From Nannobrachium achirus (Eukaryota; Chordata; Actinopteri; Myctophiformes; Myctophidae): a stretch of DNA of 64,000 bases. Positions within the stretch are counted from its first letter, which is position 1. Every line of letters begins with the position of its first letter. Below, piece after piece: positions 1-64,000 of this stretch. The position numbers were made by a program, and so were the translations under genes. The notes beneath the pieces are model-generated. The model searched no databases and was not told the origin of the DNA. It worked only from the letters and a program-made list of their open reading frames with translations. The stretch covers positions 15,710,352 through 15,774,351 of the forward strand of contig OY997645.1 in NCBI GenBank assembly GCA_963921795.1. The letters run 5' to 3'.

Positions 1-56
1 CCGCTAACAAGCTGCTACATGCAGTACGCCCTCAATACTAATGGTTCATTCTAGCT

Positions 57-494
57 CATGGGTCTTCAACAGGGGGTCTGGGACCCCTAGGGGGTCCTCA
101 GAGTTACTACAGTGGGTCCTCCAAAACTTTGAGTGATAGAAACCTTTTTTTCTCATTTTTTATAATAACCACTTGAACCCTAGCGTCCATAAGAACTTTA
201 GCCAAAAAAAGCTCACAACGCCTGAGCTTGTAGATCGGCTATTTTCAGCAAAGAGGTTTGGTGTAGAGGGGAAAAAAGAGCCGACTAAGTACAGAGTAAA
301 AGGTCAAATGTATTAGGTAATGACGGCTCAAATGGTTAAATATCTGATAACACAAATTGACTTGAATCCAAAATACTCTGATTGTGCTGTCAAACGATGA
401 AACTATATGGAATCTATGAAAATGTTGTGGGGGTCCCTGCTTCATCTCTCTCTCAACTAAGGGGTCCTTGGCCTGGAAACGTTGAAGACCCCTG
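57..494. mobile_element. hAT element, CAGGGGTCTTCAAC family
   Basis: The 438-bp element is flanked by the perfect 8-bp duplication TTCTAGCT at 49-56 and 495-502. The right end is GTTGAAGACCCCTG and the left end CATGGGTCTTCAAC. The interior carries a shortened palindrome (204-246, GCTCACAACGCCTGAGCTTG). It has no coding capacity. Confidence 0.9.
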
Positions 495-840
495 TTCTAG
501 CTGGTCTTTTTAAGCATCAGAACAGTGTTCACCCTTCATACTATTATACTCAGCATTGGTCACATGCAGCACCGTCCCTGCAGCTTGTTGGTGATCACAC
601 ACCGGCCTCGACCTCCTCACCAGCCTATGTATGATTGAACAATCTTATACCTGGGTATCTTAACTCATGGCCTTGAATCGGTCTTTGTTATGTTCACAAA
701 ATAACTGTATCTCAGGCTCTGCTTTTAGCGGGTTACTGATCTCAGATTGTGTGACACGCTTCCGCAGATGAATCTGTATTATTGTATGACAGGAGCCGAG
801 TCACACCGCAGAACTGAATGCGATGCCATTGCATTCACCA

Positions 841-1345
841 TTAAATCGTTGCGACCATCAGGTCGCAGTTACTGCTGTTTGTCAGTCAGTCAGTCACACG
901 TCACACTTTTGCCCTTCTCATATATCCGCCACCGTTGCCTCGATCCATGCCAAAATTTGCGCACACACTCCTTGGCTGCCAAACCACTACCTCCACCCCC
1001 CATTTCTCACATGACCCTCTTCTAGCGCCACCATGAGGCCGATTCTTGCAAAACACATTTTTGGACACTGCTCCTACAAATTTCCCCCTAAAATCACGCA
1101 AATCGGTACACAGTATGTCTCCACTCATGTCATCAACATGGATCTGTCCGATATAGCACCACCATCAGGGCGATTTTTCAAACACATTTTTGGACACTGC
1201 TTCTACAGATTTTGCCCTAAAATCAAGCAAAGCGATACACAGCATCTCTACAGTCATGTCATCAACATGGATCTGTCCCATTTCCCATATTCCCTCCTGA
1301 TTGGCTACCATTGCCTTCTAAAATTTGTGTAGGGAGTCTTACTGG
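841..1345 (+). repeat. Dispersed repeat (GGTCGCA...CATCAACATGGATCTGTCC)
   Basis: CCATCAGGTCGCAGTTACTG, CACATTTTTGGACACTGCTC and GTCATCAACATGGATCTGTC recur at 17562-17945 and 50690-50925. Two tandem units of the TTTTTGGACACTGCT block are present here. It ends near AGGGAGTCTTACTGG. Confidence 0.65.
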
Positions 1346-1759
1346 TTAAATCTGATGAAAGTGGCTGACTGAACATAACATGTTCGCTCCCATTATATAT
1401 AATAATTGTGAGGGGGGTTCTTCTGGTGCATATCTCGCACTCATGTTGGAGTTCTTTTGCTACAGTTGGGATAGACTCTCGTCTGTAGCTCACATTCCTC
1501 TGCGGGCTCTTTCACATTAAAAGGAGCTCATCCTCTCCCGATCCGTCACAGTTACACATCACACTCAATTTGGGATTTGTGTGACAGTAATGCATGTGCT
1601 GTCAAGCTCCTTCATAGAACACAGAATTGTGAACGTTCTCCTCCGTTCCTGGAAAACTGGTTTGCCGAGTACGTATGATTAGTCTACTCGCGTGGTTAGG
1701 TTTTCGACCCACGGCTGCACAGTGATTATTTGATGATTTGACGATCCGTTGCTCGCACT

Positions 1760-2336
1760 CAGGGGCGTCACAAGGGAGAGAAAAGTGGGACTGAATTACT
1801 AGGGCCCAAGGTGGAGGGGCCTTAATTGTTGATTGCATACTTTAGCTATTGAAAAATGGCAGATCTACATGCTTGCTTGTAGATTTGCTATTTTTGAAAA
1901 GTCGTGAAAATGTGTGCAAATCTTTCAATATAAGCGAACATTTGTAACTCAAAGTTTCCTTCTGGGGGCTCCCTGGTACTAAATATTTTGAGATGGGGGT
2001 CCGTGGCCAAATACATATCATTTTGGGCATCCTTCACATGAAGAAGTTTGAGCACCACTGACATAGAAACACCTTAGAAGGATTTGAAATATTCAAAGAC
2101 TTTCACAAAGATTTTCAAGATTTTTCAAAAATAGCAGATCTACAAGCTTGCACTCAGTGCCGCACTGTGAGCTTGTACATATGCTATTGTTCAATAGTTC
2201 AAGCACACAATAATGCATAATAATAATGCGTTCCCAGTCTAATTGGGTTAAACCCCATCCCCCTATGAAGAACATTCATGGGGGGCCCGCAGTGAATCCT
2301 TGTACCCAGGGCCCAGAATTTGGTGCGACACCCCTG
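1760..2336. mobile_element. hAT element, CAGGGGYGTC family
   Basis: Ends are CAGGGGCGTCACAAGG and GTGCGACACCCCTG. Flanks are CTCGCACT (1752-1759) and CATGCACT (2337-2344), 6 of 8 matching, so this is an old insertion. It contains two palindrome-derived pieces (about 1850-1900 and 2121-2197) and the block GGGGGTCCGTGGCCAAATAC, which is shared with the TTAA elements at 23354, 39333 and 47009. Confidence 0.75.
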
Positions 2337-2344
2337 CATGCACT

Positions 2345-2985
2345 AGTAGTTACCAGTTATCATGAGTACGACCGTTGCATAAAATCACAATGAGACGCTG
2401 TAGAGCAGAATGAGCGGAATAGAATATCAAATCAAAGGAAGCATGTTCAATAGAGAAATAGATAATCAAAGATAAGACATACTCTGGAGGTTAAGACCCT
2501 CATCTGAGGGAAAACTGCCGGCATCAGATTAATTACCGCCAGAGCTCGTCTCCTCTGACTCCCAATTTGATTTCCAAATCAAAGAAAAGTAATAAGTGGG
2601 CGTGCGCAGCATGCAGCCCACTGAGAGATCTGACCAACCAGCTGTTAACTGTGTCAAACGGTAGCCATCCTTCAGGAGGGAATGAGACATTTTCACACGC
2701 ATTTTCACTCGATAGCTATTTGGGAAGAGGTCAGCTGTGTCGCTTTGTGCGTGTTGATGGAACCGTCTGATCTATAACCAGAGGCACCCGTGCCGGCCAA
2801 GACGCATTACCCACCTCGGCGTTCCTCTATTGCCTCCCCTCCCCTCTCAATTTCCCTACGGTCTCAAGAGAGGACAAAAAAGATAGAGAATACAAAGCAG
2901 AGCCTGTAGATGGAACGGGAGAGTCGTTGGGACCCGGATGGAAGGGTACATTTACCGTATAATCTGTCGTATGGTGGCGTTGCAC
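2345..2985. other. Intergenic or intronic sequence upstream of exon 3512, no feature recognised
   Basis: Non-repetitive by eye, apart from a degraded palindrome beginning at 2989. No exon with contactin similarity was seen. Confidence 0.4.
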
Positions 2986-3511
2986 GCCGAAAATAGCTGA
3001 CCTACAACGCCTACAACGAGTCGCATCCACAGTGCGTTGTGAGCTTGCAGGTCACATAAATTGGGCGTAAGGGGGATGGGTATGTTTGTGTTAATGTGCC
3101 CGCAGTATTTTACCACACATTGGACTCCTTGATGCTTAATTTGTTCGATGTTGCCCCTAAAATTATTAAACTGGATGGATGGATGATGGATGGAGGCTGT
3201 TCTATTGAAAAATCTCAGTGATAGACCATAAACAACCCGAAGAATTTAATGTGAATTTATTTGTTTCTGTTAAGTAAGTTAAACATAAAAAAGAAATAAA
3301 TCAACGTGAATAAATAATTTTTCGGACTGTGCACTACAAAATTAAACGATTGAACCAGTATAGTTCATTTTGAACGTGACCTTGATCTACCTCTTATAAA
3401 GCGTGTACTTGCACAACAATGCCTTCTGTCTCTTTTCCCCCCTCACAGTGTGATTCTGCACGTGACCGTCTGAACACCGTTTTGTGTCCCATGTTTTTTT
3501 TTTTTCTCCAG

Positions 3512-3706
3512 ACTTTGCCAAATGTGTAGCAGGGCGGCCGGTGACATACGCGGCGGTGCTGCGGATGAAGTCGGGCGTCTCGCCGTCGTCGCTGGGCTCG
3601 CGGAGCAGAGCCCGACAAGACCACGGCGGGGGCTCGATGACGCGCGACTGGCCGTCGCACCACCTGTCAGCCCTGAGCCTGATCAGCTCCCAGGAGGACT
3701 ACCGGA
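3512..3706 (+). CDS. cntn5: Contactin-5 exon, N-terminal spacer before Ig1
   Basis: This internal coding exon starts after a long poly-T tract and CAG (AG at 3510-3511). It begins and ends in phase 1, giving about 65 codons. The peptide has TYAAVLRMKSGVSPSSLGSR near its start, which resembles the SYAALLRIK...GSK stretch in the extended N-terminus of mammalian contactin-5; other contactins lack this extension. The rest is low-complexity, Ser/Arg/Gly-rich and poorly conserved, as expected between signal peptide and Ig1. Two donors are possible, GTGAGG at 3707 and GTGAGA at 3714. Only the first joins the next exon in frame, giving ...[13 protein letters not shown]; the second runs into a stop. 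Contactins are GPI-anchored neuronal adhesion proteins; this segment would be extracellular. The signal-peptide exon is not in the window. Confidence 0.8.
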
Positions 3707-3788
3707 GTGAGGGTGAGAATAATATGTTCCCCGTGTTGTTGTTGTCAGCAGGGACGTGCAGAGAATGGTAGGCGCCGTACAGACATTT

Positions 3789-4026
3789 GCGTGAAACATC
3801 TTCTCCGTATCGTCTGAGAATGGCCACTGGGGGCGCCGTACTAATGCATTGTCAATGGAAGGTTGTTTGGTGTTTTGTCGTTGCCGTGTCTCTTGGCCAA
3901 AAGACAGGCTGTGGTTGAGCTTGAGACACGGCAACGACAAAAAACCAAACAACCTTCCATTGACAATGCATTAGTACGGCGCCCCCAGTGGCCATTCTCA
4001 GACGATACGGAGAAGATGTTTCACGC
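3789..4026. repeat. Inverted repeat, 104-bp arms, one mismatch
   Basis: Arms 3789-3892 and 3923-4026 are complementary at 103 of 104 positions around a 30-bp spacer. The arms contain GGCCACTGGGGGCGCCGTAC and its inverse. It lies inside the hAT at 3749-4446 and is absent from the two other family members. Confidence 0.95.
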
Positions 4027-4068
4027 ATGTGTGTGAGTCCAGCCTAAAAGTGCCTTTTGGTGAAAATA

Positions 4069-4145
4069 TTGAAAATAGCAGACCTCCAAGCTCACAACGC
4101 GTCACGCTGCGATGCGTTGTGAGCTTGGAGGTCGGCTATTTTCAA
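4069..4145. repeat. Palindrome module, CTCCAAG variant
   Basis: TTGAAAATAGC...GCTATTTTCAA encloses arms GACCTCCAAGCTCACAACGC and its inverse. The CTCC/GGAG change from the common form is present in both arms. Inside the hAT at 3749-4446. Confidence 0.92.
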
Positions 4146-4449
4146 TGCTTGACATCACACTGAACGAAGCATAATCAAGTCAATACTGGAGATGTGGCGT
4201 AACAACATGGATTTCTACACAGTGAGGGCAATTATTTCAACATAAGATGCTGCATTCAAGTTCAGGAGAGTTTGGACAAGGCAATTCTCTTGAATGCTGC
4301 CTTCATGTATGGCATGGAAAGAGGGCATTTGCATTTCTTCTATCGCAGTAAAAACTGCATTCATGGTCAGGAGAGGGCACTTTTTACAGACTGATAAAAG
4401 GGCAGGGGCTCAAGCCCCCTTTGATGTCTATGTGTGCACGTGCCTGGTT

Positions 4450-4620
4450 GTCAGAGTGGTGGACAGTAACAAAGTACATTTACTTGAGTACTGCTCTTGG
4501 GTACATTTTTTGAGTGTCCGTAGCCTACTTCACTTGATTAAATGTTACTTTGGATATGTACAGCTTTACTCCACTACATTTCAAAGGCAAATACTGTACG
4601 TTTGACTCTCCACTACAAAT
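4450..4620. mobile_element. Fragment of the GTGGAAAAAGTACT hAT family
   Basis: CAGAGTGGTGGACAGTAAC followed by AAGTACATTTACTTGAGTAC is the left end of this family. The right end is not visible, so the copy is truncated. It follows directly on the hAT at 3749-4446. Confidence 0.55.
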
Positions 4621-4784
4621 AGTACTTTCTGAATTAATCACTTAAGCCTTATTTCAAATATAGTGAAAATAATCACTATTATTAATATATGTTGAAATTT
4701 GAAAGTTTCTGGAAAATCTTGGAAAGTTTTCTGGGGGAAAAAAATATTAAAGAAATGTATTACAGCACATGCATTGATATAATG

Positions 4785-5587
4785 CCGTATTGGCCCGAAT
4801 ATAGGACAACCCTGATTATAAGACGACCCCTATTTTTCAATTATCATTTTGGGAAAAAAATATGTTGAAGACAAAATATTATATATTATATATATTATAA
4901 GTTATTTATAAAGTAAAATGTTTTTTTATAGTAAAATTATTATAGAAAAGCTCATACAGAGATAATATTCTGCTGTATTGTATTGCATTAACGATCAAAG
5001 TCAAACCTTCACAATTCAGACTGTGAAAATCGGCTCCTCATAATGTGTATCACAATAGACTACAGTGCACTCACTGAGGTCTTTTGCCTCACTGGGGAAT
5101 AAAAAAACATTACATTTCCCATCAAGCTTAGCGGCCGCATCCGTGTTTCTTTGCTCCATTCTCTACACTGTGCGCCAGACACAAGAGAGCGATAGCCGAT
5201 CACTGTAAACAGCAACGTTAGCTTCAGTTGCTGTTTGGATTAAACTTGGATTAAACTCCACCAACGCACACGCACACGCTCCGGTAAGTTCAATGCATTT
5301 ACCGTAATAGTGTAGCGGTGTATAATGAGTGACAATGGAAAATGTCACTGGAGAGTCAAGTCATCCAACTTTGCCAAACGGGAGGTGAAGTGAGCCACGG
5401 TAAAAAATTTGCTGCGCATAATTACTGTAGGAGCTCGCGGGGGCTATGACAAGAGCAGGAAAAGGTCCTGAAAGATACATAACATATCTCTCAGGTGAAA
5501 AGTCTAATCCCCGATTATAGGACGACCCCCTATTTTGAGGGTATGTTTATTAAAATAAAATATCATCCTATATCCGGGCAAATACGG
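4785..5587. mobile_element. TIR element (CCGTATTKGCCCGRATATAGGA)
   Basis: Inverted ends CCGTATTGGCCCGAATATAG and TATATCCGGGCAAATACGG, with subterminal GATTATAAGACGACCCC and GATTATAGGACGACCCCC as a further shared motif. The interior has no open frame of note. Confidence 0.7.
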
Positions 5588-5691
5588 TAATTACTTTTGA
5601 ATATAACCCCCTCAAGGACCCCTGGGGGTCCCCAAACCCCACTTTGAGAACCACTGGCTTATTGAAACCCAAACTCGTCAATGAATTACAG

Positions 5692-6071
5692 CATGGGTCT
5701 TCAACAAGGGGTCCGCGACCCCTAGGGGGTCCTCAGAATTACTACAGGGGGTCCTACAAATCTTTGAGTGAAAGAAACTTTTTTTTCTCCTTTTTTATAA
5801 TAACCACTTGAACCCTAGCATCCTTATTCTGAGAACTTTATCCAAAAATAGCAGATAGCAGATCTAAAATAGCAGATCTACAAGCTCACAACGCCTCGAC
5901 CTCAAGTGGTTAAATATCTGAAAACACAAATTGACATGAATCCAAAATACACTGAGGATTGTGCTGTCAAACAATTAAACTATATGTAATCTATGAACAG
6001 GTTGTGGGGGTCCCTGCTTCATCTCTCTCTCAACTAAGGGGTCCTTGGCCTGAAAACGTTGAAGACCCCTG
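5692..6071. mobile_element. hAT element, CAGGGGTCTTCAAC family, with paralogous empty site
   Basis: The ends are CATGGGTCTTCAAC and GTTGAAGACCCCTG, as in the copy at 57-494. Only CAATGA is duplicated, slightly outside the element. The locus has an uninterrupted paralogue at 7755-7960, which shows the element was inserted. Inside is only the left arm of the palindrome, with its start partly duplicated (AGCAGATAGCAGATCTAAAA). Confidence 0.8.
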
Positions 6072-6199
6072 GTATAGAACAATGATAGATGTTCCATGTT
6101 GTCGTGAAAATGTACATTGACACTGAGATTAATCAAATCTTCTTACCCCAGCCAGTTGCTGCCATCCTTTTCTTGTCAACGTTATCACTACATACTGGT

Positions 6200-6624
6200 C
6201 AGGGGTGGAAAAAGTACTCACATATTTTACTTAAGTAAAAGTATCAATACTGCAATATAGAAATACTCTGTTCCAAGACAGTAAAAGTCTGGAATTAAAA
6301 ATGTACTTGAGTAAAAGTACGAAAGTATTGGCATCAAAATGTACTTAAAGTACCAAAAGTAAAAGTACATAATGTTTGAAAATATACGGCTATTTTCAAA
6401 TAGGCAAGGTATAAAATAGGGCTAAATTGGTTAATGTATGTTTTATAATATTATAATTTATATCTGCAAAGTAACTAAGTAACTAATGTTTTCAAATACA
6501 TTTAGTGGAGTAAAAGTTCAATATGTTGATCCGAGTAGAAGTAAAAGTACTGGATATTGGAAATACAGATACCTCAAAATTGTACTTGAGTACCGTACTT
6601 AATTAAATGTACTTTATACCACTG
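6200..6624. mobile_element. hAT element, CAGNGGTGGAAAAAGTACT family
   Basis: It begins CAGGGGTGGAAAAAGTACTC and ends with TACTTTATACCACTG. Left flank ATACTGGT and right flank TTACTGGT (7 of 8) lie close to the ends. The paralogous segment at 7755-7990 lacks it. A minimal palindrome GAAAATATACGGCTATTTTC is inside at about 6377-6398. Confidence 0.8.
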
Positions 6625-6719
6625 AATTACTGGTATTTAAAGTTTTCCGGAAAATGGCAATTTTGTTAAACTACTTTTGAATATGTAAGTAATTTCAAAA
6701 GCAAGTACATTGCCCACCC

Positions 6720-7085
6720 ACTGCTTGTTGCATTGAAGGATAGTGTCGTGCCACCTTGCTACGGGCATCTCGTTCAGTGGTGGCCTCTTTAGATTTGGCT
6801 CTGGAAATGAATCTGACCGATCCATCATGGGCGCGTGGGGGTGTGAAGTGACCGGGGCCGTGCCCTTTGTGAAATTGAGGTGGGATGGCGGCAATATCCC
6901 GGCGCTCTGGCAGCCCCCGTCAGCGCCGTGGCTACGGGGTGTGATGGATATCTTTGTCAGAATGGAAGATTTAATGCCTCCGACACAGCAGGGAAAACCC
7001 GCTGTCATAAATCTGCATGGGTCACTGGACGCCCTGTCTTATGAATCACTTCAGAGGACGTAATGACACGAGAACGCTTTGATGT
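6720..7085. other. Single-copy intron island, possible conserved element
   Basis: A GC-balanced stretch with no repeat match inside the window and unusually long open frames on both strands (106 codons +, 123 codons -). Neither frame resembles a known protein. It could be conserved non-coding sequence. Confidence 0.35.
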
Positions 7086-7294
7086 TTGATTAAAGACATA
7101 ATTTCTTACTTATTGAGTCTGAATTGCTGCTGGTTAGTGCTTCTCAAAAGTTTTTCCCATCAAAAATTTGGGGGTCAAGGAACCCCCAAATCAAAATGTA
7201 TTTTGGCCACGGACCTCCATCTGGAGATAATTTCGTGCCACGGACCCGCATATAAGATGTGTGATCTTAAATGAGGTTAAATTGGATTAACTGA

Positions 7295-7738
7295 TTTTGA
7301 TGCTATATTGAGTCTGTCCATGCCTAACAGAAACAAACTTTACAGTATTACCCGTATTGCTTCCAAGATCATCGGACTTCCCACACCCACACTTGCTGAT
7401 ATGAACGATAAGGCTATCATGCGCTTAGCACTCTCAAGAACAAATGACACTGATCATCCTCTGTATCGCTACTTCGAACCTCTTGCCATCGGGGCGTAGA
7501 TGCAGAACCTTGACGTTGCACAAGGTACGTTTTAGCAGGAGTTTTGTTCCCTCAGCCATCGCTGCACTAAACAATCTGCTAAGCAAGCGCCCCCGTCGCT
7601 AGGATGGTTTTCTGTGAATATAGTGGGGACCTGATGATCTGTCTTGTGATGTTTTGTTTCGTTTTTTTTTGTGTTGAACAGACTTGTGAAGACAAATTTC
7701 CCTTCGAGGACAATAAAGATTATTATTATTATTATTAG
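7295..7738 (+). mobile_element. LINE 3' end relic
   Basis: A 63-codon frame from 7308 reads ...NRNKLYSITRIASKIIGLP... and DHPLYRYFEPLAIGA, which resembles the C-terminal tail of fish non-LTR reverse-transcriptase proteins (normally ...HPL...F..LPSGRR.R.P). It ends in a stop. A tail GACAATAAAGATTATTATTA closes the element. Only the 3' end is present, and it sits inside an old hAT fragment. Confidence 0.6.
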
Positions 7739-8248
7739 TATTATGCTGGGGAGTGGGGACCCCCTGGGACCCCCTCGAGGACCCCTGGGGGTCCCCAAAC
7801 CCCACTTTGAGAACCAGTGGCTTACGGAAACCCAAGCTCGTCAACGATGATAGATGTTCCACATTGTCATGTAAATTGACATGACACTGAGATTAATCAA
7901 ATCTTCCTGTCCCAGTTGCTGCCATTCCTTTCATGTCAACATGTCACTACAGTACATACTGATAAATGTATTTACGTCTCTATACCCAAGATATATGGAA
8001 ATGTACCGTATTTCTATTGCAAGTAATTAGACTATAACATAATATTGGGTTAACCACATGAACCCTAGTATCCATATTCTGTCACGATAGACATTCATCG
8101 GAAATAGCATGATCTTGTGAGCTTGTAGAACAGCCGTTTTTTTTTTCTTTTTTTTTTTTTCTTAAGCAAATCAATTTAATGTACAGGTACTGAGGGAAAA
8201 GGAGGGGAGAAACTATTGACCACTGAGGGACACCGTCAACTGAAGAAT

Positions 8249-8524
8249 ATTGTCGTTGTCGGGTGGAAAACTTGTATGTCCAGAACCGTTTGTTTTGTAT
8301 TTGTCATTTAAAAAAATATTTAAAATAGTGAAAATAGCTAATCTACAAGCACACAACGCCTCACGGTGCGAGGTCTGCTGTAGATCTGCTATTTTCACTT
8401 GTTTTGTGCAACAGTCTTGTATGATGGAGAGCTTTACTTTACTTCTACTACAAAATCGGTGTGCAGACTTTTTCTTTCTTTTATTGAGCTTTACTTTACT
8501 AATATACAAATTTGAAACTTACTG
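8249..8524. mobile_element. TIR element, CGTCGTTGTCGGGTGGAAA family, right end unclear
   Basis: ATTGTCGTTGTCGGGTGGAA marks the left end and a palindrome lies at 8327-8399. After TTGAAACTTACTGAATC the family match fades. Confidence 0.6.
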
Positions 8525-11500
8525 AATCTTAAGTGCTTTTGAGGATATTATTTATAAACTGTTTCAGTGTTCTTATCCTCTAGACTACATTTTATTAGTA
8601 TCATGCAATATGATAGCCTATAGATAAGTGGTTGTCAACTGCTTCAGGTTGCAACCCCAAATAATGTGATCATGGACTCAGTAGCCAAAAGGTTATTCAC
8701 TGCAACATCTGTGTTTGTTTAGAAATTCTTTATTTTCTTTTTGAATATACCGTACCAGTGCAGTGTTACAACCAGATGTAACATTTATTGTGCTCCACAA
8801 AACAATTAGGAAGTTAGGGATCATTTAATTCCATGCTTATGCAAAGATGAGCTCTGAGGAAAAAAAGGGGTTCAGAAAATAAATCATCAGCGCTTAGAAT
8901 CCATTTAATTAGACAGCTCACATACAGTACACTGATGTAGTATTGAATGTGCTGCACAGAAATAAAATAAAGTATGACAAACTCACAAAGAAACGTCATA
9001 CTAAATTTCACTTCCAATTAAACTGTTAATGTTTAAATGTTTTAACTCATATCAGAATGTTGAAAATGTGTGAAATTCCTAATCACTCGCCCCCCAACCA
9101 GCCAGCTATCCCACAATGCCTTGCGTATTAAATAGTGTACAAACTTCACGCTGTGATTGGCCGGGGGCAAATCCTTATTTTCCAGGTGTGTGGGGAGTGG
9201 GAGAGGGATTTGAGCGGTGGGGGGCTCTGGCAGGATACTTAGTAGCCTAACTGTGACAGTAATGACATGTAAAAGTCAATTTACATAAATAGTGTTTTTT
9301 TAAATATGCATACATTTATTCAAATGGTTTTCTCATCATCATCATCATAGTAGTCTCATCACCCCTTCAAACAGATGTACAGTACATTTTGGGCTCAAGC
9401 AAACCAGCAACTACAGAGAAACATTTCAGTACATAACTAAAGTTGAGGGACAGGGGAATGATGGAAGTCAATTAAACCAATTTTCTTTCCACCTCTCAGC
9501 ATCTGGATGATGTCTCCATTGTACTGTGTTAGGATCCACAGTCAGTGTCTTCCTCCAACAATGCTGTGAACCTCCAGAACTTCTTCATAATAATAACTAT
9601 GTTACGTGATCAAATTATTACGGTCAGGCTGTTTCCTCACAGTCTGATATACCAGCGTGCCAAACAATAGTGGGAATGTGTTCTTACTGCTATGTTTGTT
9701 TACAAAAAGCCAGGTATATCTCACTGGGCCACCAGCGATAAGACCAGTGTTAGCCAAGCTATTGCACTTGTAACTGTTCTGTTCTATTGTGCTGCAATTG
9801 TTGTGTTGTGCCAAGTATTGAGACTGTTGCAAGGTTCTGAGATTGATTACTCTTGTATGTATGTGAAGCTGGAAAAGTACAACAGTGAGTTCTCCGATGT
9901 ACGACTTTGTAATGGCCTGATACTTTACAGACAGAATGAAGATTTAAAGAAAACGTCTGAAGGGGCACACACACTGGCTGCGGACGGCACACGTCAAAAC
10001 AGCCTCTGCCCACACCAGCAGCAACAACATACCCACACCAGCAGCGTTGGACGTGTGCAGGCGCGCGTTCACACCCCGCTCCAACCAGGTGTTGCCGCAT
10101 GGTGACAATGTCCACTGATGCAATTCCAAAGAATACAATTTGGGACAATTTGAACAGTTTTTCATTCAAGTGAATGCCAGACATGTAAATCCACCATAGA
10201 GTCACTGTTGAGACCCAACATATATCTGATTTGCTTGTGTCAGGGCACAAATATTGCAGAGAAATTCTTCTATCTTCTATAATTAATAGGTCAGTAATAA
10301 ATTAGTAATGTTACTCTTGTAGGACACGTTCACAACATTGTTTCAAAATACATTAATTTGTCATGGTACTGCAGCCTGAATATTTTTCATCCAGCCGCGA
10401 GTTTTTCCTCGAGCGCTTGTAGTGCTGAGCTTTTAATAGTACCCAGCATAGGTATCAATGCTCTTAAACCTTGCTGAAAGTTACAGCACAGCTGCTTTTA
10501 GTGAGCCCACTTTGGAATGCTTTGAAATAATGGCTAGAATACTGCTGTAGGTGGAGAGCCCTCTAGTTGACCGTTTTAGCACAGACCTTCCAACATACTG
10601 TACCTACCACATGACTAGAGCCAAGCAAACACTGCGAGATGCCGCTGAATCACCGTTGCCAGATTTTGCACCAGAAACAAGCAGCCAGGTTTACAAACAC
10701 AAAGCAACTAGTACTATTTGAAAATACCATCGACAAGCTCACAACGCAATGCAATACGCTATATATCGGCTATAAAAAAATGCAAATAAATATCAAATAA
10801 ATATAAAACATATATTATATTAATATTTTGGACAAACTGAATGACAAACAAATGTTTTTGCAACATTCTAAATAGGCCTACACAAATTGCTATGGGTGTC
10901 CCCTTGGCACAAAATATTTTCAGATGTCCTTGACATGAAAATGTTTGAGGACCGCTGGCCCAAGCCCAAATAAACAACTACACTTTGGGGAAAAACGCAA
11001 CCCGCAACTTCTAATATTTACAAGTGACTTTACAGAAGAAAAATAAATAAATAAAGCCCAAAGTCACTATTAATATCCAGACCTGGTAACACTGAGCGGA
11101 ATCCACATTCAGCCACTTTAATTCTCAGTCTTAGTTTAAGTATCAGTTACGGTAATGTAACATTCCTAATGTTTGTGACTTATCCTATTCTACCCCGGTT
11201 TTGGACCAGGGTCTCCTGTGTTAGTGCTAAAGGATTGACTCTGAGGATGACCGATTAGGTTGAAACTCATCCGCAGCTCTGCCTGGGTGAGGTAAATGAA
11301 ACAGACATTTATTGAGTGCTGGCTGTCTACTTCTTATCAAGCTAATAGCGCCTGCCTGCTTGCTCAGGTGAGAAATTGAATTTTGACTTACGTTCAAAAT
11401 TTGTGTCGAACCAGAAACAGGACTGTGTCAAAGGTCATGTCCAACCTAGGCACAGGATCTTAATTTCTCAATTATAGAAGAGATGGGAGACCAAATGACA

Positions 11501-11680
11501 ATCTCAAGAGTTACCAGTTTATAAACAAATACTGAGGATGTTACTGTGTGGAACAAATGTCTCATTGTTGTTTCATTGTTTTGATTTTGAAGAGGTGAAT
11601 TTCAAGATGACAATAAACAACAGAGTCTTATGCACACCTGATCAAAGCATAGCGATGGGTGCGTAGGCGGGGATCAACAT
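8525..11680. other. Intron A, mostly unrecognised
   Basis: This holds a weak hAT-like scrap near 8630-8720, a degraded palindrome at 10720-10777, and otherwise AT-rich sequence. A 137-codon + frame at 9692 and a 163-codon - frame overlap each other and show no protein similarity I recognise. Confidence 0.4.
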
Positions 11681-11681
11681 A

Positions 11682-11851
11682 ATTTCAAACATGCACAAGA
11701 AGTACATAGGGCCCGCACACCATCTTCAACTTGCCAAAAAAACTCTTTTTATTTAATGCAACGTTTCGGTCAAAGACCTTCTTCAGGCATCAGATGAAGA
11801 AGGTCGAAGATGGTGTGCGGGCCCTATGTACTTCTTCTGCGTGTTTGAAAT
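11682..11851. repeat. Inverted repeat, 49-bp arms
   Basis: Arms 11682-11730 and 11803-11851 match at 46 of 49 positions. The spacer contains CAACGTTTCGGTC and a smaller hairpin GACCTTCTTCA...TGAAGAAGGTC, a motif common in fish repeats. Confidence 0.88.
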
Positions 11852-11890
11852 GAAGATGACAATTAAAAAAGAACATGTCTGACATTTGTG

Positions 11891-12353
11891 CAGTGGTGGA
11901 GAAAGTACTTAATTTCTTTACTTGAGTAAAAGTATCAATACTGCAATGTAGAAGTACTCCGTTACAAGTAAAAGACAAGTACCAAAAGTAAAAGTACAAT
12001 ATGTTTGAAAATAGCCAATCTGCTATTTTCAAATTGCCAATGTATAAAATAGTTACAGTGGTTTATGTATGTTTTGTAATATCATAATTTATATCTAAAA
12101 AGTGGTGCCATGGCATTGCTCCGAAGGTTCGTTGTTACAATGAACCTTCAGAATTATGGGCAGTCCCCTAAAAAGTAGCTAGTAACTAAAGTTTTCAAAT
12201 AAATGTAGTGGAGTAAAAGTACAATATTTGGATCTGAGATGTAGTGGAGTAGAAGTAAAAGTATTGGAAATTGGAAATACATATTATACCTAAAAAGTGT
12301 ACTTAATTAAGTACAGTACTTAAGTAAATGTGCTTAGTTACTTTACAACACTG
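11891..12353. mobile_element. hAT element, CAGNGGTGGAAAAAGTACT family
   Basis: It runs from CAGTGGTGGAGAAAGTACTT to GTTACTTTACAACACTG. Flanks CATTTGTG and CATTTTTG match at 7 of 8. It holds a minimal palindrome (12004-12033) and a 65-bp insertion (12104-12168). Confidence 0.85.
12104..12168. mobile_element. 65-bp fold-back insertion with 8-bp duplication
   Basis: This unit interrupts a hAT element and is flanked by the perfect direct repeat TAAAAAGT (12096-12103 and 12169-12176). It folds on itself through GAAGGTTC/GAACCTTC and TTGT/ACAA. Other family members read straight through the site (AAAAGTA...CTAGTAACT). Confidence 0.7.
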
Positions 12354-13323
12354 CATTTTTGTAAGATTCATGGTATCTAAACAAAAGAGCAACATGTTTT
12401 TATTTTACACTGCACTCTAGCGGTTTGATTTGATTCCAGATATACACGTCATATGATTTATACAAGGAGATATAAATACTAACTTTCATTTTCATTTTTA
12501 GTGCTGGTCGTTAGAGTGGTAAATTTGTTCTCCTTACACCAGATTGCTTTTGTTGTGTATTTCAGCGGGAGGCAATAAGCAACTTACTATTGATTCATTT
12601 TCCTCTACTGATTTATGTATAATTCCAAAAGCACTTTTATTTCCCTGCAGAGCAGTGATTTGCCGACAAAAGGTTGTTGCGATTACACACACCGCCCCGG
12701 GAGAGAAGCCAAGGCCCTTCTTGTCATCAGATCATGTCTGAACAGTAAAAAAAGAAACCCACTGTCTACTGTCACAAGATTATTTATATGAAGAACACAT
12801 TACACAATAAACTGTTTAGTCCCATGATACGACTGTTATGGTCACTGTAATGGCTTTTTCCCCTCAACAGGGATAACAAAATGTGTGTGTAACGTAGTTG
12901 AAATGCAAAAGAAGTACACGTTTTGCTCAAAAGCACAATGTCGGAGGTTGACAGTAGAAAGTAAGCAGATGAGAGTAGTCGTGGTACCTTTGCTGTCAAG
13001 TCTTTATTAACACATATTGGAACATGATGCAGTTTAGAACCATCAGTGCTGCTACTATCTGATACAGGTATGTGGAGAAGGAGTGGTGGATAAAGTATTC
13101 AACCCCTGTACTTAAAGGCCCGCTGACACACCCCGAAATTATAATAGTATGATACAGTAGGTCATGTGGTCTCTCTGAAATAGTCTGAAACTCATGTCAC
13201 AGTGTTATCTGCCCCTCGCCCCCCAACAACAGCTGACCAGTACAGTAAGTAGTACAGTACAGTGAATTAATTTGATTGGCTTATAATTCCCACAATGATA
13301 TCATAAAAATATCAACTCATATT

Positions 13324-13821
13324 TTAAAGTTATACCATGTAACTTTTTTTATAAAACAAATCTTAAAATGGTCCTAACTGTTAAATCGCTAAAGTTTTAG
13401 AACCCCCACTCCGTTATTTTCAGCTTCAAAAGCCTTCTCTTTATATGTTTTCTATGAGCCGTGAGGGGGGGAGAATTTCGCGGCAAAATGACGTCATCAT
13501 ACTACCGGCCAATCACAGCGAGGGTTATACACTGCCGGCCAATCACAGCGCATCTTGGAGTGGGGTCGCTAGGGCGGCCATATTTGTAGTCTCCCGTGTG
13601 TCTGTATACTCGGTTGCACAGGGAGGCATGGGTGAAGGAGTGTATCTCCGGAATGGCTGAACGCACAGGAACCAGGGACCCCTCAAAAGATAGATCTCGG
13701 CGAGGTGGAGGCAGACGCGGGGGTGTGAGAACCGAAAAACGGCCGAAAGACGTGGACGCGACCGAGGTTTGCTATAGAGCTACTGACCACAAGTTGAGCA
13801 ACTTACATAGTATAGCTTTAA
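13324..13821. mobile_element. TTAA-flanked MITE with promoter-like core
   Basis: The ends are TTAAAGTTATACCATGTAAC and ACATAGTATAGCTTTAA. The core is GC-rich, with two GCCGGCCAATCACAGCG-type repeats (CCAAT boxes), an ACGTCATCAT motif, and a short frame MAERTGTRDPSKDRSRRGGG shared with the copy at 39887. Confidence 0.85.
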
Positions 13822-13989
13822 GATGACTTTTTAAAGTGACAGTACCCCTTTAGGTGACAGTACCCCCTTTAAGTCAAAGTATACCAGATACTGGTCAAAT
13901 ATGCTTCAACTATGAATGAAAGTTTCATAGTCAAATCTGTACTTGAGTTAATGTAGTGGAGTACCATGTCTTGGCCGTCTGTCCAGTGA

Positions 13990-14470
13990 TGTATATCGGA
14001 CCAGTTACCCATATATGGAGATCCTTGTGCTGGATATGGAGATATGCTGTGAGACCCCAAACATGCTTACTCAGTTATTCATTATGTGAAAATCCTAGGA
14101 CTTCTATCACATCTGACATCATACATATAATCCCTTTGATGCCCATACATGGAGATCCCTGTCTGAACCAGCCACACAGATAAGGGCTGTCTTCCTCCAT
14201 ATATGGGCATTCCCATATGAAGTTCTGATATGGGGTTAATATTGATGACATCAGGGATCTCCATATATGGGCATAAAAGGGATTCTGTTAGAGTGGTTCC
14301 CATGACATCACAACATACAAATACAATACATGTTATGCCCATACATGGAGATCCCTGTCTGAACCAGCCACACCACTGTGATGTCACCTGTTTATGCCCA
14401 TATATGGAGATCCCTGCTCTGAGTATCTGACTGTGATGTACGTCACCTGTGATGTCACAGTGATGTGTCA
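13990..14470. repeat. CCATATATGG / GGAGATCCCTG repeat cluster
   Basis: Units of CCATAYATGGAGATCCCTG occur in both orientations. Four contain CCATATATGG (14009-14018, 14197-14206, 14261-14270, 14398-14407), the CArG-box consensus. Two copies of a longer unit with CTGAACCAGCCACAC follow the CCATACATGG form. TGATGTCAC/TGACATCA strings are interspersed. Confidence 0.8.
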
Positions 14471-15054
14471 GGGGAACCACAGTATCAGGCCTTATCCCTG
14501 CTCTGAGCCTGTGATGTCGCAGTGATCATCATGTCAGGCGTGACATACAGACAGACAGAGATACGTGGACAAGATGTGCCGGTTTCCATAGTTAACTGTG
14601 ACCTATGGTCGCAACATTTGTCTTTGAATTGTAGTGGATTGAATGTGATGAGTATCCAAAAATACAAGTACTCAAGCAAAGTACAGATACTCAAGTAAAT
14701 GCTCTTCGTTACTGTCTGCCACTGTTGAAGGCACTCCTTTCTGAATCGTTTTGGTGAAGCACACAGTCTCTCACCGAGGTTCATGGTTTTGTCAGGAAAA
14801 ATATGTACCGCTGAAAAGGCAACTGTGCTATGGTGAATGCACTGCATTTTGAATTATGGAAGAGTACATGAACATGTCAATTAGTCACGGAGGAAAGAGA
14901 GAAGTCAAGAAGGCGTCAAAACTGGTGTGTAAATGTACATGTCTGACATGTCTGCCACCTGACTGTGGCAGAGGGACAGACACCAGAATACCTCAACTCA
15001 ACATGGCTCAGGTCATGGCTGTATTTAGCCTAACGTGAATAAAGTAAAGCCCTT

Positions 15055-15375
15055 TGCACACAGGACAGTTACATTTTTTTCGTTTGCTGCATGAATAAAA
15101 CGCATTGGATTTGGTGTGCAATGCTGTGCGGAATCGGCGCTGCGGATCCCAAAAGGAGTCATAAAAGGAGTGATGATTTTTTTACCGCATGCGACAAGAC
15201 GCACAAATCGAACTGGGTTCGATCGAGAAAAGAACACACGGCCGCAGCCACTTGTCGCACGGCCAATTCGGATTCGGTGTGCATGAGGTCATAGAGAATC
15301 ATTGTTTTCTTTTTAAAAAGTGAAATTGTCCGTTTTATCCGTACGGATAAACGCGCCTGTGTGCAAAGGGCTTAA
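15055..15375. mobile_element. TIR MITE (AAGCCCTTTGCACACAG)
   Basis: Ends AAAGCCCTTTGCACACAGGA and GCCTGTGTGCAAAGGGCTT are inverted repeats. The interior is GC-rich, with CGCATGCGACAAGACGC and similar. Confidence 0.75.
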
Positions 15376-16100
15376 CAGTAATAACAATTAGTTCTTATGA
15401 TCAGAATGTGTAGCAAGCAAAAATCATTACGTTTATGGTTTTCCTATCTTGCTATGTTCTTCATTTTGAAGTAGTGTGATACATACTGTCTGGCTTGGGG
15501 TGAAGGAGAATTATATAAAGACAAAATGTACTAAAAAGGCACTGTATTTATTTGTGTATATAATACATAATATAGTCTTTGAAGAAGGTAGGGTTTGGGT
15601 GTCACGGTTAGACACGGCAATGTTCACAGTGTACGTTTGCAAGTTTCTAGCTTAAAGTGTGTGCAAGTATTTTGTCACAAAATCGTGGGGAGAATAAAGA
15701 ATAAGGGAAGCTGAAACTTTCATACTCTACCATTTCATGCAAATCTTTGGCCTGTCCCAAAATTGCATAATGCAGCTTTAATTGTGGAATGTACTTCATG
15801 CGCACATTCATTACATTAATTCAAATTCATGGATCCAATCATTACAATGTGGTATAATGTCCCTAAGATATGGTTAGTATATTACATGTACGGTAGTTCT
15901 GGAATATCCTTTTTTTTGGTCCATGTGCAAGTGCACCACAGTCTATGCTGGGGTCAGTAGTCAAAAGTCAATAGTCAGTAACAAACTATTGAATTCTGCG
16001 ATGTTCAATCAGCCTCACTTTGATTAGTTCAATTTAACCGTGTGAGAACGAGCCGCTATTGAGCCATTGCTCAGTCAGGTGATGAGATGGTTATAGGAGC
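15376..16100. other. Intron A, no feature recognised
   Basis: AT-rich single-copy sequence. Confidence 0.4.
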
Positions 16101-16347
16101 ATTATCGTTGTTGGAAACCTTGTATGTACAAAACAGTTCCCTTTTTGGTATTATTTTAAAAACATCTAAAAAAAAGTGAAAATAGCGTTGCATCGCGACA
16201 TGTTGAGAGCTTGTAGATCTGCTTTTTTTCCCACTACTTTTGTGTGACAATCTTGTATGATGAAGTAGTGCATAGATTTACGGGAAGAAGAAAAAGAAAA
16301 ACATTATCATTTGAAACGTGGAGATACAAGGTTTCTGCCTGACAACA
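16101..16347. mobile_element. TIR element, CGTCGTTGTCGGGTGGAAA family
   Basis: ATTATCGTTGTTGGAAACC at the left and ACAAGGTTTCTGCCTGACAA at the right, with a damaged palindrome at 16175-16230. Confidence 0.65.
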
Positions 16348-16690
16348 GACCTCAGAATAGGCCTCACATTGCTTGGTAACAGGATTGTGTAGTGAGGAGG
16401 AGAGAGAAAAGCACTCAAGTTCAAGTGTGTCATGTGTCTCCCTGAAATGTCAGGACGAGTGCTGCATCCAACGCTGCCAGGGGCATCATTAGCTGTAGGT
16501 GACCCTTGGCTTTAAACTACCGGCAAAAAAAAAGAGAAGAGTATTTCTCTTTTGGGATCGATAGAGTATCATAAAAAGAGCAAAGGAAAGGGGAGAAAAA
16601 GTAAGAAAAACCTCAGAGCTAGAAAGTAGAGACTGTGATCATTACTGATGTCGAAACTGGAGCTGTCGTGATGACAATAATGGAAGCTAT

Positions 16691-16995
16691 CAGTGGTGGA
16701 AGAGGTAGCAATAACACTAGGTAGGAATACTCTGTAAATGTCCCTAAAAAAATCTACTTACGGTACCAAAGTAAGTGTCATTTTTTAAAGTTTCTCAACC
16801 CGTTTTTGAAAATGGCAGATCTACATGCTCACAAAGCGTCACATCGTGGAACGTTGTGAACTTGTAGATTGATTGGCTACAATAGCCGACGTGTAAAATA
16901 TGGTATAAAACAGTTCTTGAGTAACTATGTTTTGTAATAATAATGTAAATCTGTAAAATAAAGTAAATAACTGATGCTTTCAAATAAGTAGTGGA

Positions 16996-17037
<42 letters not shown>

Positions 17038-17143
17038 TTATATATAAAAAAGGAAACACTCAAGTAAATTATAAGTACTTGAACATCATACTTACTGTAG
17101 GTGCAATACTTGAGCAAATTTACTTAGTTACTTTCCAACACTG
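16691..17143. mobile_element. hAT element, CAGNGGTGGAAAAAGTACT family
   Basis: Ends are CAGTGGTGGAAGAGGTAG and GTTACTTTCCAACACTG. Flanks GAAGCTAT and GAAACCAT match at 6 of 8. It contains a palindrome (about 16805-16890) and an AT dinucleotide tract at 16999-17032. Confidence 0.8.
16999..17032. repeat. (AT)n tract
   Basis: About 16 AT units within the hAT at 16691-17143. Confidence 0.95.
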
Positions 17144-17561
17144 GAAACCATAGCATTGAGGTTTTAATGGAACGTACGTCAACATACTCCCCCCAAAAAA
17201 TGAGTGGTGATGGTCTCGTCTTTTAAACAAAACACACAAAAAATACATCCTCATACAAAGTCTACTATTATAGCCGCCAGCGCAGCCGCCAAGGTTTCCA
17301 ATTCCCAGTTCCCTGCGGAGCTCTACACCATTCTTGACACTACAAAGGCTGTGCACATCTCTCTCTCTCTCGCTCTTTCTCTTTCTCTTTCTCTCTGCAT
17401 GTATCTGGAAATGGTAGTCAGCAGCAAAATGTTCACCACTATGTACCGTTACAAACCGACTCAGCTGTCCTGGCCTGGGTCTTGAGTTTAAACAAGCACT
17501 ATCGTTGCTGTCGGGTGGAAAACCTAAGACCGAAACTTCTCAGGCAAAGTAATAAACTACC

Positions 17562-17945
17562 AGCAAGACTCCCTAATCGGGAGATTAAGCGACCGTCAGG
17601 TCGCATATATAGATCCATGTTGATGACATGACTCTAGACATACTGTGTACCGCTTTGCGTGATTTTAGGGCAACATTTGTAGGAGCAGTGTCCAAAAATG
17701 TGTTTTGCAAGAATTGGCCTCATGCATGACCATGGTGGCGCTAGAAGAAGGCCATGTGAGAAATGAGGTTGTGGTTTGGCAGCCAAGGAGTGTGTGTGCA
17801 AAGTTTGGCATGGATAGGGGCAACGGTGACAGAGATATGAGTAGGGCAAAAGTGTGATGTGACGTGATGGACGGTATGACGGACTGGCGGACTGACAGCC
17901 GGTGGAGGTTTTGATAGTAACTGTGACCTGGCGGTCGCAATAATT
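17562..17945 (-). repeat. Dispersed repeat, same family as 841-1345
   Basis: It begins AAGACTCCCTAATCGGGAGA, then GCGACCGTCAGGTCGCA, and contains the inverse of the TTTTGGACACTGCTCC block. It ends near GTGACCTGGCGGTCGCA. The end sequences suggest an inverted-terminal element. Confidence 0.65.
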
Positions 17946-18303
17946 GCCTGTGTTCCGATGGGTCCAATGTAGTTATTTATAATTTAGTCACAAGCAGATT
18001 GTTAATAGTTTTCATTGGTTAAATATTCCTCGAGCCCACAGACCACTTTTACTGTCAGAATGTTTCAAAATTGGCGATACAAGCTCACAACGCATCACCG
18101 CAACGTGTTGTGAGCTTGTAGATCGGCCATTTTTGCTACTTTTGTATGGCACTGTAGAATGACGACGTAGGGGGTTAATTTACGCAAGAAAACACAAAAA
18201 GTTGAAATATGGAGAAGCTTTCTGTCCAAAAGCAACACTATGCTGAAACATTGTGGTGTTATTGCAGCTCAAAGCAACAAACCTCTCTCTTTTTGTTCCA
18301 CAG

Positions 18304-18427
18304 AGAGCGATGAGTTTGGCCCGGTTTTTGTCCAGGAGCCTGATGATGCTATTCTGGCGTTGGACACCGACGAGAAGAAAGTGATGCTGAACTGCGAGGC
18401 TCGAGGGAACCCACCGCCATCATACAG
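18304..18427 (+). CDS. cntn5: Contactin-5 exon, first half of Ig domain 1
   Basis: The exon follows a pyrimidine-rich tract and CACAG, and ends at CAG before GTAGAG. It reads [16 protein letters not shown], then the first Ig cysteine in [25 protein letters not shown] at this position is a contactin-5 hallmark (CNTN4 reads GPVFIKEP). It enters in phase 1 and leaves in phase 2, matching both neighbouring exons. Ig1 takes part in the horseshoe-shaped Ig1-Ig4 head that contactins use for binding partners in cis and trans. Confidence in contactin is very high, and in the paralogue contactin-5 high, because of this motif and the exon 49169-49264. Confidence 0.95.
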
Positions 18428-18542
18428 GTAGAGCAGCCATATGCCAATATATCTGCTATCTGTGAATGCTATGAGCTTGTATACTGTATCTGCTATTTTG
18501 GAATAGCCAAGTATAAAATATGGTTGAAGTGACGCTAGATGA

Positions 18543-19065
18543 TTAAAGGCATATAAAACTTTTGGTAATTTTATCGTCTAATCAGGCTTTTATGAACACC
18601 CTGGACAGTTTTTAATTTGCTTCATTTAGTATTTAGATATTTTATGTAAATGTTATCAGTTCCTCCCTCTCCAGGGCCCCTCCCCATACACACCCATTGT
18701 AACTTCAAAGTTCAAACTCCATTTTAACCATGATAGATTCATCAAAAACACTGTGTCTCATACTAACCTCCTAATATGTGAGCTGGCCGTGTTTTTTCCA
18801 TTTTCCCAAAGAATTATTAAAAATAAATAAAAAAAAGCTCATGTATTAGGGGGGTATTATGAGTCACCAGGGGTGTTTTTAATAAATATATCATGGTTAA
18901 AATGGAGTTTGAAGTTACAATGGGTGTGTATGGGGAGGGGCCCTGGAGAGGAAGGACCTGATAACATTTACATCAAATATCTAAATACTGAATGGAGCAA
19001 ATTTAAATCTGTCCAGGGTGTTCATAAAAGCCTGATTAGACGATAAAAGTGAAATATCCCCTTAA
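18543..19065. mobile_element. TTAA-flanked fold-back MITE
   Basis: The roughly 520-bp element starts and ends in TTAA and is palindromic over most of its length. Its outer arms include TCTAATCAGGCTTTTATGAA on the left and the exact inverse on the right. The centre (about 18740-18900) is unpaired. It fills most of the short intron between the two Ig1 exons. Confidence 0.85.
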
Positions 19066-19701
19066 CTACATTTATTGAGGACCCCCTGGCATAAAAAATA
19101 ATAAAGACCCCTGGGTAGGGCATTCACGAATAGTGATTTTTAGTATTTGAATTATTCGACCTCAAAGTATTCGAATAGTCGGATATTCGACAGGACTGGC
19201 CAAACTGTCAAATATTAAGTAAGCAAGAGGCGAACATTGTGAAAATAGCAGATCTGCAATTTTCACATCTGCGGAACCGAGTCACATTAAATGTAATACC
19301 TACATTCCAAGTGCTTGTCAGGGTGGGGGTCCCCAGTTCAAATATATTTATTTTGGGGGTCACGGCCTAAAAAAGGTTTGAGAACCCCTGGTATAGAGCA
19401 TTAACAAATTCATCCACCAAGGGCACTGACAAACTCATTCTTATGACTTCCTATCTAGCCAAGCTTTATAAACTATATATTTTTTTAAAGAGAAAACAAT
19501 ACAAAAATAAAAATAAGCGAATATCCCTACCCCTGGGTGTCCCTGGACCCCACTTTGAGAAGCAGTGAGGAAGAGGATGCCCCGGTCTGAACCACTGCTA
19601 CTTGTTAATGCATTCACCCCTCATCGCCTCGTCTCTCTTAGCCTCATTCTGTGTCTTTGCCCCCTGGACACAAATAACCCTCATTTGTATTGTGTTTCCA
19701 G

Positions 19702-19877
19702 CTGGTTCTTCAATGGGACCGAAGTCGACACAGAGGCGGATTACCGCTACAACTTTATCGATGGGAACTTAATTATAACCAATACCAGTGAGATCACTGA
19801 CTTTGGGAAGTACCAGTGCAAGGCGCAGAACAGCTTTGGAACGATCCTGAGTCGGGACGCCCTTTTGCAATTTGCAT
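19702..19877 (+). CDS. cntn5: Contactin-5 exon, second half of Ig domain 1
   Basis: The acceptor is TGTGTTTCCAG and the donor is a consensus GTGAGT at 19878. The exon reads [18 protein letters not shown], then the Ig F-strand signature [16 protein letters not shown] with the second Ig cysteine, then [10 protein letters not shown]. It leaves in phase 1, and the last base joins the next exon to make the Tyr of QFAY. NGT and NTS are potential N-glycosylation sites. The codon split over the 18427/19702 junction encodes Ser where mammalian contactin-5 has Arg (SYR-W). A CTGT tetranucleotide tract begins about 10 bp past the donor. The preceding intron is only 1.27 kb, the shortest here. Confidence 0.96.
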
Positions 19878-19888
19878 GTGAGTAACCC

Positions 19889-19889
19889 C

Positions 19890-19976
<87 letters not shown>

Positions 19977-19977
19977 T
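19889..19977. repeat. (CTGT)n microsatellite near a splice donor
   Basis: About 22 nearly perfect CTGT units begin roughly 10 bp after the donor at 19878. Confidence 0.95.
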
Positions 19978-20033
19978 TAGTTCATACATGGGCAACTGGC
20001 GGCCCGGGGGCCACATGCGGCCCCCACCTTCAC

Positions 20034-20487
20034 TTAAAGGACAACTTTGTTTTTTTACAACAAGGGTTCATATTTTAGATTGTAATTAGAGAAAAGAAAA
20101 AGTGAGTGTTAAAATGTTTTCATTTGCTTCGTTCTATTGTTTTATCGCATTTACCGTGCTAAAATGTGGGGCATGCGTACAAGTGGCTAAATATGTCTTT
20201 TTAGACACAATAAGTCAGCAGTTTCTTTATTGATATTTTCTATAACACTTCTAGTCCCCATAAGTCACATCCAACCATGAAAGGTTTCGTTGTATCTTGG
20301 GAATGGGCTTATTCTGTGTAAAATGACATATTTAGCCACTTGTACGCATGCCCCCAACCACTGAAATAAGAATCTCTAAAACAATAGAAAGAAGTAAATC
20401 AAATAATTTTAACACTCATCTTTTATATTCTTTAATTACAATCTAAAATATGAACCCTTGTTGTAAAAAACTAAAGTTGTCCTTTAA
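20034..20487. mobile_element. TTAA-flanked fold-back MITE (TTAAAGGACAACTTTG)
   Basis: Both ends carry TTAAAGGACAACTTTG as inverted repeats (right end CTAAAGTTGTCCTTTAA). Long arms include AGTGGCTAAATATGTC and its inverse ACATATTTAGCCACTTGTAC. A second copy lies at 46219-46627. Confidence 0.85.
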
Positions 20488-20500
20488 TGCGGCCCTCAGG

Positions 20501-20730
20501 TTAAAGGCCCATTCCCACTGGGCCAGATAACAGATAAAAAAATCTCTTTCTCCAGATATTTTTCCATTCAAAGTGGATGGTAGATACAGATAAAAAAAAT
20601 ATATCTGCCACAGATAAAAATATCTGCCACAAATATCTGTGGCAGAATTAGTTTTTATCTGTATCTACCATCCACTTGGAATGGAAACATTTTTTTATCT
20701 GTTATCTGGCCCAGTGGGAATGGGCCTTAA
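20501..20730. mobile_element. TTAA-flanked palindromic MITE (TTAAAGGCCCATTCCCAC)
   Basis: Inverted ends TTAAAGGCCCATTCCCACTG and CAGTGGGAATGGGCCTTAA enclose nearly complementary arms (AGATAACAGATAAAAAAA and its inverse). Both ends include TTAA. No coding capacity. Confidence 0.88.
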
Positions 20731-21000
20731 TACCGGAATACTGATATATTATTGATTTCAGCTGTTGAAATTCCAAACATGACCTGGTTTAATTCCATCA
20801 GTCTATATTAGTAGCTTAATGAGTAGTATAGTAGTATTAAAATGTTTTCTTTTTTGTTTGTTTTTTATGTCCAATGTATTTGTATTTAGGTTCATGAAGT
20901 TAACATGAGTAAATAACTAAATGCGTTTGAAATTGAATCAAAATGTTACATTTCAGGATTCCAATTAAAAAATAACAAAACATTATTCAGGATTACAATT

Positions 21001-21092
21001 CAAAAGAAGCAAAAATAGCCGATCTACAAGCTCAAAACGCATCGCAGCGCGATGCATTTTGAGCTTGTAGATCTGCTATTTTTGCTTCTTTT
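21001..21092. repeat. Palindrome module, longest symmetric copy
   Basis: The symmetry extends over 92 bp, CAAAAGAAGCAAAAATAGC on the left against its exact inverse on the right. The arm change CTCAAAAC/TTTTGAG is present on both sides. Confidence 0.93.
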
Positions 21093-21926
21093 GTATGAGA
21101 CATGCCAAAGTAGACGTAGCAATATGCAATGTGGCCCTCTGGAGGGAAGGTGGAAATATAGTGGCCCTCGCCATCATCAAAGTTGCCCACCCCTGGTCTA
21201 GTTGTCTCTCTCTGTCTATCTATGTAATTTTTCTTTGTTCTCCTTTTTATACATTTGACCTTTTTCTCGGTTCTGCAAGTCCCATGAAACATACGCTTGC
21301 TTGAAGCTCCCGAGCCTAAAGCTTCAGTTGCAATTCGCCCTTTCATGACAAATGTTCCGACTTCAGACGTTTGATGACTTTCCAACTGCTTGGATGCAAA
21401 GCGGCTGACTTCAAACTCTATTTCACTTAGAACAGACCTGTTTGTTTGTGGGGTAAATAAACAAGGACTAAAGCAGCATTCTGTTGCTGTGTTTATTCCC
21501 CAAAGACAGCTAGGCCGCCGGGTGCGTTGCTAAATGGGGTGTGTATCCCCGAAACTCCACACCTCAGTGGTAAATCGGAGCCAAAAAGCGTCCAGCCTCG
21601 GACTTGAGTCACACACACGACAACTTCAGCCTTGGTTGATTAATGAATGAAATGCCCGACATCATTGTCCCTCTCATGTCGTGCACATCAGAAGCTCCAG
21701 TGCGCGCTTCCAACTGGTCTCATTCACTGCCATGTAAACATTAATGCGAGCACAACAGCTGCGACACATGATGAACAGTCATTCATCATGAAGCCATAAG
21801 TGTGCCTCCTTGATCAAAAATATGCACAGCCACAGTAAAATCCTCAGTGTTAATTCAACTCTTAGAGTGGGCCCAAGTACTTGCCATTTACTGAATCACG
21901 CACGCACACGCGCACATGTGCACGTG

Positions 21927-22029
<103 letters not shown>

Positions 22030-22428
22030 GCACACCGTTAGACATGAAGGTCAAACAGAAAGCTTCCAGCACCATGGACAGTGCTCTGACATGTGGTAAG
22101 GTAAACAAGCCAGCAGAACTAATGAGATACAGAGCTAACAACTGCATCCACCATGATAATACATGGAACATTATTCAGAAGCAACGTCGTATGGAGCTTG
22201 CAGTCCTAACACCACATGCTGCATGGTTGTAGCAGGCCTGGTCAGTCGAAACCGATGGTGTGAGGACAGCAAGCTCCATACAACGTCGCTTCTGGATAGT
22301 GATGATGATGCAGTGCATGATTTGAATTCCTTAGATATACATAAGTCACTGTACGACTGTCAGAGCTTTTCCTTTTTGCTTTGTTCTTTTGAGACTCGAC
22401 TTCAATACAAAGACTTCAGACTCGACTC

Positions 22429-22808
22429 CAGGGACGTGCGGAGAATGTTAGAGATGCAGGGGCTGAAATTTCTAAAAGGGCCTTTTGGTGAAAAATAGCC
22501 GACTTCCAAGCTCACAACGCGTCGCAGCACGACGCGTTGTGAGCTTGGAGGTCAGCAATTTTCGATGCTTGATTTCAACACATTTTCTTGATTTTCGTGC
22601 TTGTTAAGATGCTGCATTCAAGTTCAGGAGAGTTTGTGTAAGGCAATTCTCTAGAATGCCGCCTCCAGGTATGCCTTGGAAATAGGGCATTTGGGTTTCT
22701 TTCACTATAGAGAAAACTGCATTCATGGTCTGGAGAGGGCACTTTTTACAGACGGGTAAAAGGGCAGAGGCATAAGCCCCCTTTGATGTCTATGTGTGCA
22801 CGTGCCTG
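22429..22808. mobile_element. hAT element, CAGGGACGTGC family
   Basis: The 380-bp element runs from CAGGGACGTGCGGAGAATG to GTGCACGTGCCTG with perfect 8-bp duplications CTCGACTC (22421-22428 and 22809-22816). It represents the family without the extra inverted repeat seen at 3749-4446. Palindrome at 22490-22563. Confidence 0.92.
22490..22563. repeat. Palindrome module, CTCCAAG-type variant
   Basis: ACTTCCAAGCTCACAACGCG pairs with CGCGTTGTGAGCTTGGAGGT. Inside the hAT at 22429-22808. Confidence 0.9.
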
Positions 22809-23353
22809 CTCGACTCAGACTCGTCCTCTCCAAGACTTCAGACTCGACTCAGACTCAAGCTCAAAGACTCATGGGCATCTCTAGTCCCCATGCCTGATAG
22901 GGAAGTACAGACAGAAAGGCTATGGGCACAGAGCTCTGTGGTGCAGGAAAATCCCTTGTCGTTTTCCCTGGAGCACACGACAATAATAGTCATGTTACCT
23001 GCTACAGTATGACTGCAGGGAGCTTACGGCTCACTATAGTGAGAGTGTTACGTGCGAACCTAAAGTGGTCACAAACAGTACTCACTGTAGAACAGGATAG
23101 GTCACTTAAAGATTCCAAACCAGTATAGAACATCTAAAAAATGAAGACAAAAATAAAACATCATCGCAGCCTGGAGTCTGACCTGCTCTCTCCCATTTCA
23201 CATTATCCCACCTCCCTGTCAAACCAGAGACAAGCTCTTCAGTCGGCGAGGTGCTTTTGTTCGGATAAAGCAGTATGGAGGGGGAAAAAAAAGCAGTGTT
23301 TGTGGAGAAAGACCCCCCTGCTGAGTGCTGACAGACAACGTATTTTTCCTCTA

Positions 23354-23961
23354 GCCCATTTAGAACGGGTACACATTATTGTGTATCATTATTTTATGCT
23401 TTAACTATTGAAAAATAGCAGATATACAAGCTCACAGCGCTGCAGCGAGTGCCGCGCTGCGAGCTTGTAGATCTGCTATTTTAGAAAATTCGTGAAAATT
23501 TGAATTTTGACACGATTCTATAAGTGTCTTTTGAATCCTTCTAAGATTTTTTTAAAAACCTATGTTTCTATGTCAGCAATCTGGCCAGCCATCGTCAAAG
23601 AAAAGGTCCTTTTCACTTAACTGGAGCTCAGTTAGTCTGTTCTTGAGAGACTACTTTGTCAGTGGTTCTCAAACCTTTTCATGTGAAGGACCCCCAAAAT
23701 GATATTTATTTGGCCACGGACCCCCCCATCTCAAAATATTTAGTTCCAGGGACCACCCCCAGAAGAAAAATTTGAGTTCCAAACGTTCGCTTTGAAAATA
23801 CATAATATTCAAAGATTTGCACACATTTTCACGACTTTTTTCAAAAATAGCAGATCTACAAGCTCGCAGCGCGGCAGTCGGTGCCGCGCTGTGAGCTTGT
23901 ATATCTGCTATTTTTCACCGGTTAAAGCATTCAATAATTCTAGGCCCTAAATGGGCTAGGT
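23354..23961. mobile_element. Two-palindrome element, third copy
   Basis: Bounded by TAGCCCATTTAGAAC and CCCTAAATGGGCTA, with palindromes at about 23407-23482 and 23841-23917. It carries the uninterrupted target site for the MITE seen at 39887. Confidence 0.78.
23841..23917. repeat. Palindrome module, GCAGCGCGGC variant
   Basis: CAAAAATAGCAGATCTACAA, then GCTCGCAGCGCGGCA in the left arm and GTGCCGCGCTGTGAGC in the right. Same variant at 39374-39449, 39802-39880 and 47471-47549. Confidence 0.9.
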
Positions 23962-23964
23962 TAC

Positions 23965-25035
23965 TTTTGATTCATTATTCCATTGAGCGCTGTGCTCTGA
24001 TCCAAGGATCTGTCTTGACAACGTTGCTCTAATATCACGCTTTTCCGCCCGCGAGTCTTATTATCTCATGGATGTAATTTTAATAAAGTGAGAGATATTA
24101 TAATTTCCTCAGTTTCACTACCTGCTTAAATTGCCTGGGGCATCCTGTGGGAGTATTTCTTGGACAGGCAATCTGTGCTAAAAGTTGTACCTTGACACGA
24201 CCCCGGAGTGCATCTCGGCTGCTCCCAGCTGCCTGTTATAAGCTTTTCTAAGCCACTTATCTGGTCCACTTTACTCATAGAGCACTCTTCTATTTTTTTT
24301 CTCCTAGCGTTGTGCACAGCGCTCTCTCCTCAGCTTTCTGCAGTATTCATTTTAAAATGATGTTACAATGCAACTACTACAGTGAAACGGTTTAGTCAAT
24401 TATTTGATAAACAGAAGATTGATTAAATGTTTTTTTTTTTATCCAACTAAACCAATTGGATAATTGGTTCAGTGATGTATCGATTTAATGGCTATGTGCA
24501 ATTTCGAACAAGAGTAATGTGAATGTCTGTATTTCTTACTTATTTTTTCTATATTGTTAGAATTTTTGTACTTTATTCATTTCGTTTTTCATGGGGCACA
24601 CTGTTGGGGGGCATTTGTCTTTCTTTCTAATACTTTTTTGCAAACATTTTCCTCATTTGATCATTTAGTCTTCCTTTCATGATCTAAAACTACAGTCGAA
24701 TGAGGTGTGGTTAGTGAATCCATGGCCGCTGGTGTTTAGTTGTACATATACTAGATAATATAGATGCAGTAAAATCCTCCGTGTTGAATGCATGGATGTA
24801 GGGTGGAATGGAGTTTAGTACCGGTGGAAGTTTGTCTGGCAACTAAGACTAATTGTACGATGGTGTAGCTTGCCAAAAAGACTCATTGACTCATTGTTGT
24901 TTGCACAAATGCCTTCTAAACCAATAGTTCTCACACTTGAAGTGACGTGCTGTTAGCTTGTGGATCTGGTATTATTGAATAGCCAACGCAAAAATCTAAA
25001 ATGACTCAGATGCTTTCCCCGTTTTAACGGGTTAA
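23965..25035. other. Intron C, no clear feature
   Basis: AT-rich, with half a palindrome module near 24950-24990 only. Confidence 0.4.
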
Positions 25036-25045
25036 GCTTTTAAGC

Positions 25046-25520
25046 CAGGGTTCTTCAACGTTTTCAGGCCAAAGACCCCGTATAGCAGAGAGAGATGAAG
25101 CAGGGACCCCCACAACCTGTTCATAGATTCCATACAGTTTCATCGTTTGACGGCACAATCACCAGTGTATTTTGGATTCATGTCAATGTGTGTTTTCAGA
25201 TATTTAACCACTTGAACCGTCAACACTTAATAAACTTGACCTTTCACTCCGTACTTAGTCTGCTCTTTTTCCCCTCTACACCAAACCTCTTTGCCGAAAA
25301 TAGCCGATCAACAAACTCACAACGCCTCACAGCGCGTGCAATTGTGAGCTTATAGATCTGCTATTTTTGGCTTAAGTTCTCCGAATATGGACGTTAGGGT
25401 TCAATTAGTTAATATAAAAAAGGAGAAAAAAAGGTTTCTATCACACAAAGATTTGGAGGACCCCCTGTAGTAACTCTGAGGACCCCCTAGGGGTCCCGGA
25501 CCCCCTGTTGAAGACCTCTG
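25046..25520. mobile_element. hAT element, CAGGGGTCTTCAAC family, inverted
   Basis: It starts CAGGGTTCTTCAAC and ends GTTGAAGACCTCTG. Perfect 8-bp duplications TTTTAAGC lie at 25038-25045 and 25521-25528. Palindrome copy at about 25296-25371. Confidence 0.9.
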
Positions 25521-26007
25521 TTTTAAGCCATACACAGTATGTGTTTCCCAGAAGTTGTTTTTATCCAATAGGACCAAGTTCCACTGTCCCTAAAAACAAA
25601 ACTGTCATTCGCAGAAGCGTTCTCAAATACTCATGCAAGTTGTGTTATTGGAACTACAGCAGAATTAAATTAATTGTGAGGGCAATTTCATTTAGATTCA
25701 AAATTAATTGCATTCACAGCGTATGGGTCCATTTTCACGCCGTGTTCAATTTGACAATAATCAAATAAATAATAAACTGATTAATTGGTTATGAATATAA
25801 TTGTTAGTGGCAGCCCTGTCTGCAACAGGTCTGACTGTCTGCTGTTTGCCCTCAAACAGGACCCTCCAAAACAGCCAGCCAGAGAAGACAAAGCCCAGGC
25901 TGGCCTGCAGCCTGCATTGGGATGCAGGGCCTCGTCTGTCTCTTTCAGCATAACGAATGGGTGGCTATTTTATCCACCCAGCTCCAAATTCAAGGCGGTC
26001 CGTCTTA

Positions 26008-26073
26008 ATCGGCGCTTTGCATCAGCGCGTGAGAATGTGTAAACATTCTCACGCGCTGATGCAAAGCGCCGAT
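26008..26073. repeat. Perfect 31-bp hairpin with 4-nt loop
   Basis: Arms 26008-26038 and 26043-26073 are exactly complementary (ATCGGCGCTTTGCATCAGCG at the outer left), with loop GTAA. It is GC-rich in an AT-rich setting and contains CTTTGCAT/ATGCAAAG on the two arms. Confidence 0.92.
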
Positions 26074-26923
26074 CCCCTGGAGTTGTAAAGTCTCGGAAGT
26101 TCTTTGATCGTTTCAATAACTTATAATGGAATACATCCAACGAGTAAAAAAACTAAAAGAAAAGAAAAGGAAATAAATCACATTCCTGTTTCAATCATCT
26201 AGGATTTATTGCGTGTGTGTTTTCTTTAATGATAGACTGAGACTGAGACTCTCTACAAGTCTCTGCACAAATAATTTTTTTCCACTTTTTTTCCACTCCC
26301 TGACTTAAATTATGAATACTCAGTTTCTTCTGTGCACCTTCATCTACTGGAACTTTGAGCAGGTTTAAAACACATTCTTCCGTCTACACCATATCGACCT
26401 ACAGTACGAGCTTGTAGATCAACTATTCTTTGTTTAATTCCCCCCATACACCTGCAAGCATGCAACTAACTGCATGTAGGCCAGCGGTTCAACCTTTTCA
26501 GCTCTTTGTTTGGGAACCACTGCTCCAGTTCACAGAAGGTTGTGTCTCAAGGGGTAAGCCAACCTCACTGTCTGTTTGCAGTCAATAAGTGTGGACCAAC
26601 ATACAATATAGGCTCTAAGCACAGCAGCCGCCATATTGGAAATAAATCGGGCCTATTCCTTATATTTCCTTCATAGGTGTTAACAATGATACTAATGAAG
26701 GCTCTGTTCCATTCTGGTCAAACAGAGTCCGAGTGCAGATATTGTGCATGTTGGCTCACTGGAAACACTCTGCTACGCCAGTGGGTCTCAAAGTGTGGTT
26801 CAGGTACCCTCAAGGTTTCTTGAGGGTGTTCCAAATGGCCCCTTACGGGTGTGTATTGTGTAACTCATGAGAGTGTGCAAATGGAACTAAATGGACCTGT
26901 ATGCGTCCAGTTGGTTCCGTGTG

Positions 26924-27433
26924 TATATGTTACGGTTAGTTTGGGTAACTCGGTTAGACTGTGGTAAGAGCGCTTGTTTTGTCGTTCACCACACACCAAT
27001 CACCACCAGATGGCGACGACAGCCATTCACTAGTGAAGGCGCTGACGTCACTCGTTTGCGACTCTCTTTCTTTATTTACTAGCCTAGCCTAGCCTAGCCT
27101 AGCCTAGCCTAGCCTAGCCTAGCCTAGCTTGCCCAGGCCTTACGGCCTGGGCATAAATATAACGATTGCATTCACCACGGCTTCGTAACTCGCGCGGCGC
27201 TCCGCCGGCCGCGCGGCCCTGGCCCGCCCTTCGCGGCCACTCGCGCCTGCGGCGCTCGGGGGCGAAGAGCAGGACCAAGGTCCGCTGGCCTTCGCGCCGC
27301 TTGCAATGTCGTGGACAATCGAGCGGCTCCGCCTGGAGGACGTTGTTGTGGCGACCGCTTGTTCCGCCCCATGCCGCACGGCGAGCGCTCCGTTTCTCTA
27401 TCTAACCGTTTCTCTATCTAACCGTGACATATA
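26924..27433. mobile_element. TIR-bounded element with GC-rich core
   Basis: Inverted ends TATATGTTACGGTTAG and CTAACCGTGACATATA enclose an AGCCT pentanucleotide tract (27081-27127), the palindrome GCCCAGGCCTTACGGCCTGGGC-type hairpin at 27131-27152, and about 180 bp of CpG-rich sequence. The composition is unlike anything else in the window. Confidence 0.6.
27081..27127. repeat. (AGCCT)n tract
   Basis: Nine AGCCT units at the start of the GC-rich core of 26924-27433. Confidence 0.95.
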
Positions 27434-27473
27434 TACTCTCAGAGTTATGGGGGTCCTTGAAATTCATTTTTTT

Positions 27474-27908
27474 TTAAAGAGGTGGTGCCATGGTTTTTCC
27501 CCCCTCTAAAACATGATTATCAAGTATTATGATTATACTAGGAGGAAGATCTTTTCCAAAAAAGTATACAGAAAGAGTTAAAATTGGGTTTTTATGTGGC
27601 CACACCCCCAGTTCATTAAGTATGCATGGATGTCATGTTGGGTGGTGACCCAGCTGAAGTTAGCCACACCCCACAGTGTTGGGTGAATGGTAATAAGGGG
27701 AGGAGTTGATTCTGTGATGTAATCATATCTGTGTTTTTAACTGACACTTTTGACCACAAGGTGGCAGCCTCCAAGAGAAAACAAACAAATACCAAGAGAA
27801 TACATATTTGCTTATAAAAACCACACCAGGGGGTCTAATGAAGTACTTTCAACCTCCTAGACACATGAAAAACAGAAAAAGTACAAAACTATGGCACTAC
27901 CTCTTTAA
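27474..27908. mobile_element. TTAA-flanked MITE (TTAAAGAGGTRGTGCCATRG)
   Basis: Left end TTAAAGAGGTGGTGCCATGG and right end CTATGGCACTACCTCTTTAA are inverted repeats including TTAA. A second, inverted copy is at 38397-38803; shared internal strings include TTGGGTGAATGGTAA and its inverse. Confidence 0.85.
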
Positions 27909-27994
27909 TTCATTAGCCTACTATCATTGGTAACATACAAGGAAGAGGCCACAGTTATTTCCAATATGGCTGCTGTGCATAGAGCCTATTGCAT

Positions 27995-28440
27995 CAGGCA
28001 CGTGCACAAATAGATATAAAAGGCGGCTTAAGCCCCTGCCCTTTTACCCGTCTGTAAAAAGTGCCCTCTCCAGACCATGAATACAGTTTTCACTATGGTG
28101 AAAGACATGCAAATGCCCTCTTTTCATGACATACCTGAAGGCAGCAATTCAAGAGAATTGCCTTGTCCAATTAAACCTTCCTGAACTTCAATGCAGCATC
28201 TTATGTTGAAAGAATTGCCCTCTCTGTGCAGAAATCCATGCCGTACCACCACATCTCCAGTATTGACTTCATTATGCTTAGTTCAGTGTGGTATCAAGCA
28301 CCGAAAATAGCCGACCTCCAAGCTCCCAACGCGTCACAGCGCGTGAGCTTGGAGGTCGGCTATTTTCGATATTTTTCACCAAAAGGCCCTTTTAGAAATG
28401 TCAGCCCCCTTGCCTCTCTAACATTCTCTGCACGTCCCTG
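27995..28440. mobile_element. hAT element, CAGGGACGTGC family, inverted
   Basis: It runs from CAGGCACGTGCAC to TCTCTGCACGTCCCTG. Flanks are TATTGCAT (27987-27994) and TATTGGAT (28441-28448), 7 of 8 matching. Palindrome at 28302-28369. Confidence 0.9.
28302..28369. repeat. Palindrome module, CTCCAAG variant
   Basis: CGAAAATAGCCGACCTCCAA and TTGGAGGTCGGCTATTTTCG are exact inverses at the outer arms; the centre is shortened on the right. Confidence 0.9.
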
Positions 28441-28664
28441 TATTGGATCAAGGTACAGCCAAGTCCTCTTCTTTATTCAAATCTATTCTGCTCACTGGTT
28501 GTGTTGCATTGCTTCCAAACATTCTCCAGTATGGGACCTTTTCTTTTCTCTCTTGGTTTTTTGAAATTCTGGAGAGGCTGAACTCACAGTTGGCTGTTTC
28601 TCAGCCGTGACTTTGAAGAGCAGCAGGCAACAGGGAGTGAGTGTGATCCCTGTCCCTAGTGAGA

Positions 28665-28687
28665 TCTCTCTCTCTCTCTCGTCTCTC

Positions 28688-28722
<35 letters not shown>

Positions 28723-28740
28723 TCCTCTCTCTCTCTCTCT

Positions 28741-28806
<66 letters not shown>
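28665..28806. repeat. (CT)n tract
   Basis: CT dinucleotide repeat with occasional CCT interruptions. Confidence 0.95.
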
Positions 28807-28813
<7 letters not shown>

Positions 28814-28999
28814 TGAGCAGTACCACAACATAAAAATTACTCTGTTACAACATGCATTGAACATTTTACTTGAGTAAAAGTATGCTACAAAAATAAAAGT
28901 ACTCAAACTAAAAAAGAATAAAGTAAAGTATAGGCTACCCTCAAATTATTGTACTTAAGAACATTACTTGAATAATATATTTAGTTACTTTCCCCCACT

Positions 29000-29203
<204 letters not shown>

Positions 29204-29663
29204 AGACATGAGCTTGGCTCAGCTCAGTCACTGGAGCCGAGCTCTGAGCCGATCGGTGGTTCCTGACGACCGACTGAAATCATTATTAGGCCTACTCCAC
29301 TATCTCGGGCTGCCGATCTGGTCAAATGATTGATCGCCACTGAGCACCTGCTCTTTGCGATGGCGACAGCACATTTCAGCGTTCAGCGGTGGACACAGTG
29401 TTATGCTTGAGTAGCTGCTTAACCACTTAAACCCCATACTATGCTTGTGACTTTTCGGTTTTCTGATATTCTGGTGATAGCCGATTGAAGCCGGTCGGCT
29501 TGTGAGCTTGTCGATCTCCTATTTTCTGTGAAAGCCTTCCCCACAATCCAGACGCTGGGGTTTGAGTGGTTAACTGCTCAAAAGCACACATTACAAAGTC
29601 GTTTTTTCTTTTTAATATCAATGTGTCGTGTTGTGAGCTTGTAAGTTGTCTATTTGCACTATA

Positions 29664-29853
29664 TCCTTTTTTTGTATATGTTTGCGGGCTTTTATGCCCT
29701 TTATTGATAGGACAGTAGACTGACAGGAAATGGGGAGAGAGATGGGGAGTGACATGCGGCAAAGGTAGTTGGGATCGGGAATCGAACCAGCGACACGCTG
29801 TCAGGCTACACTGAGCCTTTGTCCTGGACCGGTAGGCCAGCGGGCACCCCGGC
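29664..29853 (-). mobile_element. tRNA-derived SINE, minus strand
   Basis: Read on the minus strand, a tRNA-like head with TGGTTCGATTCCCGATCCC (B box GGTTCGATTCC) is followed by GCATGTCACTCCCCATCTCT and a tail CTGTCCTATCAATAAAGGGC. This head/tail arrangement is widespread in teleosts. It differs from the SINE at 35183. Confidence 0.7.
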
Positions 29854-30060
29854 ACTATATTTTAAATAGGGCTTAAGTGGTTAATTCATAAAATATATTT
29901 TCTATTAGCTTAGATTCCCCCATTGATGATGTCAATGGTAGGCGGGTTTCTGAACTGTCTCCTCCTCTGAGACATAGCGTGAGTAGACACAAATGGTATT
30001 AATGAGCATTAGTGAGGAGTGGACCAATTATATGAAGATGGATTGAAAATGGCTGAAGTC

Positions 30061-30190
30061 GTCCTTCAGTACTCAAGTACGTCCCAGACTCTTCTCCCTT
30101 CTGGCTCCCAAACTATTGAACAAACTCTCCATTGCAATTAGAACTGCAGATTTGCTCCCAATCCTCCACCGTAAACAGAAGGCTGACCTC
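30061..30190 (+). mobile_element. LINE 3' coding relic
   Basis: Conceptual translation gives ...LLAPKLLNKLSIAIRTADLL, the degraded WNSLP-type C-terminus of a CR1/L2/jockey-like LINE. A tail-like sequence GTAAATCGCTTTGGATTAAG at 30684-30704 may be a related 3' end. Confidence 0.5.
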
Positions 30191-31121
30191 TTCTGACTCC
30201 ACCTTAGCCTGTAACACTTAGCCTCGTAAAAAATGTTCAAATTGTAATTGGATAGCATGTTATGTACTGTAGATACATGCTACTGTAGGTCATTGTTGAC
30301 CTAGAATGTACAGATTATGTACAGATTATGGTTATTATTGTAGGCTCGCCTGAAAGGCGAGACCAGTATGTTATCTTCATTATTTATAGAGTGAGTTCCA
30401 TCGCGTGAGTTCCGTCGCGTGAGTTCCGTTGCAGACAGTGCAAAGGCAGCCAATGAGGTGCGGAAAATCTGGGAGTGGTGTTAGCTGGAGTATTGGTTGA
30501 GCTTCACATGACAGTTAGCACGCTGCAGAATATAGTACGAGCGAGCCCACACTGTTTCGTAGGAACAGTATCTCAAGTTATTATTTTGATATTCATTAGA
30601 CTGAATCTGATGATAGACTCTTGGTTTACTTTTGATCCTAGATTACTACTGCTAAGCATTTTCATGTATTACCTTGTGTTATTGTAAATCGCTTTGGATT
30701 AAGAGCAGGCTAAATGCCTAAATTGTACATCACTTTTTCTTTTCTTTCTTCGTTTTCAGCATTTAAAGACTTAGGCATGGTAAATATGTCGATGGAATGA
30801 ACACTGCTAAATCTGCAGGTCAGATCGCGTTGCACGTTATGTAATGAGATGTTGTTAATTTCACCCCCAGTGTTGGCCACATTTAGATTGCCATCCATTG
30901 ATTTGTGGTAGTTTTACCTCATTAGGGAGACATTGATATTGATCCACTTACATACAGTACAGTATGTCTCGTTTTACAGAAGGAAATAATGATAGGTCAC
31001 GCAGGTTTTCTTCTTGGTCTTCTGGACGGTACTTGGGAACTTTAGTGAAACTCTAGTATGTCTTTCCCGGTATTCAGCATACCCCCCACGCCCCCCACCA
31101 CACACACACACACGCGCACAC

Positions 31122-31135
31122 ATACACGCACGCAT

Positions 31136-31213
<78 letters not shown>
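31122..31213. repeat. (ACGC)n then (CA)n tract
   Basis: ACGC tetranucleotides grade into a CA run. Confidence 0.95.
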
Positions 31214-31214
<1 letters not shown>

Positions 31215-31304
31215 GAAATCTCCCTTACATCTCTTCTTAAAGAGCCATAGTGTGGTCCTACGATGCACATCACACTCTGTGTTGCCATGTCGGCGTATTA
31301 TAAG

Positions 31305-31714
31305 CAGTGGTGCTTTGGATTTTCTTTTCCGGGCGGACAGTCATTTATTGACGTCACGTGCACGCGCGTGCACGCGCCTCTAGAGGCTATTTAGATAGAA
31401 AGGATGTCAGCAGATCTAATGGTGGGAAAACAATAGTTTTCTAGTCTTGATTACATTTGCATTATTACATAAGATTTTATGTTCTACTTTCTTTTAATTA
31501 ATTTAGAAAATACAGCGCTGCAGTAGGCTAGAGAAACAAAGTTTGCCTTGAACGAATCTCAAACACTAAATACCACAGTAATGGAGCCATGTATGAGGAC
31601 ACACACACATCAACACATGCACATGCAGTCACAGCTGGCTATATCCGTACGTCCGTGTGGGAATTTTTCCGACCACACGGTGTCCGGTCGCGTCCGGCCT
31701 CCAAAGCGCTACTG
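31305..31714. mobile_element. Non-autonomous hAT element
   Basis: Termini CAGTGGTGCTTTGG and CCAAAGCGCTACTG are flanked by the perfect 8-bp duplication ATTATAAG (31297-31304 and 31715-31722). The interior has alternating CGTGCACGCGCGTGCACGCG. No palindrome module and no coding frame. Confidence 0.88.
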
Positions 31715-31983
31715 ATTATAAGCGACTTTGGGCTTTTGCTTCTGTACGGTAGGCTGTCAACTTAAATATTGGTAGTTGTGGGTTGTGTTTTTTTTGGGGG
31801 AATGTTTCTAAAGTGTAGTTGCTTATATTTGGGCTTAATTGTTCCCTAATGTTGTTTAGATCAGGGGTTCTCAAAAACATTTTCATGATTTGTTTTCAAT
31901 TGATGTAGGCTAAAGCTCACATTAGCATGATAGCACTTAATCAACATAAATGCATAGCATTCACAGCTGACCCTGCTACACCT

Positions 31984-32103
<120 letters not shown>

Positions 32104-32863
32104 AGGCAAGAAGGGCTTTCTATACCATCAAAAGAAACATCTAGCTAGACATTTAATCAAGGAATAATGTAGGCCTGATAGCTATTGTTTTGGTACAGGC
32201 TGTCTTGTTATGGTTCAGCTTGTCCTTGTAATCTAGCAGCTAGTGGTCTTAGCCATGTGCTCCTTGGCAGAATCACAGGCTTTACATTGTGTACAATGAA
32301 ACCCTATAGGGAGATGTCCTCTACTGGACTAAGCCAAATGATGAGAAAAAAACAAAAAAGAAAGCAATCTGAAAACACTGGAAAGATCAACCCGAAACCA
32401 GAGCAGATTGTTGACCTTGCTCCCAGGGGAAGATAGTCTCTGCATCAGCTGCACACAAAATGTGGTAGAAAACACTTTCTAACTATCTTCCCACTGTACC
32501 AAGACACATACATTATGTTTATTCCTGTACAATCTGTGTCACGTTGACCTCAACTGTAGAAATACTGTACACACGAACAGAGCAACTACTGTACATTCTA
32601 AGACATTTGGACATTTTCTGTGTGCGTGTCTGCGTGAGCAGGCGTGCTTGCATGCGTGTGCTAATTTAAAAACATCATAACGTACCAAGCTAACCTTGCC
32701 TACGTGTAAAACTATTCATAACATAAAATAAACCTTTTCATGGTTTTGTAAGCTATAGTTTTACATTAGTTGCAAATGTGACAAAGCTCTGTTTACACAA
32801 TTCTTTATTCCCTTTAAATTGTACATAATTCCATAGTTTTGACACTTGCTATGGCAAATACAT

Positions 32864-32935
<72 letters not shown>
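32864..32935. repeat. (GA)n tract
   Basis: About 35 perfect GA units. Confidence 0.95.
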
Positions 32936-32939
<4 letters not shown>

Positions 32940-32986
32940 TACAGTATAAACTGCTACATGGTGGGTTTCAAGAAGCACATCATAAC

Positions 32987-33460
32987 CAGGGTGTCGCACC
33001 AAATTCTGGGCCCCGGGTACAAGGATTCAATGCGGGCCACCCATGAATGTTCTTCATATAGGGAGGGGGTTTAACCCATTTAGACTGGGAACGCATTATT
33101 ATGCATTATTTGTGCTTTAACTATTAAAAGATAGCAGATATGCAAGCTCACGAGCTTGAACATTTGTGCAAGTCTTTGAATATTTCATATCCTCCCTATG
33201 TTTCTCAGTGGTGCTCAAACTTTTTCATGTGAAGAAGCAAAATTTGAATTACAAATGTTGACTTAACATTTCAAAGATTTGCACACATTTTCACGACGTT
33301 TCAAAAGTAGCAGATCTACAAGCTGAGTGTCACGCTGCGAGCTTGTAAATCTGCTATTTTTCAATAGCTAAAGTATAAAATAATTAAGGCCCCTCCACCT
33401 TGGGCCCTATAGTAACTCAGTCCCACTCCCCCCCCCCCCCCCCCCCTTGTGACGCCCCTG
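32987..33460. mobile_element. hAT element, CAGGGGYGTC family, inverted
   Basis: It starts CAGGGTGTCGCACCAAATTC and ends TTGTGACGCCCCTG. Flanks ATCATAAC and TTCATGAC match at 6 of 8. It contains two palindrome remnants (33125-33165 and 33297-33366) and a C run at 33427-33446. Confidence 0.75.
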
Positions 33461-33876
33461 TTCATGACTGCTTCATTCAGTCATTTGCTGTCCCTATCTC
33501 CAGATTGCACAGGGAAGACACGCCACTATTAGACCGCCTTATTTTAATTCAAGCTTTCAACTTTCTAATGCTCTGCTTCCCCAGCTGATAGTATTCCTGT
33601 CACCATCAAGAAAATTATGGATCTTTGAAATTCTTTGTTAAATCAATCCTTTCAGGAACTATTTTAGGGCGAGGCCTTTCAAATCAATTCCAACTGCATT
33701 AAAACGCAGCAGATAATGTAACTTTGACGCAGTGAAATTGAAAAGCCCAAGGTATCTGAAGCAAGTTTCAGTTCTGCCAAGTTAATTTAATTTTGTGCAG
33801 AACTGAATGGAACCCAATGGATTCCTCAAGCAAGCAGACAACCTATACTGCTTTGGAAAATGGAAGTGAAGTCAAA

Positions 33877-34012
33877 TATCGTCGCTGTCGGGTGGAAACC
33901 TTGTATGTCCAAAACGTTCCTTTTTTGTATTATTTTAAAGACAATTCACTTACGAAAAACCATAAAAGGTTGAAACATGGAGATACAAGGTTTCTGCCCA
34001 ACAGGCAGCAGC
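33877..34012. mobile_element. TIR element, CGTCGTTGTCGGGTGGAAA family, internally deleted
   Basis: ATATCGTCGCTGTCGGGTGG and GGTTTCTGCCCAACAG are the ends. The palindrome and the adjoining segment are missing. Confidence 0.65.
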
Positions 34013-35352
34013 ACTGTAAGTCATGGTCACTGGGCTTTTACATGTACATGCCAGACCACCCGTATAATCCTTTAATCCAGGGGTCTTCAACGTTTCAGGC
34101 CAAGTTGAGAGAGAGATGAAGCAGGGATCCTCACAATCTTTTCATAGATTCCATATAGTGTAATTGTTTGACAGCACGATCATCAGTGTACAGTATTTTG
34201 GAATCATGTCAATGTGTGTTTTCAGATATTTAACCACTTGAACCGTCAATACTTAATAAACTTGACCTTTCACTCTGTACTTAGTCTGCTCTTTTTCCCC
34301 TCTACACCGAAGCTCTTTGCCGAAAATAGCCGATCTACAAGCTCACAACGCCTCGCGCTGCGATGCGTTGTGAGCTTAAATATGGACTCTAGGGTTCAAG
34401 TGGTTGATATAAAAAAATCACACAAAGATTTGTAGGACCCCCTGTAGTAACCAGGGATGTAGTGGGGCGTACACGCGTGGGCACGGCGTGCCCACACTTC
34501 TCTCACATCGTGCGCACGCGCTTTGACGCGCGTGCACTAGTGATGCGCGGGCTGGCAGGCTGGCTTGTCCGTGTCATCAAGTACCTACTGTACCGCAGAC
34601 AGAGTGCAGACAAGCCAGGCAAGTACAGAGCAGATCGTCCACCGATTGGTTGTAATATCACCATGACAACCAACAACCAACCAACAAGCTGACTGCCCCT
34701 TTGGGCTATGGGATTTTAAGACTCACTGACCAACCAACAACAACACAGTCTGTTTGTGTTTACTTCTTCAAACTTTAAGCGGTTACTGTAGCCTGCAGCA
34801 GTTTGTTTGTAGTGAATTTTTGTTACCTTGGATTATCTACCCTTGTATAATTCCGGTCAAATGCAGACAGACACCACCAGCACTGTCTGTACAACGGCGA
34901 CGTGGTGCATTCTTATCTTTAACTGTGAGTAAATAAACAGTCATGTCTTATTCTTATTGGTGGACTGGTGGTTGTTAGGTAAGACATCGTGCCTATATTA
35001 AACCTATTATATTAAGCCTAGAACGGTTCTGTTATGCCGTGCATTAACCCTGTAAAATAGCTGTTGTGAAATGTCTCTAGAAAATATTGATATTATATTA
35101 CAGGTCGTTCTGACTCAGCAATTGGTTGAAATAGGCTCGCCAGAGCATGATTGACACACTCAGATGGTAATAAAAATAAAATGGGGTGGCTGTAGCTCAG
35201 GAGGTAGAGTGGGTTGGCCAATGCTCCATGGGTCAGCGGTTCAAATCCCAGCTTCTCCTGTCTACATGTCGAAGTGTCCTTGGGCAAGACACTGAACCCC
35301 AAGTTGCCTCCGGTGAGCTGGTTGGTGCCTTGCATGGTTTCCACCGCCACCG

Positions 35353-37405
35353 TTTTTTTTTTTTGATTGAAGAATTTATTAGAAGTTTGCAATAGAAAAA
35401 AGTACAGTTTCATGACAGTACAAATCACTGGTACAAGGTCAACTAAAAGGAGATCCTAGAAAGCCGAGGCTTATTTCCACAGGAACCACACTTTAAGTAT
35501 CTCATATAACATTGAAAGACAGACGGATAGAACATAGTACTTTATCTAGGATAATATCAGTTTCAAAAGCATAACATCAAATACAAAAGGCTGAATACAA
35601 AGAAAAAGGGGGGGGGGGAGCATGGGGGCTTAGTCTATTTACAAGTCACGGGTAGCTGCTGTCTGAAGGTGACTTTTCATACCAATTTTGAAGGAGGCTA
35701 GGGATTTGCTCTCCTTTAGGGCTTGTGGAAGGGCGTTCCACATGTTGATGGTATAGCAGGAGAACGAGTTAGCGCCTTGTTTAGTGTTAAATCTACGCTG
35801 ATGATGATTAGTGGAGCTGCCTCTGGTGTTATGATCGTGAACATCCTTGACCTTTAAGAAGTAGTTTGTCAGGTACATGGGAATCTTGGAGGTGTAGTGT
35901 ATCTTGTACACCAGGCCCATTGCAAGATGCTGTACTCTGTCAGCTACTTTGAGCCACCCCACGCTTTCGTGGTGATGCTCGGTAAGGTGGGTCAGAGGAG
36001 GGAGACCAAGCACAACCCTAATTAGTTTGTTTTGGGCTGTTTGGAGCTTTAGCTTTAAGGCAGCTGGGGCGTCGCGATACCAGACAAGGACTCCGTAATC
36101 AATGAGGGGCCCAATAAGAGCACCTCCTAGTGTCTTTCGGGATTTAATATTGATCAGTGGGGCAACTCTTTGCAAGAAGCGAATTCGTTGATTGACTTTA
36201 TTGATTACCTTGGTGGTCATTTTTTCACTGGATAGGTTAGCCTCCAGGATGCAACCCAGGTAGCAGATGTGGTTTTTCCTTTCTATCACAGTGTCACCTA
36301 CTTTAATTGTGAAGTTCTCAACTAGGCTAAGTTTCTGACTAGATCCAAAGAGGATACATTCAGTTTTGCCTAGGTGAATTGAGAGTCTGTTGTCATTGAG
36401 CCAGGTGCAGATCTTGTTAAGTTCACAGTTAAGGGCCTTTTCAACCTGCAAAATGTTTCTGCCTGAGACTAGGAGAGCCGAGTCATCCGCGAACAGAAAC
36501 AGATTGCAGTCACAAGCAGATGACATGTCGTTTACGTATATTAAGAACAACAGTGGTCCTAGTATACTCCCTTGAGGTACTCCACAGTTTACTGGGAGGG
36601 GGGGGGACAGGGTTCCGTTGACTTCCACCATCTGTTCCCTCCCCACCAAGTAAGAGTGCATCCATCTCACTGCTGTGCTATCAAGACCAATAGCTTTGAG
36701 TTTTTCGATCAGAATAGAATGATCGACGGTGTCAAATGCCTTCTGGAGGTCCAGCATGACCATGCCACAATATTTGCCATCGTGAATTTCACGTTTGATG
36801 TAATCATTCAAATAGATGAGGCATGTATCTGTGGAATGGGACTCTCTGAAGCCAGACTGGAACTCGTAGATCAGTTTATTCTCTTCAAGATATCTAGCCA
36901 CCTGTTCATAGACAATTTTTTCCATTACCTTAGAGATGGAACTAAGGATTGAGATTGGCCTGTAGTTGCCAGGGTCAAGTTTACTGCCTTTTTTGTGCAG
37001 GGGGGTTACCTTGGCTAATTTGAAGTCCTGGGGGACATAACCCTGCTTGATAGATAGATTAATAATATGGGTAATGATTGGGGCAATGGTGGCAGCTGAG
37101 TCTATGAGAAATTTGGGGGCAATTTTATCATGGCCAGCGGCCTTGAATTGAGGTAGGGTGCGCAGTTTTTTAAACACTTCATCAGTTGACACCGTGGCAA
37201 GTTTAAAGTTGTCTTTGCATACCCCAAGGTTCCTGTAGAATTTCAAGATGTGCCTAACACCAAACAGCCCAGATGGAGCGGGCAGTTTATTGACCAGATT
37301 TTTGGCCATGGAGGTGAAGTAGATGTTGAGATTTTTGGCTACATCAAGACTATCCGTGAGGAGGGTTATGGGAGTTTGGATGGATATGTTGCTGGCTATG
37401 GATCT
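35353..37405 (-). mobile_element. 5'-truncated LINE inserted into a SINE
   Basis: On the + strand the element begins with a 12-base T run (the poly-A tail of a minus-strand element). It carries about 270 bp of 3' UTR, then the reverse-transcriptase frame, and stops at GATCT before GGTGTATGAATG. The left flank ends ...CCACCG and the right flank resumes GGTGTATGAATG, which is how the SINE would read uninterrupted. So the LINE sits inside the SINE in opposite orientation. No target-site duplication beyond a single shared G is visible, which fits 5'-truncated integration with microhomology. Confidence 0.85.
35639..37405 (-). CDS. LINE reverse transcriptase, jockey-superfamily type, 5'-truncated
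   Basis: A 589-codon frame is open throughout the LINE body. Reverse-transcriptase blocks appear in order: GNYRPISILSSISKVMEKIV, FQSGFRESHSTDT, MLDLQKAFDTVDHSIL (first catalytic Asp), CGVPQGSILGPLLFLIYVND, the FADD catalytic motif in LFLFADDSALL, and GKTECILFG. The C-terminus carries NTRGSS...MWNALPQALKESKSLASFK, the tail typical of jockey/CR1/L2/Rex-like fish LINEs. The N-terminal endonuclease is missing because the copy is 5'-truncated. The open frame continues upstream to an ATG at 37447, but the first roughly 14 codons are antisense SINE sequence. The absence of stops suggests a young insertion. Exact family is not assigned. Confidence 0.9.
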   Translation of the reverse strand, partial: RSIASNISIQTPITLLTDSLDVAKNLNIYFTSMAKNLVNKLPAPSGLFGVRHILKFYRNLGVCKDNFKLATVSTDEVFKKLRTLPQFKAAGHDKIAPKFLIDSAATIAPIITHIINLSIKQGYVPQDFKLAKVTPLHKKGSKLDPGNYRPISILSSISKVMEKIVYEQVARYLEENKLIYEFQSGFRESHSTDTCLIYLNDYIKREIHDGKYCGMVMLDLQKAFDTVDHSILIEKLKAIGLDSTAVRWMHSYLVGREQMVEVNGTLSPPLPVNCGVPQGSILGPLLFLIYVNDMSSACDCNLFLFADDSALLVSGRNILQVEKALNCELNKICTWLNDNRLSIHLGKTECILFGSSQKLSLVENFTIKVGDTVIERKNHICYLGCILEANLSSEKMTTKVINKVNQRIRFLQRVAPLINIKSRKTLGGALIGPLIDYGVLVWYRDAPAALKLKLQTAQNKLIRVVLGLPPLTHLTEHHHESVGWLKVADRVQHLAMGLVYKIHYTSKIPMYLTNYFLKVKDVHDHNTRGSSTNHHQRRFNTKQGANSFSCYTINMWNALPQALKESKSLASFKIGMKSHLQTAATRDL

Positions 37406-38396
37406 GGTGTATGAATGTGTGTGTGAATGGGTGAATGTAATGCACATTGTAAAGCGCTTTGGATAAAAGCGCTATATAAATGCACCATTTACCATTTACC
37501 ATTTAATAGAAGATTTAAGAGTGGATTCATTAATTGAAATATCAGTTGTGCAGCTATTTTGCATGGGAAGTTTAGCTGATGATCCTGTCAAATTATTGGT
37601 TGAGAATGACAACGACTGGTCAAGGCTATTTCTGCCGCCGTGCAGACCTGTTTTAACCCACCCAAAACGTTACGTGCACGCGCATCGACGCGTGTGCGTG
37701 CGTGCCCACACTTCCAAATTTAGCACTACAACACTGGTAGTAACTCTGAGGACCCCCTAGCTGCTTTAATCCATTTAGGATGGGAATCCCATTTTGTAAT
37801 TATAGCCTATCTTTCAAGACGGGAACCCCTATTGGTGTTCTTGCTTTTCCTTTTTTTGTTACCATTTTAAAAACGATTTAAAATAGTGGGAAAACAACGT
37901 GTGCTTGTAGATCTGCTATTTTCACTAATTTTGTGCAACGCTTTTGTATGATGAAGTAGAGCTATAATTTACGGCAAAAAAAAATAAAAAATACAAATTT
38001 GAAACTATTGGAGATACATGGTTTCTGCTTGACAGTGAAAATATAGCAACATAATCTTTTGTGAAATATTTGGATAAATATTTTTCAGATTGCTATTGTG
38101 TTTGTTCAGTAACACAGGTCTTTTCATGTACAGTAGGGCACCAATTTCACCCAATCAGGAAATGTATCTGTTTCGATTTAACATTGTTCCCATTACAATT
38201 TTGTCTGCTCGTCTTGTCTTTATTTCCTCACTTCCAATTTGTTTATCCTGTATCCTATCATGAGTTCTCTCTCCTGATGAAATTGTTATCTCCACCTGAA
38301 AATGTATTTTCTTCTAAAAGGCGGGAGAGACAGGGAGACCCCTGTAACCGAATGCACGCTCTACACTACAGCAATACTATGCGGAAAAAGAGCTTT

Positions 38397-38803
38397 TTAA
38401 AGAGGCGGTGCCATAGTTTTGTACTTTTTCTGGTTTTCATGTGTCTAGGAGGTTGACAGTACTTCATTAGACCCCCTGGTGTGGTTGTTATGAGCAATTA
38501 TGTATTCCCTTTGTATTTGGGGTTTCTTCCTGGAGGCTGACACCTTGTGGGTCAAAAGCGCCGATCCAAAAACACAGATAAAATGACATCATATAATCAT
38601 CCCCTCCCCTTTTACCATTCACCAAACACTGTGGGTGTGGCTAACTTCAGCTGGGTCACACCAGGCATACTTAATGAACGGGTGGGTGTGGCCACATAAA
38701 AACCTAATTTTAACTCTTTCTGTACACCTTTTTGGAAAAAAATCTTCCTACTAGTATAATCATAATACCTGATACTCATGTTTTTTTTGCAACAACCCTT
38801 TAA
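38397..38803. mobile_element. TTAA-flanked MITE, second copy
   Basis: It starts TTAAAGAGGCGGTGCCATAG and runs in opposite orientation to 27474-27908 (GTCTAGGAGGTTGACAGTAC here against GTACTTTCAACCTCCTAGAC there). The right end is degraded to ACCCTTTAA. Confidence 0.8.
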
Positions 38804-39801
38804 TCGTTACGTGATCTGGCAAGTTGTCAAATATCCTGTATTTTTTCCCTGTATTTATAGCACAGTGTCTATGACACTATAGTGGCAGGGGGAGAGAGGG
38901 GGATTCTCAGGCCAACGCCAGCAGCATTCACGCCTGCTAGCTGCCAACTAGAGTACAAGCTCAGGCCTATGTATCGCTGCCCACTGAGCAGCTCTTTTTT
39001 TTAAGCAGGAGGGGGCCCTGAGTTGGTTGTCGATTGAGGAGAGACACATTCTGCTTTGCTTTCATGACACACATTTTCCCAGATGGTGGGCAAGTTTTAC
39101 CAGAGACCTGCACAACAGGAATGATATTAATATACACAACTATTTCCCTAGGGACGAGCACAGAATATTGTTGTGTGGTTTAGGTCAAACCCCAGGAGGG
39201 CTTATACGATATAAATCCCATTATGTTACAGAGGCCACTATTATAATTTTATTAGCATAAAAACAATCAGATCATAAAGTATAAGAATTAAAAACAAAAG
39301 AAACCACTGTGCAGAAGAAAACAACAACAACATTAACCCATTTAGGCCTAGAATTATTGAATGCTTTAACCAGTGAAAAATAGCAGATATACAAGCTCAC
39401 AGCGCGGCACCGAGTGCCGCGCTGCGAGCTTGTATATCTGCATTTTTTTTTTACAGTTGTGAAAATGTGTGCAAATCTTTGAATATATGTATTTTCAAAG
39501 CGAACATTTGTAACTCAAATTTTGCTTCTGGGGGGGTCCCTGGAACTAAATATTTTGAAATGGGGGTCCGTGGCCAAATACATATCATTTTGGGGGTCCT
39601 TCACATGAAAAGGTTTGAGAACCACTGACATAGTAGTCTCTCAAGAACAGACTAACTGAGCTCCAGTTAAGTGAAAAGGACTTTTTCTTTGACGATGGCT
39701 GGCCAGATTGCTGACATAGAAACATAGGTTTTTCAAAAAATCTTAGAAGGATTCAAAAGACACTTATAGAATCGGGTCAAAATTCTAATTTTCACGATTT
39801 T

Positions 39802-39880
39802 TCAAAAATAGCAGATCTACAAGCTCGCAGCGCGGCACTCGGTGCCGCGCTGTGAGGTTGTATATATATCTGCTATTTTT
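39802..39880. repeat. Palindrome module, GCAGCGCGGC variant
   Basis: CGCAGCGCGGCACTCGGTGC forms the centre, with AAAAATAGCAGATCTACAAG and its inverse outside. The right arm carries a short TA expansion. Confidence 0.88.
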
Positions 39881-39886
39881 CAATAG

Positions 39887-40394
39887 TTAAAGTTATACCA
39901 TGTAACTTTTTTTATAAAACAAATCTTAAAATTGTCCTAACTGTTAAATCGCTAAAGTTTTAGAACACCCACTCCGTTATTTTCAGCCTTCTCTTTATAT
40001 GTTTTCTACTTAGCCGTGACAGGGGCGGGATTTCCCGACAAAATTACGTCATCATACACTACCGGCCAATCACAGCGAGGGTTATACACTGCCGGCCAAT
40101 CACAGCGCATCCTGAAGTGGGGTCGCTATCACAATACGGCGACCATATTTGTAGGCGCCCGTGTAGCTTGCCTCAACATAACAACAGCATTTACTCGGGT
40201 GAAGGAGTCCGTTTCTCCGGAATGCCTGAACGCACAGGAACCAGGAACCCCTCTAAAGATAGATCTCGGCGAGGTGGAGGCAGACGCGGGGGTGTGAGGC
40301 CCGGTCCGCGGCGAAAAACGGCCGAAAGACGCGACCGCGGTTTGCTATAGAGCTACTGACCTCTAGGTGAGCAACTTACACAGTATAGCTTTAA
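39887..40394. mobile_element. TTAA-flanked MITE with promoter-like core, nested
   Basis: Same family as 13324-13821. It sits in the TTAA of CAATAGTTAAAG within the element 39333-40443. The relative at 23354-23961 carries that site uninterrupted, so TTAA was the duplicated target. The shared frame reads MPERTGTRNPSKDRSRRGGG. Confidence 0.9.
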
Positions 40395-40449
40395 AGCATA
40401 AAATAATGATACACAATAATGTGTACCGTTCTAAATGGGTTAAGACATG

Positions 40450-41640
40450 GAGCAAGTGTTTTAAATTCAGGTGGTGAAAATGTCAAAAAGTTCACCCATA
40501 AAGCCGTAATACTCATTAAACTCTGTTTCTCCACCATCCAATTACTTCTCCACACCAAAAGATGATAAAACCGCTCAACCTATACGTATGTGATTTTTTG
40601 TTGAAAATCCATTTGGCTTGCTGGACTGCTTATGTTTAAAAATTAAACAGACTTCATGACATATTGATTCTCTCTAATCGATTTGTACAGCTTCTGTAAC
40701 TCCCTTCTCAATGTTGAATTAGTCAATGGACTTGGTCATAAAGTTTGTGATGATATTACTTTTACTTACTTACTTACTTACTTTTACTACATTAGCAAGC
40801 TAACAAATCCCTCATCATTGTAAATTGAAGTTGTGAAATTTAGACATTTTTCAGAAACGTCTAATTTGTATTAAAAAAAAGATGTTGCACTTATACAGTG
40901 GGATTCTCAGTTGAGGGATTAGAAACAAATTCCAGTAAGCATAATCCAAATCCCAAAGTGCATTTAGTGTTGTAGGAATCATGTTGATATCAAGCTTGAG
41001 ATTTTTCATAATCTTTTAGAATATGTTCACAAAAAACAACAACAATCAGTTGCACTGTGTTATGGAAATATTGGAAGTTTGTTTCTTCAAGTTTAGTTGC
41101 TGTGGGACAAATGCTATTTACATATGCATAAGCATCTCTGGCCCTGGCTAGGGGGTCTGACACCTACCTCTTTTGTGCTTACATCCTCAGAATTGAATGA
41201 ATACTGTATGTAAAATGCCATGCCACACCTATTGTTGCCATGGGACCTCCTGGGATTTAGCTTGAGAGAAGGGGTGTCAAAGCTAGGTCTGGCCTTCAGA
41301 GTATATAGCTGACAGTATGACTTTTATACAGGACTGTACCCAGGGACACTGCTGGTAGAAGGGATCTGTACCGAGGCAGAAGGCTGAGGGCAGGCAAGGC
41401 TTAGACTTGAGTTGCATATGCTGTATTAATGGACTTGTTGCTAATTGTCACTAAATAAACTGGACATCTACTACCCGTTACCTTGGATTGGACTCCATAT
41501 TTCTCTTTTACAACTGTTGCTTAAACCCCATGATGTTTTGGTAGAGATTTGGTGCAGAGTAGACGGTAAAAGTGGTCAAAGTACAGTTGTACCGGTAACT
41601 CCGGTCCAGTTCTCTATGACTAGGGGTTAAATAACACCTG
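40450..41640. other. Intron C, no clear feature
   Basis: AT-rich single-copy sequence with a short TTAC repeat near 40765-40790. Confidence 0.4.
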
Positions 41641-41657
41641 TGGCTAATGCTTTACAG

Positions 41658-41997
41658 CAAGTGTCTTTTTTTCAGGCCAAGGACCCCTTAGCTGAGAGAG
41701 AGATGAAGCAGGGACCCCCCACAACCCATAGATACCATATAGTTTCATCGTTTGACAGCACAATCATCAGTGTATTTTGGGTTCTGTGTCCAGATATTTA
41801 ACCACTTGAACCATCAATACTTAATAAACTTGATCTTTCACTCTGTGAAAGCGATTTTTGGCTAAAGTTCTCAGAATATGGAAGCTAGGGTTCAAGTGGT
41901 TATTATAAAAAAGGAGAAATAAAAGTTTCTATCTCTCAAAGATTTGGAGGACCCCCTGTAGTAACTCTAAGGTCCCGGACTGTTGAAGACCCTTGGC
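41658..41997. mobile_element. hAT element, CAGGGGTCTTCAAC family, lacking the palindrome
   Basis: Internal sequence matches other family members (TTCAGGCCAAGGACCCCTTA near the left end, GACTGTTGAAGACCC at the right end), but the centre has only a remnant, CGATTTTTGGCTAAAG, where the palindrome normally sits. The flanking direct repeat is CTAATGCTTTACAG (14 bp, at 41644-41657 and 41998-42011) rather than 8 bp. Confidence 0.75.
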
Positions 41998-42796
41998 CTA
42001 ATGCTTTACAGAGGAGGTCTACGAAAAATTACACAAAACAGCTTTTGCACTGCCCACAACAGTAGTCTACTGGCATAGGCACAGATTAGGATCATGGGAA
42101 TCCATCTGGTTTTGTGTTGATTTTACGATTATAACATTGCATTACATTTAGGAATAAATGTCTTTCTTTTGCCCTTGTATTATTGCTGAATATCATGCAC
42201 TCCAAGTAGGCTGAAAGCATCCTCCAGTAATACAGACATGGTGTTTGGTGATCCTGACGGAATTTCACAGGAATTTTATACATTTGACCATGTGCTACAT
42301 CCTGAGATGAAGGCTTTGAACTTCAGTCACCGCATGAGGCGTAATTATACTGTGTAATTATACACTATAATTACAGTATAAAATGACGGTATAATTATAG
42401 TATGTCATTATACCATATGCATATATATGTATATTGCAGCCTCAGTGTCCTGTTTCTGGTCTTCAGCTGCTGCAGTCCATCTGCATCCAGGTTGGACATG
42501 TTGTGCTTTCAGAGATTCTCTGCAGTGGTTCTCAAACCTTTTCATGTTAAGGAACCCACATTGATATGTATTAGACTCCCTTCTGAAAATATTTTGTGCT
42601 AAAAAACATTTAGTGTCAAAATAATGATATGCCGTACTAAATAATTTTTATCACTAAAAAGGCGTTTTCGCTCACTGAATGAACCGCCGCTCACTGGATT
42701 TCTTTTCTCTATTTCGCAAAAATTCTCTGTTAACCCTGGAAATGGTCAGCAGTTTCTGAACGGCCCTTTTGGCGCAGGGCAGAGTTGAGAGCTGTA

Positions 42797-43301
42797 TTAA
42801 CTCATCTAGTGCCGTTTGCGTGATGTCACGCAATAAGTACTAGAGTACTTACAGTGCCGAATGCGTGATGTCGCGCAAAAAGTAATAAATTACTGTAACG
42901 TTGAGTACATTACCGAGTAGAATGGCCGGATGTCCGGAGACGAAAATCCGCGCTGATTTGTCATCATCACGGCTCCACGAGCACACAATAGTCATCCCAT
43001 AACATTGAGGTGGACGGCCGATCTCATCTTTAATGTCCATTATCTCAAAACAACACTTTAGAAGCGAAGATGGAGGCAGATGCTCGCTTATATAACACAT
43101 GTATAAACGCTCCATTGCAATCCAGCATGGCACCACGTAAACAATGATCGGTTCCGGCGCACGACCCGATGACGTCAGACCGGAAGTGATCACGCTGTGG
43201 CACTTCTGGCTTTCAAAATAAGAGAGTGCAAGCGGATGGAGCCTGCGTGAGGCACTCTGGACATCATTGCGACCGAAAATCGCGGGCACAAAATGAGTTA
43301 A
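42797..43301. mobile_element. TTAA-flanked element (TTAACTCAT...ATGAGTTAA)
   Basis: Inverted ends TTAACTCATCTAGTGCC and GGGCACAAAATGAGTTAA. Near the left end a unit containing GCGTGATGTCACGCAA is repeated as GCGTGATGTCGCGCAA 50 bp later. A long minus-strand open frame crosses it but runs out past the element boundary, so I do not treat it as a gene. Confidence 0.7.
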
Positions 43302-43437
43302 GAATGATACACTTTCCGGGGTTTTGGGTGGAGACTGTGTTTCCAAATGAAAGCATTGAATGTGTGTTGTATGTAAATATGTATGCTTTAATGGTCTGTT
43401 AATGACTGTGATACACAGATACACTGGACATTTGACA

Positions 43438-43570
43438 TTTTCCATTTTCCCAAATAATTATTCAAAATAAATGAAAAAACACGGCCTGCTCATGTATTAG
43501 GAGGGTAGTATGAGTCACCAGAAAGGGTGTTTTTAATTAATCTATCATGGTTGGAGTTTGAAGTTACAAT

Positions 43571-43660
<90 letters not shown>

Positions 43661-43702
43661 AGAAAAGCCCATAAGGTGTGAAAGTGGAATATCCCTTTAA
43701 GT
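43438..43702. mobile_element. Half copy of the fold-back MITE seen at 18543
   Basis: CCATTTTCCCAAATAATTAT, TCATGTATTAGGAGGGTAGT and GTTTGAAGTTACAATGGGTG match the right half of 18543-19065. A GT microsatellite has grown inside at 43572-43659. It ends near AATATCCCTTTAAG. Confidence 0.75.
43572..43659. repeat. (GT)n tract inside a MITE
   Basis: It grew from the ATGGGTGTGTATGG segment of the fold-back MITE related to 18543-19065. Confidence 0.95.
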
Positions 43703-43737
43703 GGTTAATGTTCTCTTGATTGTTTGCAAAGCTCTTA

Positions 43738-44010
43738 ATGGGCTGCCTGCCTCCCCTGCCCACACCACTGACCCTTTAAACCCTCCCTCCTACCTCCTCC
43801 CAGGCCCCTCGGGGCACCACTTGACTCGCTGACTAGCTGTCTCACAAACTAAACTCGGGTTCAGGGGTGACCTGACCCCACCTTTGCTGGCACAGCCCCC
43901 AGACTGTGGAACAGCGTTCGCCTCCCTGTCAACCCGCTCCCCCCTTCCGTTGAGTTCATGTTCAAGTTCAAGTTCAAGACTCTCTGTTATTCACTAGCAT
44001 TTGAATCCCC
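43738..44010 (+). mobile_element. L2-like LINE C-terminal relic
   Basis: CACAGCCCCCAGACTGTGGA translates as APRLWN, followed by a frame with SVRLPVNPLPPSVEF and FKFKTLCYSLAF, the usual end of L2-type fish LINE proteins. The upstream part is out of frame and cut. Confidence 0.6.
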
Positions 44011-44695
44011 CTGATGTGGCTGATATTTATCATTGGTTTCTTTTTTCTTTTCTTTTTTTACTGTTTAGGCTATGTGTATTCTTACAGATCTTCTAGCTTA
44101 TTGTTTATTTGTGCCTTTGAGGCCGTAGGTCTTGTTGTTTATGTCAATGATTTATGTGTCTGTTCCTTATTTAAGTACTATACCGCTTGGTCTATACAGC
44201 CTTTTGGATTATAGGAGTTGTTTTTAAAAGTGTTGTATACATTCATTTGACTTGACAAGATAAACATACTGTATAGATACAGTATACACAGACAGACGGG
44301 AAGAAAGAACAGCTCTTCAAACACGAAAAACGAACATGGCACATCTTTTGCGACAGCCTTAAATGCATAAATGGATATAAATGTCTGTTTCTAATTTTAG
44401 ATCTTTCCGGTAGCTTTTTCCATTACATGCCCAAGGTGCAGCGCAGCTGTAAACACTCTGGCCTATACAGAGTGATGGACTTAAAGTGATGGCAATGAAA
44501 CGGCTGGCCTCGGGTCAGCCGCTTGCCTCTTTCTATATGGATGCTGCCAAACTGTACTAGAGTTTAACAGCATCAATAAACTGAGAGGAATTCTGGAATT
44601 CAGTCACACTGCAGTATTAAGCTATAGTCATGCATTATCACAAGTCCCAGGAAAAATACCCTATAGGGTGTTATGTTATCATAACACATCTAAAT

Positions 44696-45109
44696 CAGGG
44701 GTCTTCAATGTTTTCAGCCCCCACAACCTTATCATAGATTCCATATAGTTTCATTGTTTGGCAGCAAATCATCAGTGTATTTTGGATTCATGTCAATTTG
44801 TGTTTTCAGATATTTAATCTCTTGAACCGTCAACTTTAATTAACTTGACCTTTCACTCTGTACTTAGTCTGCTCTTTTTCCCCTCTACTCCAAAGCTCCT
44901 TGCCGAAAACAGCCGATCTACCAGCTCACAACGCCTCGCAGTGCAAGGCGTTGTGAGCTTGTAGATCGGCTATTTTTGGCTGCAGTTCTCAGAATATGGA
45001 CACTAGGGTTCAAGTTGTTAATATAAAAAGGATTGGAAGATTTGGAGGACCCCCTATAGTAACTCTGAGGAACCCCTAGGTGTCCCGGACCCCCTGCTGA
45101 AGACCCCTG
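44696..45109. mobile_element. hAT element, CAGGGGTCTTCAAC family, with 35-bp flanking repeats
   Basis: It starts CAGGGGTCTTCAATG and ends CTGAAGACCCCTG. A nearly complete palindrome is at 44901-44980. A direct repeat of 35 bp, matching at 32 positions, abuts both ends exactly (44661-44695 and 45110-45144, starting CTATAGGGTGTTATG). That is far longer than the 8 bp of hAT integration. Confidence 0.85.
44901..44980. repeat. Palindrome module inside a CAGGGGTCTTCAAC hAT
   Basis: ACAACGCCTCGCAGTGCAAG and GGCGTTGTGAGCTTGTAGAT are the central halves; outer ends are GCCGAAAACAGC and GCTATTTTTGGC. Confidence 0.88.
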
Positions 45110-45954
45110 CTATAGGGTGTTATGTTATCATTATGCATCTAAATACAATCTATATTGGTCTTTCAGAATTGATTTTGTTTTCTTTATTTAACTTTATTTG
45201 AGTCTGTCGAGAGACATTCTCTCAGGGTGACTGATAAAGAAAGGCCTCAGCTGGCATCATACCCACTACCCACCATGCATTGCACAAGCATAGGGAGCCG
45301 GGTTGAGCTAAGTTCAGGTATAACATTATTACATTGTGTTTAGGCTTCAGTTTAGCCATGGCTGGCGTGTGGTTACGAGTTACGACCCAACTGAAGATCA
45401 AGTATCAAGACGAACAATTGAATTGTAATGTTGGTCTTCTACTTTTACATGGCACCGGGGTGACTGTGAGTGTGTTCGATAAAGCGTGGTGGTTACATTC
45501 AGTTACATAACTCAATCCATGGACGGATCAGATTATAGGGAGCGGTCATCATAACAGGCCCAGGCCCCACCAGGGGTTAGGACGGAGGCGTTATGTTGAG
45601 GAAAAGCAGGGGACGGCTAAAGATAAGGTACCATTTAACCACTTGAACCGCAGCATCCCAATTCTGGGGGAAATACTAGAAGATCGAGAAGCTCACAACG
45701 ATCACAACGAGCTTGTCGATCTGCTATTTTCAGCAAATATATTTAGTGTCGTGCGAAAACAGAAAAGTCACTAGTATCGAGCCCTGGGGCTATAAAATGA
45801 CAATGCCAGGCTGCAGGTGGTTAATATAATATAACAGATGTAAACCTATGAAATATCACATGTCATAGGTGGATGGGCGGGCATGGATTGAGATGCCCTG
45901 ATCTGAAATTAGATTAATCTACACACAATTATTCAGGGTAAAAGTGGGATTAAT

Positions 45955-46215
45955 ATTGTCGTTGTTGGGTGAAAACCTTGTATGTCCAAACCGTTCGTTT
46001 TGCATTTTTCATTTTAAAAATGATTCAAACTAGTGAAAACAGCCGATCTACAAGCACACAACGCCTTGCGGTGCGAGGCGTTGTGTGCTTGTAGATCTGC
46101 TGTTTGCATTACTTTTGTGCGACGGCCTTGTATGATGAAGCAGGGCTTTACTTTGCTAAAGAACATACAAATTTGAAACTTGGAGGTACAAGATTTCCAC
46201 CCGACAACGACGATA
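45955..46215. mobile_element. TIR element, CGTCGTTGTCGGGTGGAAA family
   Basis: The left end ATTGTCGTTGTTGGGTGAAA and right end TTTCCACCCGACAACGACGA are inverted. The centre is the palindrome at 46033-46108 with flanks TAGTGAAAA and GCATTACTTTTGTGCGAC. A TA target is possible but not proven. Confidence 0.8.
46033..46108. repeat. Palindrome module, GCACACAAC variant
   Basis: Left arm CAAGCACACAACGCC and right arm GGCGTTGTGTGCTTG both differ from the common CTCAC/GTGAG form. Inside the TIR element at 45955-46215. Confidence 0.9.
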
Positions 46216-46218
46216 TGC

Positions 46219-46627
46219 TTAAAGGACAACTTTGTTTTTTTGCAACAAGGGTTCATATTTTAGATTGTAATTGCAGAAAAGAAGAGATGAGTGTTAAAAT
46301 GTTTTCTTTACTTCTTTCTATCGTTTTAGTGATTTTAACTATTTTGATTTGCATGCATGCCCCAGGTTGGGGGCATGCATGCAAGTGGCTAAATATGTAT
46401 TTTTAGACACAATAAGCCCATTCCCAAGATGCATCGCCATCCCATCTTTCATGGGCAGATGTGACTTATGGGGGCTGGTGTAAGTAGTAACAAAGAAATT
46501 GCTGGCTTATTGTGTCTAAAAATACATATTTAGCCACTTGTACGAAGGCCCCCACCCACTGAAATCAAAATATTAAAATCGCTAAAACAATAGAAAGCAG
46601 TAAATGAAAACATTTTAACACTCATCC
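46219..46627. mobile_element. TTAA fold-back MITE, right end lost
   Basis: It starts TTAAAGGACAACTTTG and follows the same arm/loop order as 20034-20487 up to TTTTAACACTCATCC. The terminal segment of the right arm is missing. It abuts the TIR element at 45955-46215. Confidence 0.8.
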
Positions 46628-46629
46628 AA

Positions 46630-47000
46630 GAGAGAGATCCAACCGCAGAGCGGTTGTTGTTGTAACTTTGAAATTATTCTCGCCACAGTCGAACGACTCA
46701 GCAGTTTGCGTCAATAACGGTGCCCCGAAAGTCCCTCTGCAAAACTGAAATAATAGGCTAAATATTCACTTTGAAGCTGTCACAAATAAGAAACCAAGCC
46801 TGTGTTTATCCCCTCATTTTATTTTCTCTGTAGGACTTTAGGGGCCGGACGCCATGCAATATGGGCCATCCACCTCGGAAACAGATCAAAACAACAAGGA
46901 AATCCCATTAAAAGCTGTCTACGGGGCCTCTCAGAGGCGGCCATAGACACACAGACTAGGATGTGGTTCATGTGACTGGTACTTGAAGTGTACAAAGGAC
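46630..47000. other. Single-copy intron island, possible conserved element
   Basis: Repeat-free and GC-balanced, with TTAGGGGCCGGACGCCATGC and GCCTCTCAGAGGCGGCCAT. No exon signals in frame with the contactin. Confidence 0.35.
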
Positions 47001-47008
47001 CCGTTTTA

Positions 47009-47588
47009 TTAACCCATTTAGGCCTAGGATTATTGACTGCTTAAACTATTGAAAATAGCAGATATACAAGCTAGCGCAGCACCGAGTGCCGCCTTGCAAG
47101 CTCATAGATCTGCTATTTTTGAAAAATCGTGAACATTAGAATTTTTACCCGATTCTACAAGTGTCTTTTGAATCCTCCTAAGTTTTTTGTTGTTGTTGAA
47201 AAACCTATGTTTCTATAATGTCAGCAATCTGGCCAGCCATCGTCAAAGAAAAGATCCTTTTCACTTAACAGTTAACAGCTCAGTTAGTCTGATCTTGAGT
47301 GTTCTTGAGAGACTACTATGTCAGTGGTTCTCAAACCTTTTCATGTAAAAAAATATTCATATCTCAAAATATTATAGTTCCAAGGACCACCCAGAAGCAA
47401 AATTTGAGTTACAAATGTTCGCTCTAAAAATACATATATTCAAAGATTTGCACACATTTTCATGACCTTTTCAAAAATAGTAGATCTACAAGCTCGCAGC
47501 GCGGCACTCGGTGCCGCGCTGTGAGCTTGTATATCTGCTATTTTTCAACAGTTAAAGCAGTCAATAATTCTAGACCTAAATGGGTTAA
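47009..47588. mobile_element. TTAA-flanked element with two palindromes
   Basis: Ends TTAACCCATTTAGGCCTAG and CTAGACCTAAATGGGTTAA are inverted repeats with TTAA. One palindrome copy sits near each end (47053-47125 and 47471-47549). The middle has CAGTGGTTCTCAAACC, a MER5-like hAT-type end. Confidence 0.82.
47471..47549. repeat. Palindrome module, GCAGCGCGGC variant
   Basis: AGCTCGCAGCGCGGCACTCG and GTGCCGCGCTGTGAGCTTGT; flanks TTTTCAAAAATAG and CTATTTTTCAA. Confidence 0.9.
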
Positions 47589-48419
47589 CAAAAACTATTT
47601 TATTGAATTTGATTTTTGATTTTTTTTTGCCCGTTACAAAAACTATTTTTTTGAATTTGATTTTTTTTTTTTTTTTTTGTGCCCGCTTCCCAGCATTTTC
47701 AAAACACCTGCTATCATTCATGAATGGCTATCAGAACCATGTTGATGAGACATGCTCTGCCGTAGCACTGTGGAAGAATGGTTCAAATATAGCCCACGGC
47801 TTGTTCACTAGATCTGCTATTTTAAGCGCATGACACTGTCGCGCATCAAAGTATAAATCAGGCTTAATCTGTCTATGCCCGAAGCCCACTGCTCTCCCCT
47901 AAGCCCCCCGCGCTCACCCTTTACCTAAATCACAGGTTTTATTTCAGCCTTTTGCTCTAAACCACTCGCATGTGCACTTATACATACTCCGACACATCTA
48001 TTTTCATCCCATGCTTTCCAACCGATGTTAACAGAGTCTGTAAAGTGAATCTGTAAAGTGGTATCATTTCATACTGTCACAGTATTGTAAAAGCTGTTTA
48101 GCTACATTATTTGTAATTGCAAAACATTTGAATACAATAAAATACATTTGGCCATGCCTCATTCATACAGGTGGTGGATGATTTAATTTGTGGTGAAAAT
48201 ATATCTAGTTTAGAAAATGTTGCTTTATCGCTGCATCATATTCACTGTGTACTCATAACATAAACAGCAGTTTAAATGTATGCAAATTAGTCACATGAAA
48301 TAAACGCTGTGTGGACCTTTACTCTACCATGTCCATGTGTCCTGTTGTAAAAGTCTGTGGGAAGAAGACTTCATGTGATGATTTGATTAGATCTTGAACA
48401 AATTAAACAGTACAGAAAA

Positions 48420-48850
48420 CTATACATCACCATCATCACAGTTTCAAAAAGATTGTGGTCAAGAAGGGACAGGGAGAAGCAAACGCTTATTTTGTCCGGC
48501 CCCCTTCATACCATGATAAATATCAATATATTATAAAAGGAAATGTGTTACAAAAGGTAATACAATAGTAATAATACCCTAAAAACAATTACTTATATGT
48601 ACATACATAGTGACTGAATTGATCATAAAAGTAATGAAAATACATAAAGAAAAGGAAAAACTAACAATAATCAAAAGACATATCATATAAAGTAAAGATT
48701 CATAGTAAATCACAATAAAATCAAATCAACTGGTCATAATGTTGCATGAGTGAATGCTTGTAGCAGCGCTTGAGCTGTTTAATATTATTACACATTTTTA
48801 AATTCTTATCAAGATTATTCCATAAATTTATATGCGAGAGTGCGGTCTAG
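48420..48850 (-). mobile_element. LINE 3' end relic, minus strand
   Basis: Minus-strand translation near 48740-48840 gives INLWNNLDKNLKMCNNIKQL followed by KRCYKHSLMQHY, a non-LTR C-terminal tail. A few hundred AT-rich bases of 3' UTR follow toward 48420. Confidence 0.6.
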
Positions 48851-49168
48851 CCAACACCAACTCGGGACTCCTGAATCATTGCCCTCCACACTCCAACATC
48901 AGGGTCTTGAGCCTGTTGTTGGCTAAGCTGTCGCGCCGCAGCGCATCTACATAGGTGGTGTACTTCTTGCCTTTCGTGGCTTTCCCCTGGGTTGACTCAG
49001 TTCGCTTGCCTCTAGTTTTAAATAAAGTCTTTACTAAGGTAATGAAACCAAGTGTAAAGTTGCCATTGACTCAATCGGAATGGAATTATTTTGTAAAAAA
49101 TGCACCGGCATGGGTTAAAGAAGACTGGGGTATAGTGTAGCATCTAACAGCTCTCTGTTCCTTTGCAG

Positions 49169-49264
49169 ATCTGGGTGCCTTCAGTGGGAAGACCAGAGGA
49201 GGCGTCTCTGCGCGTGAAGGTCAAGGTGTCGTGCTCATGTGCACGCCTCCCCCACATTCACCAG
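49169..49264 (+). CDS. cntn5: Contactin-5 exon, start of Ig domain 2
   Basis: The exon lies between CTCTGTTCCTTTGCAG and GTGAGA, 29.3 kb downstream of the previous exon. Read in phase 1 it continues QFAY as [20 protein letters not shown], then [12 protein letters not shown]. The VVLMC.PPPHSP string matches contactin-5 (CNTN4 has VVLLCGPPPHSG) and includes the first Ig2 cysteine. It ends in phase 1, so the next exon should start with the remaining two bases of a Glu codon and encode the YSW.FNE segment. I found no such exon in the remaining 14.7 kb, so it probably lies beyond the window. A CGTG tetranucleotide tract starts about 35 bp after the donor. Confidence 0.94.
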
Positions 49265-49293
49265 GTGAGAATGCTCCCTCCCACTCCCAAGCC

Positions 49294-49298
<5 letters not shown>

Positions 49299-49347
<49 letters not shown>

Positions 49348-49390
49348 ATGTGTTTGTGTGTGTGTGTGTGTGCGTGCGTGCGTGCATACG
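49299..49390. repeat. (GTGC)n / (GT)n tract near a splice donor
   Basis: GTGC tetranucleotides, a GT run, then GTGC again, starting about 35 bp after the donor at 49265. Half a palindrome module follows at 49402-49433. Confidence 0.95.
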
Positions 49391-49439
49391 TCACATTGGG
49401 ACGTGTTGTGAGCTTGTAGATCTGCTATTTTCATTGGAA

Positions 49440-50400
49440 CATGGCAGGTGATTTATTTTTCATTTCCTCAAGACATACATGAGGTTTCTCCCCTGACGGA
49501 GGTGACATACAGCGTGCTTATGCTTCCATTGAACCATTCACATTACTATTCAACTGATGAGTGTGACAGTTTAAAACATAACAGAAGCCAACACAACGTC
49601 GCCGTCTCCCCCGGTTCAAATTTACTGGATCATTAGAAATGAAAAGAGATCTTACAAAAGGCAATTATATCGGCAGACGGCCCGGCAGGAACGCAGGGCC
49701 ATTTTAATGGCACATCTCAAATCTCACCGCCGTAGTCCTCTAATGTAAGCTCTTTATGTGCTGCCATGAATCATGGTGATTTTGTGTTTGCATCAGCTGT
49801 CTGCTGCGAGCGCAGGAACACACCCACGGGAAGGTTCTGCTCCTGGGTTGCCGTTCTTCTGTGATGTGATCGTAGGAGGAACATCGGGGTGAGGGTGGGG
49901 GGTTGCAGAAATGGACACGCAATAAAGCATCCCATGATTGATAAATTAAAGTGCACTTCCAGATGGCTCACTGTTAAGGTTCTCCATAAATCTCAAGAGC
50001 AGGTGTTTCTTTTTCCTCAAGGTGGTATCTGATTTATTTATGCCTGTTTATACCAAAAAATAAAGCTATACTGCCTACGCAGGCAGATTGTTAAACCAAG
50101 CCAAAGTAAGGTTCTCCTTTTGGAGGTGTACGACTGTGATTGACAGAAAAGGAGACGTGAGCATTGACGCTGAGGCTTGAGGTTGTGAGATGAGATCAGC
50201 AGAATGTCAATAGTGATTTTCTATCATTTAAGGAGTCGGGTTTCTCTGAGCAGTAAATATAATGCAGGCTTTCATAAAGGGCATAATGACATGGCTCATA
50301 TCCTCTGGATCGTGTTGATCGATACAGAATACATTGTTTAAATGTACGCTTGAAGGTCAGGAGATACAGGAACTGGAACTGAATAAAATGCTGGGGATAT
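49440..50400. other. Intron D, single-copy, possible conserved element
   Basis: Repeat-free by eye; GGCATTTTAATGG-type and TTAATGGCACATCTC AT-rich motifs lie among GC-balanced sequence. The next contactin exon was looked for here and not found. Confidence 0.35.
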
Positions 50401-50407
50401 TATTATT

Positions 50408-50640
50408 AATCAGCGCGGGTGACAGCTGTTCAGGAGGTGTAGAGCAGTTGTCTGTGAACTGATAAGTTCCCCCGTTTCATTCCCGGCTTTGCTGGCTTTG
50501 TGTCGCCGTGTCCTTGAGCAAGACACTGACTGAACCCCCTGACTGATGAGCAGGTTGCTGCCTTGCATGGGTTTCCTCTGCCATTGTAAAGTGCCTCGCG
50601 TAAAGGTGCTGCAGAAATGCAACCGTGTGAAATGAACTTT
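50408..50640 (+). mobile_element. tRNA-derived SINE, diverged copy
   Basis: The order of parts matches the SINE at 35183: a degenerate tRNA-like head with AGCTGTTCAGGAGGTGTAGAG, the motif GTGTCCTTGAGCAAGACACT, GTTGCTGCCTTGCATGG, and a tail with ATTGTAAAGTGCCTCGCGTA. It is clearly older than the other copy. Confidence 0.65.
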
Positions 50641-50689
50641 CACATGAGTCAATGTACTGTTATGCACTTTTCTTTTGGGATGGATTATA

Positions 50690-50925
50690 CCAGTAAGACT
50701 CCCTAATCGGGAGATAAGCAACCGTCAGGTCGCAGTGTGATTTTAGGCCAAAATGTGTAGGAGCAGTGTCCAAAAATGTGTTTGAAAACATCGGCCTGAT
50801 GGTGGCGCTATATGGGACAGATCCATGTTGATGAGATGAGTGTAGACATACTGTGTACCGATTTGCGTGATTTTAGGGCAAAAATTGTAGGAGCAGTGTC
50901 CAAAAATGTGCAATAATAAGGGCAC
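50690..50925 (-). repeat. Dispersed repeat, same family as 841-1345, truncated
   Basis: CAGTAAGACTCCCTAATCGG and ACCGTCAGGTCGCAGTGTG mark its start; two GAGCAGTGTCCAAAAATGTG units follow. The far end is lost. Confidence 0.65.
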
Positions 50926-51014
50926 ACAGAGTTGGCCTCACAGAAGCTAGCTCACTCAATAGACCACACATTTTGTGCAATGTCAGATACGTAAGCAATT
51001 TACCCCGAGTGAGA

Positions 51015-51102
51015 GGACATTATGCTCTGATAATGTCCTGTGTGAGGGGGTGATCGGACGAGGCGAAGCCCTCACACAGGACATTATCAGAGCATAATGT
51101 CC
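51015..51102. repeat. Perfect 34-bp inverted repeat, arms themselves palindromic
   Basis: Arms 51015-51048 and 51069-51102 are exactly complementary around a 20-bp spacer. Each arm contains GGACATTAT...ATAATGTCC, a palindrome of its own. The outer flanks repeat CCCCGAGTG on both sides. Confidence 0.92.
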
Positions 51103-51123
51103 GACCCCGAGTGGTAAATAGCT

Positions 51124-51658
51124 TTTCTACCACTTTTTCCCTTATACATGAAAGAAAACACATAGTTGTAACTTGCAAGGATCTTAAGTTACAATCATTA
51201 TTGCCTATAAAACTTCCGCGAGACAGCAGATAGTTCCACCAACAACATCTTCTACTCACCAACAGATGGCGCCAACTCCATACTAATCCATGCGTCTAGC
51301 TTACAGCTAAGCTAACGTCAGTTAGAAGTACCGTTCCGGCCGTAAATAGAGGCTGTTCGCTTCCAGAAAGGCATAGGTTCAGAGAAAAGGGGCTTTAAAG
51401 TTGGCGGATTGCATTGGATCCAAATAAATCGGCGACTATAGCATGCACGTTAGTAAACATAGGACCGTTGCCACGGTCATTTGTTGGTTGGGGGAAAGGT
51501 GTTCCGACTACCTCCTGAAGTCCCCGGATGTACACTGAGGCGCATTGATCTCGGACAAGTCCTCACACAACTTTGCGGCAGTTGTTCTGTCATAACCTCC
51601 GGAATTTAGCCAATCAGAATCCAGTATTTAAACACGTGACTCGAAAAAGTGGTAGAAA
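51124..51658. mobile_element. Possible element with 16-bp inverted ends
   Basis: TTTCTACCACTTTTTC (51124-51139) and GAAAAAGTGGTAGAAA (51643-51658) are exact inverses 500 bp apart. The left end directly follows the inverted repeat at 51015-51102. No target duplication confirmed. Confidence 0.5.
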
Positions 51659-51762
51659 TTTTTATTCACTGTTATAATCAGTGGCATAAGGCAGTTACGA
51701 TGGACCCCGGTACATGCTATTTTGTCAGGAGGAAAAACACACAAACACACCGATGCACCTGC

Positions 51763-51782
51763 ACACACACACACGCACACAC

Positions 51783-51866
<84 letters not shown>
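51763..51866. repeat. (CA)n microsatellite in a dispersed unit
   Basis: CA run followed by GGTCAAACAGAAAGCTTTCA and further sequence matching the flank at 22045-22225. Confidence 0.95.
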
Positions 51867-51867
<1 letters not shown>

Positions 51868-52089
51868 ATTAGATAAAAAGGTCAAACAGAAAGCTTTCAG
51901 AACCATGGACAGCTCTCTGACATGTGGTAACGCAAACAAGCCAACATAACAGAACTAATGAGATACAGCGCTAACGACTCATCCACCATGGTAATATATG
52001 GAACGTTGTATGGAGCTTACTGTCCTAACATCACCTGCTGCATGTGTGTAGGTGGGCAGTTCACCAAATTGAATCGAAAACAATATTTA

Positions 52090-52474
52090 TGTGACGGAGA
52101 GAGTCGCAGCCCCAGCCTTGAAGCCTCAAAAGTCTAGTATCTGCCCTTGTTCCATAGGGATGTCCCTTTGGAGTGATGGTTAAGATATTGGACTTTCACG
52201 CGGGAGACCCGGGTTCGAAGCCGGGTGGGGAGGTTCGGATCACCTCCGTTACATTGGTGCCGTGACCCGGATCCAGGCTTCCCCGTAGGAGGAGGTCAAA
52301 GGGGGGTGAGTGTGACGGAGAGAGTCGCAGCCCCAGCCTTGAAGCCTCAAAAGTCTAGTATCTGCCCTTGTTCCATAGGGATGTCCCTTTGGTGTGATGG
52401 TTAAGATATTGGACTTTCACGCGGGAGACCCGGATTCGAAGCCGGGTGGGGAGGTTCGGATCACCTCTGTTACA
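52090..52474 (+). mobile_element. Miniature LTR element (TRIM), looks whole, tRNA-like segment in each LTR
   Basis: Two direct repeats of 164 bp (52090-52253 and 52311-52474), nearly identical and each with TG...CA ends (TGTGACGG...CCGTTACA), flank only 57 bp. The internal part starts with a primer-binding-site-like TGGTGCCGTGACCCGG (52255-52270) and ends with a purine run, GGTCAAAGGGGGGTGAG, that serves as a polypurine tract. TTTA is duplicated at 52086-52089 and 52475-52478. It has no coding capacity, as expected of terminal-repeat retrotransposons in miniature. Each LTR contains a tRNA-like stretch with a perfect B box GGTTCGAAGCC and an A-box-like TGATGGTTAAGATATTGG. The near-identity of the LTRs suggests a young insertion. 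Confidence 0.82.
52158..52230 (+). other. tRNA-like segment inside the first LTR
   Basis: GAGTGATGGTTAAGATATTG, then CTTTCACGCGGGAGACC and GGGTTCGAAGCCGGGTG are arranged like the D, anticodon and T arms of a tRNA (most like tRNA-Glu, CTTTCAC standing for the anticodon loop). The anticodon stem and acceptor stem do not pair well, so I do not call a functional tRNA gene. The second LTR repeats it at about 52379-52451. Confidence 0.6.
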
Positions 52475-52726
52475 TTTAGAACCGATAAACGTCATTTTGC
52501 TCAGTTTAATCGATTACTGACAGGAAGCAGGGTTTTTTTTAAATATAGTTTTCCGTAAATATCAACAAATCAACAAGAAACATTCAAATAGATTATTCAT
52601 AATCCGTCTGATTAACCACATAATTATTTATTATATTTTGTTGTACAATCGTAGCATCCAATATTTGGCCAAATAGCCGATCTACCCATTAGTATTCATA
52701 AAAGTGCGGCTTTAAATGGGTTATAC

Positions 52727-53059
52727 CAGGGGTCTTCAACGTTTTCAGGCCAAGGACGCCTTAGTTGAGGGAGAGATGAAGCAGGGACCCCCACAATCTG
52801 TTCATATATATAGTTTCCTTGTTTGACAGCACGATCAACAGTGTATTTTGGATTCATGTTAATGTGTGTTTTCAGATATTTAACCACTTGAACCGTCAAT
52901 ACTTAATAAACTTGACCTTTCACTGTACTTAGTCTGATCTTTTCCCCCTCCAAAGCTCTTTGGAGGGGGAAAGTTCCTATCACACAAAGATTTGGAGGAC
53001 CCCCTGCAGTAACTCTGAGGACCCCCTAGGGGTCCCGGACCCCCTGTTGAAGACCCATG
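52727..53059. mobile_element. hAT element, CAGGGGTCTTCAAC family, internally deleted
   Basis: Ends are CAGGGGTCTTCAAC and GTTGAAGACCCATG. Flanks are GGTTATAC (52719-52726) and GGTTATTC (53060-53067), 7 of 8 matching. The central palindrome is absent; the left half joins the right half near CTTTGGAGGGGGAAAG. Confidence 0.82.
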
Positions 53060-53926
53060 GGTTATTCCTTTCTTCTACCGTCTGTCATACTTTTCCTTTT
53101 CAAATGATGTATGTTGCATGGTCTTACATTCTGTTCAAACTTGAATTAAGGCTAATTCATATCTTCAAGATTGCTCTTCTGACAAAAATGAAAAATGACA
53201 CCCGGAATGAGGGGGAAAAGAGTGTTCTGCCCAATTAGAAGCTGCAATTCATGCCTTATTAGAGCTTGAGAACATGTTGCCATTTAGATTCACACTCCGC
53301 AGGGTGTGTCGCATGACGTTAAGGTGGAGTGTGTTGTGTGTGGGGTTATTTCCAACACATTAGCACACCACTTAAAACCACATAGATTACATAATTAAAC
53401 ATAATTTGGAGTCGCTGAGACGTGAGCGGTTCATTCCCTTTCATTTCATGGTTTCGGGGGCCTTGTGAGCATGTTTTCACTTTACATTGTTCTCTGATAA
53501 AGGGGGGCTACTTCATCATGTGTTAAATGACAGCACGGCTGCCATTGTTTTCACTGTGTGTGTTAGGGGTGTAACGATATAGTAACTGCATCGAAATATA
53601 GTTTTTAACTAAAAAAATCGACTCGTATCGTTTGATTTTGTATCGTATCAAATCGGCAGTGCAAAGAATCGATTGTATCGATACTACCTACTTGTGCATT
53701 GTATTTAGCATTTTTTAACACCTTCTAAGCCAAGGGGAGCCCCTTAATGTTAAAACCGTACTATATCGCACATCCCCCCAGGGACTCTCAGCCACGTCGT
53801 ACATTCCCGGACTTTGTCTTTAAAACCGGAATAAAAGCTTTTGATCCGAAAATCGGCGATCGTCTAACCTTCCCTAGTCACCACTCGTGCACTGATAGCT
53901 CATGCAGACCGTGCATGAAGCAGAGG

Positions 53927-53934
53927 TGACGTCA
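53927..53934. promoter_or_regulatory. Consensus CRE (TGACGTCA)
   Basis: A perfect palindromic cAMP-response element 73 bp upstream of the Kozak-context ATG at 54007. Confidence 0.55.
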
Positions 53935-54006
53935 GCGCCTCTCCTTCTCCAAGGCACCTTCCACCCATCCGTTTACTGTCTACACACTCGAGCTCCTCCT
54001 GCAGCC

Positions 54007-54171
54007 ATGCTTGGGGCTATGCTAGCGAAACTTTTCAGTTCTGTTCTTCAGTCACACATGGACTATTTGCGGGGACATTTACGTGAAAGGATCGCGCACG
54101 CGAAACGCACGGGGACATCGACGATCGGCCAAAACCCCCATTCTATCCCAACGGAGATCGAGAAAATCATG
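54007..54171 (+). CDS. First-exon-like ORF, unrecognised, with CRE upstream
   Basis: An ATG in excellent context (GCAGCCATGC) opens a 55-codon frame beginning MLGAMLAKLFSSVLQSHMDY and ending EIEKIM exactly at a consensus GTGAGT donor (phase 0). A perfect palindromic CRE, TGACGTCA, lies at 53927-53934, 73 bp upstream, in a GC-richer stretch. About 440 bp upstream is TAGGGGTGTAACGATA, which resembles the end of fish hAT elements of the TGTAACGATA type. This may therefore be the first exon of a transposase gene rather than a host gene. I do not recognise the peptide. No matching downstream exon was identified. Confidence 0.35.
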
Positions 54172-54752
54172 GTGAGTTACTGGCCTGGGGGGAAAAAAAA
54201 AAAGAAAAAACAGCGGCGCTGTTCAAGATGGAGGGGCTGCGGGGTCATGTTTATAAACATAATATTATGTCTCAGATCACAATACAATAATAGAAATTTC
54301 ACGGCTAATCTACCAACCACCATTCTATTTCGGACTGCAACGTGTTAAGAAGAAAAAATTAAAAGGAGAGGTTTAATTACTTTTCCTTTCCATATAGCTA
54401 CACTGGTCTATCGATAAATGTGTGTAATCTCTGGATTCATGTCAAGTTGCAGGTTTGTCAATATGTACAATGTCCATGTATTTGGCAGATAATCACTGTG
54501 TTTACTTATTTATATCCATAATAATACATGTTTCCCTTAAAAACCTGCACTATCCACACCTATCAGACAGATTTAATTTCTTTGCTAAATAGTTACTATA
54601 TCGATTTTAAATCATTGAATCGAATCATCATGAGTGCATGTGTTCATTCTGTGGACAGATTCTGACAAGCGAGAACGTCACTACCATCTCCACATTATTT
54701 ACTTTTAGTGTTGTTTCGTAAATTAATGCACTTCTTGATCATACTACATACA

Positions 54753-55474
54753 TAGTCCCCCCAGGAAATCCGCGGAGAAAAAGTCTTGATTCCGCGGAGA
54801 ACAATCCTGATTCTGCGGATTTCTTCTGAGAACAATTCTTGATTCCGCGGACATTAAAAGACAACCTAAAATGACCAGTTATCAAGAAAAAAAATTATAT
54901 AGTTCTAATAATCAAGTAAAACCCTTCATGAATTAGCTACAATTAATTGTAATTAGTGGTTAGAATAATCGAATAATCATGTTTGAGGAATACAAATCTA
55001 ATATTAAATCTTTTTTTTTTTTATTGTTATTGTTTTTAATAATTAGTTTCTGTTGCAAAGACTATATTGTCATCCAAACCATGCCCATAGTAACCACATT
55101 TTAGAGGATAGCCTACCTACTACCTAGCATGGGTATGCATTAGCATTGTCATTGCCAGGACCATAGAGGCATAGAGAGGAACTATAGTTCAGGACACAGT
55201 TTCTGTCAGGAATGTGGGACCATCCAGCGTCAGTGCAACTAGCAGGAGGGAAGCTAAGCTATTCCCCCAGGCCCTTTATGAGGTGGCCAGTGGCCAGACA
55301 TGTACAAATCGTTTTATAATAGTAGTAATAACTACTCCGGGCACTCTGCCGCCACTCGCGACTGTTATTCCGCGGACGGCAGAAAGATCCGCGAATGGCC
55401 GAGAAATCCGTGGGTGGCCGCGAAATTCCGCGATAAATTCCGTGATCGCGGAACCGTGGATTCCTGGGGGGACT
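54753..55474. mobile_element. TIR element (TAGTCCCCCCAGGAAATCC)
   Basis: Ends TAGTCCCCCCAGGAAATCC and GGATTCCTGGGGGGACTA. Clusters of TCCGCGG/CCGCGGA occur just inside both termini. No clear target duplication or coding frame. Confidence 0.72.
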
Positions 55475-55699
55475 AACTACAGCTTCACACAAAAGCACTC
55501 AAAGTAGCAGATCTACAAGCTCAAACCCTTTGACCTTGTATTTTTGGCTAAAGGCCATGGTACAAAATGAGGGTTGTCTGAGCAAGGGCATCAACAGTAG
55601 GGTGTCAACAGCTATACAGGCTAGCATAACATTCATTAGGGCAACACTATACAGTAGTTTTTGTTCACCTTTCTCTTCCATTAATAATGCTACATACTA

Positions 55700-56740
55700 A
55701 CCAGCCTCCAGGGTACATTTTTACACAGATTAAAACAAGGGTTTTAAACTATTCATGAAAAATTATTCCTGGTGAACGTAAATCTGTCTCAGTTCACCTG
55801 TCTTGCCAAATTAACTTCTCTCATGTAGTGTGTTGTGTTCCATACACGCCGATGTTAGCAGTGCGGCTGCTGTGATGCCGTCGCAACATGGTATTTCTTG
55901 CAATGTGTTTGTTGACTGGTTGCTTAGAATCGCAACCCCACACACCCACGCCCCTCGGCTTCCATTGTCTGTCCAATTGACTGGGGAGGCACTGTCCTAT
56001 TGGGCACACGATTTATGTGTTTATTTTGGTCCCCCATTTGGTCTTAAAACTATACACAGCACAGGACGTGTGACAATGACGGCGGGACAATGGGATGAGA
56101 AGCCGGTGCCGTTCGTGTAATAACCTCAGTCCAATTTAGAGCGGCATTTTGCACATTGTTGTTTGTCTCATTAAGTTCAGCCGGTGCCTCTCTGTTGAAT
56201 TCCCGGAAGAGAAGGAGCAAACAATACCTACGCTAATTAATCTGTTGATATGCGCCGTTTGAAAGAAAAATATGACCTGCCGCTTAGCTTCATTTGCCAC
56301 CCTCCTTCAGTCGGCATTAGTATTGTCTTGAGTTCAGACCTGCGTTGCTCTGAACGTCTTTGAAACACTTGGCAATTATTCATTGTTTACCAGGGAAGTC
56401 TCTACAGGCAGCTTGGAAAATATAACAGCCTCTCTCTTCTCATCAGAATAGACAAATTATCGATGCGGAAATCATGGAGCTGTGAAATGCTATTATGCAA
56501 TAATCACACAGGAACACTTTTGTCTTCGGCAAATGATTTAGTCCATGGGGATTACAGCATCTTTTTAGGTGTATTTGTTTGTTTCTTTGTACATGTAGGC
56601 TATATACCATGACAGATGTGGCTAAGTGGGATTTGAAATCCTAGACAAAATCAAACAGCGTGTCGTCTGACTATTTACATATATTTTTTTTGTGAGAGAC
56701 TTGCTATTCTTGTAACAAGACTGGATTTGTAAATCAGCAG
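55700..56740. other. Intron D, single-copy, possible conserved element
   Basis: Between 56100 and 56540 the sequence is repeat-free with homeodomain-type sites (CGCTAATTAATCTG) and TATTATGCAATAATCAC. No coding exon recognised. Confidence 0.35.
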
Positions 56741-56752
56741 AAAGGGCTAATT

Positions 56753-57256
56753 CAGGGGTCTTCAACAGGGGGTCCGGGACCCCTAGGGGGTCCTTAGAGT
56801 TACTACAGGGGGGCTGCCAAATCCTTGTGTGATAGGATAATTATTTTAAATTAACAACTTGAACCCTCGTGTCCCTATTCCGAGGAGAACTTTAGCCAAA
56901 AATAGCAGATCTACAAGCTCTCAACGCCTTGCGCTGCGAGGCGTTGAAAGCTTTTAGGTCAGCTATTTTTGGCAAATAGGTTTGGTGTAGAGGTAAAAAA
57001 AAAAAGAGCAGACCAAGTACCGAGTGAAAGATCAAGTTTACAAAATATCGTCGATTTAAGTGCTTAAATGTCAGAAAATACACATTAACATGAATCCAAC
57101 ATAGACTGATGACAGTGCTGTCAAACAAGTCTATGAATCTATCTATGAAACCGATGAAAATCTGCATCACACATTTATACAATATGTAGAGAGGGTCCCT
57201 GCTGTATCTCTCTCTCAGCTAAGGGGTCCTTGGCTTGAAAAGGTTAAAGACCCCTG
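56753..57256. mobile_element. hAT element, CAGGGGTCTTCAAC family
   Basis: Perfect 8-bp duplications GGCTAATT flank it at 56745-56752 and 57257-57264. Both ends are intact (CAGGGGTCTTCAAC and TTAAAGACCCCTG). Palindrome copy at 56894-56973. Confidence 0.9.
56894..56973. repeat. Palindrome module with TCAACG change on both arms
   Basis: GCCAAAAATAGC/GCTATTTTTGGC outside; the left arm has TCTCAACGCC and the right GGCGTTGAAAG, sharing TCAACG where most copies have ACAACG. Confidence 0.88.
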
Positions 57257-57687
57257 GGCTAATTTATGTAAACATAATGGCTACAACGTGAGACTCTGTT
57301 TGACATGTGAGCTTTCTATCCCCCGCTCTCCTGCCTGTCTCATCATACATCAATCAGAAAAGGCCTGAACGTGGGCACAACTAGTTTAATTACTTTCCAC
57401 CGCTGATTGGATTTAAATCAGAAATGTGTTTTTCCTGTGGTCTGATAAGCCAGTGGTTTGGAGCCCCCCCATCAACATTTAGTGTTACCAGTGAAAATGA
57501 TGGATCACCAATATTCAACCTGCCATGTGGCGACCATTCAAAACGGGCCATTATAGGTCTAATGGTACCCTATGAAATGAAATCCCCACGTGTAAAGCTG
57601 TTTGAGCCAGAGTCAGTGTAGCCTATACACTACAGTATATATTCTGGCAGCGTTTGTTGATTATTAAACTGAACTTGCAATACAGCA

Positions 57688-57955
57688 TATTGTCGCAGCC
57701 GTCGGGCAGAAGTATGTATGTCCATATTTCTGACCTTGTTGATCTTCTATTTTTGCTTAAATAATCATTTAAAAAAAAGATGAAAAAGTGATTAAGTCTG
57801 TTTGTGGATTCATACATAGTTATTTAACCAATGAAAAATGTTATACCAACTGCATTGGAGCCATTGGAACAAAGTTTTTTATTTTATTTTTTTCATTTCC
57901 TGAAAAGTTATCATTTTGGACATACAAGCTTTCCACCCGACACCGAGGATAAGGT
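57688..57955. mobile_element. TIR element, CGTCGTTGTCGGGTGGAAA family, old copy
   Basis: Left ATTGTCGCAGCCGTCGGGCA and right CTTTCCACCCGACACCGAGG are inverted ends, with ATGTATGTCC and GGACATACAAG just inside. Only half of the palindrome survives (GTTGATCTTCTATTTTTGC). Confidence 0.65.
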
Positions 57956-58101
57956 TGAGCCACAGTCAGTGTAGCCATACATACTGTATGTGTGCTGGCA
58001 GCATTCGTTGATTATTAACTTGAACCCCAGCGTCCACATTCTGAGGGGAACATAAGCCTAACATAGCATATTATTATATTTGATTAGATTTGGTGTAGAA
58101 G

Positions 58102-58486
58102 CAGTGGAGTCAGTTCAGAAAAAGCTAAGGTATGGCAACATGACTGGTGTCTTGCACGCATGCCTTCTCGCACGTGCAAGACACCAGTCATGTTGCCGTA
58201 CCTTAGCAGCAGGCACGATACAATTATTTTAAGAAGTACATTTTCGTTTTTCTCCCCGTTTCTACAGTTTCTTGGGCTGGATATGGCAGCCTGGAAGTGC
58301 AGCTAAACATGTTAGTAAACGTGCCACAATTAACAATAATGCATTGCACCTGGTGCAGCTGACCTGCGGAACCTGGGAATATACCATTTTGTCAAGATGG
58401 GGAGAATAAAAGTGTGGACAATATAATTACCCCGGACCCAGGGTATGGCAGCTGCATACCCCTGCCATACCCAAGTGACGCCCCTG
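58102..58486. mobile_element. hAT element, CAGNGGNGTCA family, with 35-bp hairpin
   Basis: Ends CAGTGGAGTCAGTTCAG and AAGTGACGCCCCTG are flanked by the perfect duplication TGTAGAAG (58094-58101 and 58487-58494). A hairpin lies at 58124-58207. Same family as 61205-61757, with which it shares GCTGACCTGCGGAACCTGGG (here) in inverted orientation. Confidence 0.9.
58124..58207. repeat. Inverted repeat, 35-bp arms, one mismatch
   Basis: Arms 58124-58158 and 58173-58207 (outer GCTAAGGTATGGCAACATGA) with a 14-bp spacer, inside the hAT at 58102-58486. Confidence 0.92.
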
Positions 58487-58734
58487 TGTAGAAGAAGCGG
58501 TCCAAGTGCAGCAGGGCCAGCTCGGTTCCAGTTCACTAAGTTTAAAATGAACTTGCAGCGTAGCTATACAGCAATATTATTACTTACCAAAAAAGAAACA
58601 TGGGTGACAGTCTCATCAGCTTGACATGCAAGGAGCCTGACACTTCTTTCATCTAATCAACACTCAGTCAGGATGCATGTGCAGCACGTGTGATAACACC
58701 AGGGCCTTTCAGTAGCCCGGGGCGACATCTGTAG

Positions 58735-58922
58735 AATCGTCGCTGTCGGCTGGAAACCTAATATGTCCAAAACTGTTACTTTTTACTTTTTCAAATAAAA
58801 AAATTGCAAAAGTAGCAGAACGTGTCGCAAAGCGACGCGTTTCAAGCTTGTGGATCTACTACTTTTGATGTTTTTGTGTGTCGCTCTAGTATGATCAAGT
58901 AGGACGTTCAATTATATATTAT
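58735..58922. mobile_element. TIR element, CGTCGTTGTCGGGTGGAAA family, truncated
   Basis: It starts TCGTCGCTGTCGGCTGGAAA. It has a variant palindrome at 58806-58868 and lacks the right terminus, being followed at once by the next copy in the same orientation. Confidence 0.7.
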
Positions 58923-59195
58923 ATATCGTCGTTGTCGGGTGAAAACCTTGTATGTCCATAACCGTTCGTTTTGCATTTATCACTTTAAAAATGATTTAAA
59001 CTAGTGAAAACAGCCGTCAGCCGATCTATAAGCACTCAACGCCTCGCACCGCGAGGCGTTGAGTGCTTGTAGATCTGCTGTTTTCACTACTTTTGTGCGA
59101 CGCCCTTGTATGATGAAGCAGGGCTTTGCTTCACAAAAAAACATACAAATACATACAAAGTGAATATGAAGATAAGTGGTTTCTGCCCGACAGCA
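58923..59195. mobile_element. TIR element, CGTCGTTGTCGGGTGGAAA family
   Basis: Left end ATCGTCGTTGTCGGGTGAAA and right end GGTTTCTGCCCGACAGC, with the palindrome at 59001-59090 in the centre. Directly follows a second, shorter member (58735-58922). Confidence 0.8.
59001..59090. repeat. Palindrome module, GCACTCAAC variant
   Basis: AAGCACTCAACGCCTCGC and GCGAGGCGTTGAGTGCTT are exact inverses and differ together from the sister copy at 46033-46108. A short duplication (CAGCCGTCAGCCG) breaks the left outer arm. Confidence 0.92.
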
Positions 59196-59599
59196 TAGCA
59201 AGGAGATGGTGTCTCCAACCCCCCCAATGCGTGGGTGCACAACTGAGGCCCATTGGCGCATGTGAATTTCATCCTCCCATTAACGCTGCATAATTCTACA
59301 TCTATAATTCCTCCAACCTACTCTCCGACGATGTCACCTCTTCTAAGATTCTCACATTCTCCCGCTAACAGAACAAAAAACATAGACAACTACACAACGA
59401 CACTCTCCGACTTTTTCATGTCAGGGACTCCCAAATTAAAATGTATTTGGCCGTGAACCTCTATTTGAAAGCATTTGATGCCAGGGACCCCATCGCAATG
59501 TTTGTGTAGTTAAAATGTTTAAAAACTGACTACAGAGATATTGTGTTCCAAATTGTGTGAGGTTTGGACACATTCTGTAGGACTAGCATATATGAGATA

Positions 59600-60180
59600 T
59601 TTCATTCAAAACGGGGCACTCCTGCTAACTTTGGAAGCCAATAAGGATGGAATATGGAAAACCGGACAGATCTGTCTTGATCACACTATAGACATGATTG
59701 TGTGCTGATTTTCTTGATGTTTGGACAACATCTGTATTAGTAATCTGGTGATGCTATAACGTATAACAGACTGATTTGACAAAAGTGGGGCAGAGGTTAA
59801 ACTCTGGTCTCCAGGGAGTGTGCATGCACCGTTTCACACTGATCTTTCCAACAGTATCGGTGATTAGCTGCTCACAGATAGACTGCAATCATGGCAGGAG
59901 GAAATTATTTTATGGCATGGCCTTTTAGAGGTATGTCCACTGGTGTATTTGGTCTGATTGGGTCATACTTTTTGAAATATAACGCCCAAGAATGAAATCA
60001 AGCCATTCTGATGAAGAAAATACCTTCGTGACCACGTACTGTAGGAGTGGCAATCACTTTCTGGCAGGATGAAAGCTGCTTTTTATGGTATATAATGGCC
60101 TTTTACTGGTATATTGGTGTGATTTGCCCATGATAATAGAAATAGAACCCTCAACAATGAAATCATGTCATTTTGAGGCA
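59600..60180. other. Intron D, no clear feature
   Basis: AT-rich sequence with two related strings (CTTTTTATGGTATATAATGG and AATTATTTTATGGCATGGCC) that hint at a decayed repeat. Confidence 0.35.
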
Positions 60181-60308
60181 ATGTCCTACTTTGTTGTACA
60201 AGAGAGTTGCACAAAAGTAGCAAAAATAGCCAATCTGCAAGCCCACAACGCGTTGCAATATGACGCTTTGTGAGGTGATTATATATATTTTAATAAAAGT
60301 CAAACTGG

Positions 60309-60831
60309 TTAAAGCTATACTGTGTAACTGTTTTAATAAAACAAATCTTAAAATTGTCCTAACTATTAAATCGCTAAAGTTTTAGAACACCCACTCCGTT
60401 AATTTCAGCCCCAAAAGCCTTTTCTTATTATGTTTTCTACTGAGCCATGTGGCCGTGAGGGGGGTTGCATTTCCCGGCAAAATTACGTCATCTGCATCAT
60501 TCCGTATACGTGTCTCCCAGATCATACACTACCGGCCAATCACAGCTTGGAGCATACACTGCCGGCCAATCACAGCGCGTCTTGCTGTCTTCTCAGGAAG
60601 TAGCTTGCCTCAACATAACAACAGCATTTACTCTGGTGAAGGAGTCCGTTCTCCTGAACGCCTGATCGGAGAGGGATGCGAGACGCCTCTACAGATGCGT
60701 CTCGGCGAGGTGGACTCGGTGGGCTGAAGGCCCGGTCTGCAGCGAAAAACGGCCCGAAAAAAGCAGACGCGACCGCGGTTTGCTATACCGCTACTGACCA
60801 CTAGTTGAGCAACTTACACAGTATAGCTTTA
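60309..60831. mobile_element. TTAA-flanked MITE with promoter-like core, diverged
   Basis: Ends TTAAAGCTATACTGTGTAAC and ACACAGTATAGCTTTA. It has two CCGGCCAATCACAGC repeats and TTACGTCATC. The short frame of the other two copies is disrupted here. Confidence 0.85.
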
Positions 60832-61204
60832 TGTCTGTGGCCTTTATAAATATTGAACCAATGAAAAGTATTATCAAGAGCTTGTGACAAAAACAAAAGT
60901 GTATTCCAATCTATCCATTGGAACACAGGTTATTTCCCCCCATTTCCTGACTAAAAAGGGTTTCAGTCAGACATACAAGGTTTCCTCCCAACAGCAATGA
61001 TATAGCATATACTGTACAGCAGCAAGCTGTGTGTGTATGGACTGAACCATATTCCCCTCTTCCTCCCCACAGGCCAAGAAGAAGAAGAAGAAATATAAAT
61101 GAACCTGTACTCAATCAACCATGCCTGGTTGACTAAGGGTAAAAATAGAATAAAATGTGCAACAACAAACTCAACAGTCGATTTGACACAAACAAACTTG
61201 ACTA

Positions 61205-61757
61205 CAGGGGCGTCAATTGGGTGTGGCAGGGATATGCAGCTGCCATACCCTGGGTCCAGGGGGGGGAATAAAAGTTACTTTTAATTAAATATAAATCCAT
61301 GAATGTCTCTTTGTCTATCTGCGCTGGTCATTATGTTGTTAAATTACAGTAAAATAACTACAAATGTAAAATTTAACAAAATGGTCACTTTAACAAGGTA
61401 TTATAATTATATTCTCTACACTTGTATTCTCCCCAGCTTGACAAAATGGTATAGTCCCAGGTTCCGCAGGTCAGCTGCACAGGTGCAATGCATTATTGTT
61501 AATTGTGGCACGTTTACTAACATAGAAACCTGTGTAAAAAACAGACAAAACTCGTTATTTTTTTTCCAGACACATTGTGAAAATAGCCAATCTACCGTAC
61601 ATGCTCACAAGTCACAACGCCTCGCAGCGCAAGGCGTTGTGAGCATGTAGATCTGCTATTTTCACAATAGAACCGTGTTATACAAAATGTAATGCCTCTT
61701 TTCCATGAGGACTCCCATCTTTGCCATACCCTAGCTTTTGCTGAACTGACGCCACTG
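61205..61757. mobile_element. hAT element, CAGNGGNGTCA family, with palindrome module
   Basis: Ends CAGGGGCGTCAATTGG and TGAACTGACGCCACTG are flanked by the perfect duplication CTTGACTA (61197-61204 and 61758-61765). It carries the palindrome at 61574-61667, which its relative at 58102-58486 lacks. Confidence 0.9.
61574..61667. repeat. Palindrome module, CATGCTCAC variant
   Basis: ATTGTGAAAATAGC/GCTATTTTCACAAT outside; CATGCTCAC and GTGAGCATG inside carry the same A-to-T-type change on both arms. The left arm has a small insertion. Confidence 0.9.
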
Positions 61758-61769
61758 CTTGACTAGACT

Positions 61770-63295
61770 CTGCTGCCGCTGCGGGCAGCGGTGCAGCACG
61801 TTGCAGCAGGGTTCTCTCCTTGACTCTCTTCCCCAGTAGCAGCGTCCCTGGGCTGGGTTGTGCAGCCGTTGACTGTCCCAGTTATTTCATGTGTGCACCT
61901 GGAAATACAGATTGATGTACTGTAGGTCTCAAGCTGCTGTAATACTGAAGCAAGCTTGAGTATAGGTTGCACTGATCACCTGACGGGCTTTATTTAGTGG
62001 TTATGGTTAACCTGAACTCATTTCATAATATGTGACTTATCTTGAACACGCAAACGTCATTTGATGTGCATTATTACCATTAAGTCAGGTCAGTTAGTCA
62101 GGTCTGTCTGTCTGTCTGTAAACATTTGTTTGATTGAATCACTTACAGATCATCTAAGCAGCACATGATGAACAATGTTGTGCAGCTATTCCTTCCTCAT
62201 CAAGCACAATAACTATGGCGGCGTATTAGTGCGAAAAAACAAACTCTGTTGGGAGCAGGGCAATTTTCTGACATTAAACTAAAATGTCGGATAATTCTAA
62301 CTTAAAAGAAATCACAGAATTGCGACATTAATGTGAGAGATTTCTGAGAAAAATCGACCAAATTTCGGACTACTTAAGCTCACAGATTTTCCACATTAAT
62401 CTTGCAAATGTGCGTGTTATAAACACACACATTTCTGATGAAATAAACTCAGAAATGTAGGCTATATTTAAGGAGGAGTATTCGTATCACTTTGTTTGGA
62501 TCATAGCCTAAACATTCGAAAGAATTAGTCGTACAATAACAACATTATGGTTCTTATTCAATTCAATTCAATTCAATTCAATACAATACAATACAATACA
62601 ATACAATACAATACAATTTAGCTTTATTGGCATGAAAAGCATACACTTATATGAGAAGTGTCAAATAAAAACTGAAATGATGATAATTAAAAAGGGAATA
62701 AAATGTGTGTAAACAGGGCTGTGTCACATTGCAATTTAGAAAAACCCTATCTTACATAACCACAACAATGTTAATTTGCTCTTAGGAATAGTTATATAAT
62801 ATGTAGGCAAGGTTAGCTTGATATAAAGCTTTTGAAGTAAATAGCAGCACTTTTTCAAGGTTTTGCTGTCACTTTGTGTAGAACATTTAAGACGAATGGC
62901 AGCAATTAGAATCGCAATTATTCATTATTTGAATAATTGGAAAGCTCGCCTCCAAATTCTAAATGTCTTTAAAAGTTATTGCTCTGTTCGTGTACAGCAG
63001 TTCTATGTAGAGGTCACCTCGGTGCAGATACGTGTAGTGCAGGAATACACTTCATGATTCGTAGACCTTAAGGTGGTTGTATTCCATTGGACATTGGACA
63101 TACTGTACAGTACTTGTCCTTCCCCTGAAAAGGCTTGTGTGTAGAGCTGGCCATGAATGAACACAGACTAGGCAAGTACAGTAGATGACATCTGGTTCAT
63201 TGTCTTGTCCCTGACCGTGGTTCATGGTGACTGAGAGAGCAGCACGACACTATCCATCTTAGGTGTATGAAACTGCACTATACAGTATGTGTGAC
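61770..63295. other. Intron D, mostly unrecognised
   Basis: Apart from the pentanucleotide tract at 62549 I see nothing definite. At 63299 TTAAAGGTCCATGAAAC may start another TTAA MITE whose far end I could not place. Confidence 0.4.
62549..62617. repeat. (ATTCA)n then (ATACA)n tract
   Basis: Two pentanucleotide blocks followed by TTTAGCTTTATTGGCATGA, a string often found at LINE 3' ends in antisense orientation. Confidence 0.9.
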
Positions 63296-63927
63296 TACTT
63301 AAAGGTCCATGAAACACAAAATCACTTTTTCTATAAATATATATTATATCAATGAGTCACTTGTGATAGGGAGCAGTGATATGGTTCAATTTGCCCATAG
63401 GGTTGGGGATTCAGAGCTTTCTGCTGTCACTGTAGCTATTTCTGTGTACTTCCAGTTTCTAGGTCAAAAAGAAATCTTTGGCGCCACTCATTAAATATTA
63501 GCTATCACTGTTCTATTGTGTAATGTGACGTAGGCATATCTAATTAATATTAACGTTTGTTTAACATAGAGTTGTATCAAGGGGGGGCGTGGTTTCATTC
63601 TGCCCTCGTTGTGTTGTTCAGAGCATAGACTGTAGAGCTGTGTCGCAGTGGGTCACTTGTTGCCATTTGTATTTCGGGAACACATTTTAAAACCAGCCAT
63701 TGGAGGTGTAAAAACAAAAGTATAAAGCTTCGGCAACTCCATGTTCTATAACCAGGTAAAATGGGCAAGTATTTTACAAACAAGCTGTCTGAGCTTTTAT
63801 CCATGGACTAACTTTCTCCAGCTCTGGACTGTTTACCACGGAACCGAAGAAGAAGGGACGCTAAGCTATCGCTGATAGCTATTTTCTGTGTAGTGTGTGC
63901 GCGCACACACACACAACGTCCACACAC

Positions 63928-63998
63928 GAAAAATAGCAGATCTACAAGCTCACAACGCGTAGCGAAACCGACGCGTTGTGAGCTTGTATATCAGCTAC
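63928..63998. repeat. Palindrome module at the window edge
   Basis: AAAAATAGCAGATCTACAAG, CTCACAACGCG and CGCGTTGTGAGCTTGTATAT. It may continue past the window. Confidence 0.88.
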
Positions 63999-64000
63999 GT

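What the first reader, a model, noticed from the sequence alone, without database searches (positions are those of the whole stretch)
204..63998. A roughly 75-bp palindrome module recurs about 40 times and sits inside unrelated transposon families
Seen: AAAATAGC-GATCTACAAGCTCACAACGC and its inverse form two-armed palindromes about 25 times, plus 15-20 halves or decayed copies, roughly one per 1.5 kb. They lie inside CAGGGGTCTTCAAC hATs (57, 25046, 44696, 56753), CAGGGACGTGC hATs (3749, 22429, 27995), a CAGNGGNGTCA hAT (61205), GTGGAAAAAGTACT hATs (11891, 16691), CGTCGTTGTCGGG TIR elements (45955, 58923) and TTAA elements with one near each end (23354, 39333, 47009). Apart from the palindrome, these families share no sequence that I can see. 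Inference: the palindrome is a module that moves into, or is exchanged among, other elements. I do not recognise it as described.
Basis: partly seen in the sequence, partly recalled or inferred. Interest (0 to 1): 0.87.

Follow-up and report, generated by a model that had tools for sequence, protein, structure and literature searches.

The report
Shared hairpin cassette in fish transposons
A hairpin-forming DNA palindrome of about 75 letters recurs very many times in this genome inside several different kinds of transposon; it appears to have been built into each family when the family began, to be inherited with it, and to be cut out again by copying errors at the hairpin, rather than jumping on its own.

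Summary
The arm 20-mer has 41 hits in the window at up to 3 mismatches (0 in 100 shuffles) and 54,361 exact copies in the 1.66-Gb genome (control 0). I count 41 modules in the window, 20 two-armed and 21 single-armed; 222 kb sampled elsewhere extrapolates to 0.8-0.95 million.

The hosts include hATs with exact 8-bp target duplications, TTAA elements and a CGTCGTTGTCGGG element. Some sharing is descent or nesting: a TTAA-ended MITE lineage carries the palindrome, and the CAGGGGTCTTCAAC hAT holds such a MITE. One cassette (palindrome plus flank) occurs in three different transposons, with ends close to the palindrome.

Ongoing independent hopping is not supported. F1, F3 and F6 yield 107, 81 and 22 module-less junctions (control 0), heterogeneous and deletion-like; in F1 and F3, not F6, the longest-microhomology product is the commonest. 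Arm variants track the host family (78% against 23% shuffled), and the arms covary between families. Why the palindrome stays conserved is inferred. Nine searches of an open-access library listed no description; repeat-consensus libraries could not be searched.

The parts
2131..2187 (.). two-armed palindrome, F0 (TTAA clade)
4075..4139 (.). two-armed palindrome, F6 variant GACCTCC in both arms
16812..16876 (.). two-armed palindrome, decayed
18068..18130 (.). two-armed palindrome, clade G flank
21015..21079 (.). two-armed palindrome; C to A in both arms; palindrome runs on about 11 nt outwards
22495..22559 (.). two-armed palindrome, F6
23415..23479 (.). two-armed palindrome, F0
23847..23911 (.). 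two-armed palindrome, F0
25300..25364 (.). two-armed palindrome, F2
28307..28363 (.). two-armed palindrome, F6, shortened centre
34326..34390 (.). two-armed palindrome, F2, outer part of one arm lost
39380..39444 (.). two-armed palindrome, F0
44909..44973 (.). two-armed palindrome, F2
45676..45727 (.). two-armed palindrome in a TTAACCACTTGAACC element
46039..46103 (.). two-armed palindrome, F3 variant CACACAACGC in both arms
47055..47116 (.). two-armed palindrome near the left end of the TTAA element
47477..47541 (.). two-armed palindrome near the right end of the TTAA element
56902..56966 (.). two-armed palindrome, F2, A to T in both arms
59017..59081 (.). two-armed palindrome, F3, A to T in both arms
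63933..63998 (.). two-armed palindrome at the window end
217..242 (-). single arm (centre deleted), F2 hAT
3034..3059 (-). single arm
5869..5894 (+). single arm, F2 hAT copy
8112..8137 (-). single arm
8334..8359 (+). single arm, F3
10722..10747 (+). single arm
16200..16225 (-). single arm, F3
24947..24972 (-). single arm
26401..26426 (-). single arm, weak
29497..29522 (-). single arm inside TTAA element 29419-29573
29628..29653 (-). single arm
33131..33156 (+). single arm, F0
33332..33357 (-). single arm, F0
37894..37919 (-). single arm, F3
39808..39833 (+). arm, F0; the second arm is altered
49403..49428 (-). single arm next to a simple repeat
55504..55529 (+). single arm
57725..57750 (-). 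single arm, weak
58837..58862 (-). single arm, grouped with F3
60226..60251 (+). single arm, clade G flank
61634..61659 (-). arm, F1-type CATGC variant; the second arm is rearranged
57..494 (+). host: CAGGGGTCTTCAAC hAT (F2), TSD TTCTAGCT
25046..25520 (-). host: F2 hAT with TTAACCACTTGAACC-type ends on both sides of the palindrome
34078..34451 (-). host: F2 hAT copy (alignable part)
44696..45109 (-). host: F2 hAT
56753..57256 (+). host: F2 hAT
3749..4446 (+). host: CAGGGACGTGC hAT (F6), TSD GTTGTCAG
22429..22808 (+). host: F6 hAT copy
27995..28440 (-). host: F6 hAT copy
45955..46214 (+). host: CGTCGTTGTCGGG-type TIR element (F3)
58923..59195 (+). host: F3 element copy (alignable part)
47009..47588 (+). 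host: TTAA-ended element with a palindrome near each end (F0)
29419..29573 (+). complete TTAA...TTAA MITE, ends CCACTTAAACC / GGTTTGAGTGG, half palindrome
61205..61757 (-). host: CAGGGGCGTCA hAT (F1''), TSD CTTGACTA, carries the F1 cassette

Best explanation
The module is the conserved core of a hairpin-forming cassette built into the founders of several non-autonomous DNA-transposon families, and then multiplied by each family's own transposase. Shown: it lies in TTAA-ended MITEs, four hAT families (CAGGGGTCTTCAAC, CAGGGACGTGC, CAGTGGTTCTC, CAGGGGCGTCA), a CGTCGTTGTCGGG family and a GTCGAC-rich element. Shown: in the F2 hAT it sits inside a nested TTAA-ended MITE. Shown: one cassette of about 112 bp is common to two hAT families, and most of it to a third transposon, with ends near the palindrome. 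Shown: variants follow families, and copies lose it by many different deletions. Inferred: passage between families happened rarely, when families were founded, through nesting and through template switching or gap repair at the hairpin, not through a transposase of its own. Inferred: active lineages kept it palindromic, either because the dyad or hairpin helps their mobilisation (as a transposase or host-factor site) or because founders arose from copies whose arms had been recopied from each other.
For: Abundance and reality. Nesting: F2 copies carry TTAACCACTTGAACC-type ends on both sides of the palindrome. Such ends (up to 3 mismatches) lie within 200 bp of 32 of 154 modules (shuffle mean 2.9) and on both sides of 11 of 154 (shuffle mean 0.00); 9 of these 11 are F2, the other two are at 29497 and 45676. 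A free-standing TTAA...TTAA copy is at 29419-29573. Chimeras. Founder state: the F2 lacking-insert pattern gives 2 hits against 4 in the control, while 4,901 exact F2 flank 27-mers exist. Deletions: 81 (F3), 107 (F1) and 22 (F6) module-less junctions, control 0. By my count of printed rows the commonest F3 junction (16 of 81) is the only 4-nt-microhomology product among 124 possible, and the commonest F1 junction (25 of the 100 listed) is the only 5-nt one among 114. F3 flank trees mix deleted and full copies. Vertical inheritance: arm sequence alone predicts the flank-defined family for 78% of 164 arms, against 23% mean and 37% maximum in 30 label shuffles. Pairing kept between families: on all 42 ungapped 65-bp modules 90.6% of cells pair, covariation 0.230 against 0.116 shuffled and 0.060 or less when slid.
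Against: No donor-recipient event was caught in the act. I saw no nested TSD in F1, F6 or F3. The commonest deletion does not dominate in F6 (its two 3-nt products occur once each among 22), and several of the 16 flush F3 copies are copies of one event (L039/L040 and L050/L053 share their surroundings). 0 symmetric arm changes were seen in 25 F3 copies. The pooled test gave 8 against 3.0 expected (23 of 1000 permutations), but 4 of the 8 come from one copy that probably does not belong to F2. So neither frequent arm recopying nor a binding function is demonstrated. Ends near the palindrome rest on two contrasts only. If flanks diverge fast enough, all families could be ordinary descendants of one ancestor.
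Confidence: 0.55

Rival explanations
1. Pure common descent: one ancient TTAA (piggyBac-like) MITE carried the palindrome as an essential cis element, all hosts are its diverged descendants or contain it nested, and only the palindrome and TIRs stay recognisable.
For: TTAACCACTT[GT]AACC-type ends occur near modules in groups 0, 1, 2, 3, 4, 5, 9 and 33. Flanks of F2, L004, F9, F5 and F7 are homologous, and so are those of F3 with several isolated modules (m107b and m124b match the clade G profile at 0 of 200 shuffles). F0 carries one module about 43 bp inside each TTAA end.
Against: F1 and F6 flanks do not match the clade G profile (51 of 200 shuffles as good for each). The same F1 cassette sits in three transposons with unrelated ends, which needs nesting or recombination.
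Confidence: 0.25
2. Functional hairpin or dyad: the palindrome is bound by a transposase or host factor, like the palindromic internal repeat of piggyBac, and selection keeps it.
For: Compensatory arm changes between families. Arms vary less than flanks in F3 (11/874 against 26/819 rare changes, p=0.008) and F2 (4/141 against 29/177, p=6e-5, only 4 intact copies). Position near both ends of F0. piggyBac precedent (PMC7351741, passages).
Against: Reduced variation in copies presumed dead is not what selection on founders predicts. In F3 it comes from the left arm (1/424); the right arm (10/450) resembles the flank. Altered or deleted modules are common (13 of 40 F3, 16 of 20 F2). No protein partner is known.
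Confidence: 0.2
3. The module is a tiny mobile element of its own that inserts into other transposons.
For: Presence in unrelated hosts. The commonest F3 module-less form looks like a flush TA or ACTA site.
Against: That form is the only 4-nt-microhomology deletion product and occurs with flanks of different F3 subfamilies. The other module-less forms are heterogeneous. I found no constant target duplication. Variants follow the host family.
Confidence: 0.05

Closest known systems
[quoted passage not shown] passages seen)
   Same: TTAA ends and a palindrome just inside each end in F0
   Different: Here the palindrome is about 75-90 bp, begins about 43 bp from the end and also occurs in hAT and other elements; sequences were not compared, and no transposase was found or tested
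Teleost 'Angel' inverted-repeat MITEs (recalled; the original paper was not available to me)
   Same: Short non-coding fish elements with strong secondary structure, as I recall
   Different: Sequence not compared; here one palindrome is shared by elements with several kinds of ends
Nested and chimeric MITEs / non-autonomous hATs (general knowledge)
   Same: One element carried inside another and co-amplified; internal sequence shared between elements with different ends
   Different: The shared part is one hairpin with covarying arms, at an estimated 0.8-0.95 million modules in one genome
Palindrome-stimulated deletion between short direct repeats in bacteria and yeast (general knowledge)
   Same: Loss of the hairpin between bracketing microhomologies in F1 and F3
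   Different: Seen here as a natural record in a eukaryote genome; mechanism inferred from end products only

Membership tests
Self-mobile MITE or foldback element (the module itself) | constant target-site duplication at the module edges | tested here: not met
   Where the palindrome runs on past the edges the flanks are inverted, not direct, repeats; no clean empty sites in F1, F3, F6
Self-mobile MITE or foldback element (the module itself) | terminal inverted repeats | tested here: met
   The whole module is an inverted repeat
hAT MITE (hosts F1, F1'', F2, F6) | 8-bp TSD and CAG-type TIR | tested here: met
   Exact 8-bp TSDs at 57 (F2), 3749 (F6) and 61205 (F1''); F1 copy in L010, whose module is mostly deleted, by eye, TSD GCCTAAGG
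hAT MITE (hosts F1, F1'', F2, F6) | mobilised by a hAT transposase | not tested
   no autonomous partner was sought
piggyBac-like TTAA element (F0, CCACTT clade) | TTAA at both ends | tested here: met
   47009-47588 and 29419-29573; both-side ends at 11 of 154 modules
piggyBac-like TTAA element (F0, CCACTT clade) | piggyBac transposase relative (against Kolobok, which also uses TTAA) | not tested
   no transposase was sought
piggyBac-like TTAA element (F0, CCACTT clade) | palindromic-like internal repeat at bp 17-33 of the TIR | tested here: inconclusive
   The palindrome is longer and begins about 43 bp from TTAA (definition); I did not look for another, shorter one
Structured RNA family (Rfam) | match at the curated threshold | tested here: not met
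   0 matches in the window

The most novel reading that the evidence does not exclude
The palindrome is a portable cis element that different transposon superfamilies acquire by recombination because its hairpin or dyad helps any of them to amplify (for example by recruiting one host factor or promoting gap repair), making it a parasite-of-parasites module spread by recombination instead of transposition.
Probability: 0.15. Interest if true: 0.88.

Novelty: new variant of a known kind. Interest (0 to 1): 0.6.

Why it matters
A hairpin cassette that may exist in nearly a million copies in one genome, shared by hAT, TTAA and other elements, shows how non-autonomous transposons can swap parts across superfamilies. 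It also gives a natural experiment on hairpins: thousands of near-identical palindromes in known flanks, many deleted at predictable short repeats, which lets hairpin-driven mutation be measured in a germ line. It warns repeat annotators that a shared core does not mean shared ancestry of the ends.

Tried and rejected
A clean-insertion reading of the 61205 hAT was considered, because the exact 21-mer at its right junction is unique in the genome. A DNA search found copies 94-96% identical over 319 of 368 bases (39 besides the window's own; 40 of 3066 candidates scored), and the five copies fetched from that family carry the cassette at the same place: four with both edges, L122 with only its left part. 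So the cassette is a family trait and the insertion reading was dropped.
The flush F3 junction as an ancestral empty site was dropped because it is the top microhomology product and occurs in different subfamilies.
Copies e41669, e52727 and L024:2865 of F2 were considered as empty sites; each also lacks flank, so each is a deletion. Among 29 flank-bounded copies of F1, F2, F3 and F6 in the window and samples none was a clean empty site.
Frequent arm-to-arm recopying in dead copies is not clearly seen.
F1 and F6 as members of clade G: not supported.
Exact patterns gave 0 matches in viral contigs (20-mer) and prokaryote contigs (25 fixed bases). No RNA family at gathering threshold and no tRNA or tmRNA in the window.
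Papers: nine searches (two returned no paper) listed nothing that describes this cassette; only listings were seen, except passages of PMC7351741.
The count of filled F1 sites was never obtained (ten tries, machine busy).
A first covariation count used 34 of the 42 ungapped modules; several of the 8 that I had dropped were badly paired, so I repeated it on all 42; the result stands with slightly lower figures.

Full report
What was checked. The arm sequence occurs 41 times in the window at up to 3 mismatches against 0 in 100 dinucleotide shuffles. With a 26-column arm pattern (25 fixed positions, up to 7 mismatches) there are 61 arms, forming 20 two-armed and 21 single-armed modules. The window lies in a 1.66-Gb, 564-contig assembly that holds 54,361 exact copies of the 20-mer; the reversed-pattern control is 0. 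In 24 ten-kilobase samples at fixed positions (222,220 bases without N) there are 58 two-armed and 69 single-armed modules, which extrapolates to about 0.95 million modules, or 0.80 million if the repeat-dense sample L026 is left out.

Anatomy. The unit is AAAATAGC, one variable base, a 20-bp arm, a 13-nt centre that is itself mostly self-complementary, and the inverse. The five copies folded as single strands each form one hairpin (-31 to -37 kcal/mol, z -9.5 to -13.5). On all 42 ungapped 65-bp modules, 90.6% of cells pair, 15 of 31 pairs have double-sided changes, and the covariation score is 0.230 against 0.116 in shuffles (0 of 500 reach it) and 0.060 or less when the partner is slid. A first count on 34 of these 42 gave 92.0% and 0.234; several of the 8 that I had left out were badly paired. 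The tool warns that related sequences can exceed shuffles; the number of families behind these 42 is small. Families differ by paired changes: CATGC (F1), GCACAC (F3), GACCTCC (F6), CAGCGC with a GGCACC.GAGTGCC centre (F0). In several families the palindrome runs on into family-specific sequence (F1 ATTGTG, F3 TAGTG, F7 TTTGCCA).

Hosts and shared descent. Exact 8-bp duplications flank the elements at 57, 3749 and 61205. TTAA flanks 47009-47588 and 29419-29573. Within 200 bp of a module, a TTAACCACTT[GT]A[AG]CC-like end (up to 3 mismatches) occurs for 32 of 154 modules (shuffle mean 2.9), and on both sides for 11 of 154 (0.00); 9 of the 11 are F2. In the CAGGGGTCTTCAAC hAT (F2) both ends flank the palindrome, so I read a TTAA MITE nested in that hAT. 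A comparison of 37 flanks that I picked, 666 pairs, linked F2, L004, F9, F5 and F7 into one group, and F3 with several isolated modules into another. A profile of the second group (clade G) accepted m107 and m124 (0 of 200 shuffles as good) but not F1 or F6 (51 of 200 each). So at least four flank lineages remain unlinked by these tests.

Chimeras. The F1 palindrome with its left flank lies in a CAGTGGTTCTC hAT (TSD GCCTAAGG in an L010 copy whose module is mostly deleted, by eye), in an element with GTCGAC-rich ends, flanked by TA by eye (L011, L017, L020, L027), and in the CAGGGGCGTCA hAT family at 61205-61757. F1 and the CAGGGGCGTCA family share about 112 bp, from AGGCATTAC (38 nt left of the 65-bp module) to CACAAT (9 nt right), and no homology beyond is visible in the alignment. 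F1 and the GTCGAC element share from 14-25 nt left of the module (blastn ends against the L001 copy, whose own left flank is shortened; L027 shares about 40 nt by eye) to about 200 nt right.

No independent hopping. For four families I searched the genome for copies without the module or its insert. F2: 2 hits against 4 in the control, although 4,901 exact F2 flank 27-mers exist. F3: 81 junctions, F1: 107, F6: 22, control 0 in each. They are not one empty site but many different joins. Of 124 possible exact F3 deletion products of at most 35 nt, one has 4 nt of microhomology, and it is the commonest junction seen (16 of 81 by my count). Of 114 F1 products one has 5 nt, and it is the commonest (25 of the 100 rows printed); 9 more rows are one of the two 3-nt products and 1 the other. 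F6 does not show this: its two 3-nt products occur once each among 22. The rows are not all independent events: L039 and L040, and L050 and L053, share their surroundings, and three of the 25 F1 rows lie within 0.1 Mb on C18. The sixteen flush F3 copies, four other deleted and eight full ones gave a tree in which deleted and full copies are mixed (supports are modest). The likely process is slippage across a hairpin between bracketing short repeats; this is inference from products.

State of copies sampled by flank. Of 40 F3 copies chosen by a 29-mer outside the palindrome (first 40 of the 100 listed of 5,655), 27 have at most 3 gaps in the module and 13 have more; by eye one copy, L082, holds an insertion at the centre and one, L087, is cut off from its left flank. 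Of 20 F2 copies chosen by a 27-mer (first 20 of the 100 listed of 4,901), 4 are intact, 15 have 4-60 gaps and 1 more than 60; by eye, six of the 20 (L098, L099, L102, L103, L107, L111) do not show the usual F2 left flank. Rare non-CpG changes in 25 intact F3 copies: arms 11/874, left flank 26/819 (p=0.008), but left arm 1/424 and right arm 10/450, so the difference is uneven. In 4 intact F2 copies: arms 4/141, flanks 29/177 (p=6e-5). An earlier comparison was biased because copies had been found by their arms.

Vertical inheritance against exchange. Leaving one element out at a time, arm sequence alone assigns 78% of 164 arms (F0, F1, F2, F3, F6; other groups left out) to the family defined by masked flanks; shuffled labels give 23% on average and 37% at most in 30 shuffles. 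F2 is the weakest (15 of 28 right). So modules do not mix freely between families. Symmetric changes in both arms of one copy: 8 against 3.0 expected over F0-F3 (23 of 1000 permutations), 4 of the 8 in a single doubtful F2 member; 0 in 25 F3 copies; 0 in 4 F2 copies. I infer that the covariation arose mainly in the lineages that founded families.

Mechanism. The best account is a hairpin cassette taken up by founders of transposon families, by nesting (F2) or by recombination close to the hairpin (F1 trio), multiplied by the host's transposase, inherited vertically, and lost by hairpin deletions. Why founders keep it palindromic is open: use as a dyad or hairpin site, as in the palindromic-like internal repeat of piggyBac that a dimer of the transposase's cysteine-rich domain binds (PMC7351741, passages), or recent arm recopying. 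Neither is shown.

Novelty. No paper describing such a cassette appeared in nine searches of the open-access library. Individual families may well be in repeat-consensus libraries, which I could not search. I rate it a new variant of a known kind (nested and chimeric non-autonomous transposons), unusual for its abundance, its spread across superfamilies and its covarying arms.

Noticed in passing
window 19559-19885 (+): Open frame with an immunoglobulin I-set domain match (Pfam E 8e-06), contactin-like by eye; the window may lie in introns of a cell-adhesion gene.
   Followed up: partly
window 35639-37471 (-): 610-codon open frame with a reverse-transcriptase domain (Pfam E 1.3e-36), a LINE-type element by eye.
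   Followed up: partly
L026 3000-7500: Repeating blocks about 1.7 kb apart, each carrying several palindromes, so the palindrome also sits in a tandem, satellite-like repeat.
   Followed up: no
L098 1-156: An F2 copy whose left half looks like the inverted other end of the same hAT, joined at the palindrome centre (by eye); perhaps a fold-back product.
   Followed up: no
L075 1-171: An F3 copy with several scrambled repeats of the outer part of an arm (by eye); perhaps repeated template switching in the hairpin.
   Followed up: no
L082 1-171: An F3 copy with an unrelated insertion at the centre of the palindrome (by eye).
   Followed up: no
L026 1428-1492 with flanks: One F2 copy has identical sequence just outside both arms (CGCTTTGCCAAAAATAGC), unlike its family (by eye); a candidate for arm-to-arm copying.
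   Followed up: no
window 47320-47400: A hAT-type end (CAGTGGTTCTCAAACC) lies inside the TTAA element between its two palindromes, so F0 elements look composite.
   Followed up: no
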